From Harmothoe impar (lineage: Eukaryota > Annelida > Polychaeta > Phyllodocida > Polynoidae): a DNA stretch of 64,000 nt. The translations under genes and the position numbers were made by a program. Below, in pieces: positions 1 to 64,000 of the stretch. The notes beneath the pieces were generated by a model. It saw nothing but the letters and a program-made list of their open reading frames with translations, did no database searches and was not told the DNA's origin. The DNA lies in the NCBI GenBank assembly GCA_947462335.1, contig OX381720.1:1371501-1435500 (forward strand), written 5' to 3'. The first letter of the stretch is position 1, and each line of letters begins with the position of its first letter.

Positions 1-789
1 ACACCAGGCCTCATTGTGTGGGACTCTTATTGATGGTGAGGCAAGCAACACAAACCGGTTAGCCTGGTATCCTATTCACACAGAACACAAAGCAGCTTCT
101 GTGAGCCACATTTAGTCAACATGAACCTCTACACAAACAGTGCCTCCACCATATACATCCTACAGCAACATTTCTGCCTGTACTCATGTAGAATTTACAT
201 CAATCATTGTAAAAGCTTACAATATAATGATGCCCTCGTTACCAATAGAGTCATCAATAATTAATTTTCGGTGTTTTTTTCTATCCCTGACATTGTGCAA
301 CATAATCAAGTTTCACCCAATCCCTATTTAAACTGATAGCAACATTGATACAACTGAATGGCAGGTTCACCCTTCAGGGTATTGTTCATTTCCTAAATAA
401 CTCTGATATCGTTGAAGGCAAATTGTCGATGCTTTCTGAAAATACCAGCATTAGAGACAAAAGTAGATTAACTCTAAATGTAGAGGTAAATCGAGCCCCT
501 ACCCGTAATGGACTATAGATGCATATATATACACATCTAAGGCCATACAAACATACTCAATCCTATGTTGATAGTATACCTAAGGGGATGGGTGGGTCTT
601 CTTTTATAGGGAGGAGCTAGAAGAGGTCATGTAGTGCACATTCAGGTGTTCACCAGATGTGGCAAAGGGAGGCCTTTATGTACAAAGACTTTTAGAAGTA
701 AGGTAAAGTAACAGGGGCTTTCTGGAATAGGGACATAATGTGTGGTACCAGGAAGCTACTGGCAGTGCAGGATATAGCCTCACTGTCAT
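1..789. other. Left flank outside the recognised palindrome
   Basis: AT-rich non-coding sequence with no ORF of interest. The segment 620-810 is a diverged inverted copy of 29420-29615. The rest shows nothing I can assign. The partner of this stretch beyond 57560 is not recognisable, so the palindrome either ends here or has decayed. Confidence 0.5.
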
Positions 790-810
790 GTGTGACAGAT
801 GCACCACATC
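620..810. repeat. Dispersed repeat, inverted copy of 29420-29615
   Basis: The reverse complement of 29420-29615 aligns along this whole stretch. Shared blocks include GTTATGTAGTGCA versus GTCATGTAGTGCA and the near-identical TTTTAGAAGTAAGGTAAAGT. The two copies are not at mirror-symmetric places, so this is a dispersed repeat rather than part of the large inverted pairing. Confidence 0.7.
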
Positions 811-3479
811 TATTTGCTGAATCAGAACAGAACTTTTTAATGAGAATGGCTGTGTTATTTCACAACTAGTTAATATATGGTAAATAGACAAAATGAAAAC
901 TTTAAAAAAATGGCCATCTACAGTACTTTAGACAGGAGCTCTAGGCAACTGTAACTTTAACCTGCCCCTCCCCATGACTCTGATCCGTGTGTGTTGTATC
1001 AACAAACCCTAACTATTGCCGGCACATGCTGTCTGTGTACTGACAGGTTAGTGCCGTACCCTGGTGGGAAGGTGGGAAAGTACTGCCCCACTTGGAGTAG
1101 GATTGGAATCATATACCATTTCATTCCCATAATAATTCTGTCAAAACTGAGCCAAGCAAACTTAAAGATTTATAATGCAAATTCTAAAAACATGCCCAGT
1201 TGGACAAAATGAGTAGTGATAACCATTTTTATGAGAAGTTAGTTTAATGGATTTCTATTGGTCACTAATCTGATGAGTATGCATTTGAAAGTAAAAGTCT
1301 GGTACTCCTCTGTTCACTTCACAGATAGGGTTGAAGGGTTTTCCTGTGTGGTATATAGAGTAGACATGTGTGTTAAAGATGGCTTGTAAGTTTGATGATA
1401 TACAGCTCACACTTTAATCTGACAGCTGTGATATACAGGCGTCCCCATACCTGACCTGCCCTAGTTGGTTATGTTCAGGTATGCCAGGTTGTTTTCTGGG
1501 CAGAGTGACAGAAAAGGGTAAACATTAGTATTGGTGATCTTTGAGAAGCATCTTTCAGAGGCGAGAGTATAACAATTAATTTCAGCCTATACCTGTATTC
1601 AAGGAGTTAGCCTGCATACTGTTTCATTTGAGAAGGGGTTGGGCTGTCCTCCTTATATGCCTTCTTATACAAAGTAGGCTTTGTGTAAAATCAAAGGTTT
1701 GAGTAACTAAATGTTTGTTCAATAGCAAGTCCATTTAAATCAAATACAAAGGCTGCTTGGTGTGGGATTGGCACACTGTATAAAACATTTTTTGTATATT
1801 AGGCATATTAGGGATATTCTGATATATTAATGTCACACATCTGAACCTTCTGATCCTGCCAGCTTACCTGCTACAATCTGCTTAGATGGATCCATGTATA
1901 TCCTGCAATCATTTACTGAGGTGTGTGATGCACCTGTACTTGTGTGAGATATGTAGATAGGACAGGTGGAGTACCATGCAAGAACCAGCAGCAGCAATGG
2001 GTATAACATTCAGACATGAAGATTACTTCTGTAGAGTTATAACAGTGACACACAATAACATTGTGTCTCCATACTCTCTGCTCCCTCTGCAGCATAGGCT
2101 GTACTTTACCACGTCCCTTTCCAGCTACTAAATTCACACTGTTATCTTGCTAATCTATATAAAATAGTGGCAGCCCTGTTGTCTTGATTGAATCCCTGTA
2201 AGTAGACAGCACCTGATATACTTCAATGTAAACTGACAGGAAGCACACTAACCCTGTGCTATATGAGTGTGTTGTTGTTATCTGTTGTTCATTATTACAC
2301 CATGTGACATTAAACTACAATCTATGTCTCCATAACATGCTGTTCTCTATATGGATGAGCATCCTGTATGGACAGCTTTATCAGTGTATAACAACCATGA
2401 AATGTAATTTGTGAGCTCTAAACATAACAGGGTTCAATCATCTTTATGGAAAGGTTGATATGCACACAGGCTGTGTGAATAATTGTCTCCAGATTACCAC
2501 GTTGTGGAAGTATCTCCGTACAGTTCATAATGCGGTGACATATAGTATCAAGTCAGCTAGAATATAGTCTATTGAAAAATAGCATGAAATGTTACTTGTG
2601 GACTGCAATCAAATTAAATTACTCAATCGATTAAGTTTAGGATGTGGCAGTTTCATCATAGTTAAGGCCTGTGTTATTAGGGGTTTATCATGGGTTTATA
2701 TCTGAAGGTCAATGTAATCTTGTCCTCTTGACTTTTCCTTATTGTAATGTATTTGCCTTTCTGTGTAAGGCCACATTTCCAAAAACTCTGTTTTCCCACT
2801 CACCTAAAACCTTAGTTAGGATTGATAAACAGAGAATACCAAGACAAGCTTGAACATGAAATGATCATCAAAGACAGAAACCTAATTTCATATCAAATTC
2901 TCTTCCGTCAGGACTGACTGAAAAGTCCATCTTTATAATTGTATTTACCGCTTTGTGCCAGGAAGTAAACCATAAAGGCTTTCAGCAATCCCCTGACTTA
3001 AAAGTATCAAGGTTATTTTGCCCTGGTCAGAGGGCCTTCTTTACTGCCTCTATAAACTGATGCAGCACACAAAGTGCCTGAACCATCAAGACCACAGACA
3101 GCCAGGTCTGGGTTAACATCTTAGGTTACAGGCTATTAGAGAAAGGACCAAAAGGTTAATTAAACAGTTCAAGACAAGAGACTTTTGAAGGGTTGACATG
3201 AAGACAGTGCCTTATAGCCTCCTAAAGAAAGTCACCTTCTATTTGCTCTGAATATGGAGTTAGTCTTTAGTTGTGATTTTATGCAATTCAATCTAGTCAT
3301 CCGCCAGCTAACCACATATTGCACTCTTAAAAAGCAAAATTGCTTTTCGCACATCATTATCATACACACCGCGATTAAACTCATCAATAGTACATTCTGA
3401 GATTATAATATTGACCTTTAGCTTTTGGAGATGTTAGAGCCAATATACAATCATGTCTTTGTTGCAACGCCAATGTAAC

Positions 3480-4016
3480 ATTCAAGTAAACTGTGAAAGG
3501 GGTAGCCACAATTCACTGAAACTCTAGTGAATGGAAAAAAGTGCCTTTTAAACAACATTATTTTGACATCATTCTATTTCCAAAAGTCGTTTGAAATCAT
3601 GTAAAGATATAATGTAGGACAAAACTACTTTAACTGTGTTACTGCCTTTGGTTTTCTCTCTGCTCCTTTGAATTCAGACAAAAAATGTATAGAAAAAAAA
3701 CCACCAAACCTTGCTCTTTTCAGCTAGATATCATATTCCAATGCTCAATTCTACAAAAGTGTGTTTCAGACATTAGAGAAAGGAGCCTTTTTGTCCACAT
3801 TACTTAGGTTAACCAGTAAGAGCCTTTGTGGTGGGAGAACTGCAACACAAGCCCATTCATTTAGCATTGATTATATTCAGCTTCTCAAGATGATGACAGT
3901 GATTCTAGGATATTACAGCTGTTTATCAAAAACATACAAATACATTTTCTCATATAACCTATGAAGATCATTACAGAAGATGAAATAATGTTGACTAAAT
4001 CCTGAGGTAAGTTATT
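3480..4016. repeat. High-identity arm tract left of the Crypton
   Basis: Bases about 3720-4016 differ from the reverse complement of 54313-54605 at only about three positions by eye. Blocks 1-2 kb further out (about 1.9-2.5 kb) are nearer 80%. The short open frame 3761-3964 is also open in the partner (54558-54355), but this follows from DNA identity. One of the differences changes an Arg codon to Lys, so coding constraint is not demonstrated. Confidence 0.8.
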
Positions 4017-4035
4017 TAGAGAATAGAAAACGATG

Positions 4036-4146
4036 TTCTTCACGTCGAGACTGTCTGTTGGGCTATAACGCACGATGGTGTCCAGCCTTCATAAGTCTGG
4101 GGACCAGAGTGTGTTATAGGCCAACAGACAGTCGAGATGTGAAGAA
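4036..4146. repeat. Long terminal hairpin at Crypton left end
   Basis: Arms 4036-4073 and 4109-4146 are 38 nt each and pair with five mismatches, around a 35-nt loop. The arm ends are CTATAACGCAC (4063-4073) and GTGTGTTATAG (4109-4119). Similar motifs recur at 7584-7594 and 7615-7625 near the right end. By position these are candidates for recombinase binding or crossover sites; that role is inference. Confidence 0.75.
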
Positions 4147-4189
4147 GGAGTATTCTATTGTCTTTATAAAACGGCCTATAAAACATATT

Positions 4190-4455
4190 TGCTCAAACAC
4201 AGCATGAAATGCTGAAAAAACAACAATAAACTCACTTTATCTCGTCATGATTTGCTTGTGATGAAAGGTCAACTGGCCTGGACTAGGCTACTTCCGGGTC
4301 ACATTTGTAAGAAGGCCTCTGATTGGCTGACATATGGGGACGCTCTGAAATCTCCTGCCTGAGTTTTCCTTTCTCTTCAATGGCAAAGACCACTGAGAAT
4401 CTGCCCTGGAGAGTGACGTTCTTTCAATCTTCAGGCAGATGTTTGGTATAGTGTA
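4190..4455 (+). promoter_or_regulatory. Probable Crypton promoter/5' UTR region
   Basis: This stretch lies between the left hairpin and the first ATG. It contains an inverted CCAAT box in TGATTGGCTGA (4320-4330) and an ETS-like TTCCGGG (4291-4297). No TATA box is obvious at a fixed distance. Assignment rests on position and generic motifs only. Confidence 0.3.
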
Positions 4456-6465
4456 ATGGGTTCGGGCTGTGGATATCTGCTTGGAAACTATCAACATAGA
4501 AGCATGGCTGACATGGCTACGTCTGGTTTGTCACCTCCTCACCATGATTTTCTTTTGCATGAACTAGTATATGTCAACAAATATGGTAAGAAGTATGTGG
4601 GAATAATAGAGAATATCCACAGTAACTTGGGGTATAATGCCTTTATTGTTAGGAATGTGGATGATGGAACTGTGGACCAGTTGCTTAAGATGCAGTTGAC
4701 ACACATCAGAGATGGAACTAGCAGTGACTGGTTTTCAGATGTAATGGACATGGAACTACCAGCACTCTCTCCAGTGCATGTCCCACAGGTACCAGTCCAT
4801 GAGGAAGAAGAAGCAGTAGTCCCAGCACCCGAGCCTCAGGTGAAGCCAGCCTCTTCAAGGTTTGTCCCACAGTCAGAAGATGATATAGCCAAGCTGGCAC
4901 ATGCTTCAAAAAGTGAGAAGACTCACTTCCAGACCAAATGGGGTGTCTCAGTATTCAGAGGTGAGTTCTATTCTAAAGATTCGAAAAACATTTTCTGCCC
5001 CCCCCCTCCCAAACAGGGGTCTAATTGTTCAATCTCCCATCAGATGCCTACATTAAGCAATTTTCAATGGGTAAACATCTTAAAGGCCAAATTTAAAAAA
5101 AAGAAGTATGTTTTAGGTTTCACAAAAAAATCATTTTGGTCAAAGGATTTTGATTAAAAAAAAAAGAAGTTTCTTAAAAGAAAAAAAATTCTTTAAAAAA
5201 GCACACCTTTTTATTTATTTTGGCCTAAGGCAACATGTTCAATATCAATTCGTTTCCACAATATCAAGAAACAAATAAGTAAAATTAACTTTCTTTTTTC
5301 TTCTTTTTCCTCAGCTTGGCTGATTGAAAAGGGACTATTCGCAAACTTCGAAATTCAGCGATCGGATGTCCTGGCCCAACAGCTCAGGCAATTCTATGCG
5401 GAAGTGAGATGCCAGGATCGCAAGGAATACTCTTAATCCAGTCTGCTGTCAATCAGGGCAGCAATCCATCGTCACCTCACCATGCCTCCACACAGCCTGA
5501 CCATCAACATCCTCAAGGATATTTTATTCCTAGATGCCAACAACGTTCTCACAGGGCAAGTAAAAAATCTGAAGAAAAAAGGGCTTGACAAGTCAAAATC
5601 CTATCCCCCAATAACCAAGGCACATATGGCTCAGATATACCAGTCTGGGGCTGTGTCAGTTGATAATCCATTGGAGTTGCAGCGAAAGGTTTTCATAGAA
5701 ATTGTTATGCAGATGGGTCGGAGAGGCCGAGAAGGTCTACATGGTCTCCTCAAGGATCAGATTGTCTTTAAAGAAGATGATGGAGTGGAGTATGCTACTC
5801 TCGACCACAAGCCCTTGGAAAAAAATCACCAATCCATATCTGCAAACACAGATGAGCATGATCAAATCATGTTCGCTACTGGCACAGACCAATGCCCTGT
5901 GAAATCACTGAAACTGTACCTCAGTAAGCTAAACCCTCAACGTGAAAACCTGTTTCAAAGAGCCAAGGATGATAAGTGGGAAGGTTCCGAGATATGGTAT
6001 GAGAACAAGGTATTGGGTGTAAATTCTATTGGTAAATTAATGCCCACAATTTCTGCTGCTGCAAAACTTGATGTCATCTACACCAACCACAGTCTGCGTG
6101 TGACCTGTGTCACAACCCTCAGGCATGCAGGCATGCAGGCTAATGATATTAAGGCTGTGACAGGGCATCAGAACGTGGAAAGCATAGAGCGGTACTCGCG
6201 AGGTCCGAGCATGGCTGTGCGGAAAGAAATGTCCCATGTACTTGCGACAGCCACTTCTGGCAACAGTGAAGTTGGACTTGCAACCACTTCTGGCAACAGT
6301 GAAGTCAGTCGCACCATCCTACCAGAGGAGGAGACTTCACCCCTAAGCTCCCAGATTAACATTGCCAGGGCAAGCTGCACGAGCAACAGCATGGATGTGA
6401 CCAGATCCATGTTCAACAATGTTGTGTTCAATAACTCTACGATCAACATCTCATTCACCAAATAA
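4456..6465 (+). pseudogene. Crypton tyrosine recombinase, two exons, one nonsense codon
   Basis: Encodes the integrase-like enzyme that would excise and integrate the element through a covalent tyrosine-DNA link. Exon 1 is 4456-4960 (168 codons plus one base). Exon 2 starts at 5315 and runs to the stop at 6463-6465. Joining them keeps frame, giving about 551 codons, usual for animal Cryptons. Exon 1 holds a small globular segment (residues about 32-88, starting ELVYVNKYGKKYVG), then a Pro/Glu-rich linker and the start of the core-binding domain (SEKTHFQTKWGVSVF). In exon 2, counted from the ATG at 5482, catalytic Arg is R83 in GRRGREGL, then H203-x-x-R206 in NHSLRVT, H229 in TGHQN and nucleophile Y238 in ERYSRG. 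This resembles the DUF3504/ZMYM-KIAA1958 class. A TAA at 5434-5436 interrupts the frame just after KEYS in the core-binding domain; it is the only break seen. ATGs at 4456 and 4504 both have purine at -3 and G at +4. Confidence 0.85.
4961..5314 (+). other. Phase-1 spliceosomal intron in Crypton recombinase
   Basis: The donor is CAGAG|GTGAGT at 4960/4961. The acceptor is a long pyrimidine tract ending TTTTTCCTCAG at 5314. Splicing joins residues VFR to AWLIEKG, a reading that continues the core-binding domain typical of Crypton proteins. The unspliced frame runs on to 5157 into low-complexity codons, so that 233-residue reading is an artefact. The intron includes a C8TC3 run and A-rich stretches. 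Confidence 0.8.
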
Positions 6466-6613
6466 TTATCATAATTCTGAGATCTAGCAGGATATATATT
6501 ATTCCCCTATTTGATAGTAGGCCAAATGAATTATACATGATCATCAAAAGTGTCTGTAGGGGCCTATTAGCATATGTGTCTTATAGTAATTTATTGAAAA
6601 TACTGTTCTTCAT

Positions 6614-6619
6614 AATAAA
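6614..6619 (+). terminator. Candidate poly(A) signal of the Crypton gene
   Basis: An AATAAA hexamer lies about 150 bp beyond the recombinase stop codon, followed by a TG-rich stretch (GTTGTTGTT). Position and motif fit a 3' end; nothing else confirms use. Confidence 0.45.
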
Positions 6620-6655
6620 TGTTGTTGTTATTGAAAAACAGACTTGTTCTTGTCA

Positions 6656-7185
6656 ATGTAAGCTTTAATTTGATACCACATATGCCGTATCCCTCAATTA
6701 TTTCTATATATTTTTCATGTCCAAAAAAAAAAAGAAAAATAATAACTTCCTATCAACAAAAAATCACACTCACGTTCCCACTTTTTGGATATGTTCCTGG
6801 CGATGTAAGCTTTAATATGATACCACATATGCCCATATCCCTCCATTAGTTCTATAGATATTTAATGTCAAAAAAAAAAAAAAATCCTATCAAAAAAATT
6901 CACACTCACGTTCCCACTTTTTGGAAATGACCGGTACGTGGTTTTTCTTGTTCCTGGCGATGTAAGCTTTAATTTGATACCACATATGCCCATATCCCTC
7001 CATTAGTTCTCTAGATTTTTCTTATACCCCCCCATCTCCCCCCCCAAAAAAAAGTCCTATCAAACTATATTCACACTCACATTCCCACTTTTTAGAAACA
7101 ACCGGTATGTTGTTTTTCTTGTTCCTGGCGATGTAAGCTTTCATTTGATACCACATATGCCCATATCCTTAAATTTTTAACATAT
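6656..7185. repeat. Four-copy tandem repeat in Crypton 3' region
   Basis: Units begin with GATGTAAGCTTTAAT and continue with GATACCACATATGCC. Starts are at about 6656, 6802, 6959 and 7130, giving periods of 147-171 bp; the last unit is partial. Units differ by poly(A) and poly(C) runs and by an ACCGGTACGTGGTT-type insert. Short frames here come from the repeat. Confidence 0.85.
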
Positions 7186-7643
7186 TTATGAAGCCCAAAA
7201 GAAAGTGTAAAACAGTAGATGTTAGATCTACAAGCAAGGAGAGTAGTGTCACAGCAGTCCGTCAGGTGGCAGTACCTCTACCCAGTGTCAGCCAATCACA
7301 GCGCAGTTTACATCCTGCTTTGGCTCCGCCGCTCTGAGTTTGGAGGTAAACACAAACCAGCTGTTCCAAAAGAAAATGACTATTTCTCAGGATCTAGGGC
7401 ACGTATCTGCACCCAACACGCGCTAAATCGAACCTTGGGACCCATAGATTCCAGCTAATGGTGAGTTCTCCTTGAAAGAATCCATAGTTCCCCCCTGTTG
7501 ACCGATTCGCCGATTTCGGAAATCTCGACCGGGTACTGTCACAGTCACTCTGGCCACTCTGTGGCTCAGCGTGCACTGTTGCTCTATAACGAACGGCAGG
7601 TGACTTCTCCAGAGCTATAACGCACGGCCAACCGTTTTATAAT
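7186..7643. other. Crypton right-terminal region
   Basis: Non-coding. It contains AGCCAATCACAG (7291-7302), a CCAAT box on the plus strand, and the paired subterminal motifs CTATAACGAAC (7584-7594) and CTATAACGCAC (7615-7625). It ends CCGTTTTATAAT. The two subterminal motifs are in direct orientation 31 bp apart. Confidence 0.6.
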
Positions 7644-8439
7644 GTTCATTAGGGGTTGTAAAAAGTATATACATGCTGATAGACATGCACAATCTATTAA
7701 TGACTCTTAAGATGTGCTGCTGATTAGATAACATGGCTTAATGGATTCCCGAGAACACACTAAGTTCTTGCTAAATGATATTACATTAGACACAAACTGA
7801 TTATCCAAGTGCCTGGTTACTGTTGGTTTGATCATTCATCCGCACAGCCTATGTAATAAGGTAGGAGGGATCCCGTCCTCACTAAGTTTGGGATCATGGG
7901 CTGCTCCACCAGAGTCCATCTTGGTCCTATATGGGGTCATTTTCTTATTAGCTTTATACTTCCCTTCCCTTGGGGGGGGGGATTAAACAGGAACCAGCAT
8001 GGCTACTTCAAAAGCAGCAATTTCTGGCCAGGAATGTTCTGTATTTTGCAGTTTAAGGAATTTCATGTAGTGTATCCCTTCACTAGAACTACTGTTCACA
8101 AATGCCATCCTCATGAACTCCCTACTCACCTGCGTCTGACTCCCATTCCACTGATGTATTGCTGCTGTTAACACTCACTGAGGTGGGTATGCTGCTATAT
8201 CTGTGTTAGTACAGACAAGTCATGTTGGGAATCAGGTCCGGCTGACACATCATTACCCTACCTCACTATGCTGTCAGACTATAGTGCCCCCATGTCCTCC
8301 CTACTCACCTGTCTACACCAGTACCTGAATCACCTGCCTGATGCCTATTGTCTAACAGTGTACTGTGTGTGTGATGCAGCTGTTAACCCAGTCAGTCTGC
8401 TATGAGGGTATGATATTAACCATTATGGACCATTACTTG
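7644..8439. repeat. High-identity arm tract right of the Crypton
   Basis: Bases 7644-7870 differ from the reverse complement of 54312-54085 at about five positions by eye, and 7880-8439 pairs with 53770-53199 at similar identity. Similarity ends abruptly after GGACCATTACTTG at 8439. A 300-bp segment present only in the right arm (53773-54085) interrupts the pairing at about 7869. Confidence 0.8.
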
Positions 8440-8865
8440 AAAGTGTTGGAGAGCTTCTGTTTAAAGTTATCAATCTTTGTGGAAGATGGCTACAACCAGA
8501 GAACTGACACAACACTACTGTCCGGTTTAAAAAAGTTGATGTGCAATTATTAAGTTTAAGACTCATCATGTGGTTATTCAACAATTTATTGATACCCTGT
8601 TTATTATAGGATAGCCTGTGTAATGGAAACCATGTATATGTTGGGTTGCTCCACTTGACTTGTAAAGTGACTTCCATGTTACCAGGCCACAGTGTCTAGT
8701 GTTATTGTCAGCACAGCTGTGTAATATTCATCCAGGCTCATATGACTATAAGATTAGTACATGTCCCCAGTATGCACCATGTTCCAAAAACTGTCAGAAC
8801 CAGGCTTATGCTGAGCTGATTCTCTGTGCTGAGAAAGGAGCAACACTTGTGTTCTGACCCTCCAT
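8440..8865. other. Left-arm segment with no mirror partner
   Basis: Starts exactly where arm identity stops. The right arm has an unrelated sequence of about 200 bp (53000-53198) at the mirror place. Pairing resumes near 8870 (CCTCCATGGTGTGAAC). No gene or known repeat is recognised. One arm has probably suffered replacement or deletion. Confidence 0.55.
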
Positions 8866-8889
8866 GGTGTGAACCACAGTCTTTTTCTT

Positions 8890-10900
8890 AAGCTGCTTTT
8901 CTAGTCCCTAGTACAATAAGACCTTCATCCCTGTGAATCCCTTCTTCATTAGGCGACGATTCACCTTATAGTGTAATCCAGCTCCCAGGTTTAAAACCAA
9001 AATTGCAGCTTTTGTATTGGCATTACCCGAGGTTCTGCCAATTTCCAGGGTTCCCGCTCATGAACAAAACCTCATCTCTGACTCCTACATATCCCATTAA
9101 CTGTCCTTCCTATATCAGTGTACACATCCCAAGCTGCTCTGAGGCAGCCCAGGTTAGGGTATGGCAAAACAAAGCCCTAATTAGTACTGATCGATACCAT
9201 AGGGCCAAACAAACTTACACTGTACAGGAAACCACTTGTTGTCTGCTTTATTAAACTCGGAAATCAGCTGCAAGAAAAGTGCATGACAAATCTATTAAAT
9301 CTATTTTTAGTGAGGTAGAGGTCATCTGATTTACTGAATTATAGACAATATTTGATTATATTCAAGTAAAAAGGGGAGACAACAGTCTCCTAGATATGTG
9401 AGCACATCTTTTATTTGCCATTCTCTGAGTGTCAACATGATTATATGCTGAAGCAACATCTGCAAAAAGAAACAAGCATACCACACTTCACCCTGAAGGA
9501 AATGTCTTCAAATGGCAATACCTTAGACTTTTAGTCATCATGGGACAATGACATTTGCACACTTTTAATGCTTACTTCACATTAAACCTATTATCATTCA
9601 AATAAAGTTCTCATAAATATCAAAGCTTGTAGTCTTGATTAACTACTGAAGAGTCAATTTGGCGAGACCCACAGTGAAAGGAGGACCAAGTAGAGCAATA
9701 TAGCTTCCAGATAAAGGTTGGTTAGAATACAGCTCACCATAGACATAAATTTACAATGGAAACACCTTCATCTGATGGCCTTCTAGGCCGAGGTTAAAAT
9801 AGTAAGTATCTCATAACATCAACTTTGATTGTTTGAAAAGAACCAGATGTATTGATATTGGATATGTTGAATTTAATTTTCCTACCCAATGTCAAGGTAG
9901 GATCAGCTTTCAGCTTATTTAATTAACCTGAGACTTACCTCATCTTGGATCCAATATCACTACATTTTGTAATATTGCTAGCGGAGTCCTTTTGTTAAAG
10001 ATTACAAAAGATTCTCTCCAAAACAGACAGTCAAAATGTATTGCAGTATTAATGCTAGTAATCATCAATGTAATTCAGTCCTGTTACCATTGAAGTATTT
10101 CTAAGACCACTTTTTATTTCCTTGTATTTTGCTTCAATTCACTGTACAATTTGAGGATATTCTCTGTGCTTAGAAATGAGCAAAACTTTTCTCTTGAGCA
10201 ACTTTTCCAGGTCCCTAGTACAATTAGATCTTCACATCTATCCGCGCCCCTGTGGAGCCCTTCTGCATGAGCTGACGATTCACCTTATAGGGTAAGTTTA
10301 CAACCCAAATAGAACAACATGCAGCTTCTGTCTTGACATTGCCCGAGGTTCTGCCAATTTCCAGGGTTTCTGCTCATCAACAAAACCTCATCTCCGACCT
10401 ATCCCATTAACTTTCCTTTGTACAAAAGTGTACCCATTTAATCACTTCCGTCAAGCTGCTCTGAGTCAGACCAGGTTAGGGCTTACCAGAACAAGGCCCT
10501 ACTAATTACTGATCACTTCCTTAGGTCAAACAAGCTCACATTGTACAGAAACCTACTTCTTCCCTATCCTATTAAACTCAGAAAACTGCTGGATTAAAAC
10601 TGCAATGAAAATGCACAACACAATTATATGCTAATGCAATATCTGCAAAAAAACAAGCGTACCACATTTTACCCTGAAGAAAATATTATCAAATGGCAAT
10701 GCCTGAGATATTTAGTCATCATTGGACAATAGCATTTGCCCACTATTAATGCTCACTTCACATTGACCCTCTCATCATTTGAATGAAGTTCTCATACACA
10801 TCATAGAGTGTAGTCCTGATAAACTACTGAAGAGTAAATTTGGCAAAACCCACATTGAAAGGAGGACCAAATAGAGCAATATAGCTTTCAGATATGCGAC
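8890..10900. repeat. Tandem duplication inside the arm
   Basis: About 8890-9790 and 10190-10900 are diverged direct copies. Shared landmarks are GAGGTTCTGCCAATTTCCAG (9030 and 10350), ATTATATGCT followed by GCAACATCTGCAAAAA or its variant (9440 and 10630), and AAAGGAGGACCAA (9678 and 10858). The same tandem pair appears in the right arm (50440-51310 and 51780-52860), so the tandem event preceded the inverted duplication. No coding frame is conserved across the four copies. Confidence 0.8.
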
Positions 10901-12210
10901 CCACTTCATGCAAAATGTATCCACATCAAAGAACACCTCACCATGATCTTTTCACCTCAGTCCTCCAAGTGATGTAGTAGAACAGAGCATGTTACTCCAC
11001 ACATCATCAATGAAGGAAGGGTTGCCAGCATGCTAAGTAAGGGGATTACAGATGCAGTGCTGATTGTTGATTGATAGGTCATGATGTTGAAACGTTGTGA
11101 CGGTTGCATTTTCAGATGGATCTCAGATAATCATTTGTGTGTGACAGTCTGTCTAAAAGGGTGAATCCATCAGATCGGATGAACGTTCACAAGGTTTCCA
11201 ATGGATTCACGTCAGTGGATTCAGCCCTTTACATAGCACTTGCATAATTGGGTGTGATGTGCAAAACAGTGCGTAATGCAGAAGCAATGGAGATATATGA
11301 TTTTACTAAAGACTCTATTTATTTTGGGTATGAGTTAAGGCATTTCAACTGGCATTCGCCTAGAACAACCCCTGATATCATCCCCTAATCTTATTCAACC
11401 CCTGCTATGGTACATGACTACCCATCTTTCTGGAGCCTGATGCCTATTCAGAATAGTATAATATAAGTGTGTCAGCAGGCCATAATTTAAGGTCCCATGA
11501 TGTCTTGCTCCCCTCACAAGCTTCAGCTAGGGACATGTAACCAAAATCTATCTATATTGTTTCAAGATATCACTGAGTGACATTTACAGTCAACCATCTA
11601 TAAGAGCCAGATACTTCTCTTTAGCTGGGGCCGTGGCCAGGTTTAAATAATAGATTCTACATAATGTAGGCCACTGTTACATCCTACAACATATTTTGTT
11701 TGGTACAATATCTAAGATTTATGGTGTACGTCTTGGATTTCTTAATTACATCCTGAGATGTGCATCTAACGTCCCCAGTGGCAGAAGAGAATGACTCGTC
11801 CCTGTTTCCCTGAACAGAAAGTTTAATTGGAGAGTTCTTGGTGATGTCTGAAGTTTTTTTTGCTATTGCAGAAGTAGCGTCATGGTCAGATTCAAGTCGG
11901 ACCACCAGAGCTCACGCTTTCTGCATACACACATAACCCTTCCTGTCTCACTGATCCCAAACATAAAACATAAAAATCTACAGTATGTAAATCCTTCAAC
12001 TTATTTCTCATGCCTTTTGAAAATGCTTCAACAGTCAATCCAGAAGCAAGATATTTCAATTTCAAATTCAAATATGACCAGCAGAGCTCACATCTCCCAG
12101 AACCCCACTTTACCAGTCTCTTTGATGGTAGGAAATAAGCAGCTGTATGCACTAGAAGCTGAGACTGGAGGAAAGGACTCAGACAGGCAGACTTCAAGAC
12201 ACTCTTTAAC
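10900..12210. other. Arm sequence without a gene
   Basis: Pairs with 50440-49920 and 49520-49480. Well-matched parts include 11160-11230 (TGGATTCAC-type motifs) and 11330-11400. 11540-11880 has no clear partner. Short frames such as 11684-11905 are not conserved in frame. Confidence 0.5.
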
Positions 12211-12211
12211 G

Positions 12212-12375
12212 CTTTAAGGATGCATATTACTAAATGGGGCTGCTTTCAGGGCAGTCTCAACCTCACATGGTCAGCATGATGCATGTTTACAGCCCTGGTG
12301 AGTAACTCTGCAGGGTTGCATTTATGCATCATTACAGCCAAGGGCATTAAGGTTTCATACCATCCTTTAAAAGGA
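12212..12375. mobile_element. MITE-like copy, TGCATCATG family (left arm)
   Basis: Begins CTTTAAGGATGCAT and ends CCATCCTTTAAA. Inside are GCATGATGCATG and TGCATCATTACAGCC motifs around CAGCCCTGGTGAGTAAC. The mirror position in the right arm (48530-48775) holds a longer copy, so the insertion predates the palindrome and this copy has an internal deletion of about 70 bp. Confidence 0.7.
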
Positions 12376-14269
12376 CACATGCTGCTTAAATATATCATGT
12401 CCTTTACCACCAGCCCGAGTCCGAGTGAAGCCCTACTGAATCTGGGATCTGTTGGCTAGGCCTGAAAAGAGCTTCCCCACTGAGCTCACAGCTGGCTTAC
12501 ACACCCATTGTCTTTGAGATATTAGCAGGGCAATAAAATTATGTTGGGCTGCTGCTATATTCAAGGGTGTCCACCGTGAGTTGTAAACCTGGTGGTAAAG
12601 GTGGTAACCAGGAGGATGCAAAGTGTATTGATAGTGCCTGTAAATTATCCTTAGCTAGGTGTTATCTAGATTTAAACTTGAATAGATATTATCAATGTAA
12701 ACTATAAATTACCTTACAGTTTCTGGCCTTACCAGCAGGCCCTAGATTCAGTATAGGGCGATAATGGAGCAGAATTTGATTACAGGGTCTTGTTGTATGG
12801 AAACCTACCACAACAAGTAGACTATAATTTAATAGGAAGCTTTTAATATTCCAAGCACCATATCCTTACATGGCCAAAAAGTTAAAAGGTTGGCACTACA
12901 ACGCATAGGTTAAGACATTTGAGCAGAAAGCCATTTGTCACACATTGTTTGTGGTAACCAGTTAGAGCTGTTCTTGTTTTGGTAAGGTGTAACATCTTAT
13001 CAACATTATTAGCTGATAAGGTATTACCTACTGTCATCTCAAATTAACATTAATGGCTGTAGATATATATTACCCATTATTCCCAAATTGCCATTTAGAG
13101 CAAACCAATCCAGAATTAAACCTCTATGTAAATGTTTAAAAAGTTCATCTACACCTACGCTATTGGCATCTATTTTGGGCCGGAGCACAGTAAATTGATT
13201 CAACAATGGACTTGATCTGAAATGTCAATTTCGAAACCAATGCTTTAAATAACTATCCACTTGTTTAATGAAAAGCTGACAGTTATTGAAATTGAAAACT
13301 AAAAGAATAGCAGCTGTTCCATGTACACTGATAGTCTAGATGCTCCAGGCTATAGTCTTAAGTGGCCAGCCCAGGTTAGTCCTTAAGGTATTGGTCAAAA
13401 TGATGAACTACTATTCAAAAATGACTAAAGCAAAACAAAAGGCCTTTTTCAAAAGTTAACATTGTAGTCATGGAAATGAAATGAATAAGGTGGGTTGATC
13501 ACTACTGACTATACCTGATAGTACTAACTAACTATGGTATGTTGTATAAGGATCCAAAATATGATGAACTAGGTTTGTTGCTATTGACTTATTCTGGAGC
13601 CTAAAAATGATCTGTGTTTATCACTGGCTGGTAATAGCTGTGCAGGTACTATTTCACATATTAGGCAAGAAAATCAATCTCATCTGAGTTATCTGCAACA
13701 TAAATCCTTCCAATGACAGACCTACTGTAGTATAGGTATTGGCTTTTATCGCTATGTTCCCCTATCCACCTGCACACAACATGCTATGGTGTCATTATGA
13801 ATCACCTTGACATGTTAATGCTGTTAGCATTGACCATTGTGTGCAGCTGTGGCTAGGTTACATTCAATAATTGTAGTAGTTTGTTACACGACCTAACATT
13901 ATTGGTATGATACCTCAGGTTTGTATGGAGTGTACGCAAACCTATCATACAATACTGTCTATGCAGGACAGCCATCATGACATGCAGGTTAAAGCACCTG
14001 CTTGGAGAGGGTTAATTTTGAATGTGATAATTACTTTTGAAATGTTACAATAGCAGACATACACTTACTCTAATTTGGACACTATGACAGAACTAGAGCA
14101 GCACGATAGCCACCTCAGCATGTCTCCCCTAATTGGTACTGCATTACCAAAATCTTCAAGCCCCTACTGACCCTTTTGCATATATAGTCCCACCACCCAA
14201 CAAGTGGCTACACCTCAGGCTAAGACAATCTTAGCTCAGAGGCCATACCCTGGGATCAGAGGCCATTAG
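12376..14269. other. Arm sequence without a gene
   Basis: 12410-12660 pairs with 48500-48260, 12700-12900 with 48180-48000, 12910-13560 with 47350-46550, and 13800-13960 with 46340-46150. Between 12900 and 12910 the right arm has an extra 650 bp. Pairing is lost from about 14000 to the LINE fragment. Confidence 0.6.
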
Positions 14270-15403
14270 TTCTTAGCTTGTTCTTAGCTGATAGGCGCAA
14301 AGAACAACTGTTGCTAGTGATGTATAAAAAGGCTAAGAAGTTAAACCTGAGACCGGTAGTGAATCCCAGAACCAGGTCTGACCATAAGGTCAAATTTGCA
14401 GTTAGAAGGCCCAGACTAGAAAGGTTAAAAAAGAGCCCCTTCTATAGAGGGGTAAAACTTTGGAATCAGCTTAAACCAAAAGTCCAACTTGCAAACACCA
14501 AAGAAATTTTCAAAAATAGATGTATGGGAGTGGAGGGGGACTCTTCCTCTGATGAGTCTGATGAGTCTGAGGCTGCAGGGTCCTCGTCAGACTCTGAGGA
14601 GGAAGACCCTGCTGCGGTTGCTCAATGATCTAAGTGCCTTACTTGTACTCGATATACTCTCTGCTATATGGTCGCATGTGCGTGCCCATCACACTGAACC
14701 CTTATATTCATAGCCAATGTAATTCAATTCAATAAGTCTAACTTCATTGTGGGTGCTGATGCGCTCTTAGGTATATAGGGGGCCCTGGGAACACCATCTC
14801 TTTTTGTTCTGTTCTTATTTGCATTTCCATAATGTCTTTCCATGTATTGTTTTCACTGTGTTTTCTTTCATTTGTTTATTATACCTATTTGTCACAATGT
14901 ACAACCTTGCAATTAATTTAGCTACCTGAACAAGTAGTTATCAGGAATGAGATGGTCAACTAGCTAGGGGTACATGTAATTATTACACTCAGGAATGCAT
15001 AGTTTGTAATAGGCACACAGTATAAGGCCACTACTTGAATATTTTAGTTATTAGTTATTGCATTAAATTGTTTACTCATATGTAGGACATTAGTGGTGCC
15101 ATACTGCAAAGTACCTTCGGTATACTTAATCATTCGCATACTCAACACTTAATTGTTGAAACAGAGCTTTATCAAAATATGGACCAACAATATAATTTAC
15201 TAAATTGGGCAATAGACAACAATCATTTCTTTTTATAAATGGACAATATGCAATTATCACCTGCATGGATTAAACTGACTTTATGGACATATCATTGATA
15301 CACCCTATTTTCTATTCAGTTACAAATGAAAACATCACATCTGCTTGTCAAATGTAATACTTTATAATAAATGAGACTCGTTTAGAGCTCGCTGAAACGA
15401 AAA
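14270..15403 (+). mobile_element. 5'-truncated LINE copy
   Basis: Carries the last part of a LINE ORF (open from 14278, stop at 14626-14628) and a 3' UTR. About 81 residues match the C-terminus of the intact LINE at 40605-43565 at roughly 80% identity, including RTRSDHKVKFAVRRPRLER and SPFYRGVKLWN. The acidic Ser/Asp/Glu tail follows in both. The 3' ends also agree: TCGTTTAGAGCTCGCTGAAACGAAAA-type sequence at 15378-15403 and 44450-44481. Truncation at the 5' end is the normal result of incomplete reverse transcription. It lies on the same strand as the intact copy although the arms are inverted, so the two insertions are independent. Confidence 0.9.
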
Positions 15404-15429
15404 TATCCTGGGCACCACACGGAAATAGT

Positions 15430-15720
15430 GATGGCACTGTTGCTCCTAGTTAAGTGAGCTGCTCCCTCTGTGACAAAGTCTCCCTAAGCTGACTGACTGC
15501 AGGAGGTTTAGGGGCAATAGGGGAGGGGCTGTGTGGGTGGTACATTGTTTGCAGTTGTACGTGCTGTCAATACAGGTTATTAGTGTATGGGTGCGGGATG
15601 TAGCAGGTCTGGGTGATGGTTTTACGTCTGTTACCAGAGCTAATGAGGATGGTGTGTAGTGATGGAGCATTGCTAGATCTGGTACAAAACACTTCTCATC
15701 TGAATACCTGAACAATTACT
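15430..15720. repeat. Dispersed repeat related to 18350-18610
   Basis: Shares AAGCTGACTGACTGCA, GTGTGTGGGTG-type stretches and spacing with 18350-18610. Also shares these with the reverse complement of 34400-34620 and, more weakly, with 53950-54040. No coding signal. Confidence 0.55.
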
Positions 15721-15799
15721 GACAGATTGCTGCTATTGAACACAATTGCTAAGGAGCCAGTATATTTTTGCATGTCATCGAATCAATTCCTGTTTATGA

Positions 15800-18690
15800 G
15801 AAGGTAACTACAAGCCTAACCAGGGTTCTAACTGTTCTAACAATCCTTTTGAAATACTAATAACACATTGTCCCTTTGAAACATGGTAAGGAACTGCAGA
15901 AATAACCAGTCACTTTTTTTTTATTCCAAGTATGGGCTGTTTTTCTAGGAGCAGAGCTGCAAATGATTCCTATTGTGTCCAATATCTCTAAGAATCAACC
16001 TTCCTTCTATGCCCAATGAGGATGTGTGAAAATGTTTGTGGTAGTTAGTTCCAATACTGTGGATTTTGAGAATTGGGTAACCCAGATTCTAAGTGCCAAT
16101 TTCAAAGGGAGATATAATGTTAGTTCTGCCACTTTATTTACTTTTGTAAGGCATTGATACCTGATAATACTTACTTTAGGATTTATGTACCTCCTTAGTA
16201 GAGAGGAACACCCTGTATTGGTTATGAAAGGTAGCTTAATGATGCGCTTAATCTTCTTTCCCGGGTGGCATTTGTTACCCAGGAATCCTCCTCTATTAAC
16301 TCGGATGAGAAATCCTCTTTCAATTTATCTTGAACCTCTTTTGCCTGGCTAATTCCTTTTGATAATATTTTCATTCTGATTTGCACTTTTGTTCTGGAGC
16401 TATTTAACCTGTCTATATCCGACACTGGACAGACACATAAGGAAGGGAGCAATCTCTCAGTACCAATATTGTATAAAGGTTTGATTCATTCTAAAGCCAT
16501 TTTAAAACCTGCTGAACTGGATGCATTCTACTGAGGAGCACAATGGAAGGATTTAACAAAAGGGTCCATATTAGAGGCCAATTAAATATTGAGCGCTAAA
16601 TTGCAGTCAATTGTTGAAACCGGAAGTTTACGTTTTCCTAAATTGAATACCAATACTCATAGAGAATGTCTTATATAAGTACTATGGACCAGTCAAACTA
16701 TGATGGGATAACGGCAACCCTTCACCTGTTAAGAGCAGTACAAATGTATCCAGTTGGGGATAACGCTACAATAGATAGACAGTATTTCCAACAGTTGACA
16801 CAAGTTCCCTTCTAGCTCCAATCCCATCTGTTAATTAACCATTAAATCACATGCATGTGACATTAATATAATCTTCCTTACCTGTTATAGTCCTGTGTCA
16901 CTGAGACCAAGTCAGTAATGAGTCCCTCCTCCTGCTCCTGTCCTGCCCTCACAGCTGCTCCAGGTCCACTCCAGGTCCCTGTGGGTGGCTGCTCTGCTGT
17001 TACACCACTTTACACTCAGTGTACTCCGCAACCACTCCTCAGCCCCAAGTCAGTCAGCTCACAGTTGCCTGCACTTTCAGCAGTCAGTACTGAGTCTCAC
17101 TGTAGGCTCTGCTGTTACACCACCCTACAACCGTCCTCACACCATGTATACTCCACACACCTAACTACACTGAGGCAGCAGCAGCCGGCCGCTAACCACA
17201 GCTTACACAGACTGCACTTTAACACCACTTGGTAATGAAGGGCAGCTGCACGGGAACTCACTCTGAACTGAGGGATTACTGGTGTTTATAATGCATATAG
17301 TAGAAGAGGGGCATGTGGCATGGTGTGTGTAGAATCATCTAGTTTCCTGTCTTTGAACAGTATATCTCCATTCCAAAAACTAGTTGATAATAACTATTAG
17401 TATCGTTTTAGAGTGGTTATCAGAACTTTGCTGCAGTTGGTATCACTTTGGTCTCACTGCTGAGATGAACCGTCTAGCTTATAGCCGTCTGTGGAATCTG
17501 GTACTGAAGGCACACTCGAGGGGCACCACACATGAGTGATGGTGCCAATAGTAGGATTGGGTCTCACAGTCCTCTAACAGGTCCTAGTGACTTACCCCAC
17601 GGCGGTCCTCTCAGGGTCTGGTGATGGGCACTGTCACCTTATCCATAATGACTCCGGGTGACACTAGAGGTAATAGTTGTAGATTGCCCACTGTCCTACA
17701 TGCCCATAGTTACTTACTCAGTGTCCTACTGTAGCTAAACTGCTGACAGACCTTCCACCTCAAGGCACTGTGAGCTGCCCAGGGTGTTGACACCTCCTCG
17801 AGCTGCTCAGTGAGCTATTGGTGTCAGTGTTACATGGCCACAACAGTCCCTTATTGTACACCTAGTGTTTTACCACCAGGGACCTTCACTATGGGCTCTG
17901 TGAGTGGTTCCTGAAAGAGTCCCACCATATATGTGCATCAGTATTTGCAGTTATCAAGGAAGGCAAGAAGAAACTAAGGTAAAGGTTATGATTGAATTGA
18001 GCTGTTTGTACATAATATTAGTCCACCTGGTAGTTCACACAATTTCCTCTTGGAGATGACAAATATGATAAGCTGTTTAGTGGTTCAAGGAGACAAAAGT
18101 AATCCACAGAACATGCTAGTAATCCATTCCCTGCAGAGTCTTCTCATGTCCCTGTAAGTACACTACTTGGGTTAATCCAGGGGTTTTCTCTACCTAGGTC
18201 TGTCCCATGGAAACAGCAGGTGACAACAGCACCATGCAGCCAGTACAGTGAGTGGACTGTAGCTGCTGCTACTACTACACGGGGAGTCAGGAGTTCACAG
18301 TAACTGGATCATACGCAATCAGCATTAAGTCATCCTACACCCCAGGTCACTGCCTTGGTGTCTGCTGCTCCCTGAGCAGACCTGCTCTCAGTGTCCCTCC
18401 CAGTGAGCTGCTCCTGGTGCTGTAACATAGTGTGGCACCTACAGCCTCTGTAAGCTGACTGACTGCAAGAGGTGGTGGGCGGTTGGGGGGGGGTGCAGAG
18501 AAGGGAGTCGCAGGGTGTGTGGGTGTTCTGGTGTAGACTACATGGTGGCACTACAGGTGTGGGGGGGGGGGGATGGAGGGAGTGATCCAACAGGTCTGTC
18601 ACCACATTCCATATAATAGTGCAACAGGTCTATTACCAACACTTGACATTTTAAACTTAGACTGATGACGACCCTCTTTATCAAACGAGA
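15800..18690. repeat. Inner left arm, diverged inverted blocks
   Basis: 15800-16340 pairs with 38660-38160 (for example GAGCAGAGCTGCAAATGA with GGCAGAGCTGCAAATGA). 16500-16800 pairs with 37815-37520, 16870-17290 with 35910-35640 (CCTGTCCTGCCCTCACAGCT is shared), and 17290-18690 with 35640-34330. Identity is roughly 70-80% and gaps are common. Short Ser/Pro-rich frames at 16918-17235 and 18330-18605 come from compositional bias. Confidence 0.8.
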
Positions 18691-18960
18691 GTTAGTCTTG
18701 ATGGCAAACACCTAACAGAGCTTACGCAAAATCCATAACATACAGGTATGTGGTCACATAGAGTTCCTGTGTATGGCTGGGGAGGTTGGGGCTGGAGCAC
18801 AGTCTGTCATACATGGGTATTGGGTTCTAAATGATGACAAAGTGATGACCATTTTCTTGAAATACTCATTAGTCCTTGTCAGATATTCCATGTGATATGT
18901 AGGATGTGGAATGCTGCATGAAGGTCAGATGGAGAGAATCCTCATCATATAAAGATATAT
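18690..18960. repeat. Arm block with copies at 32560-32850 and 39280-39560
   Basis: The reverse complement of 32560-32850 aligns along this block (ACAGGTATGTGGTCACATA with AAAGGTATGTAGCCACATA). A third related copy sits at 39280-39560 in the same orientation as 32560-32850. Between 18688 and 18692 the right arm is interrupted by the 1.5-kb insertion 32846-34325. Confidence 0.7.
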
Positions 18961-19139
18961 GGATAGCATCTAACTAAAATTTGACATATATGGTACATGA
19001 TACACTATTGCCGTCCTAGGTAGTAGCCCACAACTACTATACTGAGCCTTTAGCAGTTTACTGGCCCTCTAGGCTCTGCATAATCTATGAATGCAGCACT
19101 GGCAAGTTACTTGAGTAATTGAGCTTTACTCAATCAAAA

Positions 19140-20690
19140 TATGAACAGAAAGAAACATCAATGTAACTGAATAAGGCTGCCTCAGTGGTGAGCCGCTCCC
19201 CTTGAAGCAGGTCGGCAAAACTGGGTTTTGTTTGTACAGCAGCTGGTTATGTCTGAGAACATGGCTCTAATGTACTGCAAGACAGAGAGTGTTACAGGTC
19301 ACTGTAACACTTTAAGGATGCCACACTGATATAATGTGTCATACTTTTCGCAGCCATGAGGTATAAAAATGCAGCGCTGATGAGTCTACCGGTCAAGCCT
19401 GTATCAATATTGCTGACCTTAACTAAATCATTCCTGTATTAATCACTTTTACTTATTTGGTTAATTATAACAACGAATGCTGCAGGGTGTAATCCAAAGG
19501 GATCAGTGTTAGCCTGTCTGTACATCACTGGCAATTGCTCAGCAACTGCCTTTTGTGGGAAGACTATCTCTATTATTTTTCATTCTATGTATCTTTACCT
19601 TAGGGTAGCTCTCTTTAGGACAAAATAGTGGCAACCTAGCGTGCTTTAGACCAAAGCTTAGTACCATTCCTGCTTCAACCCGCCCCCTCCCCTGACCCTC
19701 TGATCCCTGTGTGGGTCGTATCAACAAACCCTAACTATAACTGACAACTGCGCAGACATGTGCTGTCTCTGTGCTGACAGTACAGTGCTGCACCCTGGTG
19801 AAAGTGGGAGAAAATAGCAGGATGTGAACAATGTGCCATTTAATTCCCATAACGATTCTCGAAGGTCAAAAGTGAACAGACCAAACTTAATAATCTACAT
19901 ACAATGTTGAAAACCAAAGTAATAGTTATCACCATTTTTTTCGGGAGTTTATTTGAAGTATTTCTATTGGTCTTTACTGTGATGAAAATCTATTTAAAGT
20001 AGCAGTGATTTTACATACTCCTGTGGCTAACTCCAAGCATGGGCAGGCCAGGGCGTGTCCTGGGAGTAGTGTCAGAATGTGGTTAACAGTAGCATTGATG
20101 AACTAGGACTAAAGTTTTCGGAAGAGCAGTGTAACCACCTTATATGTCTCATTCTACAAACTGTATGGGCTATTTCTCTCACATGTAAATCGCTCAGACC
20201 CATGATGATAAACAAAATGACCTGATACAAAATGTTCAGAGAGGGAAATACTTCCAACACATTTGTGATAACATCTAGTTTGGTCTTGAAAGAGATGTAT
20301 TCAGGTGTTTTACCTGCTTTGGTCAGTTATGTTTCCGGTATGCCTCAACTGATCTACACATTGATTTTGGCTAGACATGGACAATCACTTAAGAGTTGCA
20401 CTATAAAAACGGATCTTGTAAAGCCAAGGATTTGCAACCAATCTACCTAAATCAGGTTTTATGCAGTTGGACATCCAATAGGTTCTTAAACAAGCACGTA
20501 TGTAAAAGGAATGTAAGAGAGCTGCAGCTTAAGCCCGGGTGGATGGCCGGTGTTCAGGAGACACCCATCTGTCAGGTTAATGGTGGGTAAGGGAGATGTT
20601 GCTGCCAACAAAACTAACTTTTTATTTCTGAACAATCACCTCTCTTTGACTCATTGGTACCACCTTTATGAAAGTGTAAATAGGTTTATG
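19140..20690. repeat. First copy of a 1.5-kb direct duplication
   Basis: 19160-19300 resembles 22190-22330 (GTAACTGAATAAGGCTG versus GTAACTGAGTAAATCTG, then GTCTGAGAACAT versus GTCAGAGAACAT). 20428-20690 resembles 23590-23870 (GCAACCAATCTACCTAAATC versus GCAACCAATCAACCTAGATC). The middle is poorly conserved. The first block also pairs in inverted orientation with 31800-31900. Confidence 0.6.
19610..20020. repeat. Third copy of the palindrome-end repeat
   Basis: Aligns in direct orientation with 900-1320 and inverted with 57140-57440. Shared blocks are TATCAACAAACCCTAACTAT, CACCCTGGTGAAAGTGGGA and ATTTCTATTGGTC. A family repeat marking the outer arm and this inner site; a small piece also occurs at 25400-25430 inverted. 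Confidence 0.7.
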
Positions 20691-20937
20691 AAAGTAATTT
20701 AATACTTTCTTTTTTACAATGATCTTTTTGCATATATGAATCCCACATGTCTTTTGTAGAAGGATTTCATTTAATGAATTACCACTCCATGTTTCAGCCA
20801 ACATAATGGAATGTCATGAATGGTAAGCCTATTACTAGGAAGTTAATTTTCTGAAATAGGTGTAACCCCTAGACATTCCGTTGGCAGTGTCTTATGTTTT
20901 CATAGGTAATGTATATACACTGTAAGAGGTAAGTATT

Positions 20938-21170
20938 GTACACCTACAGCAAAAGCTCCAGCAGATTTTGCTGTAGGTGTACAGCAACTGACGTGCTGAA
21001 CATTAACAGCAACTTCTACTGTAAATTTACAGCAACTTCTGGTGTAAATTTACAGCAACTTCTACTGTACATCTACAGCAAAAGTTGCTGCCAACTTTTA
21101 TTCCAAAAGATGTTGCTGTACATGAACAGCAACTGGGTGCTGTAAAGTTGCAGTAACTTCTACTGTAGGC
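20938..21170. repeat. Palindrome-rich minisatellite
   Basis: Repeated units of about 25 bp built on ACAGCAACTTCTACTGTA and its complement, with TACAGCAAAAG and TTGCTGTA variants. Many units can fold on themselves or on neighbours because ACAGCAA and TTGCTGT both occur. No mirror copy was seen in the right arm. Confidence 0.75.
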
Positions 21171-21179
21171 TTCATATTG

Positions 21180-22170
21180 TTGTTTTCATCAATTTATATC
21201 AATTAAAGAGCTATTTATCTTTTACATGAAAACATACAGAACGCTGAGAACCCCAGCCCCAGATGACTCCCTGTTGGTGTACATGCTTGGTCCTGACCAA
21301 AGCAAAGCTTGCACTTTATTCATGTGGACATCTCTCTATCACAATTTACTATGTTCCCTTGATATGTCTACATGAATGGAGTTTTAGTTTAGCAGTTTTA
21401 GTTACATTTTAAATAATAACAATAATTTAAAAAATTGCTTATGAGATAATTCACTACTGTTATGGTGGCAATTATCTGTGTCTTTAGGTGTCATTTTTTG
21501 TAAACGGTTGGAACCAGGAACAGAACGTGTCCATGTGTGATTGTCATTTTTGCACTGGATCCTCTCTAGACTGCTTGACAGTTGTGAGGTCTTGTATGGG
21601 ACACATACTGAATGGTTGGTATTAGTCTTCTTCTTAATTGGCGACATCTTCTATAAAGCTCCTGACAGTTACTAGACATGTAAAGTGTTTGAAATGTTTT
21701 TTTTAATTTTTTTTTTGTATGTAAGAGTTTATACACCTTGTGGGGTAGTCATGATGACTCACCAGCGTATTATTCATGTATTATGAAGACCAATGCATCA
21801 ATGCATATTGCCATCCTAAAGACTTAAAGGTGGACTGAATGTGATAGATGTGGCACAAGCTAGTAGCTATTCATATATTTAAGAAAGAAAGACATGAAAT
21901 TCTACCAGGCTCCGTGCAGCGAATGAAGATTACCTTTGCCAACGGTTTAGAACACCTATGCAGCAATTAAACATCCATATTCTACTTACTTTCTCCCCCC
22001 TTCCCCCCCCCCAACAAACTTCTAACTCATGCGCATGGTGAAATTGCTATGGGATGTCAAAGAGCCTTTTGCATTTGCAATATATTTTACCAGTGCCCTC
22101 CACGGATTCAATTATGACAATTCATTATTCTCTTGTAAAACCTTTACCTAATGAGACATAACTGAGATTC
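21180..22170. other. Non-coding stretch
   Basis: AT-rich, with T-runs near 21695-21717 and a C-run at 21993-22010. No gene, and no repeat partner found in the window. Confidence 0.45.
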
Positions 22171-23870
22171 CACTGAGAGAGACATTGGTGTAACTGAGTA
22201 AATCTGCTGTTGGTCTCCGTTTTTGTGGTGAGCTGCTCACATCAATGTGGTGCTTTAGGTTGTGCAGCTTGGCAGAACCAGGTTTGTTCGTTCAGCCATT
22301 GGTTTTGTCAGAGAACATCCTTCTAGGGAACTGCATTTCACACAGTGTTACCACTAAAAGTCTTTTGTGTCTTACTTTATTTTTGAATGTTGAGTCTAGT
22401 CAGGGCCTATCTATGCTGACCCTAAAATGATTGAAGCATACATGCATCCATAACTTCTACTGCTTTGATTCATGCTTTATCAATTTAAAGTAGAGTTATT
22501 GGAAAGCATTTAAATATAAAACGTGTTAGAATAGTAAATTTTTAGTTAAAAATCTATTCTCTATTCTCCTGGTCCGCTCTACCTAGTTGTAAGTATCTTA
22601 TTATCTCCACACCTTATTTTGTCCGTCTGATGATGTATTCTACACATCTCACTGTGACAGCTGCAATGTAAAAGGTGTATACCCGTACTCTCCCTTCTCA
22701 AAATGGTTCCCACACCATATAGTTCACATTAAGGCCATATTAAGTAAATATGGTGAACATTATTATGTATGAACTTTGAGGATGCACTTTGAGTAACTTC
22801 ATGATGAGTGATGTTTGGAAGTGGGGGCATGAATGACTTATTTAAGCTTTACTCAGTTACTATGGAGAAGCCTTGATGTTCGTTCATCTAGGAATTGGGG
22901 ATGTTATACCTCATTGTTATACCTCATTGCCAAAAGCACCCTCATGTGAGAGTCTAGCTGACTTTGACTGTAGAGGGAGTCCAGCACTGCCTTACATTCA
23001 TTAGAATGAGAGTCCAGCATTGCCCTACTTTCGCTCCTACCACAGTCGTTGTGATGAAAGTCAGATAATGCTGGACTTTCGCTACAGTCAATGTCAGGCA
23101 ATGCTGGATTCTCATGTACAAAAGTTCAGCACTGTCTGACTTTCATACTCAAGGGTAGTCTGGCAATGCTGAACTGTACCTAGAGTGCAGCGATGCCAGA
23201 CTCTGGCCATTGAGAGTCAAACCAAGCTGGCCTCGCATGTGGATATGTGAGTCTAGTAATGCTGGACTTTGGCCTCAATGAAAGTCAGGCATAGCTGTAA
23301 TATCTTCTGTACAGTAAGACTAGTTGCTTATTTGCCTTGGGGGACATATATCGCCTCCCGGACACTTGTAAAATAAAATGCAGTACAAAATAGTTCTATT
23401 GTCCTGAAAAGAAAAGGGTGTGCTATCACAGACCGCAAGTCATTTAGGTATGTAACAACATAGAGATACATGTACCAACATATGTCAGAGGTGATCCCAG
23501 AATCTCAATGTATTTATTTTCCAAATCCACAAGAATGGTATCTCATACCATACTATAAAGATCAATACTATATTGTGTCCCCGAATGAGGATTAGCAACC
23601 AATCAACCTAGATCAGGTTTCATACAGATGGAAATCCAGCATTTGAAAGGACCGTGGCCCAGGAGGCATGCTAGAAAGTTGCAGCTTGAACCACCAGGTT
23701 TTTTCAATGTTTGGTGTCGGAGACACCAATCTATGAAGTAAACTGGATGTAAGGAAGTTGTTGCTGCCAAGGGAACCATACTAATTCTAAGCAATCACCT
23801 CTCTTTCGTCTCTACTCCTTGAATCATAACTACAGTCTTTACTATAGTGTAATTAGGTTAATATGCGGTA
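22170..23870. repeat. Second copy of the 1.5-kb direct duplication
   Basis: Matches 19140-20690 at both ends as described for that copy. The interior contains the inverted-unit minisatellite 22946-23300, which the first copy lacks, so the copies have diverged by insertion or expansion. Confidence 0.55.
22946..23300. repeat. Minisatellite with units in alternating orientation
   Basis: Units of about 20-40 bp contain GAGAGTCCAGCATTGCC, GACTTTC and their complements (GAAAGTCAG, GGCAATGCTGGA). Forward and inverted units alternate, so single strands could form serial hairpins. About ten recognisable units. The 65-codon minus frame here is a by-product. Confidence 0.75.
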
Positions 23871-23939
23871 AAAAAACAAAGAAACCCCGGGCTCAGAGAA
23901 CTACATCACTTGTTACTGGAGGAAAGAAATGAGGGTTTG

Positions 23940-24460
23940 TGGAATTACAGCCTTGTTGTTCAAAAGTTGAGCTCTTTGATGACACACAGATACGTGTGTC
24001 TGTTGTATTGAGCACTCCCCTGACATTTTGGCAGTAAGAGCACATGTGGAAATGGAAGGCACGGAGCCCTTGTTACCAACCTAAGGATCTCATTATAGGG
24101 TAATATTTCTGTCAAAATATCCCAAATAGCTTTCTGCTAGAGTAAGGGGCTGGAGGTGTGACGTGCATGTCAGTGGGTTTTAGGGGAAATAAATTTTCTT
24201 GATAGAGCCAATATGTCAAAAACCTCTGGGGACTGGAGAGTCAGTAGGTGTTAGGTGAAAGGGTTCTTTGACAGAAGGCAATAAATTACATTGTAAGTGT
24301 GTTGATGGCATAAAGTTTTCGGGAATTCGCTTTGTTTTGAGGTTTCATGTTTTGTTAAGGGTTGCAGCTAAGAACAGAACATTTACATGTCAGATTGTTT
24401 TATTCGCTCTTCCCCTCTCTAGACAACTAAACAGTAATCTAAAAAGATTTGACTGATTTG
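23940..24460. repeat. Innermost left-arm block
   Basis: Pairs with 27180-27900 in inverted orientation. Examples are GGCTGGAGGTGTGACGTGCA (24150) with the complement of TGCACGTCACACCTCCAGCC (27651-27670), and 24320-24400 with 27320-27240 at roughly 88% over about 68 bp. The left arm has one copy of a unit that is tandemly repeated on the right. Confidence 0.8.
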
Positions 24461-24599
24461 TATCATTGGTCTTCTCGATAAGCTGTATCGCTACTCTTAA
24501 CTCAAGATCCAAATTCGATGAATTTCAGTTGTCAGCAGCAAACAACCTGCAGACAGCGATTGGTCTAGGGCTGGTGAGTCACATGTCAGTTCTGTCACC

Positions 24600-24740
24600 A
24601 TGGTTACAGGATATTCTGCTGGTACACTTGTTATTGCTAGTTTGCAGACAGAGGCCATGTAGATGCAGGAAGCAGTCTGACACAGAGATGGGGTAGCATA
24701 TTATTGTTACAGCAGCCACAGAGGCTTCTCACTAGTCTGC
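24600..24740. repeat. Repeat related to 28860-29130
   Basis: Contains AGATGCAGGAAGCAGTCTGACAC and GAGGCTTCTC. Both occur in the same orientation in 28860-29130. Direct orientation means it is not part of the mirror pairing. Confidence 0.6.
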
Positions 24741-24859
24741 GACCACCCCTGCTCCGCACTTACAGTCACTGGGGCACATAGGGGCAGATTGATCAACGTT
24801 CTTATAACTACTGTTTTGATCATAGTGCTTGTTTTTGGAATCATCCAGGTATGGGGGTA

Positions 24860-26386
24860 TTTAAATGGAATATTCAGGTGAGCAAAATGTCAGCAGGGGC
24901 TTGGTTATCTCAAGGCAGAATTGTTTTGGTTGAAACTATACACCATATCCAAATATGGTATCTTCTTCAGTTTACCTAGGACCGTATGTAATACACTTTG
25001 TTTGTTATTACCAGTGACCTTCACCCCCTGCTGAGAGTCCTGCATATAGAACTCCTAATTCACGTATGATGAAGCACCTCCCACTCCCTGGGGGACCCCT
25101 ACTTGGTAGGATATTCCTGTAAACTCTGGGGGATAGCATCCTGATGATGGAGGAAGGCCTCCCTGCATGAGGTATGAATACCCAGGAGAAGGCTAGGGTC
25201 AGGGTCAAGAGCAGGTAACCTAAGTCCTCTCCAGGCCTTAGGTTATTTGTTTTTGTGTTTTTTGACTCAACAAATTGATGGCCGTTTAACCTACTTCTAG
25301 TAAAGTGTACAGTAATGAGTCAAGGTTCCTCAGGGACCAGAATCTTTCCTTTTTGGATCTAACATAACTGTTGACTGTTTTTAAAAAAAACGTCAAGAGG
25401 TGTTAGGGTTTGTTGATACAACCCTCAAGGATCTGGGCCTATTGGGACATGGCTATAGGGCACACAGCAAAATAAAATCTGGAGTTCTCTAATGCATGTT
25501 TTAAAGATGCAGAGTAGTCAATTTATGCACCCTGAAAGCATCCCTCGCAAACGGATTAGCTCATGTAGTTACTGTCTCAAGCTGTTTACTTGACTGCCAA
25601 ACAAAACGTGTGATAATGACCCAAAGTAGAGGTTTAGTGTTGATGTATGTGTCAGAGGTGACACGGATAGTAGCCCCGTAAAGGCCCACTTGTTGATACC
25701 CGATCCTTCATACAAAAACTGTTCAAACGTCTTGAAGGCCTATCTTTTCCAGACACAAGACTAAGCTAACACTCCTTGGCATATAAGTGACATTAGCTTG
25801 TTATTGAATTGAAACAATAGACGTTGGCATGATGCAGCCCTGGTGATAGAAATAGTATATATTTATGATGCTCATGGGGTTAAAAACAGCTGCCCCACCC
25901 ATAAAGTCTCTACCAGTCACCCTATCTAGGTGTGTTTACCCACACACAGCGCCATGTGAACTTCACTTAAGACCCTTTACCCTTACATCTGCTGGAAGCT
26001 CAGGTTAGCACCTTATGGGTCCCACCTTTCTAACGTATTGTTTTGCTACAACCATCAAAGTACCATGTGTGGATTTAACACAGGGCTGCCTTTGTACATC
26101 TAATATGTAAAAGGTTCAAACTTGTTTTATATCCTTTCTACATTAGCTTACCGAATGATCCTCATGTAAAGACATAGCTACAGATACTGCAATATCACAC
26201 ACATGTATGCAAAAGACACCTCGTGCCTGTGTCTAAGTTTTATGTCTTTGAGTAGGTTAAACAGCATTTATCTGATCGCTTTAATGCAGTCACTTGCACT
26301 TGTAATCTGAACTCTTTACAAATGACTAATGCTTGACATCAAAATTTACACCTAAACTGCACCCTACCTGCTTCAAACGGTATCCC
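24860..26386. other. Central region, no gene recognised
   Basis: Lies around the palindrome axis. 25400-25430 carries an inverted fragment of the CAACAAACCCTAAC repeat. 25815-25880 has a weak TGATGCAGCCCTGGTGA match to the MITE family. Mirror pairing could not be followed through this part. Confidence 0.5.
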
Positions 26387-26448
26387 GGCAAACAAAATTA
26401 CGTAATTTTACGTCAAAATAATGTTTTTGACGTCATAGAATATTTGCC
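26387..26448. repeat. Hairpin near the palindrome axis, with CRE-like core
   Basis: GGCAAA (26387-26392) pairs with TTTGCC (26443-26448). Inside are the perfect palindrome AAAATTACGTAATTTT (26394-26409) and an ACGTCAAA/TTTGACGT stem. TGACGTCA at 26428-26435 is a perfect CRE consensus; whether it binds anything is unknown. Confidence 0.65.
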
Positions 26449-27179
26449 CTAATAAGGAGCCATAGGGTAACATTGTACAACATTGTGTAGAGTTTGTCTT
26501 TATGGGATTCCATAAATAAGGACGCGAACCGCAGTTTTCTTGTTGAGATGCGAAAAAAGGTTTATTGGAGCTTTACCCTGTACAGTCAATCTAAAAAGGT
26601 TCTGATTCATTTGAGTCGTTCGCTAATGAGGATATGCTTTCAGTTAATCAATCATGGACGGAGACCTGAAGAGGTCTGCCAGGGCAAGGGGGTGCGGGCA
26701 GTATTTGTACTGGTTGCCTCCGATCGGGGTGCCCCCTGGCCCAGGCCACACAAACTTACACAGTAGGTGTTCGACTATATAATATTAGTGCCCCTACAAT
26801 TGTTTATTTACTAGGGTGTATATTTGTGCCCTCAGGTCTCATGATCTGTGTGACGGCCCTCGTAGTAGGTCCCCTGTCATTTTGAAATATGTTTGCTGTT
26901 CATGATTTAATCACATTCTTTGGGGAATTAGTGTGATAGCAGCAAGATGTGCCTCTCATTCCTGGGTCATCAAAATGAGTACTAATAATGCTACAGCACA
27001 ACAGAACAGTAACATTGGACAAAGTCCATTCAGTGTTATTTCACGATCACCAGAGACTATTCTCTCTACGATTCGTCTTATCTGAATGATATAAACAAAT
27101 AGCTTCATGCTTGGTGCTACCAATTTGAAGGAGATACATTGTTTGCATTCCCACAGTTTTTTCTCACTTAGTGTATGTC
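26449..27179. other. Central region right of the axis
   Basis: ATAAGGAGCCATAGGG at 26454 resembles ATAAGGAGCCATAGAG at 32880, inside the right-arm insertion. The frame 26956-27333 on the minus strand ends in a hydrophobic stretch but has no recognisable family. Confidence 0.4.
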
Positions 27180-27360
27180 TGTGTACTAAGACCTTGCAGC
27201 TGTTTGAGGCTGCAGGGATGTATAGCAGCCTTCTGCTTGGTTTATATAAATTTGTGAATGTTCTGTTCTCAGCTGCCACCTTTAACAAAACATGATACAG
27301 CAAAACAAAGCCAATTCCCCACCAACTACACATCCTGATGGTCTCCTATTCTTGGGTAGT

Positions 27361-27900
27361 CTCAGACACATTGCTTTCCCCAAAGAACCCTCCTCCCTAA
27401 CACATACAGTCATGCACGTCACACCGCCAGCCTCTAACACTGGTAGAACGCTATTTAAGATACTTTGACAGAAATATTATCCTATAATGAGACCCTTAAG
27501 TATCACAGCCTCTGTGCCTGACATACCCACCCAGACATGTTCCTTCCCATTGAACTGTCAGGGGAATGCAATTTGAGGCAATTTGACAGAAATGTTATTC
27601 ATGGACAGTTTCAGACACCTCAAGAACCCTTCTCCCTAACACACACAGTCATGCACGTCACACCTCCAGCCTCTACTACTAGCTATTTGCAGTACTTTGA
27701 CATACATTACCCTATAATGAGACCCTTAGGTTCGTAACAAGGGCTGCGTGCCTGACACACCCCAGACATGTACCCTGACTATTGAACTGTCAGGGGAATA
27801 CAATTTGAGGCAATTTGACAGCAATGTTATTCTATAATGAGTCAGCAACACTGCCTCCGTGCCATACATACCCACCCAGGACATGCATCATTACTGCCAA
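27361..27900. repeat. Tandem duplication, about 240-bp unit
   Basis: Two full copies and a partial third. Each has a CCCTAACACA...GTCATGCACGTCACAC block (27397 and 27637), then CCTATAATGAGACCCTTA (27482 and 27711), then GAACTGTCAGGGGAAT (27553 and 27785). The mirror block at 23940-24270 has one copy, so expansion happened in this arm. Confidence 0.8.
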
Positions 27901-28049
27901 ACTGTCAGGGGAGTACTCTATACAAGACACACTTGTACATGCATGTCATAAAATGGACAAAACAAGTTAGTATTCTCCCCAAAACCTACACCTTCCCCCT
28001 ATGGCTACACTCTAAATCCCCCGTAACATGGACCTGGAAGGCCTAACTC

Positions 28050-28859
28050 CTCACTCCTTGTATTATGAAAGCAACTATATGATATTAACTTCTCTGTGAC
28101 AGGGATACCCTCCATCAGCTTCTTACAATAGCAGTCAATAGATATCAACAAACCCGATTCTGCTTTGGTTTCAAGTTAGAAATCTTTATTGCGTAATATG
28201 TGTGGTTTGGGACAATGTGATCACAATAAGATGACATAAGCAAGAGCGGATACTGGACAGGTTCAGAACAGGTTGTGGATGTGTTTGGGAATAGGTTAGG
28301 GACAGATACGGAGACTGGTTCAGGACTAGTGCTGGATATCACTCAAATGGATCCAGACCAAGAGCCGAACCTCGCAAATCAAAGGGGGACAGAACTGGTC
28401 TCACAGGAGCAACTGGCTGGAGGCCACCACGTAGGGCCAAGATAGGGACTAGGAGTAGGGGAAACACGAAGCATCAGGGGTCAAGACATGCTTGGACCAT
28501 AGCCTTAAATGGCGACCAGGGCACCTGGGGACAAGATGCAGTACCAAGATTGTATAGGAACAGCTAGGTTAACTGATACAAAATGGATGGTACAGGTAAC
28601 ACCTGAATCACCACATGGCAAACGTAATGAAACTCCCAGGCACCAGCTGACTGCATGGTGGGCCCGAAGTGGGTCGAGGTGGCGTGAGCCATCCAGGAGA
28701 CCTGAACTGGACCGGAACTAAGATATAGGATAAATACAGTATGTATATGGTTTATGTATGATATATAATAGTAGTAAACCCCTGCATAGTTATGACTAGT
28801 GATCTCTAGTTTGTTTAACGCCCATCCATATGAGCAGCTGTATGATATTTTCATATTAC
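28050..28859. other. Non-coding stretch
   Basis: No gene recognised. 28240-28500 has GGTTCAGAACAGGTT-like internal similarity. A 70-codon frame at 28509-28721 has no family resemblance and no partner in the left arm. Confidence 0.4.
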
Positions 28860-29130
28860 GATGGTACATGTGTTGCTGTTAGTTTGTAGACAGATGCCAT
28901 ATAGATGCAGGATAGAGTCATGCATGGAGACAGGAGAGGGGGGTCATTGTAACATGTAGATGCAGGAAGCAGTCTGACACGCAGAGAGGAGAGGGGAGCA
29001 TTTGTTACACCAGCTCCTGTATAATCTAGCTCCGGTTCAAGGTTTGTTCACAGAGGCAGTATGGATGCAGGATGGGGTCTGACAGGGGTCTCATTGTTAC
29101 ATCAGCTACTGAGGCTTCTCTGGTGGGAAC
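28860..29130. repeat. About three diverged tandem units
   Basis: Units contain AGATGCAGGA(T/A)(A/G), an AGTC(T)GACA-like block and CATTGTAAC/CATTTGTTAC/CATTGTTAC, spaced about 80-110 bp. Related to 24600-24740. Confidence 0.6.
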
Positions 29131-31600
29131 AGTTTGCCTTATGGTGGCCATCCCCACCCAACTCTTTCAGTCACTAAGTCATGTACGTTTACTTGTATAC
29201 CCCTGTAGTGAAGTTATCTACCATGAGTGTCATTCCCTATATAAGCCTGTCAGTTTTCGCAGCACTCACTTTTACGGTAACAAGGAGGCTGGCTGATAAA
29301 TTGGTCTCAGTTTATCAGCAAGGAAAACAGCATGGGTCACCGACGCCCCCTCCCTGTAGGGTTCCAGTTCAAGTGGAGGCCCTTCATGGACAAAGAAGAT
29401 GAAGATACAAATATCTAAGATATAAAGTATGGTAGTTCTGCACGTGGTTCAGCCATCAGAGAAGACATTGAGACAAGCTATAGACTGCACAGCCTGTATC
29501 TCCCGGTGCCACACATCATACCCCTATAGGTTACTTTACCTTACTTCTAAAAGCCACTGTACCTAAGGGCCTGCCTCTGCCACACCTGGTGGATGCACTA
29601 CATAACCTCTCCTGATCCCTAACACACCTTTACCATAGTGTATATGCTACAATAGTCAGTGTGTTTTAGCACAGCTTCTCATTGATGTATCTATTACAGG
29701 AAGATAATGAGTTGTACTACCTTTACATCCTGCACCACCTTACAGTATTAACCTCCTTATGCTCTACTTTACCTTTCTCTTCTCACTGCATTCAGTGTTG
29801 ACAGCTCTCTTCGCCTACCCTATATATGTTTATTCTCATACATACCCTGCCTTTTAAGCACGGATATACAAAGAGGGAGTAAATGAGCCATCTGTAGAGG
29901 GACCAAGTCACAACACTCTTGCTCACAAAGCCTACACTTGGCCCTTCCTCACTGAATCTTTACCGTCCCATTCACCTGTCTGACAAGGATAAAAGCCACC
30001 TTTGTGGATCTCCTCCTATATGTATACACAGGATTGAGTATGTTTGTATGACCTGTGTTGTATACATGCCTATACAGTCCATTATGGGATTGAGTCACAT
30101 CTCCATCTAGAACAATACTATCAAGTTAAGCGCACAGAACAAAAGGCTGACACCTCAGTATGAGTTGTTTGTCCCTGAGGAGATTTCTGTACACAGTGTC
30201 TAGGATGGGACTTGGAATTGCCTCCCCTAATATTGATCCCTAAAGGGGGAGGACACAATTCCAGGGCTAGAATTCCGGCTGGGAGAATTCCAGGTTGGAG
30301 ATTGCCTGACTACCTTTGGAACACGTTGTAACACTAGTACTTAGTACCGTAACCTCCTGTGGATTTACCAACTGGATTAGAAGACTTAAAGAGAGTGACT
30401 TTGAAATGTAGATAAAAACATGTGAACAACTGTATTGCCTTTCCTATAAAACTCTATGAGGCAGACATTAACTCATTACTCAACATGAAGGATACATCAT
30501 CTCTCACATTGATAAATTGAGAATGCATTAACAGTTTTCCTCTACAATATCGGACCTATTGAACTAATGCACAATACCCTGAAGGAATGCCAGCAGGAAC
30601 ATGTACATCACACTGCTGAGCTAATAACATACTCATAAATAAGGCTACAACGAGAAAGTGTCAAACGGGAATAAAATAAGGGAATTAATGTTTATAAATA
30701 TTTGCTCTTCCAGGGCATTTTGCCTCCGATTACATTTAAATATTTTACATCCCATTTATTTCGTCCCTGTAGTACACAGCTGTATCTTTTTGTGACAGGT
30801 TGAAATCAAAAAGTGTCTTTATAGTTCAGTAGGATGATAACGCTTAATCCGTTTCTGCAATCTGTTGACCTTCTCTCTCATGGTGGAGAAATACCAGCTC
30901 CACTTATGCCACAACACACTTCTTGTTAAAACCCCCTTCAAAGGATTCACTTCAATTCCTGCTGCAGTTGAGGCTTAGCAAGAAGTGTGGCTAGACCACT
31001 CCTTGTCCTAAAACACTGCTCCCACAGCTTCTACTACCATTACTGATACAGGAGACTTCACAGGATATAGCTATAACATCAGAAGCTAGCACTGAGAGGT
31101 ATTTTATCTAAAATAAACTTAACAGGCAACATGTCGCTGACTAGCAGTTGCTTATAGCCTAAATCTCCTAATTTCTCCATCTCTCAATATTTCCTGAAAA
31201 TAGAAGAGACATATGTAAAATTAACCACCATTACCCCCCTATTTCATTTTCATTTTCTAATTTCAAACAATTCAATAAGAATATCTGAGACTTGCCCGAA
31301 TTTATCTGTAGACTTGGCAACACACTTTCCTGACACACAAAGAATGTAATATATTAGCTTGTTGACATGCTCAAAAGGTGACAGATGCTATTATGAGCTA
31401 CAGCCAATCTGATATATATCACAATTTCAGATATGCAGTGAATATGTTAGAGTTCAAGTAAATGGTTCAATGAACCAACTCAGTACAAGTGATTAATAAG
31501 CGAATGCTTCGGGCATGTAAGGTCTGCAGTATGCATAGAAACAAGCCTGAACAGTAGACTCAACAGGCCTCAATTCATGCTTCACGGCAATAAAAGTATT
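29131..31600. other. Non-coding stretch, includes repeat 29420-29615
   Basis: 29420-29615 is the inverted partner of 620-810. A foldback at about 30211-30265 pairs GGAATTGCCTCCCC with GGGGGAGGACACAATTCC. Nothing else is assigned; short frames are isolated. Confidence 0.45.
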
Positions 31601-31611
31601 ACACGTTAAAG

Positions 31612-31755
31612 CTTAAAGGACGGCATGATGCCTTTACGTATTCATGCATCATGCCGACCCTAGGAGGTTGAGACACTCAATAGTTACTCACCATGGCTGC
31701 ATTGATGTATCATGATGACCGATGTCAACTTTTACCAACAAGCCGTCCTTGAAGG
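31612..31755. mobile_element. MITE, TGCATCATG family, with TIRs
   Basis: Terminal repeats CTTAAAGGACGGC (31612-31624) and GCCGTCCTTGAAG (31742-31754) match at 12 of 13 positions. Interior stems include GGCATGATGCC and GCATCATGCC. GTTAAAGC flanks it at 31605-31612 and 31756-31763, a possible 7-8-bp target duplication. This is the clearest member of the family. Confidence 0.75.
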
Positions 31756-32429
31756 GTTAAAGCAGTATTCCTTCCTTAAAGTGTTATAGAGACTTGTAAC
31801 CAAAGCACCATGTGTGTCAGAGCTTCAAGGGGAGTGGATTACTACTGAGGCTCACTACTACTGCAGACTTATTCAGGGTGTAACCTGCACTGCTCACTGA
31901 CCCAGCTCTCATCAGGGGACTATCAGAACAGTACTGTTCTGCTAAGGACAAGGCCCTGCGTCAGCATTCTCCTTACATCTCCTTCTAAGATAAACTCTGC
32001 CCCAAAGAACTCACCAGATGCTTGAGATACTCGAAAATAAGACTATAATATATATGAATTATGCGTCTATGATATAGATCCATGTGCCTATTAATGCATA
32101 TAGCTTTGCTCTTGGCCTTACCTTTGAGATAGGTGTCATATAGTGGGGACAATTTGCCAGTACTCATGATCTTTTTTAGAATAATTTAGGGTATAAATGG
32201 TGTGCTGGAACCGGTTACATTTGGATATGCGCTAGCAGCTGCATAAGTGTTATAAGCCTTTGATATTGGCAATGTTCCTTGACTGAAGCCTTAAGGCCTG
32301 GTCAGGAAAGCTACAATCTTATTTTGTCCCTACAAAGATGGTCCAAAATTTGTGCAGTGTGGCACAGAGCTATGACTAGAAAATCTGCAAAAAATCATGC
32401 AATGTTCAAAATTGTAGGAGTTATGAACT

Positions 32430-32520
32430 AACAAAGGGTTGGCATGATGCACAAATGCAGCACTTAAGCCTCAGAGCTGCATTTATGTACCATGGACAAC
32501 AAATGGCCCAATCCAGGGAC
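32430..32520. mobile_element. Short MITE remnant, TGCATCATG family
   Basis: AAAGGGTTGGCATGATGCACAAATGCAGC followed by GAGCTGCATTTATGTACCATG. The inverted GCATGATGCA...TGCATTT layout matches the family; the ends are eroded. Confidence 0.55.
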
Positions 32521-32539
32521 GTGACATCCCTACACGGTT

Positions 32540-32845
32540 ATCTGTGGACGTTAACATGGTGAGGTCTCTGCCCTTCTGACCCTGACACAAGATCCATCCA
32601 CATCCTACATATCATTACCAGGATCTGGTAAGGACACTGTCCCTTCACTAATGAGTGTTCCCAGGAACTGGTCGTCAAGTTGTCATCTGTTGTCATCGTG
32701 TAGAACCTGATACCTGTGTATGGCAGAAAGCGCACCTGCTCCTGTCCACACCTCATCCACTGCACTGTATGTGGCTACATACCTTTATGTAATGGATGTA
32801 TAACCTCTGCGTGCCATAAAGATTAACTGTACCTAGTATACATTA
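32540..32845. repeat. Arm block paired with 18690-18960
   Basis: Inverted partner of the left-arm block and direct relative of 39280-39560. The 75-codon minus frame here and the 66-codon minus frame at 39280-39480 resemble each other only as expected from DNA similarity. Confidence 0.65.
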
Positions 32846-32925
32846 TTCTACATCAACAAGATTTTATGGCTTTAACATTATAAGGAGCCATAGAGAAAAC
32901 GTTGAAAAACCTTTATTTAGTTTGA

Positions 32926-33327
32926 ATGGAATACAGCACTCAATCTCCCCAGCAGAGACTTCCGCTCCCCCCGCTCCCTTCTATCTCTGCCCAAACCGAA
33001 GAACTCTCTTGTGGAAAAAGTCTGGAAAAGTGTACTACTTTCCTGCTTTCCTATCCGCTTCACACACTGCTTATATCCCTACTCCTAAATAGTCCCAAGG
33101 AAAATCAACAAATTCCACAACAAAAACATAACCAATATGTCTGTAACTTTCAGAAGTTCATGTTCAGACCTTCCTACAAATATTTGAATCGAATCATAGG
33201 TGGGAAATTGTATATTTCAAGAAGGTGTATAAAGGTGTGCAATGGACAGAATCTGTCCATTTGTGAAGCACGGACAAACTATCTGCAACGGGAGATAAGC
33301 ACCACTTTACTTATGGACAACATTTAG
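32926..33327 (+). CDS. Unassigned 133-codon ORF
   Basis: ATG-initiated open frame inside the right-arm insertion. The N-terminus is Pro/Ser/Gln-rich, with a hydrophobic run (LLSYPLHTLLISLLL, residues about 40-54) and a Lys/Arg-rich middle. No domain recognised and no homologue elsewhere in the window. Length and context fit a chance ORF in a mobile element as well as a gene. Confidence 0.15.
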   Translation: MEYSTQSPQQRLPLPPLPSISAQTEELSCGKSLEKCTTFLLSYPLHTLLISLLLNSPKENQQIPQQKHNQYVCNFQKFMFRPSYKYLNRIIGGKLYISRRCIKVCNGQNLSICEARTNYLQREISTTLLMDNI

Positions 33328-33338
33328 TTTAACTAAAA

Positions 33339-33358
33339 CCAGCCCCTTCGGGGGCCGG
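33339..33358. repeat. Hairpin CCAGCCCC-TTCG-GGGGCCGG
   Basis: Eight-base stem with one A/G mismatch around TTCG. The same design occurs at 59484-59502, and a related perfect hairpin at 61998-62018. Each is next to a minisatellite or inside a non-autonomous element. Confidence 0.65.
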
Positions 33359-33482
33359 GATAGTGGATGGGTGGGCCTATTGCGTGACATTTGTAGTTCC
33401 ACTCCCCCCCCTCGCCCAAGAAAAACAAACCCATTCCAATGTAGGCCTATTTTCTGGGTCTCATGAAAGTAACCCCCCCCCT

Positions 33483-33763
33483 CTATTCTCACGTCAAACT
33501 GTGGCCTATTCTCACGGCAAACTGTGGCCTATTCAAACGGCAACTGTGGCCTATTCTAACGGCCCTGTGGCCTATTCTCACGTCAAACTGTGGCCTATTC
33601 TCACAGCAACTGTGGCCTATTCTCACAGCAACTGTGGCCTATTGTTGCGGCGGGAAATGGTGGGAGTGGCGCCCTTGGACGGGACACATTAGAACTGCTT
33701 AGTGACGGGATGTTGCTTAGTGACGTGATGTTGCTTAGTGACATAACCTGACCTGACCTGACC
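33483..33763. repeat. Minisatellites: TGTGGCCTATT x7, then 18-bp x3, then ACCTG
   Basis: TGTGGCCTATT recurs at 33500, 33523, 33545, 33566, 33589, 33611 and 33633 with period 21-24. TGCTTAGTGACGNGATGT-type units start at 33696, 33714 and 33732. ACCTG repeats follow at 33746-33763. Two overlapping plus-strand frames here are repeat translations. Confidence 0.9.
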
Positions 33764-34329
33764 TTCTCCTCACTACTACACTCTCCTAACAGATTCTCTC
33801 GGACTGGCTCGACTCAGAAGTTTAGGATGATATAGGCCTATCTAAATGATTTGGATATATTTCAATATGATATTTCAAAGAAGTAACGTATTGTTTATTA
33901 GCTATGTATTTCACTGTATTCGATGCAAATTGTTTTATAAGTATCTTATATTAGTGGCATGTTTAAGGGGAATATTAATGGCGGAGTTTTATCAGATCTT
34001 CTGTTTCTTGTTGCCAGCCACTCTATGCGAGATTATATATGTATTATCTAAGCGTTTTTACTCTTAATACAATTAAATTCTGAGAAATGATTTCATGAGA
34101 AGACATATTATTATATATGGGCCTTTATAGATATTAATTGAGGTAAAATTAGGAAGAAAATCGAGTTAGCTTTGAAAAAAGCACATATTTTTAGATAGCC
34201 TCTTTTGGTTTATCTGTTCCCGGCAAGCACTCAGGCCTAATTCAATGGGGTGGTGCGCTCGTCCCAACTAATGCCGTTTTATATATACTGGAATAACGGG
34301 CGTTCTAAATCATTATGAGAGCCATCTTT

Positions 34330-35910
34330 CATTTTGACAAAGAGGATCTTCATCAATCTGGAATCAAATGTCAATTGTTGGAATTAGTACCATTATGGGA
34401 GAAGTGGTGTCAGACCTGTTGGACCCCCCCCCCCCACCGACCTGTAGTGCCACCATCCAGACTACACCCACACACCCTCCACCATCCCCTACTCTACACC
34501 GCCCACCACCTCCTGCAGTCAGTCAGCTTACAGGGGCTGTAGGTGCTGCACGCTGTTACAGCTGTGGGAGCAGCTCAGGGGGGAACAGTGAGAGCAGGTC
34601 TGCTGGCAGGTTAATAACCAGGGTCATATGCAGGATATGGCCTTTGACCTGAGATGGATTACTGCTATAGGATGTCCATGTATATACCAGTCCATGTCAG
34701 CCTGTGGCTCCCTGTCTAATGGTAGTAGCAGTAGTAGTAGTATGAACTGCAGGCGACTTAGTGGGAGAAACCAAGTGTGGCTCAAAAGTAAGCTAAGCAG
34801 GATGACCAGGACTTTAAGTGTTTATACCAGGATCCCATGTAGTTGGGGCTTTCTGCTTTCTGATGTGATGATAGGTGCAATTGGCACAATACTACTCGTA
34901 CCTGCTGTTTAATTAACCCCAGTACCCCCATGACTGCTATATTGAGCCTTGATTACCCCAGTACACGCCTTACACAGCTGGGAACACAAACATACTCTGC
35001 AGGGAATGGGATTATTACTTCTATTACTAACCTAGTTGACAACAAAACAGCGAAAAGATCTCCATTGTCATAATACCAAGCCAATCAGCCAAGGAGTAAG
35101 TTACCTGTGAGCAAGTAGGATAGTGGCACATGCTCTAGCTATTACCAGGAGTGTCACCAGGAGTGGTTCCTTAGTAGGATAAAGTGTCTGTCTGTGGACC
35201 CTGTACTCACTGGGAGGCCTGCCTAGGTGCAAGTGAGACCCACTCTTGCTAGTGGCACTGGGGCAGGGTCCAGAGTCAACTTAGTGTGCCGCAACCACCA
35301 GCTGCCATAGACAACCGTTCTACACCATAAATCTACAGTAATACCAATTGTAGGTAATCATATATATAAGAGGCTTATATATAAGCACTAGTGACCAGTT
35401 TAGGATGAGATCACTCCTTATTGATGTTTTGAGTTGGGATAAGTGAAAGACAAGAAATAGATCTGCAGCAGTGAATGACACATCAGGGGAGAACAATACT
35501 AACTACAGATGTATCAGTAATTGACACTGGACAAAGTTGTAGACCTACTCTATAGCCACTACATCAGAACCAATACACACTACATACATAGTATGCCACA
35601 TACCCACTTCTAATACAGTATACTTTAAACATCAGTGATCCCTCAGTTCGGAGTGAGATCCTGTCCAGCTGTCCTTCATTACCAAGTGGTGTTAGCCAGT
35701 GTTAAAGTGCAGCCTGTGTAAGATGCAGTTAGCTTGGGCTGGCTGCTTCTGGGGCTGAGGAGTGGTAGCGGAGTATAGTGGGTGTAGAATGCTGTAACTG
35801 CAGAGTGGCCATACACAAGGACCTGGAGTAGACCTGTAGCAGCTGTGAGGGCAGGACAGGAGCAGCAGGCACTGAAACTATTGACTCAGTGACATCAGTT
35901 ATACAGGTAG
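34330..35910. repeat. Right-arm block paired with 16870-18690
   Basis: Inverted copy of the left inner arm. 34390-34630 matches 18620-18350 (AGACCTGTTGGA and a G/C run, then CTGTAGTGCCACCAT). 35640-35910 matches 17290-16870. A run of AGT triplets (34724-34740) sits opposite GCTGCTGCTACTACTA on the left. The 94-codon frames at 34368 and 34628 are not conserved as proteins. Confidence 0.8.
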
Positions 35911-36539
35911 GGGCTTCCTTTTATGTATGGTTCAGTGTATACTAACATTGGTGTCCAGCATTAGTATGGTTCCTCTCTGTTCTGTCATGTATCATCTACC
36001 GGGTAGTATATTAAGGCATAGTGTACTGATCATTGGAGAATATGAAGTTCAGATACCAAGTTCAAATGTTTTTATTGAAACTGATCAAATCTTTTTATAA
36101 CTCACTATCAATATATGTATGCAAATATGTATGATGCATTGCTTGCATATAATAACACATAAAGTGGTTAATGAGTTTATGATGATGAAAAATGACATCA
36201 AATCAAAACTGCATATGTGTAATATGAAGCTGCTGATATAGTTGATGTGAAGAAATCATCAGAATGTATGTCACTGGTTACACGTTTCATCTATTTCTCA
36301 CAGTGGTGAATTGTCATGGTTATTTCTGTGGCAATATCAAGCATGTTCCAGATGGGCAGACATATTCTCAACCGTTGCACCTGGCCCCTGTATCAGTTAT
36401 TGCTAACTGATTAAACCTTAATACACGTTTAAAGCAGAATGTAAATTTATATGTACAGTGTTTTTCCAAACTATAAGAACAATTAGAAGATTCACTTAAA
36501 TGATATTTTAGTATCTTGGCCGGAACCTGCCAGTTTCGA
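35910..36539. other. Right-arm stretch without a gene
   Basis: AT-rich, with no left-arm partner between 16800 and 16900. Nothing assigned. Confidence 0.4.
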
Positions 36540-37235
36540 TGCCACCATATTGCAGGGATCATAGCTCAAAACTACGTTGGGGAAATGTGATATTTATCAT
36601 TATAAGTGAATTGGCATCAACGTAATATATTGGATATACAGTTATAAGGGGAAAGTCCAAGTCAGATTTAATATTTGATCTTGTTTAAACATAATCATAT
36701 CATGTATGACATAAGGCATAGAGCCTACTCACATGCTCTCTCTCTCTCTCTCTCTCTAATGGCGGCATGATGTATTAATGCCATAATGCATCATGCCCTT
36801 GCTTGTCACGATGCACAAATGGAACCCTGCCGAGTAGCTCAATGAGGAGAATGCTGATCCTATGAAGTTGACACAGTTTTGAAGGGTCTGTATGATGCAC
36901 CAATGCAGCATGATCTAATTACTTGCCGGGGCTGCATTGGTGCATCATGATGACCAATGTCATCCTTTAGCAACATGCATCCTTAAAGGGTTCACTGAAC
37001 AAAACTGTATCCCCTTACACAAGGAGAGTAAAGTTTTCATACCATATTGCAGTGATTATTTCATCATGGCTAACTACATTGGTGTAATGTGACAGATCTA
37101 TACCATCATGCGCTCACAAGTTGTCCTCCACTTGTTATCTATTAGGATATTGGATATATACAGTTAATAGGTGAGAGTTTACTTCACATTGGTGGAACTC
37201 ATGTTAACATGATCATATGAGATATGACATACATT
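36540..37235. repeat. Direct repeat flanking a MITE and a (CT)n tract
   Basis: 36540-36725 and 37040-37235 are diverged direct copies (CACCATATTGCAG versus ATACCATATTGCAG; ATTGGATATACAGTTA versus ATTGGATATATACAGTTA; then ATAATCATATCATGTATGACAT versus ATGATCATATGAGATATGACAT). Between them lie (CT)n at 36735-36757 and a MITE copy at 36758-37005. Confidence 0.75.
36758..37005. mobile_element. MITE copy, TGCATCATG family
   Basis: Two adjacent foldback modules. GGCGGCATGATGTATTAATG...CATAATGCATCATGCC is followed by TGATGCACCAATGCAGC...GGTGCATCATGATGACC. It ends in CATCCTTAAAGGGTT. Confidence 0.7.
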
Positions 37236-37857
37236 GAAACCCCAGTTCTATAGAAAGGACTTGGGACAGGGTGTAGATGAACAAATGTTAATCACCATAT
37301 TTTTGGATTTTGTGATGATGACTGCCCTAGGGTCGTTATCAGTGACGACCATATGGGCCCATAGGGTTTTCAGTGTAAGGTATAGAGGCTACTTATAGGG
37401 TCTGTTTATGTATGTCTATGAGCAGAATAACTGAAGTATTTCAACAAAAAACTGTTGAACAATTAGGTTAATGGACAAATATAAGGGATGATACAAGTAC
37501 TCTAAGCAGTCCACTACATACCTCAGAATACATGCTGCCCTTCCAGGTGGAGCCCTAATGCTTTCCCGTTATAGTTGGTCCCCATGAGCCTCCTAGAGTC
37601 AATGGCATTCACAAATTAAGAGACTAACTCACTCATGACATGGGTTTATGATTATTGGAATTCAATTCTAGAAAAATTAGACTTCCTATTCCAACAAGTG
37701 ACAGTAATTTACCGCTCAATATGCTATTGGCCTCTCAAATAAACCCTTTTGTTGAACTCCTCCACTGAACTCTGCAGTCGAGTGCATCCTGAGGAGCAGG
37801 TTATAAATTGAATAAATCCTTTCTATTTTATTGATACTTGATACTTGACACTTTACA

Positions 37858-38062
37858 TTTAAGGGTGGCATTATGCCCTCGGTTGTCATGATGCGTCAAC
37901 ACAATCCTAGGGAGTAGCTCACCAGGGCAAGCATCATGCAGACTCTATGGAGTTGATCTTCTTCTTAAGGGTGGGCATGAGGCACTAATGCTGAACCCAC
38001 AAGTTACTCGCCTGGGCTGCATCTTTTGGTGACATGCCATCTTTAAAGGGTGAATCGCTTGT
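37858..38062. mobile_element. MITE copy, TGCATCATG family
   Basis: Begins TTTAAGGGTGGCATTATGCCC and ends GACATGCCATCTTTAAAGGG. Shares GAGTAGCTCACCAGGGC with 48600 and GGGTGGGCATGA motifs. Slightly more decayed than the other copies. Confidence 0.65.
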
Positions 38063-38159
38063 CAGGATGTGGTGGACATTTCCTGTCTCTGAGTAGTGTC
38101 ACATTTGAACAACTTTAGAGCCAAAAAATAAGCATCATTAAAAGTTGTAGCCAATAAAA

Positions 38160-38770
38160 AAATTAAAAAATTTCAGAAGATTTGAAAGACGATCCCTCAT
38201 CCAAGTTAATGGAGGAGCATTTCCGGCTAACAAATATTGCCCAGGAATGAGAGTTTAATCTGAATGGCTGCCCCTGTCTGGGTTATTTCTTCCTTACATG
38301 TTGTTATGCTCCCTTTGATGACCGATACAGGGCATTCCTCAATACAAATTCATGAAAGAAATTGATATTTATTGTTTTGGTGAATTAAAAGGAATTAATG
38401 GCTTTTAAAATGTGACAAATCCCAATGATATGCGCCCTATTCTCATAGTGAATATAAGGAAGGTTGATTTATAAAGATATTGAAAGAAAAATTGATTCAT
38501 TTGCAGCTCTGCCATAGGAAGAAATTTCACACTGGGAACAAAAGCAATGGTTGACAAAATGGTTCCTTCTCCTGTTTCTTACCATGTCTCAAAAGGGGCA
38601 TCTCTGTATTACTGAACTTTGAAATGAAGTATTGATAGAGTGAAAGCAAAGACTCCCTCTCACGGTCCCTTTGTTGGCCAGAAGTATTTGGAAATAAAGC
38701 TAAGGGGAAACAAAAACTACGGCAGGACAACAAATGATAGTTTTCTTTCTCCTGCATTCTGATACGATTA
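38160..38770. repeat. Right-arm block paired with 15800-16340
   Basis: Inverted copy: GCCCTGTATCGGTCATCAAAG (complement) against ACCCTGTATTGGTTATGAAAG, and GAGACATGGTAAGAAAC against GAAACATGGTAAGGAAC. The 76-codon minus frame 38527-38757 is not conserved opposite. Confidence 0.75.
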
Positions 38771-40526
38771 ATGCCGTTTTCAACTGCTGTTGTAACTTGA
38801 ACAATGACACAATGTCTTTGTAAGAAAGGTCAGTTTTTCTCAATGAAGCACACTGCTCCTTTTTACCTTGATGTGCAATGTATCATGAAGTTTATGGTTG
38901 TCATTTAACAAATGTCACCAAGACAGCTTTAGGAAATAAATCCATTTGAATTTAGGAGCGTGTTTCTACCAAACTAGTGTTTTTGAGATATGCAGCTGGG
39001 TGAATCCATTTATAATTGACCAACCCCTTAAGGGGACCGCCTCAGATGTCATCCTCACTCAGTGATATCCCAATGTGTCCTGACCATCATCTGTACGTAT
39101 AGGCTATATATATACCAATAATTGTTGCAATAGTTCTTTGCCTCTTAGTTGACATAGTTTTCATATGGAAAATATCTGAAAATAAAGAAGCTTCAAGATC
39201 ATCCTACTAGGTGAGGATGAAATCTGAGATGGTCACCTAGGAGGATTCGCCAACTTCCAATATAAACGGACTCACCCAGCTAACACCTCAATGCTTGACT
39301 GTGTATCATATAGTCCTTATCCATCTCTACATACACCTCATGCATCACCACCTGAGTGTAAGAATGACACACTACCTCCATTGACCGGTGTTCCCTAAAG
39401 CTGGTCATCATGTCCTCATCTGTCATCATCATGTAGCACCCAATACATGTGTATGACGGACGCTGCACCTGCCACCACATTGTTGTGTATGATGGACGGC
39501 TTATATGTAGCCCTATACCTGTGTGTTATGGATTGGTATTGCTGTACTGTGTAGCTGTATGCCACAAGTTGGGGCTGGGGCAGTATCCCACGAAGTTGGA
39601 TGCGCCCCAGCCCCCACGAGTGAAATACATCAGAGCGGTATTAATGAAGTTGGCATTGGTGTTTGAAGCAATTTAATGAAGGAAAAACTACTTTTTCTTA
39701 GCCCATCGAATATGGACACGTTGTATTAAATGAGCGGCATTGAATACAGCCTTCCAATGCTTAAGCATAGCACATCTTGTATTTTCAAAAAATAAATAAA
39801 TATCCCTAAGGGTAGTTTGGTGGAGTAAGATAAGTCAGAAGGCCAAATGACTTTAAGTGAAAAGGCTTACATTGTAGTGTCCAGTGTTACACATGTACAA
39901 CTATCCAGTAAGATAAAATAACAGGTCTGGTAGCTGGAGGTTTAGACAAGATACATAAGACAAGAGATAAATGTGACCATAGCATCAGTAACAGTAAGGG
40001 CTGGGAGAGGGATGTCAACCAGGGGGCAGCTCCTGGTGTGTTGGGGGTTGTGTGGGGACGTTAAGCGTGTGAGCAGTAAGACCAGAGAAAGGCAGATCAG
40101 TAACTCACAGCCGCCGGGCAATGTCTGGGACAGTCTGGTGGTGAATCACCTAGGAGCTGGACACGGGCCATCACTGAGCAAAAAACCTCAGGGAGGAGGT
40201 CAGATGTTTCTGTTCCCAGAAACAGGGTATTCAACTCCAAGTTCCCCCTCTGCTTTGAGCATCGTGTTCTGGTGGAAATGCATGCATTTGAATGCATTAA
40301 AATGCAATGATCTAATGGATTTGTATAATAAATAATATAAATGGGATGCAGAACATACAATTATGCATTAAACTGCAGATATACCCACATTTAGCAAAGT
40401 CCCCCCTCTGCTTTGTGTCAACATTGCTGCGGTCCTTAAAGCACATGGCCTGCATACCTACAACACTGAGGGGAGCAAGGAAGGGACAGGGGTCTGTACA
40501 CAGGTAGCACAGGTGGCCAAGTGTAG
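38771..40526. other. Right-arm stretch, repeat 39280-39560, no gene
   Basis: 39280-39560 is a direct relative of 32540-32830 (GTGTATGACGGA/GTGTATGGCAGA and CATCATGTAG/CATCGTGTAG). Within it a CTGCACCTGCCACCACATTG block is followed by a second TGTGTATGATGGACGGC. The remainder up to the LINE has no assignment; a 120-codon frame at 39973-40335 has no recognisable features. Confidence 0.45.
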
Positions 40527-40604
40527 CAGCTAGAGTGGCCCACACTGTCCTACCTTACGTTAGGACTAGGACTCTGCTTAGAGACAAAGGTAAGTTGGTG
40601 CGCG

Positions 40605-43565
40605 TTGAGCTGGACCAATGATTGTCACCATCTCAAGGGTTTTAAGATAGGTCATGTAAATTGTAGGAGTTATAATGAAGAAACTAGGCCAGTGGTACAT
40701 GAAACACTCGAGGCTCTAGATGTGTGTTGTCTGACTGAAACCTGGTTGGACGATACACATAACAATGCTAATATACTCTGGCCAGGTAGGCAATACCACC
40801 GCCTGGACAGAGACAGCAGGGCAGGAGGTTTACTAATTTATCTGAAAAATGACATAGCCTTGTTTTCAGACAGAATCGAGGATTGTTGTGTCATGACGGA
40901 TAATATGGAAGCCCTTTGCATCTCAATAAGAAAACCACAGGTCAGGTTCAAAATAATACTCAATGTATACAGACCACCCAAATGTAAAGTGGCTGATTTT
41001 CTTCTGGAGATTGACGCACTGTTAAAAAAGGTCTATAAAGATCACGGTAACGCTGAGGTATGGCTGCTGGGTGATCTGAACATCAATCTGCTCGACACAC
41101 ACCACAACGAAACTATTGCTCTTGAAAATTTATTGGGACAAAAAGGCCTCATGAGTAAAATTATGGGCATCACAAGGCCCAAAGATGATGCCGGGACGTG
41201 CATAGACTTAATCTACACAAATTGTCATTGTGTGTCGGATAGTGGAGTGATGATTGAGTTAGTCAGTGATCACTTCCCGGTGTTTGCGTGCAGAAAAAAG
41301 GATCCTATTGTGACACAGCAGTTAAGCTTTAAGGGTAGAAGCTACAGAAAATATGTCCGAGAGGACCTTCAAGATCACCTAGCGTACATAGACTGGTCTG
41401 AGTTCTATGACACTAATGACCCCAATGTAAAGTGGGACATCATGAAATCAGGCATACTAGAATATATAGACATGGTGTGCCCAATTAGGGATATTACATG
41501 TAAGGATCATGCTAATGAATGGATGACTAATGATATTCGGGAAACTATGTTGGATAGGGATAGGGTGGTACGGGCCTATCTGAATGGGAGAAGTACAGAG
41601 GGACTAGAAATAGTTAAGAGACATAGGAAGAGGGTAGCCAAGACATGCAAGAGGGCTAGAGGCTCCAGCGTCAAAGATACGCTGGAAGAATGTAGGGGGG
41701 ACAGTAAAAGATTTTGGCGAATTATAAACAAATTCCTAAATCCAGCAGACAAATCTACTTCTGCTGCGTTCATTGATGATGACGATACTAGACACGTTGG
41801 GCAGGATGCAGCAACCTTCTGTAATGACTATTTTGCTGGCATAGGGGAAAAGCTTTTTGAAGAAAATGAGTCAAACTTCATCAGATCAGCTGAGGAAGAA
41901 CTCGAACTTGATGCACTCCTAAACAATATCAGGGAGGCAGCTAGGCTCAGAGGGGAAGACAAGTGGCTCAGTGGCATGCCAACATTCACATATGAAGACA
42001 TCATAGGTGTGGTCAACTCCATATCAATTGAGAAGTCCTCGGGGCTAGACTATCTCTCAGCAAGGGTATGCAAAGATGCCTTCTCAACAATGATACCCCA
42101 GCTGCGCAATTTATTCAACAGTAGTATTGAACATGGGATTTTCCCTGATGAGTGGTCCAAGGCACTAGTTGTCCCAATCCCCAAATCAGGTCAATTATCA
42201 CTAGTTACCAATTGGAGACCGGTCAGCCTATTACCATTACCGGGCAAGATGTTGGAGAAGCTGGTCCACACATATGTAACAGGGATCCTTGATGAAAATA
42301 AATTACTGTCTGATAAGCAATATGGTTTTCGAAAGGGCAGGGGCACAGCTGATGCGGTCTTTGACTTGACCACTGATCTGTACACAGCAAGGGATGAGGG
42401 GCAAGCAATAGGGGTCTGCTACATAGATTTTAGCAAAGCTTTCGACTCGATACATCAGTTACTGCTAGTAAATAAGATCAATGCATATGGGTTGGGCTCT
42501 GGTTTTGCGGAATGGCTTGGGGCATATCTCAAGGGTAGATGCCAAAGGACAATGCTTAATAACAGTCAATCAAGCACAAAGGAAGTCAAATTCGGGGTAC
42601 CACAGGGGTCCATCCTTGGACCCCTCCTTTTTATCATGTTTATAAACGATATAAGTAAAGTTGTCAGGCACTGCAGGATGCAACTCTACGCCGACGATAT
42701 CGCCCTCATAGCCAGTAGCAAAAATACAGATGAAGTATATGAACAGCTACAATCCGATATGAATAAGATAACAGCGTGGTGCCAGCTAAATGGGCTCACA
42801 ATTAACGCCAAAAAAACCAAGGTGGTTTGGCATGGGAGCTCATCTCAAATAAACAGGCTAAAACAGAAGGAGCTAAGGGTAAAAGACTCCATTCTGGAGA
42901 GCCCAGATAGCTACCAATATTTAGGGGTCGAAATTGATAACAAGTTAACTATGTCTAGGCAGGTCAACAACACTATCAGAACTGTTAGCTTCAAGTTAAT
43001 CAATCTTGCAAGGCTAAGGTACCTGGTAGATAAGATAACGGCCCTGCAAATATACAAACAAACTGTTGTCCCCTACTTTGACTACTGTAGTTTTCTATGT
43101 GAAGGGTCCACAGTCACCTCATTGTCAAAAATGCAGCGACTGCAGAACCGGGGACTCAAGATTTGTAAAGGCAATTATGATAGGATTTCTACTATTGAGC
43201 TACATGCTGAAAGCAAGGTCCAGCTATTGGCGGAAAGACGGAAACAACAGCTATTATTACTCATGTTCAAACAGGCCAAAAAGCTTAATTTGAGACCAGT
43301 GGCCAACCCCAGGACTAGGTCTGACCACAAAGTAAAATTTGCTGTGAGGAGGCCTAGACTTGAGCGTTTCAAAAAGAGCCCTTTTTATAGGGGAGTGAAA
43401 TTGTGGAACAAGCTCAAGCCTAGAGTCCAATTATCTGGTTCTAAGGAGCAATTCCAAAAAAGATGCGGTGCTGACTCTGATGACTCGTCTGATGACGAGT
43501 CAGACAGGGCGGGTTCGTCATCCTCAGAATCAGAGGGTGAGGAAGAAGCCGATGGTATAGCATAG
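40605..43565 (+). CDS. LINE ORF2: AP endonuclease plus reverse transcriptase
   Basis: Nicks target DNA and copies the element RNA at the nick. The frame is uninterrupted for 986 codons; position 40605 is a TTG and no in-frame ATG precedes the endonuclease, so the true start is unresolved. Endonuclease (residues about 12-230): E45 in LTETWL, RAGGLLIYL (72-80), NVYRPP (120-125), D157 and N159 in LLGDLNINLL, and S221-D222-H223. Reverse transcriptase (about 480-790): WRPVSLLPLPGKMLEKL, QYGFRKGRGT, D608 in DFSKAFD, GVPQGSILGPLLF, catalytic YADD at 695-698 and YLGVEID. The C-terminal domain has RTRSDHKVKF and SPFYRGVKLWN, a signature of CR1/L2/Jockey-like LINEs. The last 30 residues are an acidic Ser/Asp/Glu tail. 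All key residues are present, so the enzyme may be functional. Confidence 0.92.
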   Translation: MSWTNDCHHLKGFKIGHVNCRSYNEETRPVVHETLEALDVCCLTETWLDDTHNNANILWPGRQYHRLDRDSRAGGLLIYLKNDIALFSDRIEDCCVMTDNMEALCISIRKPQVRFKIILNVYRPPKCKVADFLLEIDALLKKVYKDHGNAEVWLLGDLNINLLDTHHNETIALENLLGQKGLMSKIMGITRPKDDAGTCIDLIYTNCHCVSDSGVMIELVSDHFPVFACRKKDPIVTQQLSFKGRSYRKYVREDLQDHLAYIDWSEFYDTNDPNVKWDIMKSGILEYIDMVCPIRDITCKDHANEWMTNDIRETMLDRDRVVRAYLNGRSTEGLEIVKRHRKRVAKTCKRARGSSVKDTLEECRGDSKRFWRIINKFLNPADKSTSAAFIDDDDTRHVGQDAATFCNDYFAGIGEKLFEENESNFIRSAEEELELDALLNNIREAARLRGEDKWLSGMPTFTYEDIIGVVNSISIEKSSGLDYLSARVCKDAFSTMIPQLRNLFNSSIEHGIFPDEWSKALVVPIPKSGQLSLVTNWRPVSLLPLPGKMLEKLVHTYVTGILDENKLLSDKQYGFRKGRGTADAVFDLTTDLYTARDEGQAIGVCYIDFSKAFDSIHQLLLVNKINAYGLGSGFAEWLGAYLKGRCQRTMLNNSQSSTKEVKFGVPQGSILGPLLFIMFINDISKVVRHCRMQLYADDIALIASSKNTDEVYEQLQSDMNKITAWCQLNGLTINAKKTKVVWHGSSSQINRLKQKELRVKDSILESPDSYQYLGVEIDNKLTMSRQVNNTIRTVSFKLINLARLRYLVDKITALQIYKQTVVPYFDYCSFLCEGSTVTSLSKMQRLQNRGLKICKGNYDRISTIELHAESKVQLLAERRKQQLLLLMFKQAKKLNLRPVANPRTRSDHKVKFAVRRPRLERFKKSPFYRGVKLWNKLKPRVQLSGSKEQFQKRCGADSDDSSDDESDRAGSSSSESEGEEEADGIA

Positions 43566-44481
43566 TCACGTGAATGTATCTTTAGCTTTATGTGCATGAA
43601 GACAAAGAATTTCACATACCTTGTTTTCTTCTATTTGTCATTTCTCTTTTTTCATTTTTTCATTTTTCATCTTTCGTTTGTATGTTTGCTTGTTTGTTTG
43701 TTTGATTTTCTTTTTCTACTATTTTTGTTATTTATATACGGTATGTATGTATGTTGGTAAATCGCGTACCTGTTTGGAAACCCTTACATTCGTAGTCTGA
43801 AACTATACTGTCATTGTTTTTGGTATTTTGTCGGGGACCCACACACCATCACACACACACAACTAGCTTTCTACTGTTTATTACTATATCTTGATTGTTA
43901 CTATTATCATTATCACTGCTATTTAAGTTTCATGTTGTAATTTCATGTTGTTTTTTCTCCGTATTGTATTTTGTCACTGGACGTATATGTATCGTACCGG
44001 TAGACCACTGGAAACAGAGTCAATATCATAGATATGATGATACAGTCAACAGCCTATCAGGCATGAAAGACTCCATTAATCAAATCATATTTGGTGAAGA
44101 GTCAATTATGATATATATATATTTGATTATTATGCCATCTGGACACTATTACTTAATTGTTGTCGTTGAACCAACACCACTAGTATTATGTATCATATAT
44201 GTAGAATATTTATTTATGTCTACCTAGAAGCCCATATGAGACGATGTGAACTTACACACCTTAACCGTGATTCTATATAATAATCACAGTGTCAAGCTTG
44301 GACTAAACACAAAATGGTCAAAATGCTAATGTCAAGCATGCATGAAATGGAACGCTTGAATTTTTCTCTCTGAATATCACACTTTCCTTCAGTTACAAAT
44401 GAAAACATCACACGGCCTTGTACCATGTAATACTTTGTAATAAAAGAGTCTCGTTTAGAGCTCACTGAAACGAAAAAAAAA
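43566..44481 (+). other. LINE 3' UTR and terminus
   Basis: T-rich after the stop codon, including TTTG repeats and ACACACAC at 43852-43860. The last 90 bp (TTACAAATGAAAACATCACA to the A-run) match 15320-15403, marking the reverse transcriptase recognition end. The 110-codon frame 43895-44227 lies wholly in this UTR and is not a gene. Confidence 0.8.
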
Positions 44482-44846
44482 GTGTTTACCTACAGCGTAC
44501 ATTACAATATATGGGTACCCATTGGATGAGGGACTGTTCTGTCACCTAAACCACAGATGTGTCAAGACCAGACACTACTGGCAATTTTGTAGGGAACATA
44601 ACAGGTCCCTGGAACTATGGTATACAACTATTACTCATACCCAGCAGCATCAAGAGGAGATCTAAAATATAAACTGAACAGTTTGTGTGACAGGGGCAGG
44701 TGTGAGGGAGAACTACATGGACCAAGGTTCAAGTAGTCTCATTAACACAGCACCATAACTGGTGAGGGCACTTGTATTTATGTCTTTAGTTCTCTGAGTT
44801 GTTTGCACAGATGTTCTGCTTGTTTTCTCAGTTACAATGGTAATTT

Positions 44847-44961
44847 TCTTTATATATTTCATCATATCTAAAGAGGTGTGAGTGGATCCTTTTTAAAGAC
44901 CGGTGTACCAAGGATCTACTTACACCCCTGTCTACTAGCGATATGATGAAATATATAAAGA
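44847..44961. mobile_element. Perfect-ended foldback element
   Basis: TCTTTATATATTTCATCATATC (44847-44868) and its exact 22-bp complement (44940-44961). A second inner stem pairs AGGTGTGAGTGGATCCTT with AAGGATCTACTTACACCCCT. Total about 115 bp with a short loop near GACCGGTGTACC. It could be a small MITE or encode a hairpin RNA. Confidence 0.75.
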
Positions 44962-44994
44962 TTGATAGATTGATATCAGAAAATCTTCTTCCAT

Positions 44995-45125
44995 ATAGCA
45001 TATAAAAACCAATCTATTAAAAGATGCATTCATGTCAATCTCTGATGTTATACTCTGCCTGTACAACAAATGTCTTATGTCAAGCACCTTCCCCTCTAAA
45101 TGGAAGGCCGGCACAATGGTACTTC
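44995..45125 (+). pseudogene. Fragment of a second LINE reverse transcriptase
   Basis: In the frame through 45017-45125 the translation reads LLKDAFMSISDVILCLYN, then SSTFPSKWKAGTMVLLPKK. This is the conserved N-terminal RT motif in which a Phe-Pro-x-x-Trp-Lys step precedes a V-x-x-(P/L)-K-K block. It differs from the corresponding EHGIFPDEWSKALVVPIPK of the intact LINE, so it is another family. A stop lies upstream in the same frame and a MITE abuts the downstream end; only about 40 residues remain. Confidence 0.55.
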
Positions 45126-45129
45126 TCCC

Positions 45130-46040
45130 TAAGAAGGCTAATTCATTGATGCCCCTTTATGCATCATGGCCTGGTGACTTACTGCATTGGTGCATCATGA
45201 CAACAAATGTTGTCTTTAAGTGACATTCATCCTTAAAGAGTTAACAAAACCTTACAATGCGCCCAAAGTGTCTTGTGGGGAGATGTGGGGAGATGCTCAA
45301 GTTGCAGCTACAACAAGCATGTGTGTGACGAATGATGAGCTGTGACCACATACATGAAAGTAGATTGATTTAACCCCTTAACAAGACATTTGCTTAAAGA
45401 TTACATTTATTGTCATGATGCACCAATGCAGCCCTTGGGAATGAGTAGCAGGTGCCACAGTGATATTACAGTCAAGGACATGATACATGGCTGCATTATG
45501 CCTCCCTCAGAGGGCTGAACGGTTCAAGGTGCAGGTGTGACAATGTGTTTGGCTCAAGCTGATAAACAACAGGTAATCCGATAGGGTCCATAGCTCAGAA
45601 ACCAACAGGAGCCAATAGGGATTGTATTACCTTCCCATCAGCGTATCATATTGGCCATAGACTGTCCCGGTAGATTGCCTTCCCAACCATCAACAACAGT
45701 CCAAAATAGGAAAAGCTTTAAACTGTAAAGAGTTACTAGATGATTTTTTTTACCTCAATGTATATTAAACATTTCAAAAGTAACATTCAAACTTAACCCA
45801 GCTCCTGTTACCACTCTAGCTGTCCTACATATTATAATTGTTATGTGTGGCATGTGTCTAACGTCATCATTGTTATCGTGATATACCAATGCAGCCCGAG
45901 TGGAGTGTCTCAACCCTGTATGTTCAGCATGATGCTTAAATGCAGCACTGGTGAGCCACTAGCCAGGGCTGTATTCATGTATCATGACGGCAAAGGGCAT
46001 AGCACATTAAAGTACTTTACAGTCCTTAAATGGTTAACAC
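45130..46040. mobile_element. Cluster of three MITE copies, TGCATCATG family
   Basis: Copies at about 45130-45245 (ATGCATCATGGCC...TTGGTGCATCATGACA, ending ATCCTTAAAGAGTTAA), 45375-45530 (CATGATGCACCAATGCAGCC...GGCTGCATTATGCC) and 45870-46035 (ATACCAATGCAGCCC...GTATTCATGTATCATGACGGC). All have inverted GCATCATG-type modules. Confidence 0.65.
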
Positions 46041-46149
46041 AGATACAGCTGCATTATGCACCTCTATTGCTCTATTATCTATGATTTATGTGACCAGTGT
46101 GCTGGCCTTGATTGGGCTAGATCATCAAAAAGCGTACCAGACATAAAGG

Positions 46150-48500
46150 TTGTGTAGTAAAATGTACCACACACCCTAACTGGTATGTTTTTCCTTCTTT
46201 GTTCTTATACAGACTTGTACCAATAACGTAAGGTTATGTAACAAATTATCATTATATGTAACCCAGCTACAGCTGCATCATACACTGTGGTAAATGCTCA
46301 CAGCATCAACATGTCAGGGTGATTTATAATGACACCATAGCATGCTTATGTGCAGGTGGGTAGGGGAACATAGGGGTAAAAACCAATACATAACCCAGAG
46401 AAGCCCCCCCATCGGTCAGATTTATGTTGCAGATAAAGAACATGACATTGATTTCCTTGCCAGATATGCAAACACCAGCCAGTCCAATACACAGATAATC
46501 TTCGAGCTACAGAACTTAGTCATGTTGACAAACCTAGTAAGTCATGTTTGTGCTCTTAATGCTGTGTGGTATAGTCAGTAATGACTGACCCACCTTAGTC
46601 ATTCCATTCCTATGAGTATAAGGCTACATGTTTTAGAGTAAGGCATTTTGTTTTGCCTTTGTCATTTTTTAGAATATCACTTTGACCAATATCTTGATGA
46701 CAAACCTGGGTTAGCCACTTAAGACAATACCCAGAGCGTTAAGACTATCCATGTACATGGAGCAGCTGTAATTCTCATGGATTTCAATTTTAATAACTGT
46801 CAGCTTTCCATCAAACAAATGGAGAGTTTTTTAAAGCGTTGATTTCCAAATTGACATTACAGATAAAGTCCATTGTTGAATCAATTCATTGTGTTTTGGT
46901 CCCAAATGGATGCTGATAGAGTAGGTGTGGGGATGAACCTTTTAATACAAGTCTATAGAGAGGCAATTCTGAGTTGGTTTGCTCTAAATTTAAATTTAGT
47001 AAGAATTGGTAATATGCTATTTGCATTCATCAACATTAGTTTGAGATAATGATAAGTAACAAACATATTAGTGTTGATTAAGTTTGTATTGTAATTGTAT
47101 AAACTGAGTTAACAGGTTAACAACGTTGTTCATAATTGAGACATTTGAAGCAACACTGAAACTGACGGTATGTGCTTAAATGAAAAGCCTGCAACAATGC
47201 TACTTGATGAAGTGTACTTTGTTTAGCATTTGTTTCCGGAAACCAAATTTGAATGAAGGGGATTTTGTTTCAGCTTGCCAGTAACAAAAACATCTCGTAC
47301 CGGCTAACACAAACAATGTGTGACTAATGGGTCTCTTCTCAAATGTCTTAATCCACTGCTCTGTACAGCTGTACATTGAAATACGATAGCTGGATGAAAA
47401 GAAACAAAAGTTTGTGTCACCAAGGGTACTTATGTTGTCTGTTGTTAATAGGAATTGACCGTATAAGGAAATATTAAGACTGGCTATGATACAAATAAAA
47501 TGATGTTTTCTACTGCGATACAATAATTTAGTTTCTTGCTATGAGTCAGTACTTGCATGGTACTTAGATCTAAAAATGTTTGTGTTTCATAAAATTGCAT
47601 TTCACTCCAAATGAAACATTTGTTTTCAAATACATTTTGGAGCATTATTCATATCGTTTGAATCTTGCTTTACTTCTGATCTCACAAATGATCGAGAATA
47701 CACAAGTAATACTGAATTCTCAATGAATACCAAAGAACTCACTGTTTCTGAGAAAATTGCATGGGAATGAGGCTACCCCAGTTAATCTGTTCATGTATAA
47801 TGTGACAATGACAGATCTACATTAACCTCTGCCTGACCTCTACCCCGGGTAGACATCCACTGTACGTGAGTTAACAGAACACGTTCATTATTCAGGTGGA
47901 GAAAGCTGTGGACATTGACTGTTGTAAACTTGTGGCAATTAACAAAAAGCCGAATAGCTGCTGGCTCTTCTGCTTCTTTATGGATAGAAGAACTAAATAG
48001 TATACGGTAGCAAACCTTTAACTTTTTTGCTATGTGAAGATATATTGCTATGGATATTGAAAGCCTCCTGATATATAGCAGTTTGGTTGTTGTGGTAGGA
48101 CTCCATACAACAAGACCTTGTAATCAAATGCTGCTCCATCTCAGCCCTATACTGAATTTAGGGCCTGCTGGCAAGTACCCCAGCTCTGAGGTCATTTATG
48201 GTCTACATTGTTAATATCTATTCGAGTTTAAATCTAGATAACACCTAGCTAAAGATAATTTACAGGCACTATCAATAACCTTTGCATCCTCCTGGTTACC
48301 ACATTTACCACCAGTTTTATAACTCACAGTGGACACCCTTGACTATAGCAGCAGCCCCACACCACTTTATTGCCCTGCTAATACCTCGAAGACATTGGGT
48401 GTGTAGGCCAGCTGTGAGCTCATTGGGGAAGCTCTTTTAGGGCCTCTCCAGCAGGTCCCAGATTCAGTATGGCTTCACTTGGACTCAGGCTGGTGGTAAA
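46150..48500. repeat. Right-arm block paired with 12410-13960, with a 650-bp extra segment
   Basis: 46255-46340 matches 13870-13800, 46560-47350 matches 13560-12910, and 48000-48500 matches 12900-12410. 47355-48000 has no left counterpart: the left arm passes from the match of 48002 to that of 47350 within about 10 bp. The 107-codon minus frame 47200-47523 crosses that junction and is therefore probably spurious. Confidence 0.75.
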
Positions 48501-48529
48501 GGACATGATATATTAAAGCAGCATGTGTC

Positions 48530-48775
48530 CTTTTAAAAGATGGTATGAAACCTTAATGCCCTTGGCTGTAATGATGCATGAATGCAACCCTGCCAAGTTG
48601 CTCACCAGGGCTGTATTCATGCATCATGCTGACCATGTGAGGTTGAGAGTCCCCTGAAAGGCCGGCATGATGCATGAAACTAGCAACTGCCAGTTACTTA
48701 TCAGGACTTCATCAGTGCATCAACAAATGTTGTCTTTTAGCAACACGGCATCATTAAAGCGTTAAAGAGTGTTTT
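48530..48775. mobile_element. MITE copy, TGCATCATG family (right arm)
   Basis: Mirror partner of 12212-12375, longer by about 70 bp. Modules ATGATGCATGAATGCAACC...TATTCATGCATCATGC and GGCATGATGCATGAAAC...TCAGTGCATCAACA. It ends GCATCATTAAAGCGTTAAAG. Confidence 0.75.
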
Positions 48776-49019
48776 GAAGTCTGCCTGTCTGAGTCTTTTC
48801 CTCCAGTCTCAGCTTCTAGCGCATACAGCTGCTTTTTACCTGAGAAAGAGACTGATAAAGTGGGGTTCTGCGAAGTGTGAGCTCTGCTGGTCACATTCAC
48901 ATTTGAAATTGAAATATCCTTCTTCAGGATTGACTTTTGAAGCATTTTGAAAAGGCATGGGAAATTAGCTGAAGGATTTACATACTGGAAGGGTTATCTG
49001 CAGGTTGGGGGAATCCTAC

Positions 49020-49470
49020 CTTTAACCCCATGCCGGGAGAAAAGCAAGTGAGGGGGTTTCTCCCCTTGGTTTTGGGTGGATATACATGTAATTTTAGGTT
49101 CAACCAGAAAATCTGATTTGCTAATACCTTACCATTATTTGCTGAAAAACATTCACCTCCATACAAGTAGACAATTGAATTGGCTATGTACATGTGAATG
49201 GGCTAGTCTTAATGACAAAATATAGCCTAAATAAGGTACATTTAAATGTGGACTCCAACCCCCCTCTCCCACTCCTCCCCAGCCCACCTGTATAAGATAC
49301 TGCACTGGGAAAACTCCCCTTGGAGGTGCAGACCGGCGGCGGCCCTTTTCTCTACCGGCGGCCAGAGATAAGGGCAGGAGGCGGACCTGAGGGCTGCACT
49401 AAGTAAGGGGAGATTTCCCCTTGCTGGAAGAAACCCCACTGTAGGCTAATATACCTATAATGGAAAATAT
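49020..49470. mobile_element. GC-rich insertion unique to right arm, weak TIRs
   Basis: The left arm joins the flanking blocks directly near 11940. GTGAGGGGGTTTCTCC (49047-49062) is an imperfect inverted match to GGAAGAAACCCCAC (49426-49439). The interior is richer in G+C than the arm and contains GACCGGCGGCGGCCC. Minus-strand frames (49242-49439, 49352-49558) have no recognisable domain. A MITE-like non-autonomous element is likely. Confidence 0.5.
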
Positions 49471-49519
49471 CCCGGATTGTCAAGGCCTGATGTGTGTATC
49501 CAGAAAGTATGAGCTCTGG

Positions 49520-51833
49520 TGGTCCTATTGAATCTGAAATTGAAATATATTCTCTCATCTCCTGCTTGGGAAGTAGTCTGGATTTAATATGAAAATATTG
49601 TGATAAGGCAGGGGATGTTAGATGAAGGATTTATACAATGTTAAGTTTCCCAAAGTTTGACATTTCGTGAAAATGGCAAAAGCCTCGAGTAATATGGCTA
49701 AGCAGAACATGACACTACTGTTACTTCAGTTATCCTCAAAAGCCCCTCCACTTTCAACAAAATGATATATCGTTGACTGCCTGGAGGTTTTTTCCCCTGT
49801 TGTTGTGTAATTTCAAAATAATTCTGAGCAAATTAAATTGATATACATATCTATAAAGATATATTTTGGTGCAAACTAAGAGGGTAACATGTCAAATCTA
49901 GAGTGATTAGCTTAAGCTTGTGAGGGGAGCAAGACATCATGCATAGGAACCAGGCTCCAGAAAGACGGGTAGTCCTGTACTATAGCAGGGGTTGATTAAG
50001 ATAAGGGGATGCTATCAGGGGTTGTTCTAGGCAGATGCCAGTTGAAATGCCTTAATTTATACCCAAATTGAGCACTGTTTAGCACATCACACCCAATAAT
50101 GCAAGTGCTATGTAAAAGGCTAAATCCACTGAAGTGAATGCATTGGATCGGACAAGATCCGCCTTTAGGTTTAACCTTCTGAACGTTCATCTGATCCGAT
50201 GGATTCCCCCTTTTAGACAGACTGTCACACACAAATGATTCTCTAGGATCCGTCTAAAAATGCAACCGTCACAAAGTTTCAACATCATGACTGATCAATC
50301 AACAATCTGCACTGCATCTGTAGTCCCCTACTTAGCATGCTGGCAGCCCTTCCTTCATTGATGATGTGTCAGTAACATGCTCTGTTCTACTCCATCACGT
50401 GGAGGATTGAGGTGACAAGGTCATGGTGAGGTGTTCTTTGATGTGGATACATCTTGCATGAAGTGGGTGGCATATCTGAAAGCTATATTGCTCTATTTGG
50501 TCCTCCTTTCACTGTGGTTTTTGCCAAATTCACTCTTCAGTAGTTTATCAGGACTACAAGCTATGATATTGATGAGAATGATTAGAGGTTTAATTTTAAG
50601 TAAGCATTAGTAGTGTGCAAATGTCATTGTCCAATGTCTCAAGTGTTGATAACATTTTCTCCAGGGTAAAATGTTGTACGCTTGTTTTTTTTGCAGATAT
50701 TGCCTCAGCATATAATCATATATAGTCAACCACAGAAAATTGCAAGTATTAGATGTGCTCACATAGCTAGGAGTCGGTTGCTTCCTCTTCTTACATGAAC
50801 ATTTTCAAATATTGTCTATACTACAGTTCATCAGAAGACCTCAAACTAACTATGGATAGATTTAATATATTTTTGATACACTTTTCATGCAGCTGTTCTC
50901 CAAGTTCAATAGGGCTGAAACCAGTTGGTTCCTATACAGTGTGAGCTTGATTTGCCCTAAGGGATGGATCAGTTATAAGTAGGGCCGTGTTTTGCCATAC
51001 CTAACCTGAGCTGGCTCAGAGCAGCTTAACGGAAGTAGTTAAATGTGTGCGCTGTGGTACAAAGGAAAGTTAATGACATAGGTAGGAGTCGGAGATGAGG
51101 TTTTGTTGTTGAGCGGGAACCCTGGAAATTTGCAGAACCTCGGGTAATGCCAAGAGAGAAGCTGCATGGTGTTCTATTTGGGTTTTAACTTGGAGCTGGA
51201 TTACCCTATAAGGGGCTTTGTCACCTCATGCAGAAGGGCTCCACAGGGTGAGGATAGACATGAAGGTCTTATTGTACCAGGGACCTGGAAAAGTTGCTTA
51301 GAAGAAAAGTTTTGCTCATTTCTAAGCACAGAGAATATCCTCAAATTGCACAGTGAATTGAAGCAAAATACAAGGAAATAAAAAGTGGTCTTAGAAATAA
51401 TTCAATGGTAACAGGACTGAAATGCATTGGTGATTACTAACAGTAATACTGCACTACATTTTTACCGTCTGTTGAGGAGAGAATCTTTTGTAATCTAAAC
51501 AAAAGGACTCCTCTAGCATTATTACAAAATGTAGTGACATTGGATCCAAGATGAGGTAAGTCTCAGGTGCATTAAATAAGCTGAAAGCTGATCCTACCTT
51601 GACATTGGGTAGGAAAATTAAATCAAACATACCCAATATCAATACATCTGGTTCTTTTCAAACAATCAAGGTTGATGTTATGAGATACTCACTATTTTTA
51701 CCTCGGCCTAGAAGGCCATCAGATGAAGGTGTTTACATTGTAAATTTATCTCCATGGTGAGCTGTGTTCTAACCAACCTTTATCTGGAAGCTATATTGCT
51801 CTACTTGGTCCTCCTTTCACTGTGGTTTTTTTT
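49520..51833. repeat. Right-arm block paired with 9660-11900
   Basis: Includes the mirrored inner copy of the tandem duplication (50440-51310) and single-copy arm sequence. For example, 51480-51640 is the inverse of 10010-9880 (TGACATTGGGTAGGAAAATTAA). No coding evidence; the 71-codon frame at 51166 is not maintained in the left arm. Confidence 0.7.
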
Positions 51834-52130
51834 GAGTTTATAAAGTCTCTTTATTTCCATATGGTGTTTTTCTAAAGAAGACAGTACAATTCAATAGGCG
51901 TTAAGCCTCAATCAGGTAAATCATGTGTTTATGTAATTACTACAATCAGGAGTATATGAAAATGCAGTACCAATGGCCTATCACATTCAGGCAATATGTT
52001 GGTGATCAGATAATGTGCAATGTATATACCAGTTTGTTGTAGGACAACATAACAGTTTAATAATAAAATGGTTGAGGATCTACCTAGGTCCGAGTGAGCT
52101 ATTGGGATTTAGCTTCACTTTTTTTTCGCA
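51834..52130 (-). mobile_element. Short 3' retroposon fragment, minus strand
   Basis: Absent from the mirror site at about 9670 and from the tandem copy at 50520, where CACTGTGG-T-run-GCCAAATT is continuous. Read on the minus strand it ends with AAATAAAGAGACTTTATAAACTC and an A-run, as expected for target-primed retroposition. T-runs on both plus-strand sides may hide a target duplication. It is probably the 3' end of a LINE family other than the one at 40527, whose end is different. Confidence 0.6.
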
Positions 52131-52139
52131 AAATTGTCT

Positions 52140-53772
52140 CTTCGGTAGTTCATCAGGACAACAAGCTATGATATTTGTGAGAACTTAATTTGAATGATGA
52201 GAGGTTTAATGTGGAATAAGCATTAATAGTGTGAAAATGTCATTGCATCTCAGGCATTGCCATTTGAAAACATTTCCTTCAGGGTGAAGTGTGGTATGCT
52301 TGTTTCTTTTTGCAGATGTTGCTCCAGCATATAATCATGTCGACACTCAGAGAATGGCAAGTATAAGATGTGCTCACATATCTAGGAGACTGTTGTCTCC
52401 TCTTTTTACATGAATATATTCAAATATTGTCTATAATTCAGTAAATCAGATGACCTCTACCTTACTACATATAGATTCAATAGATTTGTCATGCACTTTT
52501 CTCGCAGCTGATTTCCGAGTTTGATAAAGCAGACAACAAGTGGTTTCCTGTATGGTGTAAGTTTGTTTGGCCCTAAGGTATCGATTAGTACTAATTAGGA
52601 CTTTGTTTTGCCATACCCTAACCTGGCCTGCCTCAGAGCAGCTTGGGATGAGTGCACTGATATACAAAGGACAGTTAATGGGATAGGTAGGAGTCAGAGA
52701 TTAGGTTTTGTTCCTGAGCAGTAACCCCGGAAATTGGCAGAACCTCTGGTAATTCCAATACAAAAGCTGCAATTTGGGTTGTAAACCGGGGAGTGAATCA
52801 TTGCCTCATGAAGAAGGGTTCCACAGGGTGGGAACAAACATGAAGGTCCTAATAGTAACCTGGAAAAGGGATGAAGGTCTTATTGTACTAGGGACTAGAA
52901 AAGCAGCTTAGGGAAAGGACTGTTGTTCACACCATGGAGGGTCAGAACACAGGGTCAAGTGTTGCTCATGTTGGACATGGACTAATACTTTAGTCATATG
53001 TGCCTTGATGAATATGCCGAGATGGGACTATTAAGAGGACAACTGTGGCCCTGGCATATGCACAATATAGTTGGAGAAGTTATTTTCAAATTTGTGGATA
53101 TGGTGTTAAAATCCACATGAAGAGCAAAATATAATAAAGTAGTACTGGTCTACTAGCATGTTAGAATAAATGGTCAGTGGTAAGCGGGAGCCCTGGCCAA
53201 GTAATGGTCCATAATGGTTAATATCATACCCTTGTAGCAGACTGACTGGGTTAACAGCTGCATCACACACACAGTACACTGTTAGACAATAGGCATCAGG
53301 CAGGTGATTCAGGTACTGGTGTAGACAGGTGAGTAGGGAGGACATGGGGGCACTATAGTCTGACAGCGTAGTGAGGTAGGGTAATGATGTGTCAGCCGGA
53401 CCTGATTCCCGACATGACCTGTCTGTACTAACACAGATATAGCAGCATACCCACCTCAGTGAGTGTTAACAGCAGCAATACATCAGTGGAATGGGATTCA
53501 GACACAGGTGAGTAGGGAGTTCATGAGGATGGCATTTGTGAACAGTAGTTCTAGTGAAGGGATACACTACATGAAATTCCTTAAACTGCAAAATACAGAA
53601 CATTCCTGGCCAGAAATTGCTGCTTTTGAAGTAGCCATGCTGGTTCCTGTTTATTCCCCCCCCCCCCCCCCCCAAGGGAAGGGAAGTATAAAGCTTATAA
53701 CAAAATGACCCCATATAGGACCAAGATTGACTCTGGTGGAGCAGCCCATGATCCCAAACTTAGTGAGGACGG
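52140..53772. repeat. Right-arm block paired with 7880-9650
   Basis: 52220-52920 mirrors 9560-8870, and 53199-53772 mirrors 8439-7870 at about 98%. 53000-53198 is unrelated to the left arm. A C-run of about 18 at 53657-53674 faces a shorter G-run at 7972-7981. Confidence 0.75.
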
Positions 53773-54085
53773 GAGAAATGGGCAAAGCATCAATACTATT
53801 CACATATCTAAGGTCAGTTGGTCTCACAATGAGCAGACTCCATATATTGTGGTATTGATATTTAAAATGCAATCAATCACTGGAATGGGTAATAATTCGG
53901 GAGGTAGCTAAGCAATTGAATTTATTGGTGTCAGAAGGAGAGAATCTGAATGCACTACTACTCCAAACTGTAAAACACCCACACAGCCAGTCCCCCTGCT
54001 CCTGCCATTAGTCACCTCACAAGGGCTGTGGGTGCAGAAAGGTAGTTTCTGGTTAGACATATGTGCCATCACTCCTCCCTCCTAC
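53773..54085. mobile_element. 300-bp insertion unique to right arm
   Basis: The left arm is continuous at GTAGGAGGGATCCCGTCC (7861-7877), while here the equivalent halves are separated by about 300 bp. The part 53950-54040 resembles the dispersed repeat at 15430-15720 and 18350-18610. No terminal repeats are clear. Confidence 0.55.
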
Positions 54086-57000
54086 CTTATTACATAGGCT
54101 GTGCGGATAAATGATCAAACCAACGGTAACCAGGCACTTGGATAATCAGTTTGTGTCTAATGTAATATCATTTAGCAAGAACTTAGTGTGTTCTTGGGAA
54201 TCCATTAAGCCATGTTATCTAATCAGCAGCACATCTTAAGAGTCATTATTAGATTGTGCATGTCTATCAGCATGTATATACTTGTTACAACCCCTAATGA
54301 ACAATAACTTACCTCAGGATCTAGTCAACATTACTTCATCTTCTGTAATGATCTTCATAGGTTATATGAGAAAATGTATTTGTATGTTTTTGATAAACAG
54401 CTGTAATATCCTAGAATCACTGTCATCATCTTGAGAAGCTGAATATAATCAATGCTAAATGAATGGGCTTGTGTTGCAGTTCTCCCACCACAAAGGCTCT
54501 TACTGGTTAACTTAAGTAATGTGGACAAAAAGGCTCCTTTCTCTAATGTCTGAAACACACTTTTGTAGAATTGAGCATTGGAATATGATATCTAGCTGAA
54601 AAGAGCAAGGTTTGGTGTTTTTGTTTTCTATACATTTTTTGTCTGAATTCAAAGGAGCAGAGAGAAAACCAAAGGCAGTAACACAGTTAAAGTAGTTTTG
54701 TCCTACATTATATCTTTACATGATTTCAAACAACTTTTGGAAATAGAACGATGTCAAAATAATGTTGTTTAAAAGGCACTTTTTTCCATTCACTAGATTT
54801 TCAGTGAATTGTGGCTACCCCTTTCACAGTTAACTTGAATGTTACATTGGCGTTGCAACAAAGACATGATTGTATATTGGCTCTAACATCTCCAAAAGCT
54901 AAAGGTCAATATTATAATCTCAGAATGTACTATTGATGAGTTTAATCGCGGTGTGTATGATAATGATGTGCGAAAAGCAAATTTGCTTCTTAAGAGCGCA
55001 ATATGCGGTTAGCTGGCGGATGACTAGGTTGAATTGCATAAAATCACAACTTAAGACTAATTCTCTATTCAGAGCAAATAGAAGGTGATTTCCTTTGCTC
55101 CTCTCTAATAGCAGGCTAGAAGGCACTGTCTTCATGTCAACCCTTCAGAAGTCTTGTGTCCTGAACTGTTTAATTAACCTACTGGTCTTTTCTCTAATAG
55201 TCTGTAACCTGAGATGTTAACCCAGACCTGGCTGTCTGTGGTCTGGATGGTTCAGGCACTTTGTGTGCCACAATAGTTTATAGAGGCAGTAAAGAAGGCT
55301 TCCTGACCAGGGCAAAATAACCTTTAACCTTGGTACTTTTAAGTCAGGGGCTTGCTGAAAGCCTTGATGGTTTACTTCCCGGCACAAAGAGGCAAATACG
55401 ATTATTAAAATGGACTTTTCAGTCAGTCCTGACGGAAGAGAATTTGATTTGAAATTAGGTTTCTGTCTTTGTTGATCATTTTATGTTCAAGCTGTCTTGG
55501 TTTTCCCTGTTTATCAATCCTAACTAAGGTTTAAGGTTGGTGGGAAAACAGAGTTGTTTTGGAAATGTGCCTTTACACAGAAATGCAAATACATCACAAT
55601 AAAGAAAAGTCAAGAGGACAAGATTACATTGACTTTCAGACATAAACCCATGATAAAACCCTAAGCACACAGGCCCTTACCATCATGTAATTAGAGTCTT
55701 GCCACATCCTAAACTTAATCAATTGGGTAATTTAATTTGATTGCAGTCCATAAGTTACATTTCATGCTATTTTTCAATAGACTATATTCTAGCTGACTTG
55801 ATACAATATGTCACTGCATTATGAACTGTACGGAGATACTGTTACTACTTGGCAATCTAGAGACAAATATTCACACAGCCTGTGTGTATATCATCCTTTA
55901 CATGTAGACTATTAAACCTAGGTTTGTTTAGATCACACATATTACATTTTAAGATCTTTGTACCCTGATAAAGCTGCCCATACAGGATGCTCATCCATAT
56001 AGAGAGCAGCGTGTTATGTCGACATAGATTATAGTTTAATGTTACATGGTGTAATAATGAACCCCAGATAACAACAACACAGTCATATAACAAAGGGTTA
56101 GTGTTGGGCCTGTCAGGGTATCATGAAGCACACTATGGTGCTGTCTACTTATACAGGTTCTATCCAGATGATTACAACAAGGCTGCCACTAGTTTATATA
56201 CATGTGCATGGTAATGGTGGGAATTTAGTAGCTGAAAAGGGACAGGAGGGAGCGCAGAGTATAGAAAACGAGGTAATTGTGAGTCACTGGTGTGACTACA
56301 AAAGTTATCATCATGTCTGAATGTCTGCTGCTGGTACCTGCATAACATGACACCTGTCCTGTATATCTAACACAATTACAGGTTGTTTACCACCTTGGTA
56401 AATGGTTGCAGCATGAACGTGCATGTATTGGATGGAATTATAGCAGGTAAGCTGGCAGGATTGGAAGGTCAGATGTGTGACATTAATATCTCAGAATATT
56501 CCTGTGCCTAATGTACAAAATATGACACAGTGTGCCAATCCCACACCAAGCAGCCTTTGTATTTGATTTCAATGGACTTGCTATTGAACAAACATTAAGT
56601 TACTCAAACCTTTGATATCACACTAAGCCTGCTTTGTAAAGAAGGCATATAAGGAGGACATCCCCACTCATTCTCAAATAAAACAGTATGTAGGCTAACT
56701 CCTTGAATACAGGTAAAGGCTGAAATAAATTGTTATACTCTTGCTTCTGAAACTTTTCAATATGCTTGTCAAAGATCATCAATAATTATGTTTGCCCTCT
56801 TCTGACACTCTGCCCAGGAAACAACCTGGCATACCTGAACATAACCAACTCTTGCAGGGTGGGTATGGGGAGGCCTCTATATTACATCTGCCAGGTTGAG
56901 GTTTCTACTATACATCATCAAACTGACAGGCCACCATTAACACAGCTCTCTGCACCACACAGGAATACCCTGGAACCCTATCGGCAAAGTTAACAAAGGA

Positions 57001-57560
57001 GAACAGAACTCTTACTAACATACTCATCAGATTAGTGACCAATATAAATCAATCAAAGGAGTTTCTTTGTAAAAATAGTAATAACTACTCATTTAATCCG
57101 AGTGCGCACGTTTTTTGATTTTTGTATTAACATTTTAAGTTTGCTTGGTTCAGTTTTGACTTGCCAGAATGGTTATGGGAAGTGACTCGTACATGGTTCC
57201 AATCCTACTCCATGTGGGGCTGTACCTTCCCACCTTCTCACCAGGGTGCAGCACTGTACTGGCAGCACTGAGACAGAACCTGTCAGCACAGTTGTCAGCA
57301 GTAGTTAGGGTTTGTTGATACAACACAGAGACTGGAGTCTATGGGGAGGGGAAAGGGGTTCGGCACTAGCGGACCAGAGCTTGTGTCTAAAGCACTGTAG
57401 GAGGCCACTTTTCATTGTTTCCCTCATGTCTTACACAGAACAACCTTCAAGTAATGGAAATGTTAACTAGGACTACAAATGATATTGATATTCTTCTCAC
57501 AATGTGTGGCTGTTAAGTTTAAGCAAACAGACACGGTTCACCTGTAACACAGCACAGAGG
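54086..57560. repeat. Outer right arm paired with 790-4016 and 7644-7870
   Basis: Contains the empty Crypton site at about 54312/54313. Identity to the left arm falls outward: about 99% at 54313-54605, about 90% at 55020-55270, and about 80% by 55850-56400. Small frames here mirror left-arm frames but none looks like a protein gene. Confidence 0.8.
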
Positions 57561-58429
57561 GACATTACATGTATATCACACAGCCCCTTATAGTTCTTGC
57601 ACCTTATCCTCTCCTCTTCTCCTTTAAGGTAGAATGAGATGTGGACAGCTTTCTCCTCTTAGGAACACCAAAAGGACATGTCCGCTGTCCTACAGGACAG
57701 ATGGACATGATGTAATCCTTCTACATGAGATAAATACCATCTACATAATGTCCACCGGAGAGTGGCCTTAAGTATGCACCGGCACCGTTTACTCGGGGCA
57801 CCGGGGAGAAGGAGGGGCTTCAGCATGAACCAGCTGGATCAGCCTGCCGAAATTTTGACCCACATCCTGCACCTTTCAACCCTTTTTAACCCAAATGTCA
57901 TAAAACCAAACTGAGAGAGTCCTAGTGGTAGAAAACAGAACGAAAATGATCCTCGCTTACCGATTTTGCAACGTGATTATTTCCTATATTCTCACACATT
58001 TCCTTTTTTTTAATGTTGGGAAATTGTAGATATGAAAAACTTTACAGCGTCTGAATTGGACCAGAAATATGGTTTTGAAACTCAAGCATGCAGTAGAATT
58101 ATGCCTTACCCACCTTGTGGCCAACTCAGAAACTAACACACCGTTGTAACTCATATTCTGTAGCAGACACGTTTTCCCCTTTATCACAAATGCAATCCGT
58201 GTGAAATGGACAAGCATGGAGCTGCTTGAATGTATTCTTACCTAGGAAACAACTTACCAATCTTCACACCCATGTACTGACGGTATTTACACATCTATTT
58301 TAAGGTAGGTCAATTTTTATTTACGTTATAACATGTCCACATACATAACTCTTTGTTATAAAACCGCAACAGTGTCACCTGGCCCGGGGCATCTGGCAGT
58401 GCCCATGTTTAATATCGCTCATACTGCCT
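57561..58429. other. Right flank, no gene recognised
   Basis: Includes GGACATGTCCGCTGTCCTACAGGACA-type self-complementary sequence near 57675 and a GC-rich patch at 57770-57820 (CACCGGCACCG, GGGGCACCGGGG). No repeat partner and no credible ORF. Confidence 0.4.
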
Positions 58430-58600
58430 CTAGGTGGCTCCAGAGGGGCGAAAAGCAACCTGGCGACCTGGTCTGTTTTCCAGGCGACCTGGCCACCAGG
58501 TACAGTAGTAAAAGCAACCTGGCGACTTTTCGAAAGGATTGACTATGGCATAAATGGCCTAAAAAAGCGACTTGGTGACCTGGGGCCCTTAAAAATTAAT

Positions 58601-59480
58601 TTGAGTGTTGCAGGTTGGGGGGGGGCAGAAACGGGACTTTCCTCCTTTAGGGGAGGGGTCGGTAAAATTATAACATTTATGTTTACCCTGAGCACCACAA
58701 TTTCTAATGCTAATTTTGGCTCACAACATATCGTGCCTTCATATACATTTACCCTCTGACGTTGAGGCTAGTACAGTAGGTACTTTTTTTTGAGGTTCTG
58801 GCTATAGAAATAGGCTATTTAGGCATGAGAAGGGGTGTTTTATGAAGTAGGCCTACACTCCGTGATAGTACCTGATTGACACAAGTAAGTTAGCTCTTTC
58901 AAAGTAAAATGTAATTGAAATTAGGAAAAGGAGGGCCCCAGACGGGGAGTTGCAGTGTCATATCTTGATGTACCAGGTAAATAAATGCTAATTTTCTGCA
59001 TTTTTGTAGATAGGTCTTGTCCCTTGTTAGCTTCGATCATGTCACATGGCAAAATGTAAACAATGCTAGAAGCCCAAATCTCATTACCCCAGTCGGAATG
59101 GACCTGGTGCAGATACTCAGCCCTATTCCCTTGTAGCAGGACACCTTATGTCGGTGGCCATTGCTTCATCTGGTAGGCCTACCAGTGAGATATTAAGCAT
59201 TGATCAGAATCGGCACTGGTTGTTTCATAATGCATCCTAAGAATCCTGCAGTGAATGCATTTGTTTTTGATTCATCCCGCTACTTGCATACATTATAACA
59301 TTGGGGTGGGGTTTAATCATACACAGGTCAGGCCCACACTGGAGCTGGCACCAAATCTTCCTGTAGTCACCACTTTCACAAAACTGACACACAGGGCCCA
59401 GTCAAGGTCAGGGAAAGGCAGTCACCCAGCTACCCCCCCCCCCCTCCCCCTCGCCTAAAAATCTCCCGTCATTATAAAGC
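58601..59480. other. Interior of the unit, no gene
   Basis: G- and C-runs at 58616-58625 and 59434-59450 and otherwise AT-rich DNA. The 67-codon frame 59255-59458 ends in a Pro-rich run from the C tract and is not credible. Confidence 0.4.
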
Positions 59481-59483
59481 TCA

Positions 59484-59502
59484 CCAGCGCCTTCGGCGCC
59501 GG
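59484..59502. repeat. Hairpin CCAGCGCC-TTC-GGCGCCGG
   Basis: Eight-base stem with the same single A/G mismatch as the hairpin at 33339-33358. Both are followed by GGGAT(A/G)GT and, 130-200 bp later, by a minisatellite. Confidence 0.65.
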
Positions 59503-59699
59503 GATGGTAGGGGCAGCATACACCTTAGCAATTTGAACCCATCCCAATGAAGGAGAGGGGGGGGGAGGTGGGCACCTTCACCTGAAAATCCACCTTGAAA
59601 TGACCACCCCTTTAGATCAATGAAATAATTCCCTGGTATCTGCTCAATATTAAGGCACAAAGCGTACCTATTGTGATAGTTGTTTTTATTTTGCAGCAC

Positions 59700-60910
59700 A
59701 GAGAGCACACACAATAGGACCCCTCATACCCTACCCCGGGCCCCTACTCCGCCCCCCCCCAACACACACAATAGGACCCCTCGTACCCTACCCCGGGCCC
59801 CTACTCCAACCCCCCCTCCCACACACACACACAATAGGACCCCTCGTACACTACCCCGGGCCCCTACTCCGACCCCCCCCCCCCACACACACACACACAA
59901 TAGGGCCCCTCGTACACTACCCCGGGCCCCTACTCCGACCCCCCCCCCAACACACACACATAATAGGACCCCTCGTACACTACCCCGGGCCCCTACTCCG
60001 ACCCCCCCTCCCACACACACACACAATAGGACCCCTCGTACACTACCCCGGGCCCCTACTCCGACCCCCCCCCCACACACACACACATAATAGGACCCCT
60101 CGTACACTACCCCGGGCCCCTACTCTGACCCCCCCTCCCACACACACACACAATAGGACCCCTCGTACACTACCCCGGGCCCCTACTCCGACCCCCCCTC
60201 CCACACACACACACAATAGGACCCCTCGTACACTACCCCGGGCCCCTACTCCGACCCCCCCCCCCCCACACACACACATAATAGGGCCCCTCGTACACTA
60301 CCCCGGGCCCCTACTCCGACCCCCCCCCCCCCCACACACACACACACACACATAATAGGACCCCTCGTACACTACCCCGGGCCCCTACTCCGACCCCCCC
60401 CCCACACACACACACATAATAGGACCCCTCGTACACTACCCCGGGCCCCTACTCTGACCCCCCCTCCCACACACACACACAATAGGACCCCTCGTACACT
60501 ACCCCGGGCCCCTACTCTGACCCCCCCTCCCACACACACACACAATAGGACCCCTCGTACACTACCCCGGGCCCCTACTCCGACCCCCCCCCCCCCACAC
60601 ACACACACACACACATAATAGGACCCCTCGTACACTACCCCGGGCCCCTACTCCGACCCCCCCAACACACACACAATAGGACCCCTCGTACACTACCCCA
60701 GGCCCCTACTCCGACCCCCCCTCCAACACACACACGATAGGACCCCTCATACACTACCCCGGGCCCCTACTCCGACCCCCCCTCGAACACACACACGATA
60801 GGACCCCTCGAACACTTCCCCGGGCCCCTACTCCGAACCCCCCCCCCCAACACACACACATAATAGGACCCCTCGTACACTACCCCGGGCCCCTACTCCG
60901 ACCCCCAACC
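59700..60910. repeat. Nineteen-copy GC-rich minisatellite, about 60-75-bp unit
   Basis: Each unit has ATAGGACCCCTCGTACACTA, then CCCCGGGCCCCTACTCCGAC, a C-run and a (CA)n run. GGCCCCTACT occurs 19 times from about 59738 to 60887. Length variation sits in the C-run and CA-run; edge units carry more substitutions (for example CCCCAGGCCCC at 60698). Several units have lengths divisible by three, so long frames open on both strands (59680-60090 plus; 59724-60107, 60043-60279 and 60372-60635 minus). These are translations of the repeat, not genes. Confidence 0.95.
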
Positions 60911-61231
60911 CCCCCCCTGCCCGAGGTTACTGGCTGCCTATCATCAGGGGGCTGAAATTGTGCAGGGTCTATGATCAGGGTGCCAAACTTCCTCAGGGCC
61001 GATGCTCAAGGAGCCTCATTTCCTCAGGGCCTAGTATCCTGGGGGTGCAGAGGGTCCCCCCCTGAGGTCGGAAAGTTGCCGAAATTAAGGGGTTCAGTTC
61101 GAAAAGTCGCTTTTTTGGACCCTTTATCTATGGTTAATATTTGCCAAAAGTCGCCAGGTCGCTTATATTATTGCCTTAGGTTGGAAGTCGCCTCCAAAAC
61201 AGCCACGGTCGCCAGGTCGCTTTAGACCTAA

Positions 61232-62665
61232 AACCTCACATATAAGCCGCACCCCGACTTTTGGCTAATCCTATAAGCCACAGAGGCTTCTGAATGGTAG
61301 GCCTACTTCGGAAAACTCGCGTATAAGCGGTACCCCAACTTAAGCTTTATATCTGAGCCACACATCACTTAGTGTCTCGCCGTCAGACCCTCCCACCCGT
61401 ATCCACTGGTCGAGTCTACACATAACTTCACCTAATCCCCCCTCCCCCGACCTCAACCTAATGTAGATCTAGTTACACTTTGTTTCCTATGATGTCTCGA
61501 TGAGGCCTGGCTCCATACTCAGCGCCATGTTGGATTGTCCATCTATACCTCACTCTTGCACAGGTGGCTGTATGGTGAACGACCCAGTCTGCTGCCTCAT
61601 AGGGCCTACTGCCCATAGCTACTACAGGGTGAGGGTGAGGGGACTGAGATGGGTCATGTGAGGCAGGTCTCCAATGGGTCCTACAGTGTAGTTTGTAAGG
61701 GACAGAGGGGAGGTATGCTGACCACCAAGCTGGGAGTAACTACACTGGCCCCTGCCAGTTACTCCATGCACTGTAAAGCTACATCAGGGCAGAGCAGGGT
61801 GACCATAGACTCGAGAGAGAGCCTATTTAGGTCATGCAGGTCAGTGGGAGGGAGGGGGAGGGGGAGGGGCTCAGTGACGGAGCAGGACAGGGCCGTGCAT
61901 GACCCAGTGTGCCTTATTTGGCCATGGGGCTGGACTATGGTCAGTCACACATGAGGGTGAGACTGAGGAGTAGAGGAAAGGGTAGCGATGCGACTCACCA
62001 GAGGCCGAAGGCCTCTGGTACTGTTATATGGCGGTCAATCACCCCCGCCCCCCCCATACACACACACACATATACACACAGCCCAGGGTCCGGCCTAGGC
62101 TAGATGCGACGTCCGCGCTCTGGTGAGTGACCTATTTGACCTGGTAGCCGTATCCGTGATCTAGTTATATAGCGTTAGGCATGACCTAGTTGGTACGAGG
62201 ATGCCGAGTGCCACCGAGCTCTTACTGAGTGTGTTTTTTCATATTTTTGAGTAAATAAATAGAAATGTGTTATGCAGATGTGTTTAGTTTAAGGGATTAA
62301 AGGAAATTTGAATCGAGGAATAATGTGTTTTTCAGTGGGATTTAAACAAATTTATCCAGGAACCAATCACATGGTGGCCTCCATATAGAATCTGGTCACG
62401 TGTTTCCGGGAAGAAGGTATAGTAGTGGATAGAACAAAACGAGACACTGTTGGGGGCTGCCAGGAGGCTGCACAGGGCCAGCATGACTCTGACCCCATAC
62501 ATTACCCAGAGACTTGAGCTGAACTTTGAAGTATGGCGTTTTTCCTATGGACCATTCATACGGCCTCTGCGGCTTACAGTATCCTAATCGAACCCCAAAC
62601 TCAGGGTGCGGCTGGTATGCAAGTTAGGGTTATACGCAAGTTAGGGTTATAAGCAGGTTGTATGG
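61232..62665. mobile_element. Non-autonomous TIR DNA transposon, about 1.4 kb
   Basis: The left end (61232-61345) contains ATATAAGCCGCACCCCGACT, CCTATAAGCCACAGAGGC and TGAATGGT. The right end (62545-62665) contains the inverted equivalents GCCTCTGCGGCTTACAG and CAGGGTGCGGCTGG, plus two AAGTTAGGGTTATA units. The interior has GC-rich sequence, the 61998-62018 hairpin, G-rich triplets (61848-61870) and a CA tract, but no transposase. The 101-codon frame at 61649-61954 has no recognised domain. Confidence 0.6.
61998..62018. repeat. Perfect hairpin CCAGAGGCC-GAA-GGCCTCTGG
   Basis: Nine-base perfect stem with a GAA loop, preceded by CTCA and followed by TACTGTTATATGG. It resembles the hairpins at 33339 and 59484 in stem start (CCAG), stem length and loop type. 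Helitron-class elements carry such hairpins near one end, but no other Helitron feature is visible here. Confidence 0.65.
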
Positions 62666-62891
62666 TATATTTAACAATCCATCTCAGATCAAAATAAATC
62701 GATAATAGTCATAATCAGAATAGAATGAATTGGATACTAAATTCAGTCCTAGGTCCCATATCATGCTACATCTGTACCCTACGTTTATCATATCATAATA
62801 GAGTAGATAAAACCTGGCTGTAAAACCTAAATTATGAGCCAAAGCTGATTTTTAGGATGTACAAAAATAAGTGGGTTGAAGACTACTTTCC

Positions 62892-63118
62892 TTTAGGGAG
62901 TGATCATTTTTTATCAATGGGGGGGGGGGGTGGTTGGTTTGGGGGGGGCCAAAAAATTTAGACCCCTTGACCAGGGGGGGATGAACATTTTTTAACCTGT
63001 TTTGAGCCAAAAATCCCACGTGCTATTATGCCTCAAAGGGGGTGTAAAAAGTTTTAGCGCACTCCACGCGGAAACCCACCGCCCCTCCCCTGTTCTTAAA
63101 AAATAATCACTCCCTTAG
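62892..63118. mobile_element. MITE with 25-bp TIRs
   Basis: TTTAGGGAGTGATCATTTTTTATCAA at the left and TTCTTAAAAAATAATCACTCCCTTA at the right are imperfect inverted repeats. The interior has G-runs (62921-62932, 62941-62948, 62983-62989). About 227 bp, no ORF. Confidence 0.7.
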
Positions 63119-63444
63119 TTTAGGCTACTTATGGCTGCTTTACCAGTGTAGTAAAAGCTGCACCCTGTACGACATAAACATGACCGGAACATGCCTCTAT
63201 CTTAAAGTATATTGTGTTCATATTTAGCGATAGTGCAGTTTCCTTACTTAGGATCTTGACACTTCCAGTATAGAATATAGGGTAAAGGGCAGCCTGACAA
63301 CGTCAGCTTGTGGGCTGTGATGTGGTCAAATAATGAGGTGCTTCAGCTAATCTTCATACAGACTTCTTATACATGATTCCATGTGTGAATACTCACTACT
63401 GTGTCATCAAATTCACATTAAAATGATGCTTCTTCTATTTATAG
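63119..63444. other. Non-coding stretch before the candidate exon
   Basis: No repeat partner and no ORF. It would be intron or upstream sequence if 63445-63706 is an exon. The pyrimidine-rich CTTCTTCTATTTATAG (63429-63444) forms a fair splice acceptor. Confidence 0.4.
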
Positions 63445-63706
63445 GTGTAATGTGCCATATATTCAACAATGGTGCATTCTCGGGGAGGTGTGAAAAAACC
63501 AGGGACTTGGAGAAAAACACCTGATATACGCCGCACAACATTTGGACAAGGTCTAGGTGGTAGAGCTAAAACAACATGGCATCAAAACCCCCTCGTCTCA
63601 AACCATAAAGTAGCACATAGTGTGCTCCCAACTGTTCCAGTCCCACACCTAACAGCACAGAACACAATATTTGAGCAATCTGCACTCCCACCTATCACAA
63701 AGCAAA
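63445..63706 (+). CDS. Candidate protein-coding exon of an unidentified gene (partial)
   Basis: Bounded by an acceptor (TTCTATTTATAG|GTG at 63444/63445) and a donor (AGCAAA|GTAAGT at 63706/63707). An ATG at 63469 with A at -3 and G at +4 opens 79 codons plus one base, leaving phase 1 for the next exon beyond the window. The predicted peptide is basic and low in hydrophobic residues (MVHSRGGVKKPGTWRKTPD at the start, then RRTTFGQGLGGRAK), with no domain I recognise. It is unrelated to any repeat in the window and lies outside the palindrome. The frame continues to a stop at 63733-63735 if unspliced. A chance ORF is possible. Confidence 0.3.
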
Positions 63707-63819
63707 GTAAGTCATTCAGACTTATCAGTCAATAAAAGACCAAGGAGGATTAGCGTATAGCTTTACACACCTCTCCCATTCATTTAGCATTCTCAGTAAA
63801 CAAAAAACATAATACAACA

Positions 63820-63968
63820 TTTTATAATGTTATATAATGTTATATAACGTTTCTCTAATGATCCTTACTATGGCATAAAGTTATGTAAAGTTTTAAAATA
63901 TTATCTTGAAGCAAAATAATATTATTTTGAAGCAAAATAATATTATTTTGAAGCAAAATAATGTTATT
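63820..63968. repeat. AT-rich tandem repeats
   Basis: TTATAATG/TATATAATG-type 13-bp units at about 63820-63850. Three 21-bp units TTGAAGCAAAATAATATTATT start at 63906, 63927 and 63948, the last with one change. Confidence 0.85.
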
Positions 63969-64000
63969 TTGCTCGCTGGGCTGTGACGGGGGTTCTCGGC

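What the first reader, a model, noticed from the sequence alone, without database searches (positions are those of the whole stretch)
790..57560. A 57-kb imperfect palindrome fills most of the window
Dozens of blocks pair left to right in reverse complement and in exact mirror order from about 790/57560 inward to about 24400/27240. I see no description of a named element with this form, and the arms are non-coding. Causes could be an old inverted duplication, a decayed giant foldback element, or an assembly joining two divergent haplotypes head to head.
Basis: seen in the sequence. Interest (0 to 1): 0.88.

Follow-up and report, generated by a model that had tools for sequence, protein, structure and literature searches.

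The report
Giant ancient chromosome palindrome, transposon-split
The 57-kb palindrome is the middle of a mirror-image duplication at least 593,000 bases long near the start of a chromosome-sized contig from what is very likely an animal; it likely arose when a broken chromosome end folded back and copied itself, and its right arm is split by a 48,000-base transposon.

Summary
The palindrome is real, but 57 kb is only its core. The window lies 1.4 Mb from the start of a 65.5-Mb contig. Around an unduplicated 2,865-bp centre (24,388-27,252), inverted homology runs to at least C20:1.150/1.743 Mb (593 kb; the outermost point rests on one probe). In the 294 kb read, 59 blocks chain in mirror order (direct control 5), with no N; mean ungapped identity is 82%, with patches at 95-99%. 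One paired gene, a GPCR, was found; the window's arms show only transposon genes. A foldback element is rejected; a haplotype misjoin is unlikely but not excluded without reads. Best reading: an old fold-back inverted duplication, patchily homogenised by gene conversion (inferred). The right edge at 57.6 kb is the terminal repeat of a 48,262-bp KDZ DNA transposon: at least four elements of 34-48 kb have related ends (74-100% identity), each contains the KDZ exon, two of four show 7-bp target-site duplications (7/7, 6/7), and two genes are conserved. Passages I read give 30.3-31.7 kb for giant KDZ elements. Whether the palindrome reaches the telomere was not tested: 22 searches with the 0.3-Mb probe did not complete.

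The parts
1..24387 (+). Left palindrome arm, inner part; it continues leftward to at least C20:1,150,139 (window about -221,400)
24388..27252 (.). Unduplicated centre (spacer) of the palindrome, 2,865 bp between the innermost paired blocks
   Evidence: innermost pair 24319-24387/27321-27253; no mirrored match inside the spacer at the thresholds used, except one 50-bp self-palindrome at 25206-25255 (E 0.004)
27253..57567 (-). Right palindrome arm, inner part; it resumes at about window 105,867 beyond the 48-kb insertion and continues to at least C20:1,743,702
3273..8395 (.). Tract paired at 97-99% with the right arm (Crypton-like insert and one 301-base gap excluded), dropping to 65% in the next 250 bases; candidate gene-conversion tract (inferred)
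   Evidence: 250-base windows
4017..7639 (+). 3.6-kb insertion in the left arm only, carrying a tyrosine-recombinase ORF (5482-6465); Crypton-like (name recalled)
   Evidence: (PF00589 E 5e-07)
40605..43565 (+). LINE ORF, 986 aa (endonuclease plus reverse transcriptase), in the right arm; a fragment of a related LINE lies at 14224-14625 in the left arm
57593..57599 (+). Candidate 7-bp target-site duplication GTTCTTG (partner GTTCTTA at 105862-105868, outside the window; 6/7)
57600..57736 (+). Left terminal inverted repeat of the 48,262-bp KDZ transposon (57600-105861); 100% identical to the right TIR at 105725-105861
57600..64000 (+). In-window part of the giant KDZ transposon; the rest lies to the right of the window
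   Evidence: collinear, with gaps, along its length with the 45,391-bp C13 copy
63451..63729 (+). First candidate conserved exon of the transposase gene; KDZ catalytic exons lie at 67727-71259, outside the window
   Evidence: no Pfam family for this exon itself
59706..60906 (.). 63-bp minisatellite, 18.8 copies, inside the transposon

Best explanation
The 57-kb palindrome is the core of an inverted duplication of at least 593 kb on one contig, which likely formed when a broken chromosome end folded back and copied itself, and whose right arm is split at 57,600 by a 48-kb KDZ DNA transposon. Shown: two arms in mirror order around a 2.9-kb unduplicated centre, 1.397 Mb from the start of a 65.5-Mb contig; arm-specific insertions (Crypton-like left, LINE right, KDZ right); mosaic identity from below 60% to 99%. 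Inferred: (1) the fold-back origin, from the short spacer and near-terminal position; (2) later gene conversion between arms, from abrupt 97-99% tracts and near-identical GPCR exons beside more diverged non-coding DNA; (3) cut-and-paste insertion of the KDZ element, from its TIRs and flanking 7-bp repeats. The arms themselves have no function demonstrated here; their likely effect is to hold two GPCR copies in a conversion-prone pair.
For: 59 mirror-order blocks over 294 kb against 5 in the direct control. A probe at C20:1.150 Mb matches only itself, C20:1.742-1.744 Mb on the minus strand and one 123-bp piece 28 kb away (3 candidates, all scored). The arm block tested matches only this locus. 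No N in 294 kb. GPCR pair with 3 of 367 residues different, dN 0.002-0.005 and dS 0.050-0.065, with an intron that aligns only in pieces at 68-85%. Identity overdispersed: sd 0.103 against a binomial 0.027 over 217 windows. The spacer of 2,865 bp lies inside the 766-70,466 bp range (median 3,428) of 21 sequenced human fold-back inverted duplications (PMC3907307, passages). KDZ: PF18758 E 1.5e-28 on 498 residues of joined exon pieces; the 137-bp TIR in 4 inverted pairs; the KDZ exon inside all 4 pairs; collinearity of the C20 and C13 copies; 956 codons with dN 0.038, dS 0.164.
Against: Whether the palindrome runs on to the contig start, as fold-back predicts, is unknown: 22 searches with the 0.3-Mb probe did not complete and C20:1-400 reads N. 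The 593-kb extent rests on one probe, whose three pieces are not all in mirror order (two of three); the right side between 187 and 371 kb was not read. Probes at 0.9 and 1.2 Mb hit dispersed repeat arrays and showed no mirror partner in the rows listed (25 of 862 and 26 of 466 candidates scored, lists cut). The spacer length today need not be that at origin. GPCR dS of 0.05-0.065 alone would also fit divergent alleles. Patchy identity could reflect constraint rather than conversion; no outgroup was available, and the GPCR intron holds a minisatellite. The KDZ insertion site is not clean: the two right-arm flanks overlap by at least 113 bp of left-arm sequence and match each other at 72% over 145 columns. 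The C13 and C4 element copies lack a matching 7-bp flank.
Confidence: 0.6

Rival explanations
1. Interstitial inverted segmental duplication by replication template switching or inverted insertion, not tied to a broken chromosome end. The locus is duplication-rich, and the palindrome is one of several local duplications.
For: Direct duplications of 82-98% identity lie at window -97,312 to -69,591 and weaker ones (70-83%) at -29,110 to -7,853; a stretch at C20:0.90 Mb has 99% copies at 0.837 and 0.627 Mb.
Against: A collinear span of at least 593 kb with one short spacer is long for a single template switch (recalled, not tested).
Confidence: 0.25
2. Assembly artefact: two divergent haplotypes joined head to head.
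For: The tested arm block occurs twice in the assembly, once per arm, plus one short diverged match. Large arm-specific insertions and GPCR dS of 0.050-0.065 could be allelic in a hyperdiverse animal (recalled). PMC7953838 (passages) warns that erroneous scaffolding can create artificial palindromes; PMC5916493 (passages) counts 23 palindromic blocks in one rotifer assembly and none in a relative's.
Against: No N in 294 kb and 163 of 217 windows below 90% identity; an outer probe at 66-76%; direct duplications within a single arm.
Confidence: 0.12
3. Decayed giant foldback transposon whose arms are its terminal inverted repeats.
For: Overall mirror shape; a spacer between long arms.
Against: The one arm block searched is not dispersed (3 places, all on C20 at this locus); homology runs past both proposed ends; GPCR genes lie in the arms.
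Confidence: 0.02

Closest known systems
Human fold-back inverted duplications (Hermetz et al. 2014, PMC3907307; passages seen)
   Same: Two inverted copies on one chromosome around a short single-copy spacer (theirs 766-70,466 bp, median 3,428; here 2,865 bp), near a chromosome end
   Different: Theirs are recent rearrangements in patients; this one is decayed to about 82% and sits in a reference assembly; a terminal deletion or new telomere is not shown here
Gene palindromes of primate Y chromosomes, nematodes and asexual animals (PMC7953838, passages; PMC1803023, abstract)
   Same: Inverted gene pairs with signs of conversion or maintained similarity between arms
   Different: Near-identical arms or annotated gene blocks there; here lower mean identity, mostly non-coding, on a contig not known to be sex-linked
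KDZ (Kyakuja-Dileera-Zisupton) DNA transposons, including giant KDZ of Ectocarpus and Chlamydomonas (PMC12477816, PMC12810828: passages; PMC12730594: passages and section 3.2.1)
   Same: KDZ transposase, long TIRs (139-241 bp in Cryptococcus), short TSDs (7 bp Kyakuja, 8 bp Zisupton and Dileera, 4-8 bp in Cryptococcus), large size
   Different: 34-48 kb here against 30.3 kb (Ectocarpus maximum) and 31.7 kb (Chlamydomonas) in the passages seen; very likely an animal host; a second conserved gene of unknown function

Membership tests
Fold-back inverted duplication | Two inverted collinear copies on one chromosome | tested here: met
Fold-back inverted duplication | Short unduplicated spacer at the axis | tested here: met
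   2,865 bp; published range seen
Fold-back inverted duplication | Distal copy ends at a new telomere or translocation | tested here: inconclusive
   C20:1-400 reads N; 22 searches with the 0.3-Mb probe did not complete
Fold-back inverted duplication | Short inverted homology at the spacer edges | tested here: inconclusive
   69 bp at 87% (24319-24387/27321-27253), but decayed arms cannot be told from the original fold-back homology
Foldback transposon | Dispersed copies in the genome | tested here: not met
   (one 569-bp arm block): 3 matches, all at this locus
Foldback transposon | Sharp outer ends with a target-site duplication | tested here: not met
   Homology continues past 773 and 57567
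KDZ DNA transposon | KDZ transposase domain | tested here: met
   PF18758 E 1.5e-28, 100.4 bits against cut-off 26.6, on joined exon pieces
KDZ DNA transposon | Terminal inverted repeats bounding the transposase in several copies | tested here: met
   4 TIR pairs, each containing the KDZ exon
KDZ DNA transposon | 7-8 bp target-site duplication | tested here: inconclusive
   2 of 4: C2 7/7, C20 6/7; C13 and C4 no match
Kyakuja subgroup | CA..TG termini and 7-bp TSD | tested here: met
   10 of 10 ends found begin CACCTTAT; TSD in 2 of 4 pairs; definition
Kyakuja subgroup | No TIRs (as described for two fungal families) | tested here: not met
   137-bp TIRs here; so not filed as Kyakuja. No transposase tree was made.

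The most novel reading that the evidence does not exclude
The first 1.4 Mb of this chromosome is a fossil fold-back: a broken end healed by copying about 1.4 Mb of itself, persisted as a neutral palindrome while gene conversion kept islands (a GPCR pair among them) alike, and then hosted one of the largest KDZ transposons known, a 48-kb two-gene element of an animal lineage still under selection.
Probability: 0.3. Interest if true: 0.72.

Novelty: new variant of a known kind. Interest (0 to 1): 0.52.

Why it matters
A decayed palindrome of half a megabase or more that still shows its spacer would let the fold-back model, known from patients and tumours, be tested as a route of chromosome-end evolution. 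Its mosaic identity offers a natural record of gene conversion between ageing arms. The KDZ family exceeds the sizes given for this superfamily in the passages I saw and offers four related copies with related ends, enough to study how a cut-and-paste element moves 48 kb.

Tried and rejected
Giant foldback element: rejected, because the one arm block tested is not dispersed and the pairing has no sharp outer ends.

A 57-kb palindrome nested in a separate larger one: my first reading. It was dropped once the 48-kb insertion at 57,600-105,861 explained the second apparent axis.

Hidden exons in the arms: of 486 ungapped arm-to-arm frame comparisons (at least 30 codons; p < 0.003, at least 6 differences, no stop), four passed: two overlapping LINE frames, one GPCR exon and one 33-codon frame at -41,537. 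The other GPCR exon did not pass, so the test misses some exons. No Rfam family or tRNA was found in the window.

Outer probes at C20:0.9 Mb and 1.2 Mb: both landed on dispersed repeat arrays (167 and 169 matches, 25 of 862 and 26 of 466 candidates scored, lists cut) and were uninformative. The probe at 1.15 Mb worked. The probe at 0.3 Mb (L043) did not complete.

Species: not identified.

Empty site of the KDZ insertion: not cleanly recoverable; the right-arm flanks carry small extra duplications.

Stops in the C13 transposon copy: 3 of the 12 stretches compared contain one stop each in C13, perhaps beyond the exon edge; these codons were left out of dN/dS, so intactness of the C13 gene is not shown.

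Literature: KDZ searches; palindrome searches; all in the open PMC library, listings and selected passages only. No KDZ element above 31.7 kb was seen there. The Zisupton paper (Bohne 2012) was not looked up; Craig 2023 is not held, so its 31.7 kb is known only as cited in PMC12477816. Passages of PMC6431247 and PMC9297572 were also seen.

Second conserved gene of the element: only sub-threshold hits, such as HMG_box E 0.0036 and Homeodomain E 0.12; function unassigned. Its genome-wide search did not complete.
Full report
WHAT IS THERE. The window lies at C20:1,371,501-1,435,500 of a 1.51-Gb, 736-contig genome; C20 is 65.5 Mb. Window coordinates below may be negative or above 64,000 for flanking DNA. 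Self-alignment confirms inverted blocks in mirror order from 773/57567 inward to 24387/27253. I read 100 kb to the left and 130 kb to the right. Over these 294 kb the chain contains 59 inverted blocks with 53,753 aligned columns and 74.7% identity counting gaps; the direct-orientation control gives 5 blocks and 2,306 columns, and the reversed-not-complemented control none. The outermost pair read is -97,975/187,279, near the left limit of the DNA fetched. A 2-kb probe from C20:1,150,001 (window -221.5 kb) matches itself, one 123-bp piece 28 kb away, and three minus-strand pieces at C20:1,742,331-1,743,702 at 66-76%, two of the three in mirror order. The palindrome therefore reaches at least 593 kb on this one probe; the right side between 187 kb and 371 kb was not read.

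THE CENTRE. The innermost paired block is 24319-24387/27321-27253 (87%, 69 bp). The 2,865 bp between have no mirrored match at the thresholds used beyond one 50-bp self-palindrome.

WHY IT SEEMED TO STOP AT 57.5 kb. Position 57,600 is the start of a 137-bp sequence repeated, inverted and 100% identical, at 105,725-105,861. With this 48,262-bp stretch set aside, the two apparent axes become one. The 137-bp end has 10 matches in the genome, a lower bound, at 74-100% identity: four inverted pairs spanning 48,262 (C20), 45,391 (C13), 34,429 (C2) and 46,451 bp (C4) (sizes), plus two ends on C15 that share their flanks and lie 2.35 Mb apart. All ten begin CACCTTAT. Flanking 7-mers match 7/7 in C2 and 6/7 in C20, and not in C13 or C4. 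The C20 and C13 copies align along their length in one order, with many gaps. Conserved plus-strand frames in C20 carry KDZ-like catalytic motifs (motif recognition recalled); joined, 498 residues match PF18758 at E 1.5e-28. A 211-residue exon has 16 matches in the genome, 15 without stops, and four of them lie inside the four TIR pairs. Between C20 and C13, 956 codons of this gene have dN 0.038 and dS 0.164, and 257 codons of a second, minus-strand gene have dN 0.038 and dS 0.149; 3 of the 12 transposase stretches hold one stop each in C13. Named relatives of the transposase come from amphioxus, fish, mussels, a priapulid, a coral and others, at 30-40% identity (31 proteins, one fungal).

ARMS. 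Other asymmetries are ordinary transposons: a Crypton-like insert at 4017-7639 on the left (PF00589) and a LINE at 40605-43565 on the right (PF00078). Inside the window no non-transposon gene was found. Outside it, both arms carry a rhodopsin-family GPCR: exons between -63,861 and -61,356 (minus) and between 163,868 and 165,873 (plus). They differ at 3 of 367 residues, with dN 0.002-0.005 and dS 0.050-0.065, while the intron between aligns only in pieces at 68-85%, confounded by a minisatellite.

MOSAIC IDENTITY. In 217 windows of 200 ungapped bases the mean is 82.1% and the sd 0.103, against a binomial 0.027; 54 windows reach 90% and 10 reach 95%. In the window, 3273-8395 (insert excluded) pairs at 97-99% and falls to 65% in the next 250 bases. 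I infer gene conversion between arms; constraint on non-coding DNA is not excluded without an outgroup.

MECHANISM. A single inverted duplication with a few-kb unduplicated centre close to a chromosome end is what the fold-back model predicts. In 21 sequenced human cases the spacer was 766-70,466 bp, median 3,428 (PMC3907307, passages). Here it is 2,865 bp and the axis is 1.397 Mb from the contig start. The model further predicts that the distal copy runs to a new telomere. I could not test this: the search with the 0.3-Mb probe did not complete in any of 22 attempts, and the first 400 bases of C20 read N. An interstitial inverted duplication remains the main rival.

ARTEFACT? PMC7953838 warns that erroneous scaffolding can generate artificial palindromes, and PMC5916493 reports 23 palindromic blocks in one rotifer assembly and none in a relative's (passages). 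Against an artefact here: no N in 294 kb and 163 of 217 windows below 90% identity, and direct duplications inside one arm. GPCR dS alone would not exclude alleles. Reads would decide.

COMPARISON. As a palindrome it works like known gene palindromes and fold-back duplications, but is more decayed and mostly non-coding. As a transposon it is a KDZ member. Its 7-bp duplication and CA..TG ends resemble fungal Kyakuja families, which have no TIRs (PMC12730594, section 3.2.1), so I do not file it as Kyakuja. The Ectocarpus paper (passages) gives 30.3 kb as its largest KDZ and cites 31.7 kb in Chlamydomonas; the elements here are 34-48 kb, part of which may be nested insertions.

On re-reading my calls I corrected the GPCR count (367 residues, not 368), added that one of three pieces of the 1.15-Mb probe is out of mirror order, gave the TIR identity range, widened the published TSD range, and told the C13 stops.

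Noticed in passing
L040 and L041 (C20:1,200,001-1,202,500 and C20:900,001-902,500): Dispersed arrays of units about 0.9-1.2 kb long on many large contigs, often in both orientations within one array, mostly 76-95% identical in the rows listed.
   Followed up: no
C20:900,001; 836,713; 626,699: A stretch of 2.1-2.4 kb repeated three times in direct orientation at 99% identity, hence likely recent duplications near the contig start.
   Followed up: no
C15:60,519,603 and C15:62,872,478: Two KDZ element ends 2.35 Mb apart in opposite orientation with nearly identical flanks and interiors: a duplicated piece or a split element.
   Followed up: partly
window -97,312 to -69,591: Overlapping direct duplications at 82-98% identity in the outer left arm.
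   Followed up: no
window 4012-4169: A 158-bp self-complementary stretch (75%) at the left edge of the Crypton-like insertion.
   Followed up: no
window 85,500-98,536 (L016, L017), minus strand: Second conserved gene in the giant KDZ element; exons with weak HMG-box and homeodomain likeness, below cut-offs.
   Followed up: partly
flanks of KDZ ends on C13, C15 and C4: Five of ten element ends are preceded by GGTG, making GGTGCACC at the border; all five belong to copies without a demonstrated 7-bp duplication.
   Followed up: no
L044 (C20:1-400): The first 400 bases of the contig read N, a gap or a withheld stretch.
   Followed up: no
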